Source: Apostichopus japonicus | Lineage: Eukaryota > Echinodermata > Holothuroidea > Aspidochirotida > Stichopodidae | NCBI RefSeq assembly: GCF_037975245.1 | Contig: NC_092575.1 | Coordinates: 25,097,841 to 25,161,840 of the forward strand | DNA: 64,000 nt | Reading direction: 5' to 3' | In this document: positions 1-64,000 of the stretch, piece by piece | Layout of the letters: every line of letters starts with the position of its first letter | Numbering within the stretch: position 1 is the stretch's first letter | The notes under the pieces: generated by a model | Databases searched by the model: none | What the model saw: the letters and a program-made list of their open reading frames with translations, nothing else | What the model was told of the DNA's origin: nothing | Position numbers and translations under genes: made by a program

Positions 1-699
1 CAAAATCATGATTCGAATCATGATTTCGATCGTAAGTTTGTCAGACATTTTCAAGTAGCAGATCATGAACACCGTTTCAAGCGTAGCTTCCCTAGGCTAT
101 ATCACGCCATGTGGGTTAATTCCTTTATCCTTCCTTCTCCACCCCTCCCCCCCCATCTCTCTCCTAAACCACAATTATATACTGAAATGCTATAGTATTA
201 ACCTGCTTTGTCGGCTGCAGCTTACACTGATTGATTTTCATGTCGGTTAACGCTAGTGTATAGTAGCACAGCCTGCATTAAACTATAGTGGGGAAATCCA
301 TTGACATAGAAGATATTTATTGCTTGAACCAGACGCTGTTTCTGTCTGGTCTTTCATTAATATTCATCAAAATTGTCAAACCCAATCCCATCCCCATCCC
401 CACCCTCCCTCACAATATCCAACCGGGAAATATCGTGACTAGGGTAAGTTTTGGTATGGTAATTCCTCTCGTTTTGATCTTTCTTGCATTCACTGACGAC
501 AGCTCGAATGTAAGTTGATTAAGTTACATACATTCTTATATCGCATCGAGCTTTTATAACTCCTATTCAAACCAACTGACTTCTTTCGTGATACCGACGG
601 TGAAATTAAAGTGCTCACAGAAATTTCAGTGATAGTGCTACTTCCGGAGAATCAGATGGGCTGTCAACATTGCATATGTGACTATATCTGACGCTGAAA
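1..699. other. 5' flank of LZTR1; no gene seen
   Basis: AT-rich sequence upstream of the LZTR1 start codon. It presumably holds the promoter and 5' UTR, but I see no convincing TATA box or CpG-rich core. The small reading frames here (for example 65-250 and 288-518) lack codon or domain character. A first non-coding exon cannot be excluded. Confidence 0.4.
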
Positions 700-3600
700 A
701 TGGCTTCTTTGCACTCTCCTGGGGTAGTCATTGATAGTGGTCCATTTGAAACTGTTCACAGATGGAAACGAATGCCTGCCTGTGATGAATTTGTGGGTGC
801 AAGGTACAATTAATGCTGAAGTTGCGCTAATGTAACTTAGGCCCTGTGTTATTTACAGTGTTATTGTGTAAAGTTACTGTTACTTGTTAGTGGTGATGCC
901 ATGGGTGGGCCTAGCCTACAGGCTATGTACAACAAATCTTGTGCCATTCAAAAATATTTCTATGAGTTTGACAAATACCATGTAGCGTTGGCCTATTCTC
1001 ATGTTTTCTGAAATTGGTATTGAAATGGCTATTGTAGGTTGTTGGTAGCACTGCATGTTGAAATAAGCCAGGCTATAGCACCTAGTAATACAGTAGTTAT
1101 TGTTAATGTTATATGGTATTATATGGCAATGTTAAGTGAACAAATGTTCTTTTAAAGGTCAAAGATAGTGATATATCATTGAATTAACACAGTTTTGTAG
1201 TTCTATACTTCAACTTGGTGTTAAATCTTGTGTCATTCAAAAGTATTTCAATGAGTTTTACAAATACCATGTAGCGTTGGCCTATTGTCCTGTTTTCTGA
1301 AGTTGGAATGAAATGACTCTTGTAGGTTGTTGGTAGCACTGCATGTTGAAATAAGCCAGGCTAAAGCACCTAGTAGGATGTGATTGTTATAAGGTATTAT
1401 GGCAATTTTAAGTGGTCAAATGTTCTTTAAAGGTCAAAGGTAGTGATATATCTTTGAATTTGCTCTTTGGTGTAGTTTTATACTTCAACTACTGTATGTG
1501 ACTATGTGATTTCACTGCTACAATACTTTCTTAAGTCAGAACAGTCAAAACAAAGACAAAATTCCCTGACTTTCACATAACCCTTTTTGCTAAAATTAAT
1601 GGTAGGCTAGGCCTATATGAATTCCAGTGACTCAGAATAAAAACTTGATATTTCCTTCTTACATCTTAAAAATTTTAGCCGGTTTCATTAAATCAGTTTG
1701 GATTCAAACTATGTTAAATATATAGCTGTTACAATCTGAAATTCAAAACATTGCAGTAACAGTATCTTTGGGTGTAGCTTCATCCATATTACACAGTATG
1801 GGAAGTTAGAGGTACGTTGTGAAGTACCACACAGTCTTACATTAGGCCATAGTTCTAAATATAGGCTGGACAATAATGCTTCTTCAGAATGACTAAAACA
1901 TCATTCATGGTAGCTTTTTGTCTAGTAGCATTATTGCCATAGGCCTAGACATAGAAAAAAAAAGTTGTTCACATTTGAACATGGCAATGTACTTTGAGTT
2001 CTCATGCCCAGCATTTCAACAGTTTTGTACAGACAGTATCAAACATTCTTGTTTTACCTAGATTTAAAATTCTCTTTCATCTAATTCACAATATCACCAG
2101 TACATAAACTTTTTGTTTCTTCCATGATAGGAGAAGCAAGCATACAGTTGTGGCATACAAGGATGCCATCTATGTCTTTGGAGGAGATAATGGGTGAGTG
2201 TAGTTACATGTATTACAATGTCAGAAAACCATTTGGCCAACTACGTAAACATGGAGACAATTATTCTGAGATAGCCACATAAAATAAGTGACTGACATTG
2301 CTACATTGTAACATGTAAATAACGAAGTAAGACAAGCCACAGATGTGTGATAATAATATTTCATTGGTTTTATTCATCAACTCGTTTATATCTATGGAGA
2401 TACTTGGAGATATGACATTGCTTCGAGAATTTTCTGCCCGATCATTCTTCCTTCTGGCTTGATGTTCACTGTCCACGCATAGAGGAAGCAGAGTCATCCC
2501 ATCATTGTTACACTGTTGCTACAGCAACCATAGTTGCTATATGAAAACATGAAAAGCAGTTGAATGCTGTTTTACTAACAAACCCATCTTCTCATACCAC
2601 AGATCTCCTCACAATGCTAGTAACCTCAATGACAAAACATATTCTACTAAATGCAATTTGAATTTTTGGAAAGAAGGAACCTAGTCACTTTAAAATGCCA
2701 TAATATTTGTTTTACCATTTTCCAAAGGTATCCCAAATGGTGGAGAAAAGACTTATTGGCAGACGGGAGCCTTTTTTTCTGTAAGATAAATTCATGAATG
2801 GGATGATACTTATAAATTTAATTTTATAAAGAGTAATACTTCCATACATGCTTTCTTCACCTCCCTGGTCTATTATCTTGTATTGCGTACATGAACTGAG
2901 CCATTTTGGAGTGTTCCATTTATCATTTTGTTGTGAATTCTATTCCACAGACGGAAGAATATGCTGAATGATGTGTTGAGATTTGATGTCAAGGAGGAGT
3001 CTTGGGGGAGGTAAATTACAGTATTTAATTATCAAAAAAATTGCTGTAGGCTGACTTTAAAGTCCTGAATAAACCATTAAGACCATGAAGTAGGAAATAT
3101 TATGCAAAATGTGACCAGCATTACCAGGATCTATGCATACTAATGAAGTCTAGGAATTGCAGGAATAGTCACATGACATCATTATCAGCCAATCAGAGCT
3201 ATGAATCAGAACTATGAAGGAACAGATCAACAGGGAATGTAGAAAAGAAGGTATACAATCTTGGAGAAGTCATGAATAAAATATAATTTTTGTGTATATA
3301 TAATTTTCTTCTTGGTTGCCACCATTACCAAAAGAGCTAAACTGTTTGTGTATGCAGTAAATAAATGATTCTCTTTTGATGTTTTTCTTACAGAGCTTTT
3401 ACTACTGGAAGTCCTCCAGCACCTAGGTATCATCACTCGGCTGTGGTGCATCATGGAAGCATGTTCATCTTTGGTGAGTGTGCGCCGCTTTCTACATGAT
3501 GATGTAAAGGGGACTCCCCCTCCCCCCCCCCATAGGGTCCACAAACAATCTGCTGCACACAACACACTACAGTATATTAACACAAGTTAGCTATTCACAG

Positions 3601-6600
3601 TTCCCCCTTTTACACAAGTGTGTAAAGAGAGGCAACTGAGATGAAGGGCCTTGGGCAAGGACACGTCTCGACAATCGGAGCAGGACTGAAATCTGCAATA
3701 ACGAGATCACGAGTCGTTTATCATAATTAACCACTTGACCACAATGCTCTAATTGTTCAAATCTATTGTTAAGATGGCGGACCTCCTCTTTAGCTGATTC
3801 TCTCTGCTGAAAACTGATTAATTGGGCGTGAATTATGCGAATAACAACATAACACAAGGTCTCCCTTCAGACCAAAGTCAGATGTGGCATGAACATATTA
3901 ATGTCCTGTTGGAGACTACCAAGTAAGCAGGAGGGTTTATTTGTTTTTTCAGCATTTCTGGGAACTTGAGGACTGAGGTGACCTAGGATGAAAATTATAT
4001 TACGAAATATATTATTTTGTGTGTATTCCTGTATAGAGTTTTCTATGGGTGGGCTTTCCATGGGTCATGTGCCCTTTTTGGCCCTTTAACCTGTTATGTT
4101 ATATTATGGTCAAGTTTTTAACTCATCAGAATGGCAGTGTATATCAATAGAAACATAACGTTCTGTTTTAAACAGTTTTTTCGCCTGAGAATTAAAGCCT
4201 AATAAAGAACCTTGACATGGTGTATGATTTTGTCTAATATATTCTGTGATTCCTTTTTTAATGAGGATCATATTTCAGCAAAAGGAAGCTAAAAGCTTAC
4301 AACATCTCCTCTGTGCTTGACTCATTAATTGAGCATTTCAGTAACTGACAGATATGAGTAAAAGTACATTTGTACTCTACCACCATTCAGTCATATCAAC
4401 TATTTTTTTCTATATATATTTCATTTTCTTTGTGTAGGTGGGTATACGGGAGACATCTATTCCAACTCTAACCTGAGAAATAAAAATGATCTCTTTGAGT
4501 ACAAACTGTCAAATGGTCAGTGGGTGGAATGGAATAAATTTGAAGGCAGGTAAGATGGGCCCCTCCAGTTTATACAACTAACTGCCTGGAATTGTTTGCT
4601 TTGTATTGTTTTGTCCCTGTTTTACTTTGTTTTACACCAGACATGAACTTTTGTATTGTTTTCATTTTATGTTCATGTATGGCAAGTTGTCATATCGAAA
4701 CACTCGGCATATACCAACTTGCAGAGACACACATGCAATTTCAATTGACTGACACCAGTTTGTATTGTTGCATACCAGTGTGAATGAATAAACAAAGTGG
4801 TCGGATTGAATTGTGATATCAGAATGTGGCAGTTTAATTAGCACATAGCACTAGCTTAAATTGACATCTCAACATATACCTGTTTCTATGGACAAAGTAG
4901 CTTATTGTACCTACATAGATATATCTAAATCTATATATATATATATATATACATATATCCCGGTGGAGGCTGGAAGTCTTTTCACTGTTCTGGATTTTTC
5001 AACTCAGTACAATTTCAAATTATATATATATTTATTTGCCTTTGTCATTTACCTCCATTTCATTTAACAAAGTCTGTTCAAAGTATCTTTTTCGAGATCC
5101 GGCTTTAGGAATCACAGAGTTGGTTAGCATCATGTTTGAGTAAGGCAAATATGTCACCAAAACAGAACTAGTATTGTTCGATACAGGTGACAAACGCATA
5201 CAGTTTAATGACGACTTTCCTTACCGGTTTCGAACCTCTGGACATACAATCAGTGTCCATAGCCTAGTGGTTAGGGTGTCGGCAAATAAAGCGGGAGGCA
5301 TTTCAGAGGAAAGATATAAGCCTTCGCATTGATTTTTACCAGTTTTGCGTATTACTCTCATTACATCAAGCTATCATATTTTTTCATGACTCGGAACTTA
5401 CATTAACCACAAACTATTCATCTTTCATTCATGAGGTATGCAAAGTGAAAGAAATTTCTCAGTCCTTGCAAAATGCCTTTTCCTTTTTACGCCCCTTCGT
5501 AACTTTCGTCAGTGTGGATTAAAATTTTCTGGAAATGCCACAGTCACAGATAGGCTTACAATGTCCTCATTGAGGCATGAATGAAGCTTTGGTACTGTAC
5601 AAGCATTAGTGGTATATCGCATCCCACAGTGAAGAGGGCTCAATTTTTGGTGAACTTTTAGCTCTCCGCTCAAATGCATGCACCTTTTTTCTGCCTACCC
5701 GCATTTTATTTGCAGTGCTCATTAAATCCCTATCGATGTATTTGTACCCTTCAAACAGGTTACCACCAGCTCGATCTGCTCACGGGGCAGCCATTTATGA
5801 AGATAAACTGTGGATCTTTGCAGGATACGATGGCAATGCAAGGTGAGGTGCTTCTTTCCACTTACTTCTTTGCTGTTTCACTTCTGATTTCAGACTAACT
5901 GTCTTTGAGGATTTGATATGTTTCGTTGTTGAACCAAAGAATAAAATCATTGATTGAGAACGATTCTGCTGTCGGTAGATAAATTTAATGAAATAACAAA
6001 TAGAAGTATCTAACGGATGAATTCAAATTCATCACTCACAGCTACTAAAGCATTAGTTTGTCCAAACAATATAGCCTAGATCAATTGCAATTTTAATTGA
6101 TTTTATTCACTCTAAGTTGGGTGAAATTATCAACCGAACACACAAAAGCTTGCTCCAACTGATAAAATAAGTCAGAGCGGTTAATCCGATAAATATAAAG
6201 ATGTAGCAGTGCTACCTGTTTGAACATATTTACATTTTGATCTCTTCATCAGATTGAATGACATGTGGTGTGTTTCATTAAATGGTGACTCTACCAGCTG
6301 GGAGGAGGTAAAATGGTTTGAAAATTCTCTCAGTGCTAGGTCATAATTTTCTCTATTTTGCTCCATTTTGTCAATTACTTACCTCCAGTCGAAAGTTACT
6401 AGCTATAGCTTGGACCAGTCTTTCAAAATCCTAGCAAGTGTGATCACAGGCCTCATCTCTGTGTGAAATTAGGTTTTCCCCATTTTCTTGTTGTTATAAT
6501 TCTCAGAAAGCTTGGAAGTTTCTTTATGTGTACAATTGTTATCAGTCAGGCTAGAGCAATTTCTCATGTTCGGCTCTTACTCTTAGGGATGGTTAGGTCT

Positions 6601-9600
6601 CTTCTTTATCAAGAAAATGCATAGTTAAGAAGGGCTAATTTAAATGGGTCAGTGTAAGATCACTAAACTGGTTTATACCGTAGCTGGGGCCAAGTGGATA
6701 AAAACAGTGGCATTTGAAGCAATGAGGCTTTAGCAATCAGGAGGTCCAGGGTTCGATTCCCGGCCGGGTCATAGTAAGGTGGGCTTTTCATCCAAGAGCA
6801 ATCTATGGCTTTCCCCATCTGAAATGACTTTCTAATTGAAAAGATTCCAAGGTACAATTTTGAATTGGAAGCCGCCTGACGTGAAAGTTGTAATCCATGA
6901 GCCCTTGCGGGCTTCTCCCACTTTTGTGGTCGCTTGAGCTTCGTAAAAATATTAAACTGCCTGATGATTATCATCGTTAATTTCTGGTCTGTTTGGTCCT
7001 AAAAAAATTGATACTCTATTTTAAATGGTGTCTGTATCAATTTCTCTGGTGACTTTTGCAAAGGTAGATGGGAGGAGGTAAATGGTACAGGAGGGTTAAG
7101 AGTTAAACAAATCTGTGAAATTATAAACTGACAGAAAACAATGTTGTATTCTGTATTGGTGGTATCATATCATCTTAAAAACCTGCACTGTCTGTACAAT
7201 GTGGGTATGATAAACCAACTCTCTGATTCATTATTTGATGATATTTATTGTTACTACCACGCAGGTGGTCCAAGTCGGCGACCATCCACCTACATCTTGC
7301 AATTTTCCAGTGGCTGTTGCCGCGGACAACATGTACGTCTTTTCAGGACAAAGTGGAGCAAGAATTACCAATGATCTTTATCAATTTAACTTCAAGGAGA
7401 GAAGGTATTGCATTTAGTTTCTCATAAATATCAAATGAAGTAAAATATAAAGCCTAACAAAGAGTGTCAGTCATTAAATTGATTTTCAGAAACGATATTC
7501 TGGTATTTTTGTGCAAGTTACCCAAAATCTTATGATGTTTTATTCCAGAACTAATATGGAATCGTTTAAGGAATAAGTCACTCCCATATTTTTCAGAGAT
7601 AATCTGATAAATACAAAAACAACCACCGCCAAAGCATACATACTATCAATAATTTACAGTTTTAGGGAAACTGACATTTGAAAATGCCCCACCCACCTAC
7701 CCTCCTTCAAACTAACAATGTAAACATAGGATGAGACAGCACAGACTCACAATGCTTCGAGAGAGGCGTTTTGGATTGGGAATCATGTCCGCTAGAACAA
7801 TAGATGCCTATATATGCTAAACTAACTGGTTTTGTTGAGCACCTCGGAGCCAATTGAAGCCTTAATCATCTTTAGTATGCTGCAAAAGTACTCTCGGCCA
7901 AACTATATTCTTCAGACTGGTTGTTTTAGTTCATTCTTTGTACCAAAGGTTTGCATATTCATTGATCAACAGTAAATCACTTCAAGTATGGATATTGATT
8001 TATTTCACTAGCTTTAAATATCTGTTTGTTAAGTTCATATTTTATTCCATCTGGCTTCTCCAACACTATGTTATAAATCACGATACTATAATATATTTAT
8101 TTAGTGTAAAATTTATGTAGGTAAATGGTACATTTCAATGGCTACAGTAGGAAGGAGTTTTTCTTGTGGAGTGGATTTGTGGGGGGGGGGGAGGAGGGTG
8201 AGGTTGGGGTCACATTTAAACACTATTTTCTGTCAACATGTAAATTATATTAGGTCACTGTTTTCCATTGATAAAGATTACTGTAAACAATATAGAGAGT
8301 AACTGCATATACAATGTTAAACAGTTTGTTTTTAATCCACTTCTGATCAATTTTTCAATACTCAATAACAAAACTACATACAATATAACAATACCCCAAA
8401 ATGTTGAATAATTAAAAAAAAAAGGAAATATATGAATCTGGTTTGAAGTGGGTATGGTTGTTATAATTTTTTCGTAATTGAATCCCAGTCTATTTGCTTT
8501 GAGAGGTTTAAGACAAACCCAACAGAATGTTTTGAAACTGCAAATGGTTGGTATAATTTTTTCGTAATTGAATCCCAGTCTATTGCTTTAAAAGGTTTAC
8601 AACAAACTCAACAGAATGTTTGATACTGCCGGTTGTTTCTAATCCTCTAAATCATCTCTGGTTTCTATTCCCCCCCCCCTCTGTCTTAGGTGGAGAAAGA
8701 TAACATCAGATCACATACTAAAGGGTACCCCTCCCCCACCCCAGAGGAGGTATGGTCACATCATGGTAGCGCATGAACATCATCTCTATGTATTTGGAGG
8801 AGCTGCTGATAGTACCTTACCCAATGAACTACACTGGTAAGTATTGGGTCAAAGAGAACCATTCTTGTGTTTTGTTTGGTAATCTATTTGTCTCTATTTC
8901 CTTCTGTGGGGGTATGCGAATGGTAAGAATATTGTATAAAGTTGTTGGTCACTGGTAACCATGGTAATGCTTTATGTTTTTCAGTGGTCTGTTTATCTAT
9001 TCTTTTGGTCACGATAATGGGTTTAGACTACAGCTTACTCAATTTACTTAAACTTTTAAGTGACCAGCAGCAGAGTGTCATTCTTAATTTCTTATTTAAT
9101 AGTCTGTTTTACCCTTCTTGGGTCCAGAGAGACTGTATAGACTGCATTACACAATTCATAGCACTTGTAAGGTACAGTACCAGTCGTAGAGTGTCTTTCT
9201 CATTTTCTTATTTAATAGTCTGTTTTACCCTTCATGGACCCAGAGAGACCGTATAGACTGCATTAAACAATTCATTACAATTGTAAGCTACCAGTCGCAG
9301 AGTTTTATTCTTATTTTCTTATTAAATAGTCTGTTTTACCCTTCGTGGGCCCAGAGAGACCGTATAGACTGCATTACACAATTCATAGCACTTGTAAGCT
9401 ACCAGTCACAGAGGGTCATTTCCAAAAAAAATAAATGTTGTATTTTAATAGTCCAATTGACTCTTCCTTTAGGCTATGAAAGCATTGAAAATACCTTAAT
9501 ACCCAATCAACTACACTGTTCAGTTACATCTTCCACTGTTCCACATGGAATAGTTACAATTTTCGTGGAATGTCAACTAGTCATCACTGTTTTCACTTCT

Positions 9601-12600
9601 GTGAGTCCACGAGTTTGACTGCACATGAATCAACTCATAATCCGTCGGTGTGAATCAGCAATAAATCATTTGGATTTTTTATTGCTGTTTAATGTTCTTC
9701 TAAAAGGTCACAAGGTTCTCATGGCTTGAATGTTCCTTGACAGACTTTATTCTTGGAGTAAAGCATTGTTTAATATTTCAAAGCTGTAATAATAAACAGG
9801 ATGAGTCATGGAACTTTTCATCATAAATTTAACTGAGTACAGCTGTTCCTTCAGTTGTTCCATTACGAAATTAATCCAGCTATCAGACAAGGGGGGAAAA
9901 AGGGATAAAAGGATCGTCATGTTCCAGACAGACAGTCAACTCCGATGTCTCATGCCTTTGCGGGTGCCTCACACGTCATCTTTCTAGACGACGGCTGAAA
10001 TTGGATCCGCTATGACTGTTCTTTAGTCAAACAGGCACTTTATATTGGAGCCTCTTTTTAATTATAACATGCTTCTCTGCCAGATCGTTTAATGTGAATT
10101 TGCCCGACAATCATGTGTCCTAGAAAATAAACACTTTTGCTTCAGCTTGCTCTTTTGAAATTTGTAGTGACACAGGATATGTTTTTCCAAGAATTGTCCA
10201 AGAAGAAGTTTAGTCATCACTTATTGATTTAAAGAGCTGACAAAAATGAAGAATGATTGACTTTTGTTGGTAATGAGAACTATTAATCACTCCCCTAATG
10301 AATGTGTTTCATCATTTTTTTTTGTTTCGATGAGAATACTAACCAATGCAGTCATGATTGCGTGTATGTACAGTATGTGTGTGTATGTATGTGTGTGTGA
10401 CGCCCAGCTTGTAAACACGTTATCTCAAGATAGGAACCATGGATACTTTTCATATTTGATGTGTAGATGTTTAATAATGAAAGGGAGAACCCTATTGTTT
10501 TGGTGGAGATCAGAGGTCACCAGGGGTCAAAACTGACTACCTTGTCAACACGATATCTCAAGATAGGAATCATGGATACTTTTCATATTTGGTGTGTAGA
10601 TGTTTAATAATGAAAGGGAGAACCCTATTGTTTGTGGTGGAGATCAGAGGTCACCAGGGGTCAAAATTGACTACCTTGTCAACACGATATCTCAAGGTAG
10701 TAATCATGGGTACTTCTCATACTTAGTGTGTGGATGCATCATATTGGGTACAAGAACCCTATTGTTTTCGGTGGAGGTTTGTATATTGCCACGTACAGTA
10801 GACTGACCTGTGTTCATCATGCCATAGTGTAATTGTACATCAAAATAGTGGTTCAGGGCATTTAGGTATTTCTGGTGAACAAGCAGAAGTCTAGTGTTAT
10901 GAAATCATCAAAACCTCTATGCATTTTTGCATTCTTTTTTTAATATTTTTGATTCCTTTTTTTAGGAACTAGTGCACTGTCAAATTTACAGTTATGTATA
11001 GTATCTATCACATATAATTTACAATTCTACGGATTTGTGTTGAAACATATCCATTTGAAAGGTAAAATTCAATCTACATACAAATTAAACAATGCAATTT
11101 CAAAAATAAAAATCGATAGTATAGAGCAAAAATGAAAAGACACACATCACTCCAACTACCCATCTCAATATTTTGTTGCTTTCCTGACATAAAAAAGGTT
11201 ACATTTATTATTTTCTCTGGATAAGTATACCACAAATTGTGGTGTGAATGCATATAAACTGGCTTTGTATAACTGTCAATGAGGGCATATTACCCAAGTG
11301 TTTTGATTGTACAGAGTGCACCCCTGGTGCTTTGAATCTGACAATTTACACAGAATTACCACTTTTTATAGGCAAGCCAAGCTGTAAATAAGAAATGAAT
11401 GTGTACAGTAGCAAGTGGTTTGACAGATATAGTAAATAAATTATGTATGTATAATTGAAATTGTAGTGAGTTGGAAATTCCAAAACACTATAAAAACTTC
11501 CAGCCCCCACAGGGATTCAAACCTGGGCCTCCCTCTTTATATGCAGATATCAAGCACTGGACGACATGCCATAACGGGAGCTGTACATTAACACAATCAA
11601 AATGCATGTCTTTACTTTACAATTGAAATCACTGATTAATGTTGATTTTTGTCATTTGATTACAAAATTAAATGAAATAAAATATTAATATGTATCTCAA
11701 CAATAGACTAAGCTGAGAATTGGACAAAATTACTTCATTTCACAAGCACTATATTATATTTATATTTTTAAAAATATTTTTGAGACCATCTTACCCCTTT
11801 AACATGTTTTAATAGCTCTATATTATGTTTTCACACAGCTACGACATTGGTGATGGTACTTGGTCAGTTGTCACTCCTTCCACGGATAGTCAGGTAAACT
11901 TACATGAAGCATAGCCAATTAATGGTCAAATTCCAATTAAATGTTTTACTCCCATATGAAGTGTGCTAAGGTCCACCTTTGTGGAAGGCTACTTAACTGC
12001 TATCTGTGAACTGTTCAGAAAACCTGTGAGGAAGTGCAACATTTTCATAAATTTAGTCAACTTTTATGAGTTTTACAGGGTTACGGTTGACGTGGCTCAT
12101 TCAATTTGAATGTAGAAAACATTTTGAGATTAACGACTGATTTATAGATCGTGTCGTTGCGTTTCAAGTTTGAACTGGAATGTCGAAGTATCAAAATGTT
12201 TAATAAAATGTTTGCAGTTTAGGGTACACTGTGATAGCATCCATTTCTTATGAGAACTGTTACCATATACAGTATGCCGAGAGCCAGGTCATACCCTGCT
12301 CTGACATCTTTCATATTTTAAATTATATATTGAAATTGATAATACTTCATACTTTCTCCCATATTTCCCTAATCCCCCCTAATCCACACCCTCCTTTTGG
12401 AGGCATGACAGATACAACCCCTCTCTGCCTACATAGATATGACTTGTACAAAAAAGGGTTAAGAAATGGGTAACAATAACAACCAGAAAAAACTGACTTT
12501 TGTGCATATCTTTTTTTCATTTAGAGCCCCTCTGGCCGGTTATTTCATGCCGCTGCGGTCATTGGGGATGCTATGTATATATTTGGAGGAACAGTTGATA

Positions 12601-12635
12601 ATAATGTAAGGAGTTCCGAGATGTACAGATTTCAG
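700..12635 (+). CDS. LZTR1: LZTR1 kelch-propeller exons (1-11)
   Basis: Exons 1-11 encode about residues 1-337. Six kelch-type blades are visible by their glycine-doublet motifs: [39 protein letters not shown] and IFGGTVDN. Most are preceded by an RxxH or RYxHS/RSAHG strand, as in the family ([31 protein letters not shown]). In LZTR1 this propeller is the substrate-binding part. Introns are phase 0, 1 or 2, and several fall inside blades. Confidence 0.9.
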
Positions 12636-15600
12636 GTGAGTTTTTTTTTTTTAGCCAAAATGTCTGTTTTCATGATTTTAGCCTTTACATATTTGCTATT
12701 GCACAAAAGAAGACAGAGTATTGAGGTTGAATTGTTGCAATACTATTTTATTGCATGATCATGTATCTTGAAGGATGTTTAGGAATTACATGTCAAAGGT
12801 CATTAAACAGACCTTGTTTGAAAAACCTTCTTTTCACACAAATGCACAGATATCCGCAATGAGGTGGTCACAATACGGGTTTGATTCTTTGGCAAGTAAC
12901 TTGCCTTTCGAACAAAGCGGTCGTGTGGTCATTGCATGAAGTATATTCTTTCGAGAGATATTTAGAGTGGTCTTTGTGTGTTGAGATTTCAATATGTTTA
13001 GAATTAGGTACCACAGACATCAGTGACTATTCACCAAAGTTGTTTATAATGATGGTTATATTGTGTTGTATTCCTATTGGAGCATTCAGGCATTTTGAGG
13101 TATATGTCATCTGTCAATTTTCTTGGTGCAGTGTCACAAAGGATATGAACCCTCACACCATTGGTGGGTGAACTATATAAATATTGAATCCATTTCAGAG
13201 TTTCATTTATTAAAAATATTCTATTTCATTGTGTAATCCTAAAGAAGATATCCTATTTAATCCTGTCATCATAAAGAAGATATCCTATTTCATCCTGTAA
13301 TCCTAAGGAAGATACAACTCAAATCTGCTTAATACGCTTACACTGTTGTCAGTTTTTTTTGTTAATCCCAGAAAGTTGTCTCATAATTGTCAAGCAAGGA
13401 GTGGCCAAAACAACTTAAAAACTGAGGTCGAAATTATTCTCATCCTAACGAAGCGTTACTAACAAATCAACTGGATGGCCTTTTAATCGTTTTTAATTGT
13501 TTTAACTCGGCAGTTTTCAATTTACCAACCGTGCACCTTGAAGGACGACTTTGGAAGGTTTCTCCTGACCTCAAAGTTCACAGACGTTGATTTTCTGGTC
13601 GGAGAAAACCGAGAAGAAATCTCTGGTCACGCTGCCATCATCATTGCCAGATGCAGATATCTGCATCAAAAAATTGAGAAGACTAAAGAAATTTTGGCCG
13701 CCCAGGTAAGACTTAATTTTACTTCGCTGGCTTGCGGTTTTATACCTGTCTCCTCACAACTTCTGCACCATTGCTCTACCGTATCTAGAGTGGCCCATAC
13801 CCTTTGATAGTGGTCTCCCACGGTAACAGGTGACCTCTGGTCGTCAACCTGTTACGTGACTGCTGACTATCTATAAGAGGGATTCAACCACTTGAGATTA
13901 ACCAGCAGTCACGAAGAACACAAAAGAGAGGAGAATTTGTTCTGTAGAATTATAATTACTGCCAAAGAGGAGCTAGCGCGGAGTAGCGATTATGTTACAA
14001 ATTGTATTGACGCATTCCTAAGGAATGCCATCAATTAAACTAAACTAGGTGTGTCAATTGTACATTACTCGAACAGAATGCACAGACCTCATGAACAGAC
14101 CTACTTCTTTTTCATTGTAATGCACAAAGTGTCTAATTGTGCGTTTCAGGGAACAGTTGAGTGTATCTTATCAGTTTGTAACCATCCTCTCCTATCTTGT
14201 ACAGCGGAGGACTGCTTCTCAGCCACCTGATAAGTGTCATTTTTTCATTTTAGTCCCCCCTCCCCCCGTCCCCCCCCCCCTTTGGTTCCCAATTATTGTG
14301 TTTGTTTGATGTGTCTGTGCAATCTTACAGCATCTTGTTAAGTTGATTTTGATCAACTTTTTGTTACTATCCGTTGAAAGGAAACCTGTTTAATAAGCAC
14401 TTGCCTAAATTATTAACGTTGAAGTGTTTGTTTCAAATAATGATGAAAGATTCCAAGATTTCCTAGAAAATCCCAAACTTAATGTTAGCATGTGACTAAT
14501 GCTGTCGTGAAGAAAGAGTCTGTAACAACGTGTTTAGAATGATATAAAATCTTCAATTATGTCATAATTAACATTAATTTGATAGAAAAAAACCTCTTAG
14601 ATTGATTGACAAATTATTTTGAGTATTACTACGTTTGAAAGGATTCAAGAACACCGACATGGACAACTTAAAAAACATGTGAGCATTTTTGTGTTCATGA
14701 CGTTTTTTGCTTTCACCTTTGCCCGACTTTATTCTTCCAAAAAGCATCCAGTTCTTCATGTGTGCAATAATATTTATGATAATTTTCCTTGTAATATTTC
14801 TTGTCAGAATGCTGGCCTGGGGGACGTTGCGCAGAGTGACAACCAGCATTTTCAAGTGGTTCTATCAGAGGCTAGACCAGAGGCTTTTCAAATGGTACTC
14901 TGGTTCATATACACAGATAAATTAGACTGGAGGCCTGAAGGTACAGTTTAATTTCAATTGTTTTCATCTCAATAATAGGACCAGAGGTCGTCAAAGCATG
15001 TTCTCATTTCGAGCATGCCTTGACCTTCTACTATTTACTGATAGTGTACGAACACTTTGTTCAAGAGTAACTATTTGCATGAATCTGTTATCACCTCCAG
15101 ACTGAAGGAGATATGAAAGTGTGGATTCCAAGAGCAAAGAGGAATCGATAGTAGTGATTAGCACAACCTTGCATGTGTACCTAATTACAGACCTAGATTA
15201 TTGCCAAAATGTCCCTCAGAATGCAGCATTTCACTGGGATGATAGTTGGGAGTCTTTTGCTCCATAGCCTTTGAGGCTTTCATGAGAGATCTCAACAATA
15301 TATTCTCAAGGTGAGCTTGAATTTACCCCGTCCTTTTGATTATCATTCCGTCCCCTTCCTTGATTTGCATAACGTACGGACTGACGAAGGTAAAATAGAA
15401 ACCAGCGTATTTGTAAAACCCACTTTTCAAGAATCTTTACCGAAAGTATGAGTCTTTCCCCATAGCAAACATATTCTGGACAATACAGGTTATGGCCAGG
15501 CCCTACGAATCAGAAAGATTTGTTGTTCCAATGGAGGAGAATACAAAGAAAATTTAAATACCCTCGAATCTAATTTGGTTGAAAGAGAATACCAGACCTC

Positions 15601-18600
15601 CCAGCGAAACCGATAAAACTTTTAAAAAAACCTTTATTTCAGAAATATCTCTTTATTTTTCAAAATACTCCTTAAAACCTTTGAAAACATTTATGTTTAT
15701 TTTTATTTTAAGTTAAAATATTTTAAACATTTAGTGCAGAGTAAAAATATTGCATTCAGTCATGCTAAGCATTGGCCATGAAGTTTTTGTGGACAGCCAG
15801 GCATTATGCTACAGTGATACAAAACAGACTCACAAACAACAGTTAATGTAAGTCAGGTAGTTTTAAATGAGGGCCACAAATGATGGGCATAAATGGGCAT
15901 AGGTGGTGAGTATATTACAAATTAACTTCATTTTGGACAATTAAAATTCGTTATTTTCATGTTTGAAGTCTTTAAAAACCTTTATTTCTTCCTTTACAAC
16001 CTATAAGAAAACCTTTATTTTGTTGAAGAGCTGCTGGGAGGTCTGAAATACCCCATTGACATAGTTAGAGAAAGGATTGAGAAGGCCAGTAAGGTTCCTA
16101 AAAGTAATCTTTTAATACAACGAAAGAGTGTAACAACGAGTAGAAAATACAGGCTCCTCTTGCCCTGCCCACCCCCCCCCCCCCACCTTCCACCTTCACA
16201 AAAATCATCAAGAAATATTATCCTATCTATAGTTTCAAGAGCCCCACCCCCGCCCCCACACCCCACCCTAACACCCCCTCCTACTGTCATTTTCAGGCAA
16301 CCCCTGAATTTAAAGGCTGTTACTTGTGAAAAAGGCTAAGATTCAACAGCACAAAAGAAAGTAGAGGGTGCTTCAGGTCACATGGCAAACGATGTGTCAC
16401 ATGCAAAGTCCTTGTTAAAGGAAACTAAAACTCTTTCAAAATTTCCAGTAAAGGCCAAAAGTTTAATGTAAGAGGGTAATAATGCTACTTGTACCACCAC
16501 TTATTATTTATTAATGTTATAAATGATTTAGACCTGCCAAAACAAATATGTCAGAGAAATTAGATTGGAGCCGAGAATTAGACACAGAGGTCAAGAATTT
16601 AAGAAGGGTCAGACTCCTATTGGTTAACACTTTAAAAAATGTAAATACTTTGAGCTTGTAATCATGGAAACGATTCACAATAATACTAAGAAAATTGGGG
16701 AAGAAGTGGAGCTTAAGTGGATTTATAGGTTGACCAGGGGGATAGTAGCCGTGTGGGGGCACGTGCCCCCCACTTTTTTCCAAAAGAGCAAATGTGTCTT
16801 ATTGGCAAATAAAATGTGCCCCTTTGATGAAGAACTGTCTTTTGGTTATCTTAAGCCTTTGTTAATTTTAAATCATGTACACCATAACAGTAGTGATAGC
16901 ATACTAACACATCATTAGTGATATGGCCGTTGTGTATCGGTTTATAGCATAACAAGTGGTGGTTGTGGAATGAGAAAGTGCCCCTCTGATGTTGTGCCCC
17001 CTCCCACTTTTTGGGAGCTTCCTACCCCCCCTGAGGTTGACTGAGGTCGACTGAGGTTGAGGACTACAGCACATGAGTCAGTTCAAAATACAGTGTGGCT
17101 GCTGCAGTTTTTAGTTAATTTATAGTTTGTGATCACAGAAGGTGTATCCTTGCTGAACAACGTGCAATATTTTAGGAAGCCATCTTTACCTTTGACCAAG
17201 TTTACATCTTTTTGGAAGATTTTGACATGATCTTACACTCTAATATTTCTGTCTAATAAATTATATTTGATTGTTTTAACTGGACGCTTTTTATGTCCTG
17301 TTTAATTTCTGGCCTTCTCGCTGTTATGTTGTAAAGAAATTGCTAACCTTTCACTATCGTCAAGAGTTTTATCAGGTTAAAGATACACACATGGATATAT
17401 TCAATATGGACAAGAGTTTATGAGGTTAATAAACACTTTTGCTTTCCTTGTTATTAAATATGCAACTTTGTTCTTACAATAAGAGGATCATAAAGTGTTG
17501 GAATCTTTGTATTTTCTTCCCTCAGTATCAAGTACTTCACTTTCAATATTTCATCAGACCCTTTAAGAATATTTCTATAAAAGTGAAAGAGCCTATTATC
17601 TTTCCTTGAGGACTTTTGGTTTCAAAGTTTCACCATTGTTAGGTCGAGTTTTTTATTTCCCTAAAATAGAATTGATTCTTGGATAGTAAAATGTTTCATT
17701 TTTCAGACTTAGTCATTTTAATACTCAAGTGTCACACTGTGTTAATTAAAACAGTGCTACTGCGACAGTACTTATTTATGTGTAACCTTATTTTGACAGA
17801 AAGATCCGAAGGGCTGCACTGTCCTCAAAATTCCCAATCATTCAGTAACTTTTCTTCTTTGAAGTATTGACAGTTTCATTTTGTAGTCATAGTTTCAAAT
17901 GCTTTTTATCTTCACTTTAGACTGTATTTCAAAAATGATGATCAGATAACAAACAAAAGTTATGATATATTTCTCTGACACCCCTATTTTGTATCGCTAT
18001 TATTTGAATATTAATTAATATGCTGTTCCTGTCATAGGGTGAGTTGGCAAATTTCAACATTTCCTAGGACTGATTTTGGTTTCGACTTGTACGTTTATGT
18101 AAGCTCCAGAGGCGAATTGAGGGTTTTACGAGGAGAGGAAGCTGTCCTGAGATTATTAAAGACGACTCCCACTGTGTGGGATCTGAGGGTCCTGCCCCAA
18201 GAACAAAATGAAAGATTAAGCATCAAATGGTTGATTCTGAGGCATATTTAGACGGTTCTTTTAATAAATAATCAAATCAGATATCCCCCGACTGGTCTGG
18301 GCAGGGTGCTGTACTTTTGGGAGTGCAAGAGGTGTATCAAGGATTTAATAAAAAAGGAAGCGGTGCTGTCCTGGAGTCATTGAATCCAATTCCTGACTAA
18401 GAGAAAATGAAAAGGATTCGCCCAATCATGTTTAATCCAGAAATGTCAATAACTTGAAATTGAAATCAAGTTCTTAGAAACATATAAATACCATAAATAA
18501 AGTTTATTTATTGTAGTTGGCAGGATTTTGTAATTTAGGGAAGAAATGTCATGAACTGTGTTTACCTCCACTGTTATCTCAATGTTAGTGTCAGGGTACA

Positions 18601-21600
18601 GTTTTCTCATCTCCACATTGCACGGCCAAAATGACCTTATAATGCAACCTACAGTGATGGTATAGTGGAATGGTCTACGATTTGGCATAAAGTTGCACTT
18701 TTCATCAAGTCTACTTTTGAGACCCGATTCTTCTATGACCTCTCAGCACTGTCAAACATTTTCTGATTTTCTTCTCCCATCTTTGTGTGCGTATCTTGAT
18801 GTTTGATTTTAATTTTCTCAGGTTTTGAAGAGAAAAATGTGGACCATCTGCTTCTGCTCATGGATGTCTACAGATTGGCTCATGAGGTGAGAAGCATGAA
18901 ATGTGATTGACTTGTGCAGCAGACTTGTAGCAAGTCTACACTCCAGGCCTCAAAATCCAGGCTATTGATTGGCTAAGTTCAAGTGGATTTCACCATTTGC
19001 TAGTAGGGATAGAAAATCACTTGCCTCTTTCTGCCGGTAGACATTAAGAACATATCAAAATCAATACAGTAACTGATATCATGTTTGAAAGTGGGAAGCA
19101 AGTAGATTGATTAGGCATTTGCACTCTTTAGCAAATAGCTAAAATTGGGAACTTCTACGCCTGGTACTCTTCTCATATTCCAGTCTATATTGTTGTATGT
19201 TCTTGTACGTACCCGCATGGGTTTGTACTCATATTTCAGTCACTTTGAAAGTTTATTTTAGATAGTAATGTAAGACTAAGGACTCATAAGTATGCCTATA
19301 GTCTTGTTCTATAACCGGTACTCAAGGGGAATTCTACTCGTACACATGCTGTTGTACTCATACTACAAGCCTGGTGCTCTTTTCATACTTATCATATATG
19401 TTATATATATTATCATGTATATTATGTATGTTATATATATATGTTATATATATATATTATATATTTACACTTTTGTCAAAGTGTCGACACAGAAAAAAGC
19501 GGAAAAAATGACAGCACCATGACAGCACAGCCAGACAACCTGATCATTAGCTATCTGGCGATTGCGAAGAAGCATGAAACTCGAGTAATAGCGCAAACTT
19601 TGTACGAGTGTACATTATCTATATCTATCCAGCTCTATACCCAGGTATATTGAGCACTCTTCACCTGGAATTAATGTCATTTATCGTATATTATATATAT
19701 ATATTATACATATATATTATCATATATATAGTTGTCTGTTCTCTTAAGTACCCTCATGGGTTTGTACTCATATTTCGGACAATTTGAAAATCTATTTTAG
19801 GTTATAATACAAGACTGAGGACTCATAAGTATGCGTTTAGCCTTGTACTCATACCAATGAGAATTCTGCTTGCATTGCTGTTGTATGCAAACCATATGTT
19901 TGTTGTGTAGTATACCTTGTCACAGGTATTGTAACAAAGCCTTGCATTAGACATAGCCACATTGGCTGTTTGTGATGGAAAAGAGTCAAGACTAGAATAT
20001 AAAAAATGGCATTAAACTACATATTGCTCTCACACTGTCAGCTCTGTGTATGAGATTTATAGGAGAAAAAGGAGCAAATTTATCCCATGATACCCAGTTT
20101 GGAATGACACAGCAGCTGATACACAGTTAAAAAAAAAAGCAGGTTTGGGGTCAGAAAGTAGGTTCAGCACTCCAACGAACAATGGACTTTTATTATCATG
20201 ACACAATTTCAAATAACTTTTTGGATATGAAAGCAAGAATAGACAGAAAACTTTGATGTTATGAAAACGGTTCATTCTTTTCCTTTTTCTCTTTTCTTCT
20301 TCAATTTGCTATTTTTTCTTCAATTTTCTCATTATTTATACAATTTTCTCTTTTTTTGTTAAATTTTCTATTTATTTTCAATTTTTTCATTTTTTATTCA
20401 ATTTTCAATTTTCAATTTTCTGTTTTTTCTCATTTTTTCTTCAACTTTTCTTCAATTTTCTCTTTTTTTGTTCAATTTTTCCTCAAGTTTTGCCTTTTTC
20501 CCCTTCTTGTGTACAGTTTTCTCTCATAAAGTTGGAGTATATGTGCGTTCACTATATTTGGGTCTCCGTAAATCATTGTAACGTGCTGAGGGTTTTGCAG
20601 TATGCCAATGAACTTCAGTTAGACTTTATTCAGGTAAGCTTCCAAAAGCTTTGTTGTGACTTCTGCCATATTTTTGTGTTTTTTTTTTCTTGTTTTGTCG
20701 AGCAACATCAGGTGACTTCACGAACAAAATTAAAATATGGATTTCACAGAAGCATTTGATTTATTACTTTATTTATGATTAAGGTGAAGAATATAAGATG
20801 GAATATATTATTTGGGGTTTAGATTGGGATGGGTCTAGTCAATTTGAAACTTAGGTTCATGTTTAATCTTCCTTTGATTCAGTAAACATATTGTAAAAAA
20901 ATCTGTACAAACTTGATTTATGTTAAAGTTACTTCTCTCTCTAGTGACTTGTAAGATGGTTTTTACTTTCATTTTGCTTGAAGACTTAAAATGTCAGTCC
21001 CAGAAAGAGGTTTTGGAACTGGCAGAGGTGGGGGGGGGGTGTGTCAGGGGGGTTAAACTTGTTACACATGTGCAAAAACAAATTCAGAAATGTTATTGTG
21101 ATAAGCCTGAGAGGATCCCTTGACCACTTCTGTCGTGGGTGACCCTGTTAATCTTGAACTTATTTGGAACTACGTTTTAATCGTTTTTCGTTTTTCCTCT
21201 TTTAGGAATTTTGCCTGAATTTTGTGGTGAAAGAGAGCAATTTCAACAGCATCGTGATGAGTAGTGACTTTGACTTCCTGGCTCAGCCATTGATGGTGCA
21301 AGTTGTGAGACGAAAACAGCTGACTTCAGGAAAACAGTATCAAGCAGAAAAGATGCCAGAATTTGATAAGAGTAGTAAGTGGACTTTAATTTCCGCTGAA
21401 ACAATTTGACACGTTGCGAAAAAGAAACTTGTTGATGCCAACTTCCTCCAAAAGTAGTTTTCCTTCTCCGGTTTCATTAATAAACTACTTTGTTCCGCCA
21501 TTTTGCACTGCAAGCCGAACCTCTACTTACATAGCAAACATTCGATTAAGTTCTTCATGTAGTCCCCATGCAGTATGACATATTGTATTATATTGTACAA

Positions 21601-24600
21601 CTTGTTGAAACCTGACGTGAAGGTAAAATATTCACCAAGTATTGTTCAATGATAATCTGTATTATACACAGACTATTTAAAAAAATTATTTGAGATATAT
21701 ATGGAATGTGAGAAAATTCAGAAAATGTCACGGTCTCTATATATAAGTAAAATACGGTATGCCTGTGTTTGGATGACTTGGTCTTACCTGGAACTGTGAC
21801 ACACCTAATTTGAAAATCTGTAAATTAGAAACCAAATTGGATTAATACCTTGGATGTAGATGTTGCTTTTTCATGCAAGGGAGTGTGCTACTTTGTTAAG
21901 CCCACCAGGGGGTTTTAATACAGTTTCTGTCACAGCTTGTTATTCATTTGCATATATATGCTCCGTTTTTCTCTTGTCAAGTTGTGAAGATACAAATAAA
22001 TGAAATGAAATTTCCCAGTCCCCCTATCCTTCCAACTCAATTCCCCTCCCCTCCCCTGCCCATTAGTTTCCTTTGGTATGTTCGTATGGTTGTGTTTACA
22101 TTCCCTGGAACTAAGAAACACCCAATTAGAGCTGAAATCATGAAACTCAAAGCATGTTCTGCTCTTCCTCAAACCCTCCCCCACCCCCCCCCTCCCTCCT
22201 CTCTCACACACACACAACCTCAGCTTCCGTTACTTTCCTAGTTATACAGCACCATATGAACATATGGGATATTTATGTGTTTGCATCACTTGACTTTACC
22301 TTACATGGAAGAAAGATATACCCAAACTAAGTTGAAATCAGGAAAAATGAAAGCAACTTCCCCCCCCCCCCCATTTCCCTTCTACAGTTATCTTTTCTAT
22401 TTAAATGTAGCATGATATTGAACAAACATGATTAGTGCGTTTATTTGTAATCCTTAACCTGACCTGGAACTACCACAAGCAGATGGGTGGTTGAAATTCC
22501 TCAAGTCACTTATTTTATGGACACCTGTTTATACAGAAACTGTGCTTTATTGACTGCTTCCTCTATTACATCTGTTTCAGCTATGACCAGTCTAGCAGAA
22601 GATATGGAATTATTCTTGAAGAGCAAGACTGGATGCGATACCAGTGACATCAATCTAGACCTGGATGGCACCTTGATCTCTGCACATAAAGTGATCCTGA
22701 TAGCTCGCAGCAAATATTTTGAGGGACTCTTCCGATCGTTTGCTCCGGAAAGCAACACTGTGGTGGTAAGATTGTGGTAATTCTACTTTACCAGTGTTTA
22801 TAATGAATTATTTTCTTTGGTTGGAAGAAAGAAGATTAAGATAGGATGAAAATTCCGTTTCAGGGATTTTATGGAAAACTATTCAGTGATATGCAGGGAA
22901 AAGGTATGAAACTTGAGTGAAGGTTATCTTGATAATATATACATCATATATAATCATTATATTGAGCACAGTACTAGTGCAGTTGAGTACAGTAAAGGAT
23001 AAACTTGTTATATTCAAAAGTAAAATTAACTAGGTACAGTGTAGTTAACACTTAAGTGCATCATACTTAGTTACAGTGTGATACAGTTAATTTGCCGTGA
23101 GTACAGTGTGATTGGGTATAGTACAGTTAATTGCAGTAAGTGTGATTGGGTATAATACAGTTAATTGCGGTGAGTACAGTGTGATTGGGTAAAGTACATT
23201 GAATTATGGTGAATACAGCATGATTGATTATAGTACAGTTAATTACGGTGAATATAGCGTGATTTGGTATAGTACACTTATGTGAGGTGAGTACAGGGTG
23301 ATTGGGTAAAGTACAGTTAATTACGATGAATACAGCGTGATTGGGTATAGTACACTTATGTGAGGTGAGAACAGGGTGATTGGGTAAAGTACAGTTAATT
23401 ACGATGAATACAGCATGATTGGGTATAGTATTATGGTGAGTACAGGGTGATTGGGTATATATAGTTAGTGTCAAGTTAGCGTCATTGACATCAATCAATG
23501 TTTGACAACTATTTTACCGCCTGTTCTTTGTTTTGTTTTTTATCACAGATCACAATCGGTGAAGTTATCCCATCCCGTCAAGCCTGCGATTCATTGCTAA
23601 GATATATATACTTTGGTGCAGTGTCTATGCCTGCTGAAGATTCATTGTATCCTTGCATGAAATTTATCTTAAGGTTCCTAGTTATTTATTTTCTAAGTTT
23701 ACTGTTTGCTGTTTGCTTATTCACTGTTCACTAGCGTGAAGTCTGACAATGAGTGGAGTCAATGTAGAATTGTAGGACCGGTGTGGTAGATAGTGTACAG
23801 TAGGTGTGGTGTGTTAGGTTTGGATTGATGGAAGATACTGTTTATTAGGTGTGGCATGTAACCTATGGATTGATGGAAGATACTGTATGTTAGGTGTGGC
23901 ATGTAAGGTATGGATTGATGGAAGATACTGTATGTTAGGTGTGGCATGTAAGGTATGGATTGATGGAAGATACTGTATGTCAGGTGTGGCATGTAAGGTA
24001 TGGATTGATGGAAGATACTGTATGTTAGGTGTGGCATGTGAGGTATGGATTGATGGAAGATACTGTATGTTAGGTGTGGCATGTAAGGTATGGATTGATG
24101 GAAGATACTGTATGTCAGGTGTGGCATGTAAGGTATGGATTGATAGAAGATACTGTATGTTAGGTGTGGCATGTGAGGTATGGATTGATGGAAGATACTG
24201 TATGTAAGGTGTGGCATGTAAGGTATGGATTGATGGTAGATACTGTATGTTAGGTGTGGCATGTAAGGTATGGATTGATGGAAGATACTGTATGTCAGGT
24301 GTGGCATGTAAGGTATGGATTGATGGAAGATACTGTATGTTAGGTGTGGCATGTGAGGTATGGATTGATGGAAGATACTGTATGTTAGGTGTGGCATGTG
24401 AGGTATGGATTGATGGAAGATACTGTATGTTAGGTGTGGCATGTAAGGTATGGATTGATGGAAGATACTGTATGTTAGGTGTGGCATGTGAGGTATGGAT
24501 TGATGGAAGATACTATATGTTAGGTGTGGCATGTGAGGTATGGATTGATGGTAGATACTGTGTGTTAGGTGTTGCATTTAATGTATGGATTGAGTGACTT

Positions 24601-25761
24601 GAGTGGTGATTGCTATTTGGTGGGTACTGTATGGTGGATGCTATAAAGTGGGTACATAGGTTCAATATATTTGGTGCTGGATCCCAAGTCCTTTTTTCTA
24701 CCTACCATCGAACTCAAATAGATGCTTAAAAAGTCCTTAATTCAGAATTTCTCTAGATTCCTCTTCACCGCCCCCGATTATTTCAGTTTTAGTAACAACC
24801 GTCTCCAAACTTTCTGCAAGGAGAACTTGGAGGTGAACATCTCAGTCCAAAATGTAGTGGAAATTCTGGACGCTGCAGACAGAGTCGGTGCCAAGGATAT
24901 GAAGGACCATGCACTGAAAATCATCGTTAAGAACTTTACAAAGGTAGGGATTTCTAGCGGATGAATTGTGTCAAAGTTCAACCATTCATACAAAACTCGC
25001 CATCGCTGAAAATTCCATTCAGACCTGTTGTTGTGTTAAGCAGGTTTCATGGAATTCATTTCAGATTCTCTCATAGTAGTTGATTTGTGGTAAATAGTTT
25101 GTCAAATTTATCTATAGACAGAGCTTTAGGTAACTGGGTGGTTTTTATGCCAGATGGTTTGATAATTTATGTTTTTTGAGTTTAATAATTATGTGTAAAT
25201 ATTCATGAAATTTGTTAAGCATGTAGTTGCAATTTCGGACTAAGAAGATGTTCTGTTGATGAAACTGATTTTTACAACCATTGGCATATCCTGATTCTAT
25301 CCCACAGCCTCACCCCCCTGCCCCGCCCCACGCCTTTGTGATGTTGATCATACATGAGGTGTAGGTGTAACAAAAGCCGAAAGTCGTGTCAAGAAAAAAC
25401 AGTATTGAATATTTGTTGATTATTGAAGATATTAATGTGATTTTTGGAAGTTTTCACCCTTTTTTGGTGTGATGGCAAAAACCTCTGTGATCCTGAATGT
25501 AAGATGCTTGTCAATAACACCTTGCCCATAGCTCAAAATTCCACCATTATTTTCTCCGTTTTTCTTTCCGTTATCATCCAGGTCAGCGAGAGCCCAAAGA
25601 TGCAGCAGTTAAGTCGAGGTCTTCTGCTAGAGATTTTAAACTGCTTAGCTGCTCACATGAAGAGTCTGAAGGTGAACCTAAACCAGGAGCCGTCACCTCA
25701 CGAAAAGAATAATATATGGCACAATCTGCAGTATGATATGGAACCTATGGATAGTCTGTAG
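700..25761 (+). CDS. LZTR1: LZTR1 orthologue: kelch-BTB-BTB CUL3 adaptor (20 exons)
   Basis: Spliced gene whose product matches leucine-zipper-like transcription regulator 1 along its length. Coding exons: 700-803, 2131-2193, 2951-3010, 3394-3473, 4438-4549, 5759-5842, 6253-6307, 7265-7404, 8690-8836, 11839-11893, 12525-12635, 13514-13705, 14808-14940, 18822-18886, 20517-20633, 21206-21374, 22581-22765, 23549-23646, 24757-24943, 25582-25761. All junctions are GT-AG and keep phase. The total is 2337 nt, or 778 aa plus stop; human LZTR1 is 840 aa and mainly has a longer N terminus. The ATG at 700 opens a product starting [10 protein letters not shown] and runs into the conserved FETVHRW and CDEFVGAR. 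In the family, LZTR1 recruits CUL3 ubiquitin ligase to RAS-type GTPases such as RIT1 on endomembranes. No internal stop or frameshift was seen, so the gene looks functional. Confidence 0.93.
934..1497. repeat. Tandem duplication in LZTR1 intron 1 (about 288 bp x2)
   Basis: Two direct copies start near 934 and 1223. Each contains the same ordered blocks: a cttgtgNcattcaaaa block, caaataccatgtagcgttgg, ggttgttggtagcactgcat, and an aaaggtcaaagNtagtgatat end. The copies differ by scattered substitutions and small indels, so the duplication is not very recent. Confidence 0.8.
3590..3775 (-). mobile_element. tRNA-derived SINE-like repeat (minus strand)
   Basis: Read on the minus strand, the segment has a tRNA-like 5' part with GTGGTCAAGTGGTTAA resembling a polymerase III A box. 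It is followed about 45 bp later by a degraded B-box-like TTTCAGTCCTGCTC and a tail with the ccttgcccaaggccc motif common in animal SINEs. It sits in LZTR1 intron 4. The B box is imperfect, so this may be an old copy. Confidence 0.45.
5205..5330. repeat. Possible tRNA-related fragment
   Basis: Contains ATAGCCTAGTGGTTAGG, resembling an A box, in plus orientation. Just before it, on the minus strand, lies GGTTCGAAACC, a good B-box match. The two halves point in opposite directions, so this is not one intact polymerase III unit. It may be two truncated SINE pieces. Confidence 0.3.
6675..6985 (+). mobile_element. tRNA-derived SINE
   Basis: Starts with a tRNA-like module: an A-box-like TAGCTGGGGCCAAGTGG at 6681 and a canonical B box GGTTCGATTCC at 6750-6760, about 60 bp apart. 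A non-tRNA body follows, ending near a TGATTATCATCGTT tail. It lies in LZTR1 intron 7. A decayed true tRNA is less likely, because the anticodon arm does not fold cleanly and the body continues for about 200 bp. Confidence 0.65.
8456..8640. repeat. 93-bp tandem duplication in LZTR1 intron 8
   Basis: Two direct copies of a segment containing ataattttttcgtaattg and cccaacagaatgttt lie back to back just upstream of exon 9. They differ by a few substitutions and indels. Confidence 0.75.
9063..9425. repeat. Three tandem copies of a ~120-bp unit, LZTR1 intron 9
   Basis: Each copy contains ttaatagtctgttttaccct, cagagagac, and gtatagactgcatta followed by caattcat. The copies are strongly alike with a few substitutions. 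The weak reading frame at 8942-9256 runs through two of them and is not a gene. Confidence 0.8.
10380..10940 (+). repeat. Dispersed repeat with three internal ~120-bp units
   Basis: After a (gt)n stretch, the motif cgcccagcttgtaaacac opens a series of three similar units, each with atctcaagataggaa-type, gaaccctattgtt and ggtcaccaggggtcaaa blocks. The downstream part, up to about 10940, matches in inverted orientation the sequence at 58390-58640, and the units match 59520-59970. This defines a dispersed family. I do not recognise the class. Confidence 0.7.
11500..11600 (-). mobile_element. Possible tRNA-derived SINE fragment (minus strand)
   Basis: On the minus strand there is a good B box, GGTTTGAATCC, at 11513-11523 and a weak A-box-like stretch about 40 bp upstream of it. 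The rest is not recognisable. It lies shortly before LZTR1 exon 10. Confidence 0.35.
13514..21374 (+). CDS. LZTR1: LZTR1 first BTB-BACK module (exons 12-16)
   Basis: Residues about 338-562. The BTB core shows [11 protein letters not shown], a [12 protein letters not shown] helix, and after exon 13 [15 protein letters not shown]. Exons 14-16 supply the BACK helices ([37 protein letters not shown]). Between exons 12 and 13 the loop is short compared with the long proline/alanine-rich insert of vertebrate LZTR1, which explains part of the shorter total length. This module dimerises and binds CUL3 in known BTB-BACK adaptors. Confidence 0.88.
15593..16045. mobile_element. Possible 453-bp element with 13-bp terminal inverted repeats
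   Basis: CAGACCTCCCAGC at 15593 is exactly complementary to GCTGGGAGGTCTG ending at 16045. Both flanks contain AATAC next to the ends, but the right copy is offset by one base, so the target duplication is uncertain. The interior is AT-rich with repeated aaacctttatt motifs. Confidence 0.35.
16735..17033. mobile_element. 299-bp hAT-like MITE with 8-bp target duplication
   Basis: The left end CAGGGGGGATAG and the right end CTACCCCCCCTG are inverted repeats. They are flanked by an identical 8-bp AGGTTGAC (16727-16734 and 17034-17041). Terminal CAG and 8-bp duplications fit the hAT superfamily. The interior has repeated tgccccc motifs and no coding capacity. It is inserted in LZTR1 intron 13. 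Confidence 0.8.
19190..19870. repeat. ~135-bp direct repeats 540 bp apart, with AT microsatellites
   Basis: Blocks at about 19190-19310 and 19733-19860 share catgggtttgtactcatatt, gaggactcataagtatgc-like and cttgtNctNtaNcc segments. Between them lie (TA)n and (ATGT)n tracts. The reading frames here are low-complexity and not genes. Confidence 0.6.
22581..25761 (+). CDS. LZTR1: LZTR1 second BTB-BACK module and C terminus (exons 17-20)
   Basis: Residues about 563-778. The second BTB shows [30 protein letters not shown], and [20 protein letters not shown]. The BACK part has [15 protein letters not shown] and [12 protein letters not shown]. Exon 18 leaves through a GTATCC donor, which restores the conserved L-F after DS when joined to exon 19 at 24757. 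Exon 20 ends in TAG at 25759-25761 after an MEPMDSL tail that differs from the vertebrate end. The intron between exons 18 and 19 is mostly a 45-bp minisatellite. Confidence 0.88.
22980..23470. repeat. 39-bp tandem repeat (LZTR1 intron 17)
   Basis: A degenerate tandem array whose unit contains gtacagtgtgattgggtata and gtacagttaattNcggtga, period near 39 bp. Because 39 is a multiple of three, a 123-residue open frame appears on the minus strand (23127-23498). It reflects the repeat, not a gene. Confidence 0.75.
23785..24597. repeat. 45-bp minisatellite, about 18 copies (LZTR1 intron 18)
   Basis: Highly regular direct array. The unit begins gtgtggcatgtaaggtatgg and continues attgatggaagatactgtat plus about 5 bases. 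Variants differ at a few fixed sites (aag/gag, tta/tca). Both strands stay open over long stretches (for example 23759-24577 on the minus strand) because the period is 15 codons. It lies wholly within an intron. Confidence 0.92.
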
Positions 25762-27480
25762 GGATGATGACGATGATGATGATGATAGTACCCAACAGGG
25801 ATCACCACTGGTGCTGCTTCACCTTACAGGATGTACCCCTGTGTTTGCAGCTTCTGAGTACAATGGTGCTACCATGCAAGTATTACATGTGCTGCTTTGC
25901 TATTAACTACAAATATACCAGTAGACAGTTGCTGTTGATTGATGTCAAGGATACCCTATAGGTATCACCTGTGGTGCTTCACCAACAATGAAATAACCCT
26001 AGAAGGTTTTCAAGTGTAACAATGGTACCATTCAGGTATCACATTTACTGGTTTTCAGAATGTAATATACCAGTAGACAGGGTTAAGTGATGCCAAGGAT
26101 ACCCTATGGGTATCACCAGTGGTGCTTCACCAACCATCAAATAACCCTAGAAGGTTTTAAAGTGTAACAATGGTACCATACAGGTATCACATGTTCTGGA
26201 TTTCAGAATGTAATATACCAATAGACAGGGTTAAGTGATGCCAAGGATACCCTATGGGTATCACCTGTGGTGCTTCACCAACCATCAAATAACCCTAGAA
26301 GGTTTTAAAGTGTAACAATGGTACCATTCAGGTATCACATTTACTGGTTTTCAGAATGTAATATACCAGTAGACAGGGTTAAGTGATGCCAAGGATACCC
26401 TATGGGTATCACCTTTGGTGCTTCACCAACCATCAAAGAACCCTAGAAGGTTTTAAAGTGTAACAATGGTACCATACAGGTATCACATGTTCTGGATTTC
26501 AGAATGAAATATACCAGTAGACACGGTTAAGTGATGCCAAGGATACCCTATGGGTATCACCTGTGGTGCTTCCATAAAAAACCCTAGAAGGTTTTAAAGT
26601 GTAACAATGGTACCATACAGGTATCACATGTTCTGGATTCAGAATGTAATATACCAGTAGACAGGGTTGAATGATGCTAAGGATACCCTATGGGTATCAC
26701 CTGTGGTGCTTCCATGAAGTTACCCTAGAAGGTTTTCAAGTGTAACAATGGTACCTTACAGGTATCTCATGTTCTGGACTCAGATTGTAATATACCAGTA
26801 GACAGGGTTTAGTGATGCCAAGGATACCCTATGGGTATCACCTGTGGTGCTTTACCAACCAACAAAAAACCCTTACAGGCCATTAAATGTAACAATGGTA
26901 CAATACAGATATCACATGTTCTGGATTTCAGAATGTAATATACCATTAGACAGGGTTAAATGATGCCAAGGATACCCTATGGGTATCACCGTCAAATAAC
27001 CCTAGAAGGCTGTCAAATGTAACAATGGTACCAGGCAGGTATCAAATTTACTGGTTTTCAGAATGTAATATACCAGTAGACAAGGTTGAATAATGCCAAG
27101 GATATCCTATGGGTATCACCAGTGGTGCTTCACCAACCATCAAATAACCCTAGAAGGCTGTTAAATGTAACATTGGTACCATACAGGTATCACATAATGA
27201 TGGTTTATCGTAAATATACTGCTTTGATAAATGTAATGTATCAGTACAGACAGCCTGCAAATAAGACCAAGGTGCAATATGGGTGTCAGCTGTGTGGCAT
27301 CCTGAACCAACAAATGCCCACAGAAGGCAGAAGATTTGACAATGACACCCAGGAGGTATCACTGCTGGAATGTTACCGCCACATCATTATTTCCTTTGCC
27401 ATCTCTTGTTCTATCAGCCTGAGTTCTCAGAGAACATACAAGTAGTGCATCATGTGTGGCAGGGTTAATTTATAATGGAG
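25762..27480 (+). repeat. 148-bp tandem repeats in LZTR1 3' region
   Basis: From about 25930 to 27210, roughly eight or nine copies of a 148-bp unit follow the LZTR1 stop codon. Each carries the near-palindrome GATACCCTATGGGTATC, then aaccctagaaggtttt and aacaatggtacca. The first polyadenylation-like AATAAA I notice downstream is near 27759, so the array may be part of the LZTR1 3' UTR (inference). The small frames at 25764 and 27086 are not genes. Confidence 0.8.
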
Positions 27481-27754
27481 GTTCATAATCATTGTGTAGA
27501 TCACTTGTACAATATATCTAGCCTCGCAGGTAATTAGGTTGTCTGTGTTGAAACAAGATCATTACTAGAAATCCATTAGGAGAGTAAGAAACCTAATGAT
27601 GTTTGGTAATCTAAATATTTGCATAAGTTGCTTTATAACCTTGTAAAATTACACTCCATCATAACAGTTGTAATTTACTACCAAGTAACACCGTCGTAGC
27701 TTTATACCCACTATGGGAGATATAGCAACAGTGTTTTAATCTTTGGCTGCTTTT

Positions 27755-27795
27755 CTGAATAAAAGTGATCAAGTTTAACCTTGCATCCTAAATAA
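27755..27795 (+). promoter_or_regulatory. Candidate LZTR1 polyadenylation signals
   Basis: AATAAA occurs in gaataaaag near 27759 and again near 27790, the first such hexamers I see after the LZTR1 stop. Use as the 3' end is inferred and would imply a 3' UTR of about 2 kb. Confidence 0.3.
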
Positions 27796-27799
27796 ATCA

Positions 27800-29300
27800 C
27801 AAGATGTTAGATTTGATCTATATGTGGCATTACCGTGTGACTAGCTAGCTTTAGAAAAACATCGTTATGGTGTCCAAAAATCAGGTGTAAGCCTTTCTGT
27901 GGAATTTCCCATGATGCAGCACCAATCTCAATAAATCTAAATGTTCAGAAATTTCAGTAAAAAATATATTCTTAGAGGATTGTAGAGTGAAGGTTTGCTG
28001 AAAGTCAAAAACTTACTGTCTAACAGTGTCGTTTCATTGTTTAACATAAGATCCATTATAGAGGTGGTGGCTACCCTCTTAAAAATAAAACTGCCTGTCC
28101 TTTGGACAAATTGAAGTGGTAAGTCTGTTTGTCCTGCAAGATAATTCATTCACTTGAAATGATCCTAATCTTGTTACAACCACCAAAGGTCAGTCCTGTA
28201 TGTTTTTATCCGATTATTTACAATAAATATGGAATTTTGAAGTGGCTTAACATGAAGTGGCTTGCCTTGTCAGTATTAATATTACCTTCACTGCTTCCAA
28301 TATAAAGTGTAGAAACCTTGTCTTATCAGTATTATTAAAATGACATTTCATGCGATTATCTCAACCGTTTTCATAATACTGTGCAGTTATTTAAATTATC
28401 AGTCAAACAATATAGATGACCATGTATACTTCTGGTGTGGGAGGGGGGGGGCCTTTAGCCCTTCTAAAATAAAGTTAGGGGGGCTCATTCCCCCCTCATG
28501 GGGGAGAGTGTCACAAAAAATCCTAGTATACAGTAAATATATAACATTCATGTGCACTAAACAGTAAATGAATGCTCAACATTTATTTGCAAAATAAACT
28601 ACCATATTGCATCCAAACGACCCTGTTTTATGAAAAATTCTCAAAAGGAGAGGGGCTCTACTAAAAACCCTCCCCTAGATGACATAACATCTTAGCCCCC
28701 TCTCCCCCCCCCCCCCCACCCACCAACATCTCAGCAGAGAATGATGGTTGCCCCAGTGTAGATGACTCAATGTAATTTCACTTTCTTTCCTAATGAAGGA
28801 CTTTGCTTAAACAACATCCCTCAAATATGAAAGTCTCTGTATCTTTGTATTATTTGAAACCTACCAGACAGACAGTAGTCAGAGCTCTTTAACCTACCAA
28901 CTTGTGCTTATTGACCAAGCTGACATCTTTTTACAAATGTGTCTCCAACAACACATGTATAGTATTTTCAAACTGCAGTAGTAGTTCATGCAAACAGTAT
29001 TATGCATTGCTTAGAACTTACATCACTGCCTGTCTGGTAGATTTATCACTCCATTTTTTTGTCCTGTCTCATTAATCTTTAAAACTAATTTTCCTGACTT
29101 CAAATGATTTATAGAATGAAGCTACAGTACTAGTTGTATGCAAAATAAAGAACACAACAAATTGTCTCAAGCATAGTGTAACTTCACTGTTGTGTCTTAT
29201 TACAATCTGTGTAATATATATATACAATCTTTGTAGCATACATAATATGTGCACGTCATTACTGGATAACATATACTTGAGCATCACTGTGTTGTAACAA
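27800..29300. other. Intergenic; no gene seen
   Basis: AT-rich sequence with homopolymeric G and C tracts around 28440-28500 and 28690-28720. G/C-run segments of this kind resemble decayed hAT-like MITEs elsewhere in the window, but I find no matching ends here. Confidence 0.4.
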
Positions 29301-29329
29301 ACGTGAACTGGAACGTCACTTCTTTATCA

Positions 29330-30125
29330 CGTATAATTGAACGTCATTGCTATGTAATATATACTTGAAAGTCATTGCTATTTAATATTTACTTGAATGT
29401 GATTGCTAAACATATATACTTGAATGTCATTGCTATGTATTGTACACTTGAATGTCATTGCTATGTAATATATATACTGAACGTCACTGCTATGTAATTT
29501 AACATAATACTTGAACATCACGGCATTGTAACACGTAGATTTACTAGAACATTACTGTTACATAACATACATCATACTTGAATATCCCTGTTGTGTAACG
29601 TACGTCATACTTGAATATCCCTGTTGTGTAACGTACAGTACGTTATACTTGAAAAGCACCATTTTGTAACGTACGTCATACTTGAATATCACTGTTGTGT
29701 AACGTACGTTATACTTGAAAAACACCATTGTGTAACATAAGTCATACTTGAATTTCACTGTTGTGTAACGTAAGCTATACTTGAAAAACACCATTGTGTA
29801 ACGTACGTCATACTTGAATATCACTGTTGTGTAACATACGTTAAACTTGAAAAACACCATTTTGTAACGTACGTCATACTTGAATATCACTGTTGTGTAA
29901 CATACGTTATACTTGTATATCCCTGTTGTGTAACGTACGTCATACTTGTATAGATCACTGTTGTGTAACGTACGTTACACTTGAAAAACACCATTGTGTA
30001 ACGTAAGTCATATTTGAATATCACCGTCGTGTAACGTACGTCATACTTGAATATCACTGTTGTGTAACAAACATAACGTTCACCATTCTTAAACATTACT
30101 GCTGTGTTACATACATAGCGCTTGA
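29330..30125. repeat. 33-bp satellite with ACGTACGT core
   Basis: A degenerate tandem array. The best-preserved unit contains taacgtacgtcatacttgaa followed by tatcactgttgtg, period about 33 bp, with more diverged copies at the left edge (29330-29560). The period is 11 codons, which leaves the minus strand open (29558-29890 and 29887-30129) without being coding. Confidence 0.8.
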
Positions 30126-30129
30126 ACAC

Positions 30130-31218
30130 TGCAGGTTTTCAGTGAAGATCAACATAAGTCATACCAATGTTAATAGGAAATACTTCTGTCTTTTGAACGT
30201 TTTTAATTAATTGAATTTTTCTTTCATCTTTTTCAATTGGGATTTTTAAAACCAATATGCTTCTTTAAGGCTGCACGTAAAGCTAATTCGCCTCAGTAAA
30301 CAAACAACATTTCATTTAATCTCTGGAACGTCATATTTATTCTTCTCAATGATATTAAAGTTTCTCTGGTACTTTGCGAGGGTAAACGTTCATGACTTTA
30401 TCATGTTTGCTCTTTATTCCTCCCTCTGGTCGCAGTATCGCACCTGTTGTTTGATTTGTCAAAATTGAAATCTTGTATTCAGAATGTAATGGTAACTTTA
30501 TGTATCTGTTTAAAGGGGCAATTTACGCTTTGCTTGTTTATGAACTCCAGACTTTAACCTCACCTGTTGTTTTCCAAATCACGACAGATTGTTTACATTG
30601 TGTTTCACCAATTCAAGATTATTTCATTTATGAATTGAACGTTGTAGTTTAAAGTCTCTGATCGGATGTTCAGGCCACTTTTAACAACAGGTTAATTATG
30701 TACATATGTTTATGCAAATTAAGCAGAGCTGTTGAGATCCAGGTCGGACCCCAGAGACAATTATGTCTGTGAACCCACTTTTTGCACCGTTTATCTTTCC
30801 TCCAAAAAAAAAAATGAGAATGATAATACGCTATATCCTTCATCCCATATTTTCCCCAAAACCTCAATAAAATCTAATTTGCATATTTGATGTATCCTTT
30901 TATTAAAAAAGTCTGAAATTTATTTTATAAATAACACAAAAGTTTTTCTTTTTTATGTATGTAAAAAGTTAAAAGTAGAAGCACAATTTGATATCTCTAA
31001 GTTTTATCTATATCGTTTTATGTATTTCTTTTATGTATTCCTTAAAAAATGGGATTTTTTTCTCCTTTTTTTCAAATTAAAAAAGTACTCTATTTAGTGT
31101 GCACTGTTTTTAATATTTGCATATTTACAAAGGAATTATTCTTTCATTGAACTTTTTTTTATTTTTTGGATGGTTAGCATGCAAGCATGTTGTTGGAAAT
31201 GTTAATAAGAAAACATTA
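30130..31218. other. Intergenic, AT-rich; no gene seen
   Basis: Sequence between the 33-bp satellite and the DIRS element. It has long T and A runs and no convincing exon. The frame at 30670-30867 has no recognisable product. Confidence 0.4.
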
Positions 31219-31369
31219 TATTTACTTCGCTCCTCGCTTACCTGTCTCCTCACAACCTTAGCACCTCATTCTACCGTGCCTATAAAGTCCTGGTAAATAA
31301 ATAAGACTGTGCGCCCTCTATGACCGGACCCCCCTTCCGGTCCCTCCTCCTTTTTCATTCTACCATTCC
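31219..31369 (+). repeat. DIRS left inverted terminal repeat
   Basis: Begins near tatttacttcgctcctcgct and continues through cctcacaaccttagcacc and gaccggacccccc to accattcc. It is the reverse complement of the right repeat apart from its own outer 18-20 bp and a few mismatches. The exact outer boundary is uncertain by a few bases. Confidence 0.88.
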
Positions 31370-31951
31370 AAGTGCCTACACGCATATTTTTCTTGTGGAT
31401 AGTTTCCTTGGAAAATTGTCTTGGTTTTCTTCGACGATCGCCGGAAGTTTTTTAGCTTCGGATCTTTAGAAGTTTGACAGTCCTTTCCTGACCGATAAGT
31501 ATCCTTTTTGTCAAAAGGGAGGGTTTTGGGGACTGTTTTCGTAGTGCGTTTCCTCCTCGAGTTGGTTTGCGGCGGGGTTAGCAGTTCCGCGAAACTGCCT
31601 AGGCTCCCGCCCTATTCCTCCCCACGCTAAAGCGTGTTGTTGTTATTGTGTTTTCTTAGCTTGTTTACTAGCTTTCTTCCCCCCAATTAGTTTCTCTCGT
31701 CCCCCTTTTGGGGATTCATATTGCTCACTTATATTCACTCTTTTTCGTATGTATTTCTCGCTCTCTCATTTTCGTTTCAGCTTGCATTTTCATGTTAGGC
31801 CACCCCGTAGCGTTACCTTGTTTACCGTTGCTAGGTTACGCTACGCTCCACCTAAGCCTAATTCCCTCCCTAGTTCTCCCTTCTTACGTTAAGCTTCTAT
31901 TGTTGTTCATTTATCACTAAGAAGTAATCTTCCTTAATCCGGTTATTCAGC
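31370..31951 (+). promoter_or_regulatory. DIRS 5' leader
   Basis: Untranslated region between the left terminal repeat and gag, pyrimidine-rich. The frame at 31708-31920 has no recognisable product. It presumably holds the element's transcription start, but I see no definite promoter motif. Confidence 0.4.
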
Positions 31952-34072
31952 ATGTCACGCAATCCATTGAAGTGCATCAACTGCTCTATGTTTCGCCCAG
32001 GCAGAGCCTGGGACGAACACGACCTTTGTCCAAAATGCAGATCCTGCACTCGACGAGACCCCTGCCTGGTGTGTATTAAGTTTACACCAGCTCAGTGGCA
32101 GGACATCGACCTGTGGCTTGAGGGCTTACGTAGCAAGCTCCAGGGAAGGCTGGACTCGATCCCGAGCGCAATCGGGGCGCCGGAGGTTCCAGGAATAACG
32201 GGAGATAGAGAGGAGGAGGGAGTAGTAGAGAGAGAGGTGGAGGAGAGTGGCCAGGAGAGGGCCGAAGGAGAGAAAGAGGTAGAGAGAGAGAAAAGAGAAA
32301 GAGAAAGAATTCCCCTAACGGCCCCGGCTACGTCCGGATCAGTTACGGCCAGAGGGAAGGGCAGGAGCAAAGGCAAGGCTCCTGCCAAGAAAAGACCTCC
32401 AAAGCAGAGGCACAGCTCGGCCGGGCTGGAGACTCCGTCTCAGTCCGGGCCGCAGCTAAACAGACCCACAGAGCGCGGCCCCCCGGCCGTGGGAGGCTCG
32501 GGTCCTAAAGAGAGAGCAACTGAGGGGACGCGGAGACGGAGCCGGTCCCGTTCCAGGGAGCCGGACAGGGAGCCGGAAAGGCGGGTTCCGACGGAGATCC
32601 CGGCCCGAGTAAGTAGGGAGAGAGAGTCCTCCCGCCGACCCAGAAGGGAGAGACCGGGGTCGCATACAAGATCCCCAAGACGGAGAGAGAGGAAGAGATA
32701 CTCTCCAATCTCCGACGAGTCCTCTGACTCTTCCGACGATGGATACAGAAGATCCAAGAGGAGGCGCCGGTCCCCGAGACGGCGTCAGGAAGAGGAACCA
32801 GCTTGGCTTTCCAAACTCACCGGCCTGCTACGGCCCCTGCTGGAGCAAAGGACGTCCACGGTAGCCGACGTGGCACCGGGCCCTACCAGCCCCGTATCGA
32901 CCATGGCCCCGCAACCGGCCCCGGACCCGGACGCTCTGGATTGCAGATCGTCGGTGAATCTTTCCGGCTTGGAGAACGAAGGGGAGCCCATAGATCCAGA
33001 TCCTCTCGACCACGATCCTATGGAGGACAGCTTTGGTCACAATTACGAACCGGAGGAAGCGCCCGTGACAGGAGGAGCCCTCCCACAGGAGCTAATAACA
33101 CGGGCGGCAGACATATTCAGACGACACCTGGGGTTCGAGGAACCCGAGACGCAACCGCAGAAGGCGGGCCGGGTATCAAAATTGACGGCGACCGGCGAAG
33201 CGACATATAAGCCCAAAACTACCATACCAGTAGACGCAACCTGTTATGACAGATTTGAGGCTATTGCCAACAAGACCAAGTGGACGGCCTTCCCGGCCAG
33301 GGCAGATAGAGCGGTCAGGGTACCTGACGAGGCCTGGAAGGATCTATTTAGATGCCCAACCATCCCCCAGGAGGCCAAGGAGAGATTAAAAGCCGAACAA
33401 GGGGCCTCATCCACACACGTGTTCAAGACCCCGGACCAGAGGAAGCTAGAAGAGCTTTTGGTAGAGGTGGACATGGCAGCCCGTTCGGGCATGAAGTTCG
33501 CATCGGTACTAATGCTATCAGCCGAAGTCCTCATGCGACACCACCAACAGCTCCCTGAGGACAGCAGCCAAGTATCCAGGGACGAAGCGGGCCAGCTCCT
33601 CCTGCTGCTGGGCCCCCTCGTCAGACTCGCGTACGATCAATTTGCAAGGGTCGCTACCAGGTCCGTAAAGGCCCGTAGACAAAACATCGTCTCCGCCATC
33701 CATTGGCCTTCGACGGAGGCAAAGGACAGAATGCTGGAACTACCAATCCTCGGGGAAGACCTTTTTGCGGGCTGCTTCCAAAAGAAACTGCAGGAAGAGG
33801 TGGCCCGAAGGGAGACTCTGGCCAAATCAGAATTCCGACCCCCACCTACCCAGAGAACCAGACCCTTCCGCCCGAGGGAGAGCAGAGCACCTAGGGGAAC
33901 GAGAGCAGCACCCGCCAAATCTATGAGCAGAGGAGCTCTCAGAGGCCGAAGCCGGGGGGCAGCCTTCCGTCCGACCCGCCCCTGGGCCCCCAGAGGAGGC
34001 AGAGGCTCGACGTCGACCAGACGAGACAGTGACCGCTCCTCCACTCGACCAGCGTTCGCCGCCCAGCCCTAG
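31952..34072 (+). CDS. DIRS ORF1, Gag-like protein
   Basis: 706 aa starting at ATG 31952 (MSRNPLKCINC) and ending at TAG 34070-34072. The N terminus has a cysteine cluster (CINC, CPKCRSC, CLVC), a likely metal-binding module. A long Arg/Ser/Glu-rich region follows (about residues 100-290), then a conserved helical domain (about 380-610) with YDRFEAIANKTKWT and LLLLGPLVRLAYDQF. It ends in an Arg/Gly-rich basic tail (about 630-700) suited to nucleic-acid binding. The order fits Gag proteins of DIRS1-like elements. Antisense frames across this GC-rich stretch are shadows. Confidence 0.85.
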   Translation: MSRNPLKCINCSMFRPGRAWDEHDLCPKCRSCTRRDPCLVCIKFTPAQWQDIDLWLEGLRSKLQGRLDSIPSAIGAPEVPGITGDREEEGVVEREVEESGQERAEGEKEVEREKRERERIPLTAPATSGSVTARGKGRSKGKAPAKKRPPKQRHSSAGLETPSQSGPQLNRPTERGPPAVGGSGPKERATEGTRRRSRSRSREPDREPERRVPTEIPARVSRERESSRRPRRERPGSHTRSPRRRERKRYSPISDESSDSSDDGYRRSKRRRRSPRRRQEEEPAWLSKLTGLLRPLLEQRTSTVADVAPGPTSPVSTMAPQPAPDPDALDCRSSVNLSGLENEGEPIDPDPLDHDPMEDSFGHNYEPEEAPVTGGALPQELITRAADIFRRHLGFEEPETQPQKAGRVSKLTATGEATYKPKTTIPVDATCYDRFEAIANKTKWTAFPARADRAVRVPDEAWKDLFRCPTIPQEAKERLKAEQGASSTHVFKTPDQRKLEELLVEVDMAARSGMKFASVLMLSAEVLMRHHQQLPEDSSQVSRDEAGQLLLLLGPLVRLAYDQFARVATRSVKARRQNIVSAIHWPSTEAKDRMLELPILGEDLFAGCFQKKLQEEVARRETLAKSEFRPPPTQRTRPFRPRESRAPRGTRAAPAKSMSRGALRGRSRGAAFRPTRPWAPRGGRGSTSTRRDSDRSSTRPAFAAQP

Positions 34073-34074
34073 GG

Positions 34075-35121
34075 GTGCCCACCTCACCGCGGCCATTCCG
34101 CCGGTGGGGGGGGGGGAGACTAACAAACTTCTCCCAGCAATGGGAATTTATTGGCGGGGACAAGTGGGTGTTGGACACAGTCAAACACGGGTACAAAATA
34201 GAATTCTCCTCCAGCCCACCTTTCGGGGGCGGAGGAAGGCAGACACTCACACCCACGGACCCCGTCAAACGCTTAGCCCTAGAAGGGGAAATTCTGGCCC
34301 TGCTGGCCAAGCAGGCAATTACAAGAGTTCCGGAAGAGACGGGACCACTCTTCCGGTCCTCCTTTTTTCTGACCAAAAAACGGGACGGCACCTGGCGTCC
34401 CATTCTAAACCTAAAACCCCTGAACACAAAACACATCAGACCAAAACACTTCTGTATGGAGACCTTAAACTTAATATTACCCCTACTCAGAAAGGGCATG
34501 TGGGCGGCGACCGTAGACTTACGGGACGCCTACCTGCACATCTTGATACACAAAGAACACCGACGATTCCTAGCGTTCCGGTACGCAGAACAAGACTACC
34601 AGTTCCGGGCGCTCCCATTCGGCCTAGCCACGGCTCCCAGAACCTTCACGAGAGTCGCGGGAGCAGTAGTCGCCTACCTCAGAAAAAGAGGGGTCACCCT
34701 CTACGTATGTCTAGACGACTGGTTGGTAGTAGGGAACAGTCTATCGGAAGCAACCAACAACGTCCACAAAACGCTCCAGACCCTTCAAGAACTGGGCTGG
34801 ATCGTGAACCAGAAGAAATCACGGCTATCACCCTCCCAGACGATCCAGTTCCTCGGGGCCATACTGGACTTCACCACCGGGGTAGCCCGACCCTCAGAAG
34901 AAAGAGTCGCGGCAGTCAAGGCGACCACACAACAGATCTTGGCGAGACTGTGCAGGCTACACATGCGACCTCTGCAACTGCACCTGCTGAGGTCCGCAGA
35001 CCCTACAGACCCAGACAAAACAACGCTCATCTACAGGTCAGAGGAGGTCACACAAAACTTTCGATGGTGGCTCGACCCAAACAACTGGAGTTCAGGGGTA
35101 CCCTTTGCGATACAGCAATGA
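34075..35121 (+). CDS. DIRS reverse transcriptase segment
   Basis: Open frame of about 348 codons encoding the RT core: RSSFFLTKKRDGTWRPILNL, TVDLRDAYLHILI (catalytic Asp), YQFRALPFGLATAPRTFT, and VCLDDWLVV in place of the usual YxDD box, as in DIRS elements. The frame has no ATG before the RT core (the first codon is GTG), so it is probably read by frameshift or reinitiation from an upstream frame. It ends at TGA 35119-35121, which overlaps an ATG of the RNase H frame (ATGA). A G-run at about 34104-34116 marks the other frame change. Two indels in a decayed copy are the alternative explanation. Confidence 0.85.
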   Translation: MPTSPRPFRRWGGGRLTNFSQQWEFIGGDKWVLDTVKHGYKIEFSSSPPFGGGGRQTLTPTDPVKRLALEGEILALLAKQAITRVPEETGPLFRSSFFLTKKRDGTWRPILNLKPLNTKHIRPKHFCMETLNLILPLLRKGMWAATVDLRDAYLHILIHKEHRRFLAFRYAEQDYQFRALPFGLATAPRTFTRVAGAVVAYLRKRGVTLYVCLDDWLVVGNSLSEATNNVHKTLQTLQELGWIVNQKKSRLSPSQTIQFLGAILDFTTGVARPSEERVAAVKATTQQILARLCRLHMRPLQLHLLRSADPTDPDKTTLIYRSEEVTQNFRWWLDPNNWSSGVPFAIQQ

Positions 35122-36965
35122 CATCGATAACGACGGACGCGTCACTGTCCGGATGGGGAGCTCACTGGAGCAATCGCACAGCATGGGGGACGTGGTCCCA
35201 AACAGAAACATCTCTCCACATCAACATCCTGGAGATGATGGCGGTCAAAAGAGCCCTGGAAGCTTTCAACGACCACGTACAGGGAACGATAACCACAATC
35301 TTCACCGACAACACGACGGTGGTGGCCTACATCAATCGGCAGGGGGGCACCCGCTCAGAGAGACTGTGCCGACTCGCGTGGGAGGTGATAACAGCGGCCG
35401 AGGACTCCGGCACGATCCTACGGGCTTCCCACATCGCAGGCAAGCTCAACGTGATGGCGGACGCCCTATCCAGGGGGCATATAGACCCCAACGAATGGTC
35501 TCTGGAACAGGAGACTTGCGACAGAATCTTTTCGATCTTCGGCAGGCCCACGATAGACCTGTTCGCAACACACAAGAACAACAAACTCCAGACCTTCTGT
35601 TCCAGACGATTCCACCCCCTGGCCTACCACACGGACGCAATGTCCCTCTCCTGGGACCACATGGATGCGTACATCTTCCCGCCGCTATGTATGATCGGAC
35701 AAGTCCTCAGGAAAATTCGGAACTCCAAGGGCAGGTTCACACTAATAGCCCCGTTCTGGCCTCGCAGACCCTGGTTCGCCGAGATCCCCCAACTCCTCAT
35801 GGACGTCCCAGTGAGTCTACCGGACAAGCCCCACCTACTGTCCCAGAGATGGAACTCTCTCCCACCCAGACATCAAGGGGTTACAATTAGTTGCCTGGAG
35901 GCTGTCCGGTCTTCCCTACGACAGAGAGGCTTTTCAGAAGCAGCTGCCGCGATGGCAGCCGACGCTAGAAGGGAAACGACCGCAGCGACTTACGATTCCC
36001 GTCTGCGGAAGTTCGACCAATGGTGCCGACCGAGACAGATACTGCTGCCTGCTGCCTCTGTGACACAGATAGCCGAGTTCCCCCTCTCACTCTTTGGAGA
36101 AGGGAAACAAGTCTCCACTATCAGGAATTACAAGTCGGCCATCGCTGCCATCCACCAGGGCTTCCCAGATGGCTCCACACTGAGCAATAACCCGTACATT
36201 GCACAACTCATCAAAGGCATGGCGAATCGTCGCCCACAGATCAGACGGCTGGCCCCCTCCTGGGGACTCTCAGCAGTGTTACATGCCCTGGCAGGACCAC
36301 CATACGAACCAATGGCTAACGCCTCCCTGGCTGCCCTCACAAAAAAGACACTCTTCCTCGTCGCAGTTGCGTCAGCAAGAAGGAGGAGTTGCCTCCACGC
36401 CCTATCCACCAAGCAGAATCACATCAGATTTGAGGGCCACGGGGTGAGGATGGTTCCAGACCCGTCATTTATTGCAAAGAACCAGACCTTGACCTTCTTG
36501 CCAGGAGACATTTTCATCCCGGAAATTAAGACCATGTCATCAGTAGCCAAGGACAAACGATGGTGTCCAGTCAGGGCACTGAAGTGGTACCTGAACAAGA
36601 CAGAGAAGTTAAGACAATCAACTTCTCTCTTCATCATACCACGACCACCCTACGCAGCGGCCTCCAAAGACTCTCTATCCAGGCGGCTAGTAGAGATCAT
36701 ACGCCCGTTCACATCGGGGACCTCCCGACCAAGAGCTCACGACGTCAGAGGGGTCGCGGCCTCTACAGCCCTATTCGCCGGCATCCCGGTAGAGGACATA
36801 CTCAAAGCAGCAGCGTGGAAAACTCCAACTACGTTCGTCGCCTGCTACTTGACCGACACTTTACACGCCGAAGCGGCATTTGGTAGCGCGGTGATGCGAG
36901 GTCCGGTGGGTAACAGGTCCCACCCCTCGGGCCTCCCACCATCGGGCAGTGCCACTCGGTGCTAA
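35118..36965 (+). CDS. DIRS RNase H, methyltransferase-like and tyrosine recombinase
   Basis: The frame is open from 34029, but the conserved part starts at 35118. RNase H: TTDASLSGWGAHW, NILEMMAVKRAL, FTDNTTVVAYINRQGG and NVMADALSRG carry the acidic residues. Next comes a Dam-like methyltransferase segment (PTIDLFAT, IFPPL at the usual NPPY position, IAPFWPRRPWF). From about 35881 follows a tyrosine recombinase of roughly 360 aa: STIRNYKSAIAAIHQG in the core-binding part, then catalytic candidates ARRRSCLHALS (Arg), HDVR (His-x-x-Arg), AAWKT (Trp) and VACYL (Tyr). The stop TAA (36963-36965) lies inside the internal complementary region. The recombinase closes and integrates the circular DNA in DIRS elements. 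Confidence 0.88.
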   Translation: MTSITTDASLSGWGAHWSNRTAWGTWSQTETSLHINILEMMAVKRALEAFNDHVQGTITTIFTDNTTVVAYINRQGGTRSERLCRLAWEVITAAEDSGTILRASHIAGKLNVMADALSRGHIDPNEWSLEQETCDRIFSIFGRPTIDLFATHKNNKLQTFCSRRFHPLAYHTDAMSLSWDHMDAYIFPPLCMIGQVLRKIRNSKGRFTLIAPFWPRRPWFAEIPQLLMDVPVSLPDKPHLLSQRWNSLPPRHQGVTISCLEAVRSSLRQRGFSEAAAAMAADARRETTAATYDSRLRKFDQWCRPRQILLPAASVTQIAEFPLSLFGEGKQVSTIRNYKSAIAAIHQGFPDGSTLSNNPYIAQLIKGMANRRPQIRRLAPSWGLSAVLHALAGPPYEPMANASLAALTKKTLFLVAVASARRRSCLHALSTKQNHIRFEGHGVRMVPDPSFIAKNQTLTFLPGDIFIPEIKTMSSVAKDKRWCPVRALKWYLNKTEKLRQSTSLFIIPRPPYAAASKDSLSRRLVEIIRPFTSGTSRPRAHDVRGVAASTALFAGIPVEDILKAAAWKTPTTFVACYLTDTLHAEAAFGSAVMRGPVGNRSHPSGLPPSGSATRC

Positions 36966-37056
36966 GGTTGTGAGGAGACAGGTAAGCGAGGAGCGAAGTA
37001 AATATTCCCAAACTTACTGGTTTGGATATTTACGAGTGACGAGCTTACCTGTCTCC
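36958..37056 (+). repeat. DIRS internal complementary region
   Basis: The left half (36958-37003, from ggtgctaaggttgtgaggag through gcgaagtaaat) is the reverse complement of the left outer end. The right half (about 37003-37056, aaacttactggtttggatat through cttacctgtctcc) is the reverse complement of the right outer end. This arrangement lets the circular intermediate regain both ends, and it is diagnostic for DIRS-type elements. Confidence 0.92.
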
Positions 37057-37511
37057 ATTCCCGCCTCCCTCCCCCGAGAGGGTGGTGGGACACAGCCGGA
37101 CGGAGGAGCGGTCGCTCGACTTGACTCATGACTCCGAGCTTCACACCAGATAGACAGAACCACCATCCACCAGAGAGCCATCGACTATGTCTATCGGTGA
37201 GTGTACCTATGTGTTTCCGTATGCGTTTGCGTACATAGTCTTCCACTTACGTTCTCACCTAAGTTGGTCTAAGGGTAACAAGTGGCGGACCGTAAATCTT
37301 TAGGCTCCTTGTTAGTGTAAGGGGTAGTTCCGCCTGCAGGGTTCAGGAGAGTGTCCCCCCTTCCCGCTGCGCCGGGGAGGGTTACACTCCCCCCTGCTAA
37401 GAAGGCGTCAGTGAATTTTTTGTTAGGGGTTCACTTTGGGAAGTTAACTCGACGGGGGTCGTTGGGGGTGGCCAGACCTTGCCACTCCCGTGTCCGTGAG
37501 GCCACTCTTTA

Positions 37512-37685
37512 GGAATGGTCTCATGAGAAAGGAGGAGGGACCGGAAGGGGGGTCCGGTCATAGAGGGCGCACAGTGTTATTTATTTACCAGGACTTTATA
37601 GGCACGGTAGAATGAGGTGCTAAGGTTGTGAGGAGACAGGTAAGCTCGTCACTCGTAAATATCCAAACCAGTAAGTTTTGGAATA
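37512..37685 (+). repeat. DIRS right inverted terminal repeat
   Basis: Reverse complement of the left terminal repeat through ggaggagggaccggaagggg, gaggtgctaaggttgtgagg and gacaggtaagc. It then has its own outer tail (cactcgtaaatatccaaacc to ggaatatt). The outer tail is longer than on the left and is mirrored in the internal complementary region. Confidence 0.88.
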
Positions 37686-39445
37686 TTAATTGAAGTATGG
37701 TTATAAAAGCCACTTCTTAGCCAACTGATAGTTGGTTATTATTGAGAGGGAGCTTTATGTGTGTTAACATGTGGTAGACCTTATGTTTACAATGTAGGAT
37801 GCCGATTTCTTCCCCTCCTCCCCTTACCCCATTTGCCCCATCCCCCCCCCCCCTCCTGGTGGCTCTCCCCATAATTTGTTTAAAGCTATAACTATCCCTT
37901 TAACTTACGATACTACGAAAATAATAAATAAAAACTAAACCTTCTTAGCTCTGATAAGTGGTCCGTGGATGGCGAAATTTTATCACTTGCATTGACAAAC
38001 TCCACATTGGCAGCACGGTTTGTATTCATGCATACACAGTTAGAGGAGGCCATAATATTATCTAATTTAAAGTTTTACAGTTTCAACTCTTTTTATTTTT
38101 TGTCATTATGACAAACTATGTCAAGCATGCAGTAGAACTGCTCATTCATGTTTTACTCCACTGACAACGTGGATCTCCATTTCTCAATCTCATTTTCAAG
38201 AATATTAAGATTTTTTTCTAATTTCTGTTAAAGTTGTACTTTTGGGTTAATCCATAAATGTCGAGTCATGTGTACTATTACCATCGATATCTATACTCAT
38301 CAATCTATCCGACAGATGCTACGTGGTTGCATCAAGTTTGCTGCGTCTATTCAGAGAGTTATCGTATACAGATATAGTTACATAAATTATATTTTAATGT
38401 TACATGCGCCAGCCTATGTTGGCACGGTTTCATCGTTTTTGCTATTATTTTGGTGGGCTGCAATAGCAGATATTACCAGGCCCTATGTTGGTTCAATATG
38501 CCCCTCCCAGTTTGTGAGGCAGTTTTTTAGTCAAACCACAGCTTTTAGGTGATTTTTCTTTGGTTTTTATTGTTAGGTCTTTTCATTGCAATTTTTGGTC
38601 TATTAAAACCAAGGTCAAATAAGGAGAGAGTAGATGAAATAAGGTCGGCCTTTTTTAATTGATGTGATATTTTCTAAGTTAGAGCTATAGGGTCTCTCTG
38701 CAGTAATGTTTTATGGTATTGTTAAGCACGATGTGGATATTTTACGTATGTCTTATAACGCATAGTTCCATACCATGCAGTCCTATATCCAGCTCTACAG
38801 CTTCCAAAGTGTATTTTCTTGTGTATATAATTCATGTGACGTCATCCAGCATAATTTGACACCCCTTTCAAAGGACTCTGCTATATAATGCACTATCTAT
38901 ATAATAAGTCCTACTAGTAGATAAAACGTAAAGAAGGATATCTTTTATTTAGTCTTAATTAATGACCTTCATATAGGTGACGTGTTTGATATCAGTGTAT
39001 TTCTTAATTGTACTTAAAACAAATAAATATATATATGTGTAATTTACCATATGAGCAAATAAATGTATAGTGTCTACATTCCACTTGCAGTACCGTTTTC
39101 ATTGTGTTTGCCCATTACTTAGCTAGGTAAGTACTTAGCTAGCTATAGTGAATTGTTTGCAGACTTATTATTATCAGCGTTATTTAGTGTTTGCAGTTAG
39201 CTAGTTGAGTACTTAGCTAGCTAGACTGAATTGTTTACATGACTGCGTACCGAGTCACCACATTGACTTTATAGATTATAGTTGATTTATTTTATCAATA
39301 TGTAACACTATATTCAATTTGATGTAGGCAAAGACTGATGTTTATTTTAAACTTTTCTGAGCTTAATTATGACGACCTGTTTTGAAATGAGTTTTTTGGT
39401 TTTTGCTTTCATGATTAATGTAACCTCAGCAATGTTGGTCATGGT
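37686..39445. other. Intergenic; no gene seen
   Basis: AT-rich sequence right of the DIRS element. The frame at 38268-38552 has no domain or codon character. Near 39110-39240 a short segment with acttagctagctag and gaattgttt motifs occurs twice. Confidence 0.4.
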
Positions 39446-39455
39446 ATATATATAT

Positions 39456-39532
<77 letters not shown>

Positions 39533-39582
39533 TATATAAATATATATATATAAAAATATATATAAATATATATATATATATA

Positions 39583-39632
<50 letters not shown>
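39446..39632. repeat. Long (TA)n microsatellite
   Basis: About 185 bp of almost pure TA dinucleotides with a few AAA interruptions. Confidence 0.95.
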
Positions 39633-39633
<1 letters not shown>

Positions 39634-40594
39634 CGATATTTTTCAAATGCCAGTATTCTCGAGTCGGAAACATACCCACATGTTTTGTTAGTAGCAAAGA
39701 GATAAAGTAGGGCGTTAGCTGTATTCGCGTTTATGAGTGTAAACTTCGGCTAACCAGACTACAACCAAGTATAGTTGAAACACATGCAATACCAATCGAG
39801 AGTTTTAGTATGTAACCTATATACTGTATGTCAGGCTTCCGAAATGGATTAACAGACCGTGACGCGAGAGGATCTCGAATTGTAAGCGACAAATTTAGAA
39901 ATTGAAATCATAAAACACGCACGCACACGCACCCAAAAAAAACACACAGCATCTGTTTCGGAAGCGGGTGCAATGGAGGGGGCGGTGGGGCAATTCCCCA
40001 AGTCTACTTCCCGCAGTCGAGACAAAAGCGTTCAGTCGAGCGATTGTTTTCCCCAAAGTTCAGTCGGGCGCGGAAGAATCACAGACCATGTATCAGGACG
40101 TTGTTGCGTGGGTGCGGAGGTGTACACAAAAGTATTTATGATCACAATATTAACACAATTCAGTGCGTCAATGAATGTAATGTGTTCTCATATTAAGAAA
40201 TACACAAAAGGATTTTAACGTGATGTAATTTTTTTCCAGTTTTACAATGGAGCCCGAGAAGTAACGTGTTTGTACAGTAGCTTATAATAACCAAAGTCTG
40301 TTCCAAACAATCAAATAAGTTCCAGTGTTTATTGGGTCGTGTATTTACCCCCAATGTTTGAAATGTGTTGGTTAGCAGTTTTGGTACTAGAATGCACTAA
40401 TAGACGAGGTGACATGTCGAGGAGCCTGACGAGAGATGAGTCAGCGGGTGACAGAAGCCCACCCGATAAGTCAATAAGAGGCCAGGGAAATATGGGATAC
40501 TAGTCAGTAATGTATTCTCTCTTCGACAAAAGCACATGAATGTACAATGAATTGATAAGATTTCAAATCGAAAGCCCACTGATATTGTCACCGG

Positions 40595-41315
40595 ACCCGA
40601 CTTGGCTCTCTGCGTACCTGCGTATAGGGACACAGACTGTTCATGCCATTCCCCGCACCTTCATATGGTGACACGTACTGTCCATGCTGCACCTGCACGT
40701 ATGGTTCAGGATGTACCTGTATGTATGTACACGTACCTGTATGTAGGAATACATACTGTCCAAGCCGCATCTGCATGTAGGGTCACATACTGCCCATGCC
40801 GCACCTCTATGTAGGGACAAGTACTGTTCAGACCGCACCTGCATGTAGGGATAAGTACTCTCCAAACCCGCACTTTCATATGGGGACACGTACTGTCCAT
40901 GCCCGCACCTGCACGTATGGTCCAGGATGTAGGCCTACCTGTATGTTGGAACACGTACTGTCCAAGCCGCACCTGCATGTAGGGACAGGCTACTGTTTAT
41001 TCCACGTGCATGTCGCGATACGTTCTTTCCAAGCCGAACCTGCATGTAGGGACAAGTGCTGTTCAGGCCGCACCTGCATGTAGGGATAAGTGTATACTCT
41101 CCAAACCCGCACTTTCATATGGGGACACGTATTGTCCATGCCCGAACCTGCACGTATGGTCCGGGATGTACCTGTATGTTGGAACACGTACTGTGCAAGC
41201 CGCACCTGCATGTAGGGACATCTACTGTTTATTCCACGTGCATGTCGCGATACGTTCTTTCCAAGCCGCAACTGCATGTAGGGACAAGTACTGTCCAGGT
41301 TACTTCTTATTATAC
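40595..41315. repeat. ~34-bp repeats with ~235-bp higher order
   Basis: Tandem units built around cgcacctgcatgtagggaca plus agtactgtccaNgc, period about 34 bp with variants. A larger block (about 40830-41060) recurs nearly whole at about 41065-41300, including the odd member attccacgtgcatgtcgcga. Open frames on both strands (for example 40706-41277 on the minus strand) come from the repeat. Confidence 0.82.
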
Positions 41316-41319
41316 ACTT

Positions 41320-41792
41320 AGATGCACATCGTCACATCTGTTCGTCCCTCACTTATACATCACCTGGTACTATGATATCACGGGATTTGCCCTGCCCTAC
41401 GGAACTCTTTATAATATAAAAGTTTGCGTGTTGTTAAACCGCCAAAAAAGCTTTTCGTTGTAATTTACTAAAACAAACATAGACTGATATAGACTACCGG
41501 GAATTTGTCCCAGTTCTTTATCTATGTATCATACATCTATGTCAAACTCTGTTTTCGTACTTCGCAGTACAGCATGAGTATACATTTCGTTAATATGTAA
41601 GCCTAGCAATTACCGTGAGCACGTGTGACCTATAGGCCTACAGTAGTTCTATATCTACTCGGACATCCTGGATTTATTACACGGATAACGTAACGGTTTT
41701 TGATTGTTCTTCTAGGAAACTCTTTGCAGGTCAACAATCCCAAACTAGCAAAATCTAAGATTGCCTACTTTGCACGTAGACTTGTTACTTTA
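41320..41792. other. Intergenic; no gene seen
   Basis: Sequence between the 34-bp array and the left end of the outer hAT-like element. No exon or RNA gene recognised. Confidence 0.4.
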
Positions 41793-42472
41793 CATCGAAT
41801 CAGTGGCGTAGCTACGGGGGGGGGGGGGGCCTGGGGGGGGGGGGGCCGGGGCCCCCCCATGAAATCGGCTGGCCCCCCACTGGCCCCCCCACTGGGAATG
41901 GGGTAAAAAAAATTGTAAAAAAAAAAAATTGTAAAAAAAAAAAAAAAAACTCATCAGTGGGATTCACTAATATTTTTTGTTCAATAATTTGGGAAATAGA
42001 GTTACACAATTTTCTCGTCTGCATCTGGCAGAATAAGAATAATACAATATCTGTAGTAATCATGAGAATGGTCATACAGCATGGCATGGCAATGGTTAAT
42101 GCGACGGTTGCGACCATACACCACGAACCTTGTGCATGTGCTGCGCGATATCGATATCTACCAATACATGTTATCGGTCATCGATTGGCACAAAAACCCA
42201 GATTCTGATGACAGCTGCCTCAAGAAACCCAATAAATGGCCTAATTAGCACCGAGCCACCAATGTGGACCATTACCGAAACATCGATGCGTGTTAGTCTT
42301 CCATCCCCTTCCTCTAATGCTATTTAAGTCCACATGTGGGCATTTCCTGCAAACCTACCGGGAGCCCACAGGGGTTTGAGTTGGGAGAAAGGCCTTGACA
42401 CCTTGAAACAACAAATGATGCCAACCATAGGCGTACGAGGCGGGGGGTGCAGGGGGGGCAGACTGCCCCCTA

Positions 42473-42612
42473 AATTTCCAGAGAACAAGAAATTCGGGCA
42501 AAAGTCCTGACAAATTCGGGCAGCCTAAGAGGAGAAAAAATTATATATATTTTTTCTCCTCTTAGGCTGCCCGAATTTTTCAGGACTTTTGCCCGAATTT
42601 CTTGTCCTCTGG

Positions 42613-42616
<4 letters not shown>
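42473..42616. repeat. Fold-back inverted repeat (~65-bp arms)
   Basis: The arm beginning atttccagag and running through acaagaaattcgggcaaaag to gcctaagaggagaaaaaa is followed, after a loop of about 10 AT bases, by its near-perfect reverse complement. I count two mismatches over about 65 bp. It would form a strong hairpin. It sits about 50 bp inside the left end of the 20.5-kb unit and is followed at once by (TA)n. Confidence 0.9.
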
Positions 42617-42661
<45 letters not shown>

Positions 42662-42745
42662 CATACATACATACATACATACATACATACATACATACAT
42701 ACATACATACATACATACATACATACATACATACATACATACATA
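42617..42745. repeat. (TA)n followed by (CATA)n microsatellite
   Basis: About 40 bp of TA repeats then about 90 bp of CATA tetranucleotides. Long Tyr/Val/Cys/Met-rich frames on the minus strand are products of the repeat. Confidence 0.95.
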
Positions 42746-42819
42746 GAGGAGCACCAAATTAAGTGAGGACACAAATATACCAAATTGTCTGCCCATACCT
42801 CCCACGCTAATGAGGTTGT

Positions 42820-43095
42820 CCTCACATTTTTACATACACAGCATCATGGTAAAGGTCCCTATCTGAGGACAACACATACTGTCCCCTTAATGGTTCTTGA
42901 AGCACTACATGTGTATGAAATGTATAAAAATATGAGGACTGTCCTCGCATTGTACATACACTGCATACACACTTAGTGTCAATGAGACATATGAGAGGAC
43001 AGTAAATATGGTCCTCAGATTGGCACTTTTTGCACTACATGAGTAAGAAGTGTATAAAACTATCTGAGGACAGTCCTCAGATTTGTGCATATACC
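42820..43095. repeat. ~135-bp imperfect duplicate with gaggac motifs
   Basis: Two related segments contain atgaggactgtcctcNca or atctgaggacagtcctcaga, a gcactacatgNgtaNgaa block and gtataaaaNtat. Short palindromes such as TGAGGACAGTCCTCA occur inside. Related gaggac blocks lie at 61355-61410 near the other end of the large unit. Confidence 0.55.
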
Positions 43096-43109
43096 TTATA
43101 CACACACGG

Positions 43110-46100
43110 TTTTACATGTGTCAAATAGAGTCCAGTTTACAGCCTGCTGTCATCACATACTGTCAGTAGCATTTTGTGAGTATGAAGCAGTTTGCAGTCC
43201 AGCTTCAGACTAGTCTGGACTACTGCATCCTCAGACTTAAAATTGAATTCAAGATGCCTTGCACTAGGATCCGTCTGACTCGGCCTCCCTTCGACAACGA
43301 CATGGGAGCAAGTCCAAGTGAGTCCAACCTACAATCAACCCACTGGATTAAAACAGTTTCATACCTTATCACAACAGTGTTTGATTTAATTGAATGTTTC
43401 AATTAAGGCTATACAAGTCTTCTGTATCTAGTGATTTTACAGTAACTAGGGATAGCATTCCATTTCTCAACTAACCACTTGATAAAACACACCCAAAAAA
43501 CAAAAGCTTGTGCATTCCATGTGGTGAGGTACTGAGTGGAGACAAAAGATAGCTAACCAAAAGTTTATCTAGACAGTATAAAAAGTATACAAATGAAACT
43601 GACCCTTTCCCCCTTTATTATTACAAGATAATATAGGAACACAAATGGTAGTCGAAAATTTCAATAACATGAAAAGTAGATGTATTGAACAAGCATTTCA
43701 ACTTTAACACAAGGTGACAAAATCAGAACCCAAATGGCAATTTAACATCTCTATGATGCATATGTAGTTGCAGTTTGTTGTTAACTTTTCAGCGTTCTAA
43801 ATTAAATGCTAAAGTACAGACAATACTAAAACATAATCAGTAATGCAGCATTTCAATATTGACATGGTAACAACATGCACCAGTGTAGCTTTGGTTCGTT
43901 ATCAACAAAGAGGCATTTAACTTTTGATGCAAGGGAGTGAACAATATTAGAACCTTTATCTAATACAACATCTCATAACATTGGAAGCAGATGCAACTGT
44001 AGCCATGGTATCTTGGCAATATAATGTTCAATGCAACAATACATACACTGTCAGACTGACCATATAATGTAATGCGACATCTCAATAACATTGGAAGCAG
44101 GTGAACCTGTAGGTTTGGTTTGTTGACAATAGAGTACTCTATGTAGCATTCAATGTCCAATGCAAAGAGGCATTATCAGGTATAAGGTAAGGTAGTAATG
44201 TAATATCAAACAAATAAAAGTATTAAACGTAAACTGACTAAACTAAAAGGTAAGGCTTATAAGATAATGCACGTCTCATGCAAATTGGAAGCAGATGCAT
44301 ATGTAGCCATGGCTTGTTGCTTCTGTCATGTAATTCATCACTTTTTGAAAATGACTCTTGGATTTATGCTACCATCAACTTAAGGAAATTAACATCCCTA
44401 ATAACACAAGTCTGCCACTACACTGATGGCATTACCAGAAATGAGTACATTGTGATTAGATAGAGTCAATGCAGAGCTTCATTCATCTTCATAGCGGCCT
44501 CTGTTCATGGGAAGCGTTTTAATGGTCCTTTCACATCACATAAAAACGAAACCAATATCAAACAAATAAAAGTATTAAACGTAAACTGACTAAATAGAAT
44601 AAAAGCCATTCAAGATTCCAAAATAACACTTAAGAATAGTTGCAAGAGTTCTCATAATAACACTCAGATTCAGAGTAGCATGGATTGTCTCCCTGGCAGT
44701 CCAATAGCTTACCCATAGTCATAGAATGACATGAGAGATGCCAGAACTGAATGTGGTCATGTAAAGCCCAAGAGAAGCAGAACTGGTCATTGAAACCGTG
44801 TTAGAGTATTATTCCACTGCCACAAACATCTTAGTAGGCGCTTAGTGGGCCTGTAGCAATTAATCATTAATGATAAAAATACTGTATTTTGCCAGCACTT
44901 TATCTCAGATCAAACACATGTTTGCATGCTTTGAAAGAGCTGATGTTACTAACGGGTAGTCTACAGCTTATCAATGGTAAATGACTTTTTAGTTTTACTA
45001 GAAGATGAAACAGAACTCTTTATTATCCATGTATTCGTTAAATTATACCAACAACTTCCTCACTTGTATGCAAATGAAAGCAACTGAAACATTCCTGTGA
45101 GAACAATAAAAGTGTAACTATGACAATACAACATTAACTTTAACTACAAATGATAGCAATAATTCAAGTAATTAAGACTTGTCTTATGAAAATGTGGATA
45201 ACAATTCATAGGTATTCTGGCTGTGCCCTAGAGTTTCATACACAGAGGTAGACCTACTACAAGTTTGGCTTATTGATAGAAAGCAGAATAGGCTCAAACG
45301 GCTATTTAGTGCAAGGACTTCAGTAATGAAACTGGAAACATGTAACAGAAATTGAGACTTTCCCGTTTTGACAACACTAAAACCATGACTGGGTAAATCA
45401 AACCACAACTTTCACAGATTCACCAGTAAACCTGAAGCTATGTAGAGGACAATTCTGCATCTGCATCCTTTGGGTTGCTAATGAGAGGATAACGTGGAGA
45501 ACCTTCACAATGTCCTACTTACTTTTTGCGATTTCTCCAAACTACTCCTTCTTTCATCTTTAACTAAGACCTTGATGTATGAAAACTTTCATGTTTATTT
45601 TTTCTTGCAAAACAACACACCGGCCAAAGCTGAAGCACGCAAGTGCTCAAGTGCAAAGTTTTACTTCCAGTACACATGGCTTCATACAGCAGCATAATAA
45701 GTTCCAGATGACATTTTGTTCAGAAATTTTCAAGATATATTGAAAATTTTCTTGTGGTTAATGTATCCATATTTTCCAGTGTTCTAACAAATATTCACAA
45801 GCTGATTTGTTTTGTCTCATTACTATGAGCAGGACAATCCACCATAGGTTAAGTATGTGTAAGCTATACAGTTTCCTTTGTTGACAGTATCAGTAAAATT
45901 AGTCAGTATTTGGGGAAGTTAGTACATGCTTAGTTGGGGTCATCGTTCGAAAAGCAAAACAAACTCAAGTGCTATATTGCACAGGTAATTTAAAAACAAA
46001 GCTAAGTATGTAACAGCAATGAAAACTTTACTCTCACAACAATAAACACAAAATAAAGTCCCATGGCTCATGCGAAGGGCAATTTACCATAACTAAATTA

Positions 46101-46150
46101 AAGACTGGGTAAGCCCTACAGTTTCCACATACGAGCCTAACATTTAGCTG
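43110..46150. other. Inside the large unit; no gene seen, short direct repeats
   Basis: AT-rich region downstream of the SET-recombinase gene. An acattggaagcagNtgNa block recurs near 43978, 44090 and 44285. A direct repeat of about 39 bp starting atcaaacaaataaaagtatt is found near 44205 and 44555. The minus-strand hexamer AATAAA near 45595 could serve as polyadenylation signal for the gene ending at 46154 (inference). Confidence 0.4.
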
Positions 46151-46153
46151 TGG

Positions 46154-46401
46154 TTACTCCTTGTTTTGGAGTTTGCGCAAACACCTCCTTCTTTCTGCTA
46201 CTACAAAATCTTTGATAGTTGACCACTTTCTTCCCTTGAGCAGAGGGTGTTTTTGTTGTACAGCAATGCACTGTTCATAGTTTGGAGTCTGTCCACTTTC
46301 CAGCTCATTTTTGAAGTGCACAAGCACACACTTTTTTTCCTCACATGTCCACGGCTTCCTTCTTGCATAATTTCTTTTACTTCTATCTTCACAGCTGGAC
46401 A
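46154..46401 (-). CDS. SET-recombinase gene last exon
   Basis: A 248-bp exon whose frame, from acceptor tttcaaag, reads VSSCEDRSKRNYARRKPW then TCEEKKCVLVHFKNELESG, with CIAVQQKHPLLKGRKWSTIK and a TAA stop at 46154. This Trp/Cys module also ends related recombinase-like proteins I recall from fish, which supports the link to the upstream exons. A second acceptor 6 bp downstream (tgtccag) would break the frame. Confidence 0.65.
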
Positions 46402-49400
46402 CTTTGAAAAAGAGTAGCAGTAAAAAAAACTGTGATCTGTTACATGAAGAACATGAATCTTCCTTGATAAATAAAGGTTAATAATTAATAATAAGCTGGT
46501 ATTGCTCAGATCATTGCTTCAAGCCAACCATACGATTTTTTTAAATTGCTAGATTTTTCATGGTTATAACGATATAGGACTGTGGTAATTCAACATTCAA
46601 CCTCTGAACCAACGAATATACCATAAGATCATGGCCGGCACTGTGTATAAACATTGCAACGTTCCATCTACATTGCATAGCACATACCTGTATGTTTCTA
46701 GTGTTGCCAAAAAGGTTCTTCTAGCGCCACAGTTAAATGACATTTAACCCTCACCAAAAACAACAGGATTCATGAAGCAGAACTTTACTATAAGAAAAAA
46801 CTATCAAAAAACAACTTGCTCTACCAAATAGGTTCTCTTCCAGGTGTGTATCACCTATAGCCTGAAGGTGTATTCTCAAGTGAAATTAGATGCTAGTTTA
46901 TCTCATTCTAAGCAGAAACAGTCATGGTCTAAGGCTCCTTGACTATGAGTAATTGACACTTTGGAAGAACTATTTTCAGAAGTTACCTTTCATTGCAATG
47001 TTTTACTGGCTGCTTAATCAAGCATTTAATCCGGCAATGGACCATTGCTCGGTGCGTTTACATTCAGACTGAGGACCCCATTGTTTTTTACATTGTTCAA
47101 ATCCATGTACCTTAACCTTAACAATACCCAATAGGAATTCCTTAAAGAACGTGGTGATTCTTTAGAAATCACATCCGAGGACCTGCAATTCTTATGTTCA
47201 GGTCCTCGTTCAAATAACAAAACAAGTGCACGCATGCATGTCCCATCATGACTACACAGGCAACGATAATCATCCAAACCAAAACTTTTTTTCAAATCTG
47301 GGCTTCTGCAGAATTGAGTACATCCTGGCACATATGTGGGGATAATTTCTAGCACCTTTTCTGTTACATGGCTTTGCATTCATTTTGTCTGGTGATTAGG
47401 GAATGTGGTGCAAATGCCACCCAATCATTTGTCTAGTTAGTGTAAACTGTCTTTAGATAACATTTAAGTCCACTGTCAATGACTTCATTTGTACATCTTT
47501 TCAATTTCCAACTGTATCGTAATGAAAAATTGAATTATTGATACCACTAGTACTTTTTAGAAGTTATGAAAAAAATAAATAAAGATGTTACCTGCTTGTG
47601 ACTGCTTTTGAGACTCCTTTTTGGTTCTTCCATCTTGGCCACAAGAAGTGCTACTTACTGAATAGGTTTTTGAAAAATAAAAACATAAGTTGTCTGTTTA
47701 GATATGCAATTAACTTAATTGAACATGAGGAATATGGATTCAAATTACATCCTGTCAGCCAGCCAGCCGGAGCAAGCTTTCTTTTCCTCGACAAGGTCTA
47801 ACAGAACAACAGATAGTATTATGTGCCTCATATGCACCTTTAAAATTGACTTCTATGATTTAATTGATCACTGAATGACTCCATTGGCTAAAAGGTAGGT
47901 TGTACAAATACTGAACTCAGATACCATATTGTTGGACTCATGTGTGTTCTCACTCATGGGCACATGTTGTTACATGTCCATGCATGTACACATGATGTGC
48001 ACGATCGTATCAACAAAAAGAGATTCATGCATAATGTAAAACAATATGATTTGCTCAAATCAGTCAATCAAGCAAACTCTTTTTTCTGTGAACATTTGAG
48101 TTAAGAAGAAAAGCAAACCTGATTCATGTGATAGAATATATTAATAATGTTCAATTTGTTGGTCAAATATAGGCAACAAAAAATCTGGCAAAGAATCTGG
48201 CATATTTGGGGTTGTTTGCACCTATGCAGTTGCATGGCTTTAGTAATTTTGTCAGGTAATTAGGAAGGGGTGTAAATGCCACTTTGTCTCACTCATTTGT
48301 CTTATAGTGATCTGTCTTAAGACTACATGTTTCTCCTGCAGTAATACGTCTATTGTATACTGTGACTGTGCTATACAAGAATTACTTCATTTGTACAGCT
48401 TTAAATTGATGAATTTATGCCAGTTCCTGTCAATGCCTGCAGCTAACCAAACTAAAAAATTCACCTGCTAGTGACTCCTTTTGAGACAGCTTCTTAGTAC
48501 TCTCAATTCGGCCAGAGGAGGTGCTGCTCACTACTGAGGTTTCTGAAACAAATATATTTTTCTAGTCAGAAAACTAACTCAATGGTAGAGAAACATGAGG
48601 AATATTAATTCAAATTAGGAAATTTCAGCCAGTCATGTCCCTTTATAGGCAATTCTATGACCATAACTCTGACAAATGTCATGTGATTTCCCATTTGCAC
48701 AGTTAAGATAAACTGACATGGTTTAATTGATAACTGAGTGGCTGCATTAGGTAGCAAAAGGTTGATATGCACCACTACTTATCCCACATACATCAGTACA
48801 TGCATGTGTACTATTACGATACCTATAGATACCTATAGATATAGATACCTCAGCCAAGTTTTGTAAATAGTGTGTAGCTGATGTAGAAAATAAGTTAGTA
48901 CCCTCATCCCTGCCCTCAAGTCAACGAGTAAGATGCACTTTGAAAACATTTACCAGCCTCTTGGTTGACATTGGGTGTTTCTTCACTGGTGTCTTCGTCG
49001 CCTAATTCTTCACAGCTTGAGTTGTTCTCATCAGCTTCATGAAACAATGAACAATTCAGGTATTATGTTATTGATGTGGCTGTGCTTAATTCTTTAAGGG
49101 TTATACTACCGTTTTACAGAGACCTTCTAAATTATGGACATCAGCCTACAATCCAAATCTAGCTCGCCATGGCATGTCCAACCCATGAGGGATGCTAAGA
49201 AAGTTTTGATAAAAGAGCTTTATCTACCCACCCCAGCCCCTTTTGCATGACAAGGATCAATAATTTGGCTGGCAGCAAAAATGTTGCCAACCACTGCTCT
49301 AAATGGAGACAAAAACTGATATTTCGACAGTATAAGTAACTAAAAAAATGATAATCTTTCTACTTGAATCATTACAAACTTGCAATAACAATTTGGGGCG

Positions 49401-52400
49401 TCAGGCAAATGTCCTTTGAGGGTCTACTTAATGCAAGGTTCTGTGCTCATATGTTTAGCACTTACAGTACTCATGCTGCTTAATTGTGACATCACTGTCG
49501 GTTTGGTGCCACAAAATCTCACACAAGTAACATAAATTTGCTACATGATTACACTTCCTACAGAATTAATATAGTAAAAATATAAACTGTAAGACCCAGG
49601 AGCTGTTTTTAGTTGAGTTATATATTAACCTTTACGTAAAGATATTGTGCACTTACATCCTTCAAGAGAGACATCTATTTCATCCAAAGCCTTGCCTTTA
49701 AATTTGCTGATGGTACCCTCTTCCATCATGATAAGAATCTTTGATACCTTGGCTACTTGCAGTGTGCTTTCAGGCAACCTATAGAAATCTCTATGGATTC
49801 TAATGTCATGTCCCATGTAAGCAGCAAGCAAATCCAATTCATTCTCCTTCAGAGACAGAATTTGGGACATTGTAGCTACATGCTTTCTCAGTTTGCTTGA
49901 CCTAATCAGTTCTGGGTGGCTGGCACCACAGTCGATGGAATACTTTCTCAAGCAGTCATTTGCTGGCACAGGCCACTGAGAATCAAAGTATGGCCTTGCA
50001 AATACATAAGGATTGTTTGATGCTACCTTGGCTGAGCTCCTTGTGGAGATTAACAAATCCACATTTTGCACCATACTTTCAGTCATTAAGATAGGGACCG
50101 TGCGACGCCGTTTCCCAGGAATCTCAACTCTGTGGAACTTCCTCACAAGTGCCTTTTCAACCTCACCTAGACTTTGGAACACTTCTTCTGGTATGTTATC
50201 CATATCAGTTGTTATTTTCTCATACTGATCTAAACGTAGCCTTTCGATCTCCCCACTTCTTCTACGGTTGAACAGATTGATATGTGCCAAAGTCATCTTA
50301 CTTAGTTCATTCCAGTTGTTTGTTGAAGTTACATCATTTTTCAGCTGTTGTTTGTGTAGTTCAGTGTTGGTCTTTAGGTACTTGGTGAGTTTCTGTATGT
50401 CTGATGCCACAGGCTGCAGCTTTGGTTTGTTTATGCTGCGTTTATCCAAAGTATATTGAGCTACGGAAGACACTGAGGAGGACCAATCATTTCTCTTAAG
50501 TGTCTGGAACCCCTGAACCTTTGCCATCAAAGTGCTGTCACCTTTTCCACCATTGGCTTTGATAGCCTCTGAATGAACTATTGCAGCTACTTTGTCAATA
50601 TCGTAGCCTATGTTTCTGGCATAAGATGGTGTCTTGTAGTTGCTCCTTGTTTCATCAAATCCTGCAATATTCTTCACTGCTTTAACAAGAGTATCAAATT
50701 TATCAGGATTTATGCAGTCCCTCATACATGTCACAGATGGATCAATCTTTTTTGATTCAATCAACAACTTTGCTACATCTCTCATGCGCTGGGAAATAGG
50801 AAGGGCATGGTGATCTTCAGGATGTGAGTTTAACAGCTTAGTGCCAAATGTCAAAATAACTGGATCTTTTCTAACTTCCCGTGTAACCAAATCTGCCTGC
50901 ATGCGGGTCAATACCTTTGCATTGAGTGCATCCGAAGCACATTCAGAGGTAGGTAGAAACATCTTTGCTACTGCTTGAATACGGTGAACACGTTTCCTGT
51001 TGCCTCTGGATGAGCAAACCTTTTGGTGTTTCCAAAGTCCATCCTTCTTGAAACTACCATCACAATACTCACATGGCAGGTAGTCTGATGATTCCGCCTT
51101 GTCTAATGCCGTTGGCCTTTTCCGTGGCTTTATTTGACCTTCTCCAGTGTCCCATACCAATTTATTGTGTTTTAAATTCCCTCGGTTTCTCAAAACAGCT
51201 ATCTTTGCTTTTCTATCTTTCCCATGTAATGGAAGAGCATTGATTTCAACAACTAACTTTTCTTCATCATGCTTCTGAGAGCAATGACGAAAAATCTTTG
51301 CAAAAGCGTGATCACAGTAGAGGCAGTAGTCCTTGGAATCCCATTTTCTATTACCCTCTTTGCTTTTACTTGATAGCTGCACATCACTTGTTGTTGCGAA
51401 TGCTTCGTCATCACTTGAAGAGTCTTCCCAGTCTCCGTCATTACTTGATGAGTCTTCATCTTCAGTAAACATTTGCTTCTTGTTAATCTTTGATTGCCTT
51501 TTGTCTGAATATATACCTTGCTCATCTGTGTCTTCTTTAAGTACCTTTCTTTTCTTCATTTTTGCCTTTCGTTTCCTTTCAGTTTTATTTGCAGTTTTGG
51601 GCTCTTCCTCATCATCTTTCTCTGCTGGCTGCACTCCACTTGTGGTTGTGAAGTCTTCATCATATGTTGCTTTGTAAGTTTTTGATTTTCTTCTATCTAA
51701 ATCTGTAGATTCCTCATCTTTGTTGTCTTCTACAAGTAACTTTCTTCTCTTGTATACCTTATCCTTTGATTTGTTTTTCTTCCTGTGAACCTTTGACTTT
51801 GTTTTAGTTTTAATTGCAATTGTGGGCTCTTCCTCATCACTTTTCTCTGCTAGCTGCACTCCACTTGTGGTAGTGAACTCTTTATCTTCACTTGATGAAT
51901 CTTCATCTTCCACAAAATATGTCTCTTTGTAAGTTTTTGATTTTCTTCTATCTAAATCTGTAGATTCCTCATCTTTGTTGTCTTCTACAAGTAACTTTCT
52001 TCTCTTGGATACCTTAGCCTTTGACTTTGTTTTAGTTTTAATTGCAATTGTGGGCTCTTCCTCGTCACTTTTCTCTGCAAGCTGCACTCCACTTGTGGTA
52101 GTGAACTCTTTATCTTCACTTGATGAATCTTCATCTTCCACAAAATATGTCTCTTCGTAAGTTTTTGATTTTCTTCTATCTAAATCTGTAGATTCCTCAT
52201 CTTTGTTGTCTTCTACAAGTAGCTTTCTTCTCTTGGATACCTTAGCCTTTGATTTGTTTTTCTTCCTGTGAACCTTTGACTTTGTTTTAGTTTTAATCGC
52301 AATTGTGGGCTCTTCCTCGCCATTTTTCTCTGCAAGCTGCACTCCACTTGCGGTAGTGAACTCTTTATCTACACTTGACGAATATTTCTTTTTCAAAACA

Positions 52401-55400
52401 TCTTTCTTCTGGTGAATGTTTGTATTCTTGTTAACAGTATCATCATCTGAATCTTCCTCATCAATGATACCTTTCACAAGTAGCTTTCTTTTCTTGTATA
52501 CCTTAAGCTTTCTCTTCTTGCTTGCCTTTGGCTTTTTTGTGGTTTCAGTTGCAGCTTCGGGCCCTCCTTTGTCACCTGAGGCTTCAACTTCATACTCCTT
52601 CATCTTGTCTTCTATGAGTTCCCTACTTACAGGACTGCTTGCTCTAACATTTTCACAGAACTCTTCCGCTTCTACAAGTGCCTTGGAAACCTTTAACTTC
52701 TGTGTGGAAGTATCTGAAGAGTCATTTGAAGAAGCATTTGAATCATCGATATTAGACCTCTCAACTGAATAATCTGGGTCATGGTCTTCCTCCAAGTCAC
52801 TTAAATCACCATTCCCAGCATCGCTGTCCTGACGGTAGGGATGATGCAATGGTATTACTTCTGACAATTGTGAGTCTGAGTTCCAGGATTCTGGAACTTC
52901 TGCAGGAGATAATTGCAAATCTACCTCTCCTTCAATTGGAAATTCATTCGCATGAAAGGGTGATGTATCCTGGGTAACCCCATGACAGATATTTGAAAAT
53001 GGACATGCCAATGATACTACCTCTGACATTTGTGAGTCTAAGTTGCAGGATTCTGGAACTTCTCCAAGCTGCACTCCACTTGCGGTAGTGAACTCTTTAT
53101 CTTCACTTGACGAATATTTCTTTTTCAAAACATCTTTCTTCTGGTGAATGTTTGTATTCATGTTAACAGTATCATTATCTGAATCTTCTTTATCCATGAT
53201 ACCTTTCACAAGTAATTTTCTTTTCTTGTATACCTTAAGCTTTCTCTTCTTGCTTGCCTTTGGCTTTTTTGTGGTTTCAGTTGCAGCTTCGGGCTCTCCT
53301 TTGTCACCTGAGGCTTCAACTTCATACTCCTTCATCTTGTCTTCTATGAGTTCCCTACTTACAGGACTGCTTGCTCTAACATTTTCACAGAACTCTTCCG
53401 CTTCTACAATTACCTTGGAAACCTTTAATTTCTGTGGGGAAGTATCTGAAGAGTCATTTGAAGACGCATTTGAATCATCGATATTAGACCTCTCAACTGA
53501 ATAATCTGGATCATGGTCTTCCTCCAAGTCACTTAAATCACCATTCCCAGCATCGCTGTCATGACGGTAGGGATGCTGCAATGGTATTACTTCTGACAAT
53601 TGTGAGTCTGAGTTGCAGGGTTCTGGAACTACTGCAGGAGATAATTGTAGATTTACCTCTTCCTCAACTGGAAATCCATCCTCATTAATGGGCGATGTTT
53701 CTTGGGTGACCCCACGACAGGTACGTGAAAATGGACATGGCAATGGTATTACTTGTGACAACTGGGAGTCTGAGTGGTCGGACTCTGGAGCATAAGTTGA
53801 ATCTGATTCAAAATTCTCATTTTCCTTCTGTGGAATTTCTTCTGGGACTCTGAAAAAAGCTGGTGGTGGAAAACAATATGAAAATGGCAATCCATAATCG
53901 TAGAGTATTTCTTCATCTGCTGGAATGTGTCGAGTTGCAAACAACTGTAGCTGTGGCTTATTGTCTGGCCCTTCAAAAACTTTCACTTTGCTGTTTATCT
54001 CTTTTCTACTTCTGGCGTGGTTGACTAATCGTCCAAATTTCCATGGATCATCATCCCTTGGCTCCTCTGAGGCATCGACACTGGAAGAAACAAACAATTT
54101 TTTTTTTAAACAAAACCACAATTAATGACAAGATGCACGAAATAGAAGAATCATTTCTAAACACACATTCCACCGCCTGTCTAATCTCAAGATTCAGCAA
54201 TTCCTTACATAAAAATGATAGATGTACTGCTAGGGTTGAGTATTTGATATCAGTTGACCTCTGACATCTACCCAGTTTGACACACTATGAACTCAACCAT
54301 AGTACATCTACGTACATATGGGTTTGCTTCACATATGTTGAAGTCTAATGACCTCTGATTCCCCTTAAGTCAGGGTTTTATTTGAACGTATGATAACTTA
54401 ATACACATGGTCAAGCAAAAGTTCAGAAATAAAATGAAAATTTCAAAATTCACTTTCAGCACAAAGAAGCTCTGCAAGCAGTGTACAAAACTAATATGAC
54501 TGTGTGTTTATGAGCCTACAAAATGCATGCATTATGAGCACGATAAACATGCGTGTTAAGGTTCTAAAGTATATGACCTATGTTACCTTCAGATGACCTC
54601 TTTGGCATCTCAAAACCAAAGGGTTTATGAAGAGTAAATAATTGCACAAACACATGACAAAGTTCATCCGAAATGTTTTTCTTACATCTGTGTGTTACTG
54701 TTGAACACAGGCGCAAGGTGACTTTTTGATTCCTTGCCAATGTGAGATGCAAGTTCTGTTGAGAACCAAACAGACTGCTTCTGAATGATACATTGCTTGT
54801 GAAGGTCTGTGCACAATTAACCTTAGTAAAAAGAAAGCAAGGCAGGTTGACATCAAGTCCCAAAGTCATTGTAAAGTAATTGCATATCAACTTTCTGAGA
54901 TTGTAACACGTTATTGTGGGGGCCACCAACAGCAGATAGATAAAGTTCCTGTTCAAAGGTTTTTCTTGCATTGTACTCATAAGTAAAGTTTAATTCAAGA
55001 ATGTCAATGTAACGATTTCGCTGAATGTGTCTGCAAGACACAATTGTTCGCCCTTGGGCAGCTACCCACCAAGGTTGAAGAAGTTAAACCAGGCCATTTA
55101 AGGGGATTTCTTGAACCAAAATCTGACTCAAACACGTGTACCCACACACACCTTTTGGCCCTTCCCTCGTCATGAACTTCTGGTCACACCCTGGAACCCC
55201 ACCAAGGGTGGCCCATAAGGTGTCCTAGCATCTGACCTCTGATTGCATGACATTTGTTGCTATGGTAATTGAGATAGCTTGTACACCCCAACTGGCTAAG
55301 GAATTTCAATATTTCATCCTCTCCATGGGAGCTATGCATGTTAAAGTTTTCACTGAAAATGTGCTCAGATCTGCACTTAAATCAGTACAAACTGTGTATA

Positions 55401-58022
55401 CTTAGTACTTCGTAAAATTGTCAACAAGTTGAAACTTGATATGAACCTGGAACTTATTCCTTACTTAGTTTTCAACCCTTTTTAATATTTTACTTAATGG
55501 TTTCAGACTACCTCTGACATTCCAACAATCTATCTAAATCAGTATCATTTACTCATACTTTGAAACATCACGTAAAAGATCTCACAACATTATAATGTAA
55601 TGGAACATGAACTTCATTCATGCAGAGTAAGTTTGTAGGTTTGCTTACCACAACTTTTGATGTTTCCAACGGAAAAAAAACCTAAATCCAGTCTCCTTGA
55701 TGGTATCTCTCTTATCTCCTTCTGTTGCATTTACCAATTCTCCCTTGTAAGTAAGCAGAAAATCTCCTTTCTCAAATTTTCTTTTGGTAAAAATAGCTCT
55801 TCCTGAAAGACAAGGACACAAAAATGAATTGATTTTCTGTTGCCAGAATAATTTTTATTTTCACGTAAGCCTAATTGCTTGTCATTTCTGCTTCTTTCCT
55901 TCCTCCAATTTTATCTTTCTTTCTCTATGCTGCGCTTAATTTGTGTAAACACCAAATATTGCTGGCTCATGTCTATGGAAAGTCTCTTTGAGTCTTACAT
56001 ATCTACCCCCTCCGAATGGCTAACCCACATGAGCCTGACAGACATAATCCTTAGATTTTCAAGCACGAGGAGAGATGATCAACCATATGCATACATGCAT
56101 GCAGTCTGGTATGATAGCCCTCAATGGGAGAGATGTATGCCATCATTGTCAATTTAAACCCAGCATATCTGTGTTTAATGCCACTGAGATGATAAATGTT
56201 CTGTTAGAAAACACGAAGTCTGTAATTTACTGTTACAATAGTCACTTTTTGGTAGTAACTTTTTAACTTAAACTGTTAATGGCAAAGGTGTTTAGACTAC
56301 TTAACTTGCAATACAGCAAAGTGTCTTAATACCACTTTTAAAATATTTGGAAATGTCTGGAAATTTGATCATCTTCTTACTAAAAATTTGGTGTGGTCTA
56401 CTTAAATACTAATTTCTGTATGTATGATTTACTAGAGATCTTGCTTCCATGAGATCAATTTTATTTGCAACATGCTGGTTTAAAAGGGGCACTGTCGAAA
56501 GTTGTATGCCCTCAGAATGATGTTTAGTAGGATTTCAATCCTAGTCTTACTACAATATCAGTCACAATGCATTCAGTTGATAGGAATAAATAATCATTAT
56601 AAATGTGAACAAGATTTTAATTGCTATAGTGTAAGAGGGTTTAGTTTGAATAGTTTCTTCTTCATGAATCAAGAGTGTGGATCGACCGAAAGGACTTTGT
56701 AATAAGAGCACCACATTTGTTGACAAAGGCACCCCATAATTGGTAGAAATTTTGAAGCTAGGTACCCGACTGGTCCGACCCGGCGGCATACCAGGTACCT
56801 GATTTTTTGCCTGCCCAACTATTTCTTTGACCAACATGCCACCTGCACAAGTTTGTAAATCATTACATCTGCCTAAAGGCCATTTTAACAGAAAAGATCA
56901 CTTGATTATTAGTGTCTAGATATTGATTATAAACTTTGAGAGTAGAAAAGATCCCTTTTTGTTTGCTTGCTCATTTGAAAAGTAAAATAGCATTTGCATC
57001 TTACAAGCGCATAAGCAGATCTCCATTGCCCTAGTAGTACTATGTACCAAATGTGATATAAATTTGTAGAACCCTCAGCAGTCTAAAAAGACACCTGTTT
57101 TGCTTTCCCAGTGGTGAAGTTCTAAATGGTGCATGTTAATGGAAATTGGGTTTTTAGAAGAATTTTTGAAAGTTTACTGCTCCATCGTTTGTGCCAGTTC
57201 TGGTAAAAGCATTTGACTGTAGGCCTTCATGTCAAGAACATTACACTGGGTTGTATTAACTGTGTACAGTTTTGTCTTAAACTTCATGAACATGATTTTC
57301 TGAGATTTTGCTTTCTCCTTTATTGGGTTAAGCAGGATGTTGATATTTTTGTGGTTTATTTGCCAATTCAGTAAGTGAAGGATATTACACGAAAGTGCCT
57401 TATCAGATCATGAGTAATGAAAAAATGATTATTTACAAACAAAAAGGGACATTGACCAATGGCTCAAACTGATAATAATTTTGAAACAATGCAGCATCAA
57501 CTCAAGGAATACCCCTTAGGGAGAATAAACCATGGATCATTACCCCCACTTCTCACCAGCATATGATTCAATACTCTGTGTACAATTTGTCATCTTATAA
57601 CCAATTTTGAACAACACACAACTCTAAGCATTTAAAATGATTCCAATGATTAAAACTCAACTCAAAAACATCAAAGTTATCGAATGATTGTTACATTAAT
57701 GTTTCCTATAAAGATCGACCATTGCATAACACAGCGCTAGATCGATCTAGATCGACGTGATCACGTCAATGGACCCTTAATTCCCATACGATTTACGTAA
57801 TAGTAGATAGAAATTCCACACAAAGAGTGCACTCATAGTTATAATCCATTCAATTCAAAGATTCATTAACACAATATATGTGTTAATACCTTGTAACATT
57901 TTGTTCATCAGAAAGATAGGAAACAAAAGTGTTATGTACTGGACAGAAGTAATATTGTGATTCTTACCTTTAATGGGAAGAATTTTCATGAGAAAACCTT
58001 CTTGGTCGTCCATCATCTGCAT
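46154..58022 (-). CDS. KMT5A-like SET / zinc-finger / tyrosine-recombinase-like fusion protein (7 coding exons)
   Basis: Minus-strand gene. Exons in coding order: 58022-57968 (start ATG; exon from acceptor at 58027), 55802-55649, 54080-49657, 49034-48954, 48542-48465, 47657-47592, 46401-46154. All are GT-AG and in phase, giving 5106 nt or 1701 aa plus stop. Domains: SET (about 19-130), two near-identical Ser/Asp/Lys-rich repeats and further basic repeats (about 150-960), C2H2-like fingers (about 985 and 1072), tyrosine-recombinase-like domain (about 1340-1515), and a C-terminal basic module of about 65 aa with KPWTCEEKKCVLVHF and GRKWSTIKDFV. KMT5A monomethylates histone H4 Lys20 in the known family. 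The recombinase half resembles an uncharacterised multi-copy family in aquatic animals, perhaps Crypton-related. I know no standard gene with this combination. Upstream 5' exons are not certain. Confidence 0.75.
46990..47400 (-). repeat. Dispersed repeat copy B
   Basis: Shares long ordered blocks with 59990-60260: cattcagactgaggacccca, catgtaccttaaccttaaca, cgtggtgattctttagaaat, aggtcctcgttcaaa. On the minus strand both copies are open and encode a related peptide (FGLDDYRCLCS, RSSDVISKESPRSLRNS), so the family may once have been coding. It is inside the intron before the last exon. Confidence 0.7.
47592..47657 (-). CDS. SET-recombinase gene exon 6 (duplicate of exon 5)
   Basis: A 66-bp exon encoding VSSTSCGQDGRTKKESQKQ plus SQA. 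The acceptor used in exon 5 (tttcag) is tttcaa here, so I place the splice at the attcag 12 bp further on. This drops four codons and keeps the phase. The donor GCAG|gtaaca matches exon 5. Confidence 0.5.
48465..48542 (-). CDS. SET-recombinase gene exon 5
   Basis: A 78-bp exon with acceptor tttgtttcag and donor GCAG|gtgaat. It encodes ETSVVSSTSSGRIESTKK then LSQKESLA. It is a paralogue of exon 6, part of a tandem duplication of about 0.9 kb. Confidence 0.6.
48954..49034 (-). CDS. SET-recombinase gene exon 4
   Basis: An 81-bp exon with acceptor atgaag and donor GCTG|gtaaat. It encodes an acidic linker (DENNSSCEELGDEDTSEETP). The acceptor lacks a strong pyrimidine tract, but phase is kept on both sides. 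Confidence 0.55.
49657..54080 (-). CDS. Giant 4.4-kb exon 3: SET C-half, repeats, fingers, recombinase-like domain
   Basis: Begins with VDASEEP and the SET signatures WKFGRLVNHARS and EEILYDYG. Then follow two 244-residue copies (DNA period 732 bp, about 53072-53775 and 52336-53040) and about four shorter copies spaced 225-255 bp (51628-52340), rich in Ser, Glu and Lys. Two Cys/His fingers follow (CLYCDHAFAKIFRHCSQKH and CEYCDGSFKKDGLWKH). The recombinase-like part shows RRRSGEIERLRL (Arg box), KLRKHVATMSQ, YMGHDIRIHRDFYRLP (Gly-His and Tyr). The donor GGA T|gtaagt at 49656 ends the exon. Without splicing there it would stop at 49625 after a CKCTISLRKG tail, a possible alternative end. Confidence 0.85.
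55649..55802 (-). CDS. SET-domain exon 2
   Basis: Encodes GRAIFTKRKFEKGDFLLTYK and then GELVNATEGDKRD, closely matching the N-terminal half of the KMT5A SET domain (GRGVFAT, GDFVVEYHGDL, KKRE). It begins after a ctttcag acceptor and ends at a TG|gtaagc donor. Joining to 54080 gives L-C-V-D-A-S, like the YCVDAT of KMT5A, which confirms the splice. Confidence 0.85.
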
Positions 58023-58027
58023 GTGAC
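57968..58027 (-). CDS. First coding exon of the SET-recombinase gene
   Basis: A 60-bp exon with acceptor cttcacag (before 58027) and donor AAAG|gtaaga. The ATG at 58022-58020 gives MQMMDDQEGFLMKILPIK, which runs in frame into the SET exon. No in-frame ATG is open further upstream if the preceding exon is the one ending near 60811, so this start is preferred. Another undetected 5' exon could extend the protein. Confidence 0.6.
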
Positions 58028-58389
58028 CTGTGAAGTAAAAATCAAGCGATAGCTTTGACTCTTAGATGTTACCTTAAAGCACAATAATTAAGTTTAGAAA
58101 CATGTTTCAAAAGTATGAGAATGTTAGTATTGTGTTTGAAAGAGGAACATTTTTTTAATCTTTAAGGATGGATATTTCAAATATACTTTGAACAGTAGCG
58201 AACGTGATGTCACCTTGGTAAATGCAGATTGCGGCATAACCCACACTACATACAGTTCCTACAATAGTCACAACAAAAACTGCGTTTAAATACAGATTGA
58301 TGGGAGTGCTAAAACTTCAAGGAGCTCGTTTTGCCTATATGCCAGCATAACGTCATTCACAAAATAAATTGGTGCTTCTGGTGAAAGAC

Positions 58390-59970
58390 TAGTGAATTTA
58401 ATAACCAGAATGCAAAATGCATTGAGGTTTCGATGACTTCAATGCACTAGACTTCTGCTTGTTAGTATAACCAGAACTAGCTGTTACACTATGGCATGCT
58501 AACACAGGTCAGTCTGTACATGGATATACACACCTCCATCAACAACAGTAGGGTTCTTGTACTCAATGTTATGAATCCGCACACCAAGTATTACAAACCA
58601 AACCAAATCTCTAATAACTTCGCACATTAAGGTTGCAGAGGAGTCCACTTATGGACAATTTAGATTGAAATATGTCCACGAAATTTCAAAGAATCAACTT
58701 GAAAGAAGCTAATACAGGTCACTGGAGGTCAACCTGAGGTCAAAGGTCACCCAATTGCAGGTCTAATATTGTATTACAATAGCGTAACTCCCAACCTTGA
58801 TGGACATTTGGTTCTCAAGTTATTGCAAAAATACTAGATTTTGACCCCTGATTGACCTTTGTTGACATTGGATCACATGACTGTTATGTTTAGAAACAAT
58901 CCCTTACCCCATTCACAACTAGTCCCAAAATATCAAATTTGTCGGACCCTGCCAATGGTAGTTTCACAAGTTATTGAGAAAAACTAGGCCAACATTACAG
59001 CCAACTCCATGAAGTGAAAGCAAATCTCAAGTTCACAGGTGCTTGACCTAGTTTCTCCTTGGCAGCTGGCCAAGAAATGTTTTGAAATTTCGCGGTACCT
59101 GTGCAAACTAACATCCAACCAGAACTACCAATTATCTACAAATATTATCTAGAGAAGGCATGCTTCGCCATTCAAGTGCACTATTCCATCGAAATCACAT
59201 CAACTCTTTAGCAAAATATCCATACGGTTGAGTGACAAGTGTTGCAGTAGCTCTAGCACTTTTATATATGGTCTGCAAGCAAGCCTTGGAAGACACTGTA
59301 ACACACACACATGTATGTAGCTATGTACATAGCAATTCAGGACTTCTAGCGACACACTTAAGTCAATGGGGATATTGTCGCGAGTTCATATTCAAATCTA
59401 CGGATGCCCGTAAGATCATTTTCAATTGTCAAAAGGCTCTCCTATTCTTATGAGGCGAATTGCCCATGTCATCTACTTATAGGCTGGACGATGGGAGATA
59501 CCGTCTATTATGAAAAGGTTTTTACAAGTTGACCCCTGGTGACCCTAAATGACCTTCGACATCCACCAAAAACGATAGGTTTTTTGTACTTAATGTGGTC
59601 AACCTACATACCAAAAATGAAGTCAATGCAAGCTTTGCTTCTTGAGATATAATGTTTACAAGCTTTTCACTATTTGACCCCTGGTGACCCCAAGTGACCT
59701 TTGACCTACACCAAAAACAATAAGCTTCATGTACTAAATGTGGTACTTCTACAAACAAAATATGAGATTAGTCCAAGCTTTGTTCGTTGAGATATCATGT
59801 TTACAAGCTTTTCACAATTTGACCCCTGGTGACCTTAAATGACCTCTGACCTACACCAAAAACAAAAGGCTTTTTCTACTCAATAAGGTATTCCTATGTA
59901 TCAAATATGAGAACTGTCCAAGCTTCCCTTCTTGAGATATCGTGTTTACAAGCTGGGCGTCACAAACGCA
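58390..59970. repeat. Dispersed repeat copy with several ~120-bp units
   Basis: Left part (58390-58640) is the inverted match of 10720-10940. The right part (59520-59970) has three to four units with tttgacccctggtgacc, caccaaaaacNataggNtt, and agctttNcttcttgagatat. It ends at gtttacaagctgggcgtcac and a (ca)n tract, the mirror image of 10380-10420. The open frames here are not genes. Confidence 0.7.
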
Positions 59971-59984
59971 CACACACACACATG

Positions 59985-60262
59985 TTTGTATTACATTCAG
60001 ACCGAGGACCCCATTGAATTTTCCATTGTTCAAATCCACGTACCCTAACCTTAACAATACCCCATACAATAGAATTCTTCCAAGGACGTGGTGATTCTTT
60101 AGAAATCACAACCGAGGATCTGAAATTCTTTTGTTCAAGTCCTCGGTCAGTTAGCAAAACAAATGCATACACACACGCATGATTGCAAATGTTACGATTA
60201 TCATCTAAACCAAAAACCAGATTTCTACAAGAAGAAAATGTCGAATAGGGGAGCATGTAGTT
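59985..60262 (-). repeat. Dispersed repeat copy A
   Basis: Companion of 46990-47400. Conserved blocks include cattcagaccgaggacccca, accctaaccttaacaatacc, gtggtgattctttagaaatc and caagtcctcggtca. The minus-strand frame 59960-60256 carries the related peptide FGLDDNRNICNH and RSSVVISKESPRPWKNS. Confidence 0.7.
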
Positions 60263-60813
60263 TTCACATGGTTAGGAAGAGAAAATTAGAACTGAGGACA
60301 ATGTATCAAAATCTTCCACCAGACAGTTTTCTTAAAGGACTAATGGATTGTTAACGTTATAAGTTAGCCTAGCTTACATTACGTCAATATGAGGACTTCT
60401 GAACGGTGGGCAATCAGTTTGAGGCTTAACACGAACTAAGGTTGATATTTTCGTAAGTGCTTGACAGTACTGATATTGGAATACAACATCCCAAACCATA
60501 ACACTACAGCTAATCCTAGGTGTGATATTATGTAACATGAGAACAATCTCACCTCTCTCTGGCCTGTCGATCCCTCATTGCCATCTCATATAAATTAGCC
60601 TAGCCTACACAGTCAATCTGAGGACTTGTGAACGGTAGGCAAAGACTATAGTAGTAGACATCATAGGCCTAGCCTATTATGTGTACATGATTCGCCACTA
60701 GGCCTACTCCGAGTTTATGGCGATACTTTCACTAGTGCGTGGCAGTACCAATATCGGAATACAACGGTCCAAACCAGGGAGCTGTATAACAGCAATTTAC
60801 CTTAACTAACCTT

Positions 60814-61125
60814 TCACAAAACTGTCTCGAACTCGAAGTATGTTTGTGTTGGAGGCGTGCAGCTTGGCGCTGCGTCTTGCTCTGTATTGGTTGGTAGGTC
60901 TAGTGGTACTGGTACTGGGAGTGGTAGGCCTAGCTCCTGTTGTTGATATGTCGGTGTGTTATTCGCTGATACTGGGATAACCACGCAACCACCTTCATAG
61001 AAAAAGCGGCTCTGAATTTGTCGTAAGTTGGAAGCTATTTCATATATCCATTTCAAAAGAACCGCAAATATGACAAACAATGATATCGCTACAATAATAG
61101 CAACGATAGTATGCAGCGTGAACAT
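60814..61125 (-). CDS. Hypothetical 103-aa single-pass membrane protein
   Basis: ATG-started frame with an N-terminal hydrophobic helix (about residues 7-27, AIIVAISLFVIFAVLLKWIY) followed by a basic/polar stretch and a Pro-rich tail (LPLPVPVPLDLP). It ends at TGA 60816-60814; three bases later a good donor, AAG|gttagt, follows. It may be a small gene or the first exon of the SET-recombinase transcript, in which case it would be an upstream reading frame. I recognise no family. The composition looks protein-like, unlike the neighbouring repeat-derived frames. Confidence 0.35.
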   Translation of the reverse strand: MFTLHTIVAIIVAISLFVIFAVLLKWIYEIASNLRQIQSRFFYEGGCVVIPVSANNTPTYQQQELGLPLPVPVPLDLPTNTEQDAAPSCTPPTQTYFEFETVL

Positions 61126-61455
61126 GACTTGGTCAAGTGCACGACTGAACTACATACTATAAACGCACGGTCGTGATCGCCTACACAACACGCATGTATG
61201 CCATACCCAAAATAGAGGGCGACATGTAGCTTACCAAAGAAAGCCAGTGTATGCAAAATATACACCCTTAGTTATTTTTATGAGCAAATGAGGAATGATG
61301 AGAAACTTGTCAGGGGTTCTTAGACAATGCACTAGATGAAGGTGATACGGGTCCTAATGTGAGGACATTAAAAAAGTCCTCATATTTCTAAATCGTCCTC
61401 ATATTGCCGTCTTGTAGAGACAGATGTGCTCACAAAGATGGCTTCTCAAGTACAT

Positions 61456-61506
61456 ACATACATACATACATACATACATACATACATACATACATACATA
61501 CATACA

Positions 61507-61551
<45 letters not shown>
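61456..61551. repeat. (CATA)n followed by (TA)n microsatellite
   Basis: About 80 bp of CATA tetranucleotides then about 18 bp of TA, near the right end of the large unit, mirroring the array at 42617-42745 in distance from the end. Open frames here are low-complexity. Confidence 0.95.
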
Positions 61552-61553
<2 letters not shown>

Positions 61554-61743
61554 TATAAATATGCAGTAGCTTGCCCGAATCTTTTTCAAATTTTTGCCCG
61601 ACAATTCCATGATTTTCTTTATTTAGCATCATGATGCCCGAATATTTCCGTGTAACACCACCGTAAGCGCAGTTCATCTGGGCTACCACGCTTTTTGCAC
61701 GATCAATTTTTTTTCTTCTAACTAGTCAATTGTATACCTGGAC

Positions 61744-62403
61744 CAAGGGCGGCGGAACCGGGGGAAAAAGGGGGCACGTGCCCCTCCCCCACTTTTCCTC
61801 AGGTTAGAAATGTGCCTTTTTCTACATAAAAATTGAGGTGCCTCAAGTTAGCAAGAGGCCAGGGAACCAGATTGAACACTCGGGAAGGGCCGTTTCCGGC
61901 CATCTGAGGGGTTTGTAAAACCAAAAATTTTCTAAAAGTACGCTCCGCGCCAACCGATGGTGGCGCTCCGCTCAGATAGCCGTGCATACAACTTTGCAAA
62001 TCCTGGCTAAGCCCGTGACTTTTAATGAACTTCTGTTAATCAAACTCAAAGCATTTTCGAATAGAAAAAATTTGTTAAGATATTAACAAGAAAAAAACTC
62101 TAATTCGGAAGATTCCTACATTAGCAACAAGCATGATTTCACCTCATTTTGTCTCAAAAGAAAACTTGTTCCTTGTTTCCCAATTTGCGCATTGGATATT
62201 GCAGTGCTAGTATGCATATTTTCCTTGAGGGGGGGGGGGGGGGACGTTGATGGAGTGATGTGTATACACAAATAAGATAATAAAATAAGAGTTATAAAGG
62301 GTACTGAATATAACGCTGCATCATTCCAATCGAATTTCTGCAAAGTGCCCTTTGATGTCGGTGCCCCCCCCCCCCCAGATTAAAAGTGCTTCCGCCGCCC
62401 TTG
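61744..62403. mobile_element. 660-bp hAT-like MITE
   Basis: CAAGGGCGGCGGAA at 61744 and its complement TTCCGCCGCCCTTG ending at 62403 form 14-bp inverted ends. They are flanked by ACCTGGAC (61736-61743) and ACCTGGAT (62404-62411), a 7 of 8 match. The interior holds G-runs and the palindrome-like block gcgccaaccgatggtggcgc at about 61948. No transposase is present. It is inserted in the right part of the 20.5-kb unit. Confidence 0.75.
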
Positions 62404-63200
62404 ACCTGGATATCCCCGACATGAGTGTATAAAAGAAACATTTTCTTTTTCATGGATGGTTGGGGGGGGGGAGTGTCTACAAGCCTAGAAGTACAGGTTT
62501 ATCATATTCTTTGTTATATTTTATACTTTTTTGTGAGACAAATTGCAGTCTCACCCGACACAGCGACATTATCCCGCCTACGTGTCGTTGAACAATGTTT
62601 TTCTGGAGGTAGCTGAGTACTGTGTTAAAATAATAAATAAGGTAACTAAATATAGCAGCTTAAAAAATATACTGTCCCATTTTTCCCCTTCAAAGTGATG
62701 TTACCATTTTTTCTTCTTCTAAATTACCAAATTTTTGGGGAACTGTAAATTTCTAAAACGTGAGATTATAAAATAAAGAATGTTTAGATGCAACTTGCAA
62801 GGCCTCAGAAGTGCCGTTTCCGGCAATCTGAGAGGCATTGTGTGCCAAAAATTTTCTTGTTCGCTTCGCGCCAACCGATGGTGGCGCTCCGCTTAGATAG
62901 TGTCACGGGAACTTTCGGGCACAAAAATCTCTGCCCCCCCAAACTGAAATGGTCCCGTACGCCTTTGATGTCAACTTCACTCAAGTTAAAAGTCTGGCTG
63001 AGTTGGCAAGGCCAGTCAGCATGAAAGAGAAATTTTTTTTTTGCATTTCTGTCACCAAAGTTGCACATCATTTTGGTTCATATTTTGCCTCACAGGTGCC
63101 ATCTCCTGCGATCTGGGGGGTGCTGAAATCTCAAATTTTCTCTGTACGCTCCGCGCCAACCAAGGTGGCGCTCCGCTCAGATAGTAACCTCCGGCCCCCC
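61790..63200. repeat. Shared core block in three copies
   Basis: A related segment occurs at about 61855-61985, 62795-62905 and 63095-63185. Each has a gNcNgttNccNgcNatctgagNgg-type lead, aaaattttct, and then cgctNcgcgccaaccNatgg with tggcgctccgctNagatag. The three copies lie in the small, middle and outer hAT-like elements respectively, suggesting that these families are related or carry a common subterminal motif. Confidence 0.75.
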
Positions 63201-63268
63201 CACAAGAAAGAACAGCCTCCCCATGGCCCCCCCACTCAAAAAATCCTAGCTACGCCACTGCATCGAAT

Positions 63269-64000
63269 TAGTTTAAACCATTCTGAAACATGTCAAACGC
63301 ATTTTTTTGCGCCTTCCAAAGGGTATGGCACGCCAACGGGGTCATAACGGTTGCCTAATACGATGTACAAGCAATGTAATACGATGTATAAACAATTTAT
63401 CACCACGCATATAACAGACAGCCGATTATCACAGAGCTTTGATCCTTCTCCTTGTATATCACCGCTGTCACTACCCGGGATATTTTCGGTGCGATAGTGG
63501 TGGTGGTTGGGGGGAGGGGAGGGGAAGGGAGGGGGAATACCGAGCTGCAGCAATTTCCCAAAGTGAGCAAACGGTAACTTTTCGCCTGACAGAGTGTATA
63601 GCAGAAGCGAGTAGTAATGTAGAATAATAATATTTCTGTAAATTATTCCCGTTTTCCGAGATATTCGCATATGAAATATGGCAAAATCTGGGAATATTAA
63701 GTGATTGATGAAGTCAAGCTTCTGTGGTTCAGGTCTAAATGTTAATATTAATCCATTTTATCTAATGAATTCTGATAACTCAAACAAACCATGTTTTTTT
63801 TTACTTCATATAAACAATACATCACCTATTGATTACCGCCAATATTTGTCCTTTAAAAGTTAGTAAGACTTAATCTTATGTCTTTTGAGGCCATGAACTA
63901 AACTCTTACGTTGCCTCATAAGAGTTTTATTTTGCATCTGGGGAACTAACCCAATGGTATGTGCTTCATTTCCATCAGCTATTTCAAGGACCATTTCTCA
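63269..64000. other. Right flank of the hAT nest; no gene seen
   Basis: Sequence resumes after the target duplication. A G-run lies at about 63500-63535. The minus frame 63293-63670 has no recognised domain. No exon or RNA gene seen. Confidence 0.4.

Follow-up and report, generated by a model that had tools for sequence, protein, structure and literature searches.

In fungi, tyrosine recombinases move large units known as Starships, in which the recombinase gene lies at one end of the element. CryptonV elements, which are tyrosine-recombinase DNA transposons, are recorded as microsatellite-specific (PMC8869645, citing Kapitonov and Jurka 2012), and Cryptons are described as having no inverted ends, short direct terminal repeats of 4- to 6-bp and a circle as proposed intermediate (PMC3212892). 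Endogenous nimaviruses also carry tyrosine recombinases and integrate into a simple repeat, (TAACC)n (PMC10871703).

Here, we describe an 18.7-kb unit in a 64,000-nucleotide stretch of the Apostichopus japonicus genome (the window; contig NC_092575.1, positions 25,097,841 to 25,161,840), which on its sequence is best read as a large putative tyrosine-recombinase DNA transposon integrating into microsatellites, comparable to CryptonV. The unit would resemble Starships in its large size and in being mobilised by a tyrosine recombinase; those are fungal with the recombinase at one end, whereas the main frame here lies near the middle, with 6.9 kb to one end and 7.3 kb to the other. Microsatellite insertion is shared with CryptonV (all three copies in (CATA)n; a second family in (CA)n in 4/4 copies at one mapped end), a likeness drawn by description, and the 18.7-kb size and fused SET domain do not appear in the passage cited for it (PMC8869645); both are unusual in a putative recombinase transposon. 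Like Cryptons as described, the unit has no inverted ends and has direct repeats at its termini, here long microsatellite arrays instead of 4 to 6 bp, and a circle is likewise a proposal (PMC3212892). Pfam reported no DUF3504 here. Endogenous nimaviruses have a recombinase with a zinc-binding domain, a simple-repeat target, and different recombinases with different targets, all as proposed here, but these are viral genomes (278-401 kb for majaniviruses), much larger than 18.7 kb (PMC10871703); no viral genes were recognised among the few frames scanned in the unit.

The locus was probably built by three stacked events: an inner hAT-like element entered an outer one, the composite moved, and the 18.7-kb recombinase element entered a microsatellite of the inner element. 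The parts of the composite are as follows (strand given where assigned).

41793-41800: outer target-site duplication CATCGAAT, left, identical to 63261-63268
41801-63260: outer hAT-like element, ends CAGTGGCGTAGCTACG ... CCTAGCTACGCCACTG, interrupted; in each of three further copies (2.3-2.6 kb) the 8-bp flanks match
42418-42425: old inner-element duplication ATGCCAAC; the same pair flanks L045 and L046
42426-42657, plus strand: inner 1.6-kb hAT-like element, left part, with a 71-bp inverted repeat (42471-42619) and (TA)n; aligns with the beginning of short copies that are complete
61537-62967, plus strand: inner hAT-like element, right part; short copies L039 and L044 match it at ~96% identity over their remainder
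62968-62975: old inner-element duplication ATGTCAAC; the same pair at L045 and L046, on both sides in L047
63261-63268: outer target-site duplication CATCGAAT, right, identical to 41793-41800 (perfect)

Short inverted ends and 8-bp duplications mark hAT elements, which are usually a few kb long. The inner and outer elements have both and take the name hAT-like from their ends, no transposase of their own having been seen. A preliminary description had paired CATAGGCGTACGAG at 42426 with an inverted CAAAGGCGTACGGG ending at 62967, flanked by ATGCCAAC/ATGTCAAC (7/8 identical), and all of this was borne out; apart from each other, the two ends have no further match in the window at up to two mismatches. 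Genome-wide, CAWAGGCGTACGRG gave 623+632 matches (1,255 termini) against 2+1 (3) for a reversed control, so the pairing of the two ends is not chance. The inner element is abundant, mostly 0.3-1.7 kb long and asymmetric, with 'GAG' ends typically opposite 'GGG' ends (among 100 matches listed). Its flanking 8-mers, in the 14 complete copies readable in fetched loci, agree at 7 or more of 8 bases in 13, at 8/8 in 10 and at 4/8 in one.

Three other outer copies (2.3-2.6 kb in total) hold the inner element at the same place, uninterrupted, and the ATGCCAAC/ATGTCAAC pair recurs around L045 and L046, with ATGTCAAC on both sides of L047. The ATGYCAAC pair was therefore inherited with the composite and is not, as had been proposed, the sign of a 20.5-kb jump. 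Copies L045 and L046, also numbered L039 and L044, cover ~265 bases at the start of the 20.5-kb unit and ~1,485 at its end. The outer duplication is identical at 8/8 bases in 4/4 copies, one of them inside a CA repeat. An uninterrupted outer element, which the preliminary description had named as a check, was found, with the break at the 18.7-kb insert instead of at ATGYCAAC. If this reading is right, it carries a warning for annotation, as end pairs with plausible duplications may be inherited from a nested copy.

The interrupting element and its target site comprise the following.

42657-42745, plus strand: (CATA)n array, left side of the insert; not present in any other inner copy read, where this place holds (TA)n or no array
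42746-61451, minus strand: 18.7-kb recombinase element, whose last base could equally belong to the array; both terminal ~500-bp pieces at exactly three genome places
42934-43078: three subterminal GAGGAC..GTCCTC inverted pairs, left end (42934, 42995, 43066); also at the ends of two other copies
61361-61381: subterminal GAGGAC..GTCCTC inverted pair, right end
61451-61536, plus strand: (CATA)n array, right side of the insert, same direction

The terminal pieces match at full length (500/500 and 502/502 bases), and the end bases are identical in the window copy and the two further copies. The window copy is 98.3-98.9% identical to that at C15:25742064-25760783, and the further copies are ~98-99% identical where compared (three full copies, that on C11 read at its ends); a point against the transposon reading is that coding and non-coding identity are alike. 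In all three copies the element is bordered left and right by (CATA)n of one orientation, and the exact junction (CATA)4GAGGAG occurs at exactly three genome places. Array edges of six or more units number 164+175 and 359+417 in 671.6 Mb, so that target arrays, at an assumed 60-150 bp each, occupy roughly 0.01-0.025% of the genome; by a rough count, 3/3 copies would fall in arrays by chance at ~1e-11 or less. The flanks beyond the arrays differ, or hold the same dispersed repeat at two copies (C15 and C11, one side each; 88% over 34 bp). Other copies of that repeat have ACAT-rich tails without the element (long and imperfect in 1/4, short in 3/4). Copies without the insert (L045, L046 and L047) support insertion of the 18.7-kb element. 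Readable inner copies have (TA)n or no array in place of (CATA)n, so the (CATA)n arrays could have arrived with the element. When the terminal 800 bp were compared, no inverted repeats were found at the very tips, and the only inverted matches between the ends were of 11-13 bp. GAGGAC..GTCCTC inverted pairs do not occur in window positions 1-42000 and average 0.005 per element after shuffling.

We infer that the unit is a putative autonomous DNA transposon, mobilised by the SET-tyrosine recombinase that it carries. Its candidate coding parts are listed below.

46154-46477, minus strand: open frame, possible C-terminal exon of the SET-recombinase gene, with a basic/Trp motif
49625-54121, minus strand: SET-recombinase main open frame, 1498 aa (Pfam SET, 1.6e-6; recombinase boxes in order)
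55663-55803, minus strand: exon for the SET domain's N-terminal half, in open stretch 55645-55854 (Pfam SET profile 1-43, E 0.0029, under the curated cut-off)
60814-61149, minus strand: candidate 111-aa open frame with a hydrophobic stretch

The main frame holds the C-terminal half of the SET domain, a repeated linker, two zinc-finger-like motifs and a recombinase-like domain. The frame at 46154-46477, without a Pfam match, is one that we take as a possible C-terminal exon; the 111-aa frame had no significant Pfam match. The putative recombinase assignment draws on ordered motifs; tests by profile and by structure gave weak results or failed. R, K, R, H and Y boxes follow in order in 8/8 homologues, by a pattern written once the alignment had been seen, and the canonical HxxR histidine is Ser/Thr. 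Pfam Phage_integrase matched 3/8 homologues weakly (best 6.9e-5, below the curated cut-off), its best stretch falling upstream of the assigned R box in two of these. Alignment with hhalign to a profile of E. coli and lambda recombinases (XerD, FimB, FimE and lambda Int) was not significant, a PDB profile search returned two weak zinc-finger-like matches and no recombinase, and an AlphaFold model of the window's recombinase part alone (pLDDT 31) was not used. PHROGs gave no matches for eight members (E 0.01), and none of 20 pattern matches in viral contigs was confirmed.

In the proposed course of events, a ~1.6-kb non-autonomous hAT-like element (ends CATAGGCGTACGAG/GGG) would have entered the outer hAT-like element, duplicating ATGYCAAC; the 2.3-2.6-kb composite would then have been mobilised by the outer ends, one copy landing here and duplicating CATCGAAT; and the 18.7-kb element would have followed, landing in the inner element's (TA)n/(CATA)n microsatellite. 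The recombinase, bound to the subterminal GAGGAC inverted pairs, would cut out a circle at repeats of a short core (CATA), and in this circle ...TTCTCAAG would be joined to GAGGAGCACC through CATA. Reintegration would proceed by crossover of a CATA on the circle with one in a target microsatellite, so that CATA repeats end up on either side and nothing else is duplicated. As speculation, the fused SET domain may methylate histones, aiding targeting or expression.

That 20.5 kb moved in one piece, as a giant non-autonomous hAT-like element carrying the gene as cargo, is extremely unlikely. The preliminary description was right that both ends, still intact and with a genuine 8-bp flank pair, belong to one hAT-like element and that the gene lies inside a mobile unit; the giant element itself falls, since complete copies in the same outer element (L045, L046 and L047) measure only 1.57-1.68 kb. 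Nor were these ends found in the short flanks read at the two further copies of the gene-bearing element (~105 bp on one side at C15; 335 and 46 bp at C11). Long end pairs of 14.4, 10.8 and 4.3 kb, which initially seemed to support such an element, are all short elements that other inserts have interrupted, and none of them matches the gene region. Such termini are common, as they would be if the two ends came from two separate short elements, an explanation that is scarcely conceivable because the left and right parts make up exactly one short element. They meet at the microsatellite, and the repeats that had been noted close to both ends (42615-42745 and 61451-61553) are indeed there, as one interrupted site. 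If the stacked insertions are read correctly, the SET-recombinase gene is the engine of its own large element rather than the cargo of a giant hAT-like one.

The 18.7-kb segment might instead spread when the host recombines homologous (CATA)n arrays, for example as circles formed and reinserted via microsatellites with the recombinase uninvolved; this is unlikely but would suit the arrays flanking 3/3 copies in the same direction and the weak or failed tests of the recombinase fold. Against it, 4/4 copies of a second, distant recombinase family (38% identical) have another microsatellite, (CA)n, at the one mapped end, there are long open frames with groups of equal-scoring copies, and the subterminal inverted motifs are confined to the ends; these observations fit a self-moving element better. 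Segmental duplication or an assembly artefact, to which two copies 0.6 Mb apart on one contig and the same kind of dispersed repeat beside the C15 and C11 copies might point, is very unlikely: the third copy is on another contig, the end bases are identical, the ~1% divergence between the two C15 copies is evenly spread, and the adjoining repeats are more diverged than the element itself, which argues against segmental duplication.

More tentatively, and with doubt somewhat outweighing belief, large tyrosine-recombinase transposons (19 kb, perhaps more) may have undergone a whole radiation in this genome, each family using a microsatellite of its own, either (CATA)n or (CA)n, and with many target arrays being tails of dispersed repeats; one lineage, with a histone-methyltransferase-like SET domain fused to the recombinase, would be the animal equivalent of Starships, its integrase also writing chromatin marks. 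If the main reading above is right, microsatellites, usually considered passive, would be docking sites for large recombinase transposons, the differing targets of related families would help to trace simple-repeat recognition to a part of the recombinase, and the fusion of SET and integrase would make it testable whether a transposon marks chromatin where it lands.

Counting against the transposon reading, in a 745-aa family, whose ends are unmapped, no perfect microsatellite of at least 20 bp lies within ~8 kb. Its region was considered as rDNA and rejected, Rfam finding nothing on 10 loci. Among 10 farther sample pairs, five had no match at the expected place, the second copy matched only a repeat at -17 and -22 kb, and three matched as expected, at ~-10, -13 and +10 kb relative to the gene, where the +10-kb place falls in a tandem array; near the gene, 12/12 sampled places are collinear in two copies. 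In a 693-aa family, for which mapping succeeded at one end and failed at the other, 4/5 sampled places of one copy were matched, three of them inside a tandem array.

The SET-recombinase gene lies in an 18.7-kb element (42746-61451, minus strand) that splits a hAT-like element of about 1.6 kb (the inner element, with ends at 42426 and 62967) within a microsatellite. The preliminary description had read the whole as one 20.5-kb hAT-like unit carrying the gene. The inverted ends on which it drew, with ATGCCAAC/ATGTCAAC alongside, are present and were without a match elsewhere in the window; the unit itself did not hold up, because uninterrupted short copies with the same flanks exist and the 18.7 kb form a separate repeated element.

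At two places on contig C2 (loci L039/L045 and L044/L046), the inner copy (1,665 and 1,682 bp) lies between AATGATGCCAAC and ATGTCAACTTCA, and a 1,566-bp inner copy on C3 (L047) has ATGTCAAC on either side. Beyond the inner copies, homology extends as far as CAGTGGCGTAGCTACG at 41801 and CCTAGCTACGCCACTG at 63260. These are the two ends of an outer hAT-like element, which in the window has a perfect duplication (CATCGAAT). Three other outer copies (2,594, 2,575 and 2,335 bp) have 8/8 duplications of their own (TCAACACC, GGTATTTC and CACACACA, the last within a CA repeat). Because uninterrupted inner copies share their flanks and outer copies have their own duplications, ATGYCAAC, the 8-bp duplication of the inner element, is an old one travelling with the composite.

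Genome matches to CAWAGGCGTACGRG numbered 623 forward and 632 reverse (671.6 Mb, 35 contigs; reversed control, 2 and 1), with 'GAG' ends usually opposite 'GGG' ends among the matches listed (100 places). Complete inner-type copies readable in fetched loci were 344 to 1,682 bp long in 13/14 cases and 4,330 bp in one; their flanking 8-mers agreed at 8/8 positions in ten, 7/8 in three and 4/8 in one. End pairs spanning 14.4 kb and 10.8 kb (the two longest among those fetched) and 4.3 kb were rejected as giant units and read as short elements broken by other inserts, since what they share with the window unit is confined to its outer ~230 bp and its last ~1.45 kb. ACCACCAC flanks the 10.8-kb pair on either side, and at the fetched locus of the 14.4-kb pair the flank repeat is absent. 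Just inside the left inner end lies a 71-bp inverted repeat (42471-42619; 96%, 7-nt loop), the form of which differs among other inner copies.

The uninterrupted sequence at L039 and L044 reads GGAAATATATA(TA)n TAAATATGCAG; the corresponding sequence in the window is (TA)n(CATA)n, 18.7 kb, (CATA)n(TA)n TTATAAATATGCAG, which places the break in the microsatellite. The remaining inner copies, as read, have (TA)n or no array at this site, and a scan of the loci fetched by then found no run of at least four CATA units away from the ends of the 18.7-kb element. Each terminal piece of this element (500 and 502 bases) is present in full at exactly three genome places, and three further, weaker matches are the same ends aligned inverted.

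Copies of the 18.7-kb element, from terminal 500/502-base matches
Window, 42746-61451 (minus strand), 18,706 bp
C15:25742064-25760783, 18,720 bp
C11:27483836-27502284, 18,449 bp

Perfect matches to the junction (CATA)4GAGGAG number exactly three, and orientation relative to CATA is identical in all three copies. Four GAGGAC..GTCCTC inverted pairs lie in the element, all at most 335 bp from an end (three left, one right), against none in window 1-42000 and a mean of 0.005 in 200 single-base shuffles; both other copies have the same pairs at their ends. The element also holds an 80% direct pair of dispersed repeats 12.9 kb apart (47058-47284 and 59991-60215), and its dispersed repeats at 58407-59982 show a 66-75% inverted match to window 10378-10935.

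The main frame (49625-54121, minus strand, 1498 aa) encodes the end of a SET domain (1.6e-6), the start of which, in an upstream exon, scored 0.0029, under the cut-off. The C-terminal 594 aa are 35-50% identical to seven other proteins of the same genome. In 8/8 proteins RR.GE, GK.xR.V, RK(H/Q), GH and YR follow in this order (a pattern set after viewing the alignment), which is that of the arginine, lysine, arginine, histidine and tyrosine boxes of tyrosine recombinases; two zinc-finger-like motifs lie upstream. Pfam Phage_integrase matched three of the eight, under the cut-off, in two of these upstream of the assigned R box, and profile comparison with four known recombinases was not significant, one alignment placing GK, LR, GH and Y together. 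The domain is likely, though not proven, to be a tyrosine recombinase. The linker (51550-53789) is built from internally duplicated segments: two of ~730 bp, 93% alike, and units of ~225-255 bp.

Protein search gave at least 34 matches (31 scored out of 651 first-look candidates), among them the window (100%), C15:25748931-25753397 (98%, one stop), C11:27491173-27495402 (99%, two stretches, one stop) and a broken C17 locus (77-90%) with a recombinase fragment 98-99% identical ~8 kb away. This relative on C17 (20777400-20790010, L103) is rearranged, one part being 98-99% and others 77-90% identical. Outside the main frame the window and C15 copies agree at 98.9% of positions, and within it at 99.0%. 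Of 1,490 codons, 13 differ synonymously and 28 non-synonymously, which overall gives no strong sign of purifying selection for this pair. The recombinase stretch 49746-50745, picked post hoc, differs at 2 of its 1,000 bases, compared with 1.1% outside the frame (Fisher p 0.003).

Past the array, we read ~105 bp left of the C15 copy and 335 bp and 46 bp at the two sides of the C11 copy, of which only the ends were read; our reading to the right of the C15 copy stops within a (CATA)n(CA)n array. The left flanks of both are copies of one dispersed repeat, which we tentatively take to be SINE-like from its tRNA-like box. Over 34 bp they are 88% alike, a greater divergence than that of the element, which favours independent insertions over a duplication common to both. 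The element is absent from four further copies of this repeat in fetched loci: one (L049) ends in a long and imperfect ACAT-rich tail, suggesting that the target array can precede the element, and three have short tails of two or three units; no repeat copy in fetched loci carried a long tail of pure (CATA)n where the element was missing. Arrays of at least six CATA units, counted by edges (164+175, other edge type 359+417), number about a thousand and occupy roughly 0.01-0.025% of the genome, so on this rough count the chance of finding 3/3 copies in them is negligible.

CryptonV insertion is reported to be microsatellite-specific (PMC8869645), Cryptons carry short direct repeats at their termini and are proposed to pass through a circular intermediate (PMC3212892), and endogenous nimaviruses with tyrosine recombinases integrate into (TAACC)n (PMC10871703). 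Titles and abstract openings on SET-recombinase elements, large recombinase transposons of animals and microsatellite-specific ones (outside Repbase and most subscription journals) contained nothing recognisable as the same element.

A 693-aa recombinase family (38% identical, four copies among the matches listed) behaves alike, to judge from the one end mapped. Homology of the three non-query copies breaks off at a (CA)n microsatellite; next to this array the element starts with CATACATGTAACAGGCTCCAATCGGGGAC or a near-identical sequence. Three of four outer flanks seem to derive from a single dispersed repeat that ends in GCGT(CA)n and has diverged between them (one pair 82% alike across 231 bp, the third alike only in short stretches); on the element side, identity is 97-98% across the 118-138 bp compared and 99-100% across 3.9 kb. 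Near the mapped end are repeated GGGGAC motifs and no GAGGAC-type inverted pair; these motifs and the GAGGAC..GTCCTC pairs are candidate binding sites. At L108 (C21:4866501-4873500), GGGGAC recurs about every 200 bp in a long tandem array of ~200-bp units located upstream of the 693-aa recombinase gene, and resembles the motif near the mapped end. The dispersed repeat beside three copies (L113, L114, L115) and the tandem units at 59515-59954 in the SET-recombinase element share short stretches (70-90% over 20-64 bp).

Two copies of a 745-aa family are collinear over at least 18 kb (12/12 samples); their ends were not located, and the ~8 kb on either side of the gene contain no perfect microsatellite of 20 bp or longer. 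Long open frames also occur in another recombinase family (C13:2774200-2792500 and C13:8986800-9004900; L067, L063, L068-L080). It lies in near-identical, collinear units, each 18 kb or longer, flanked on one side by a ~205-bp tandem array and on the other by a GC-rich region with a repeat every ~4-5 kb.
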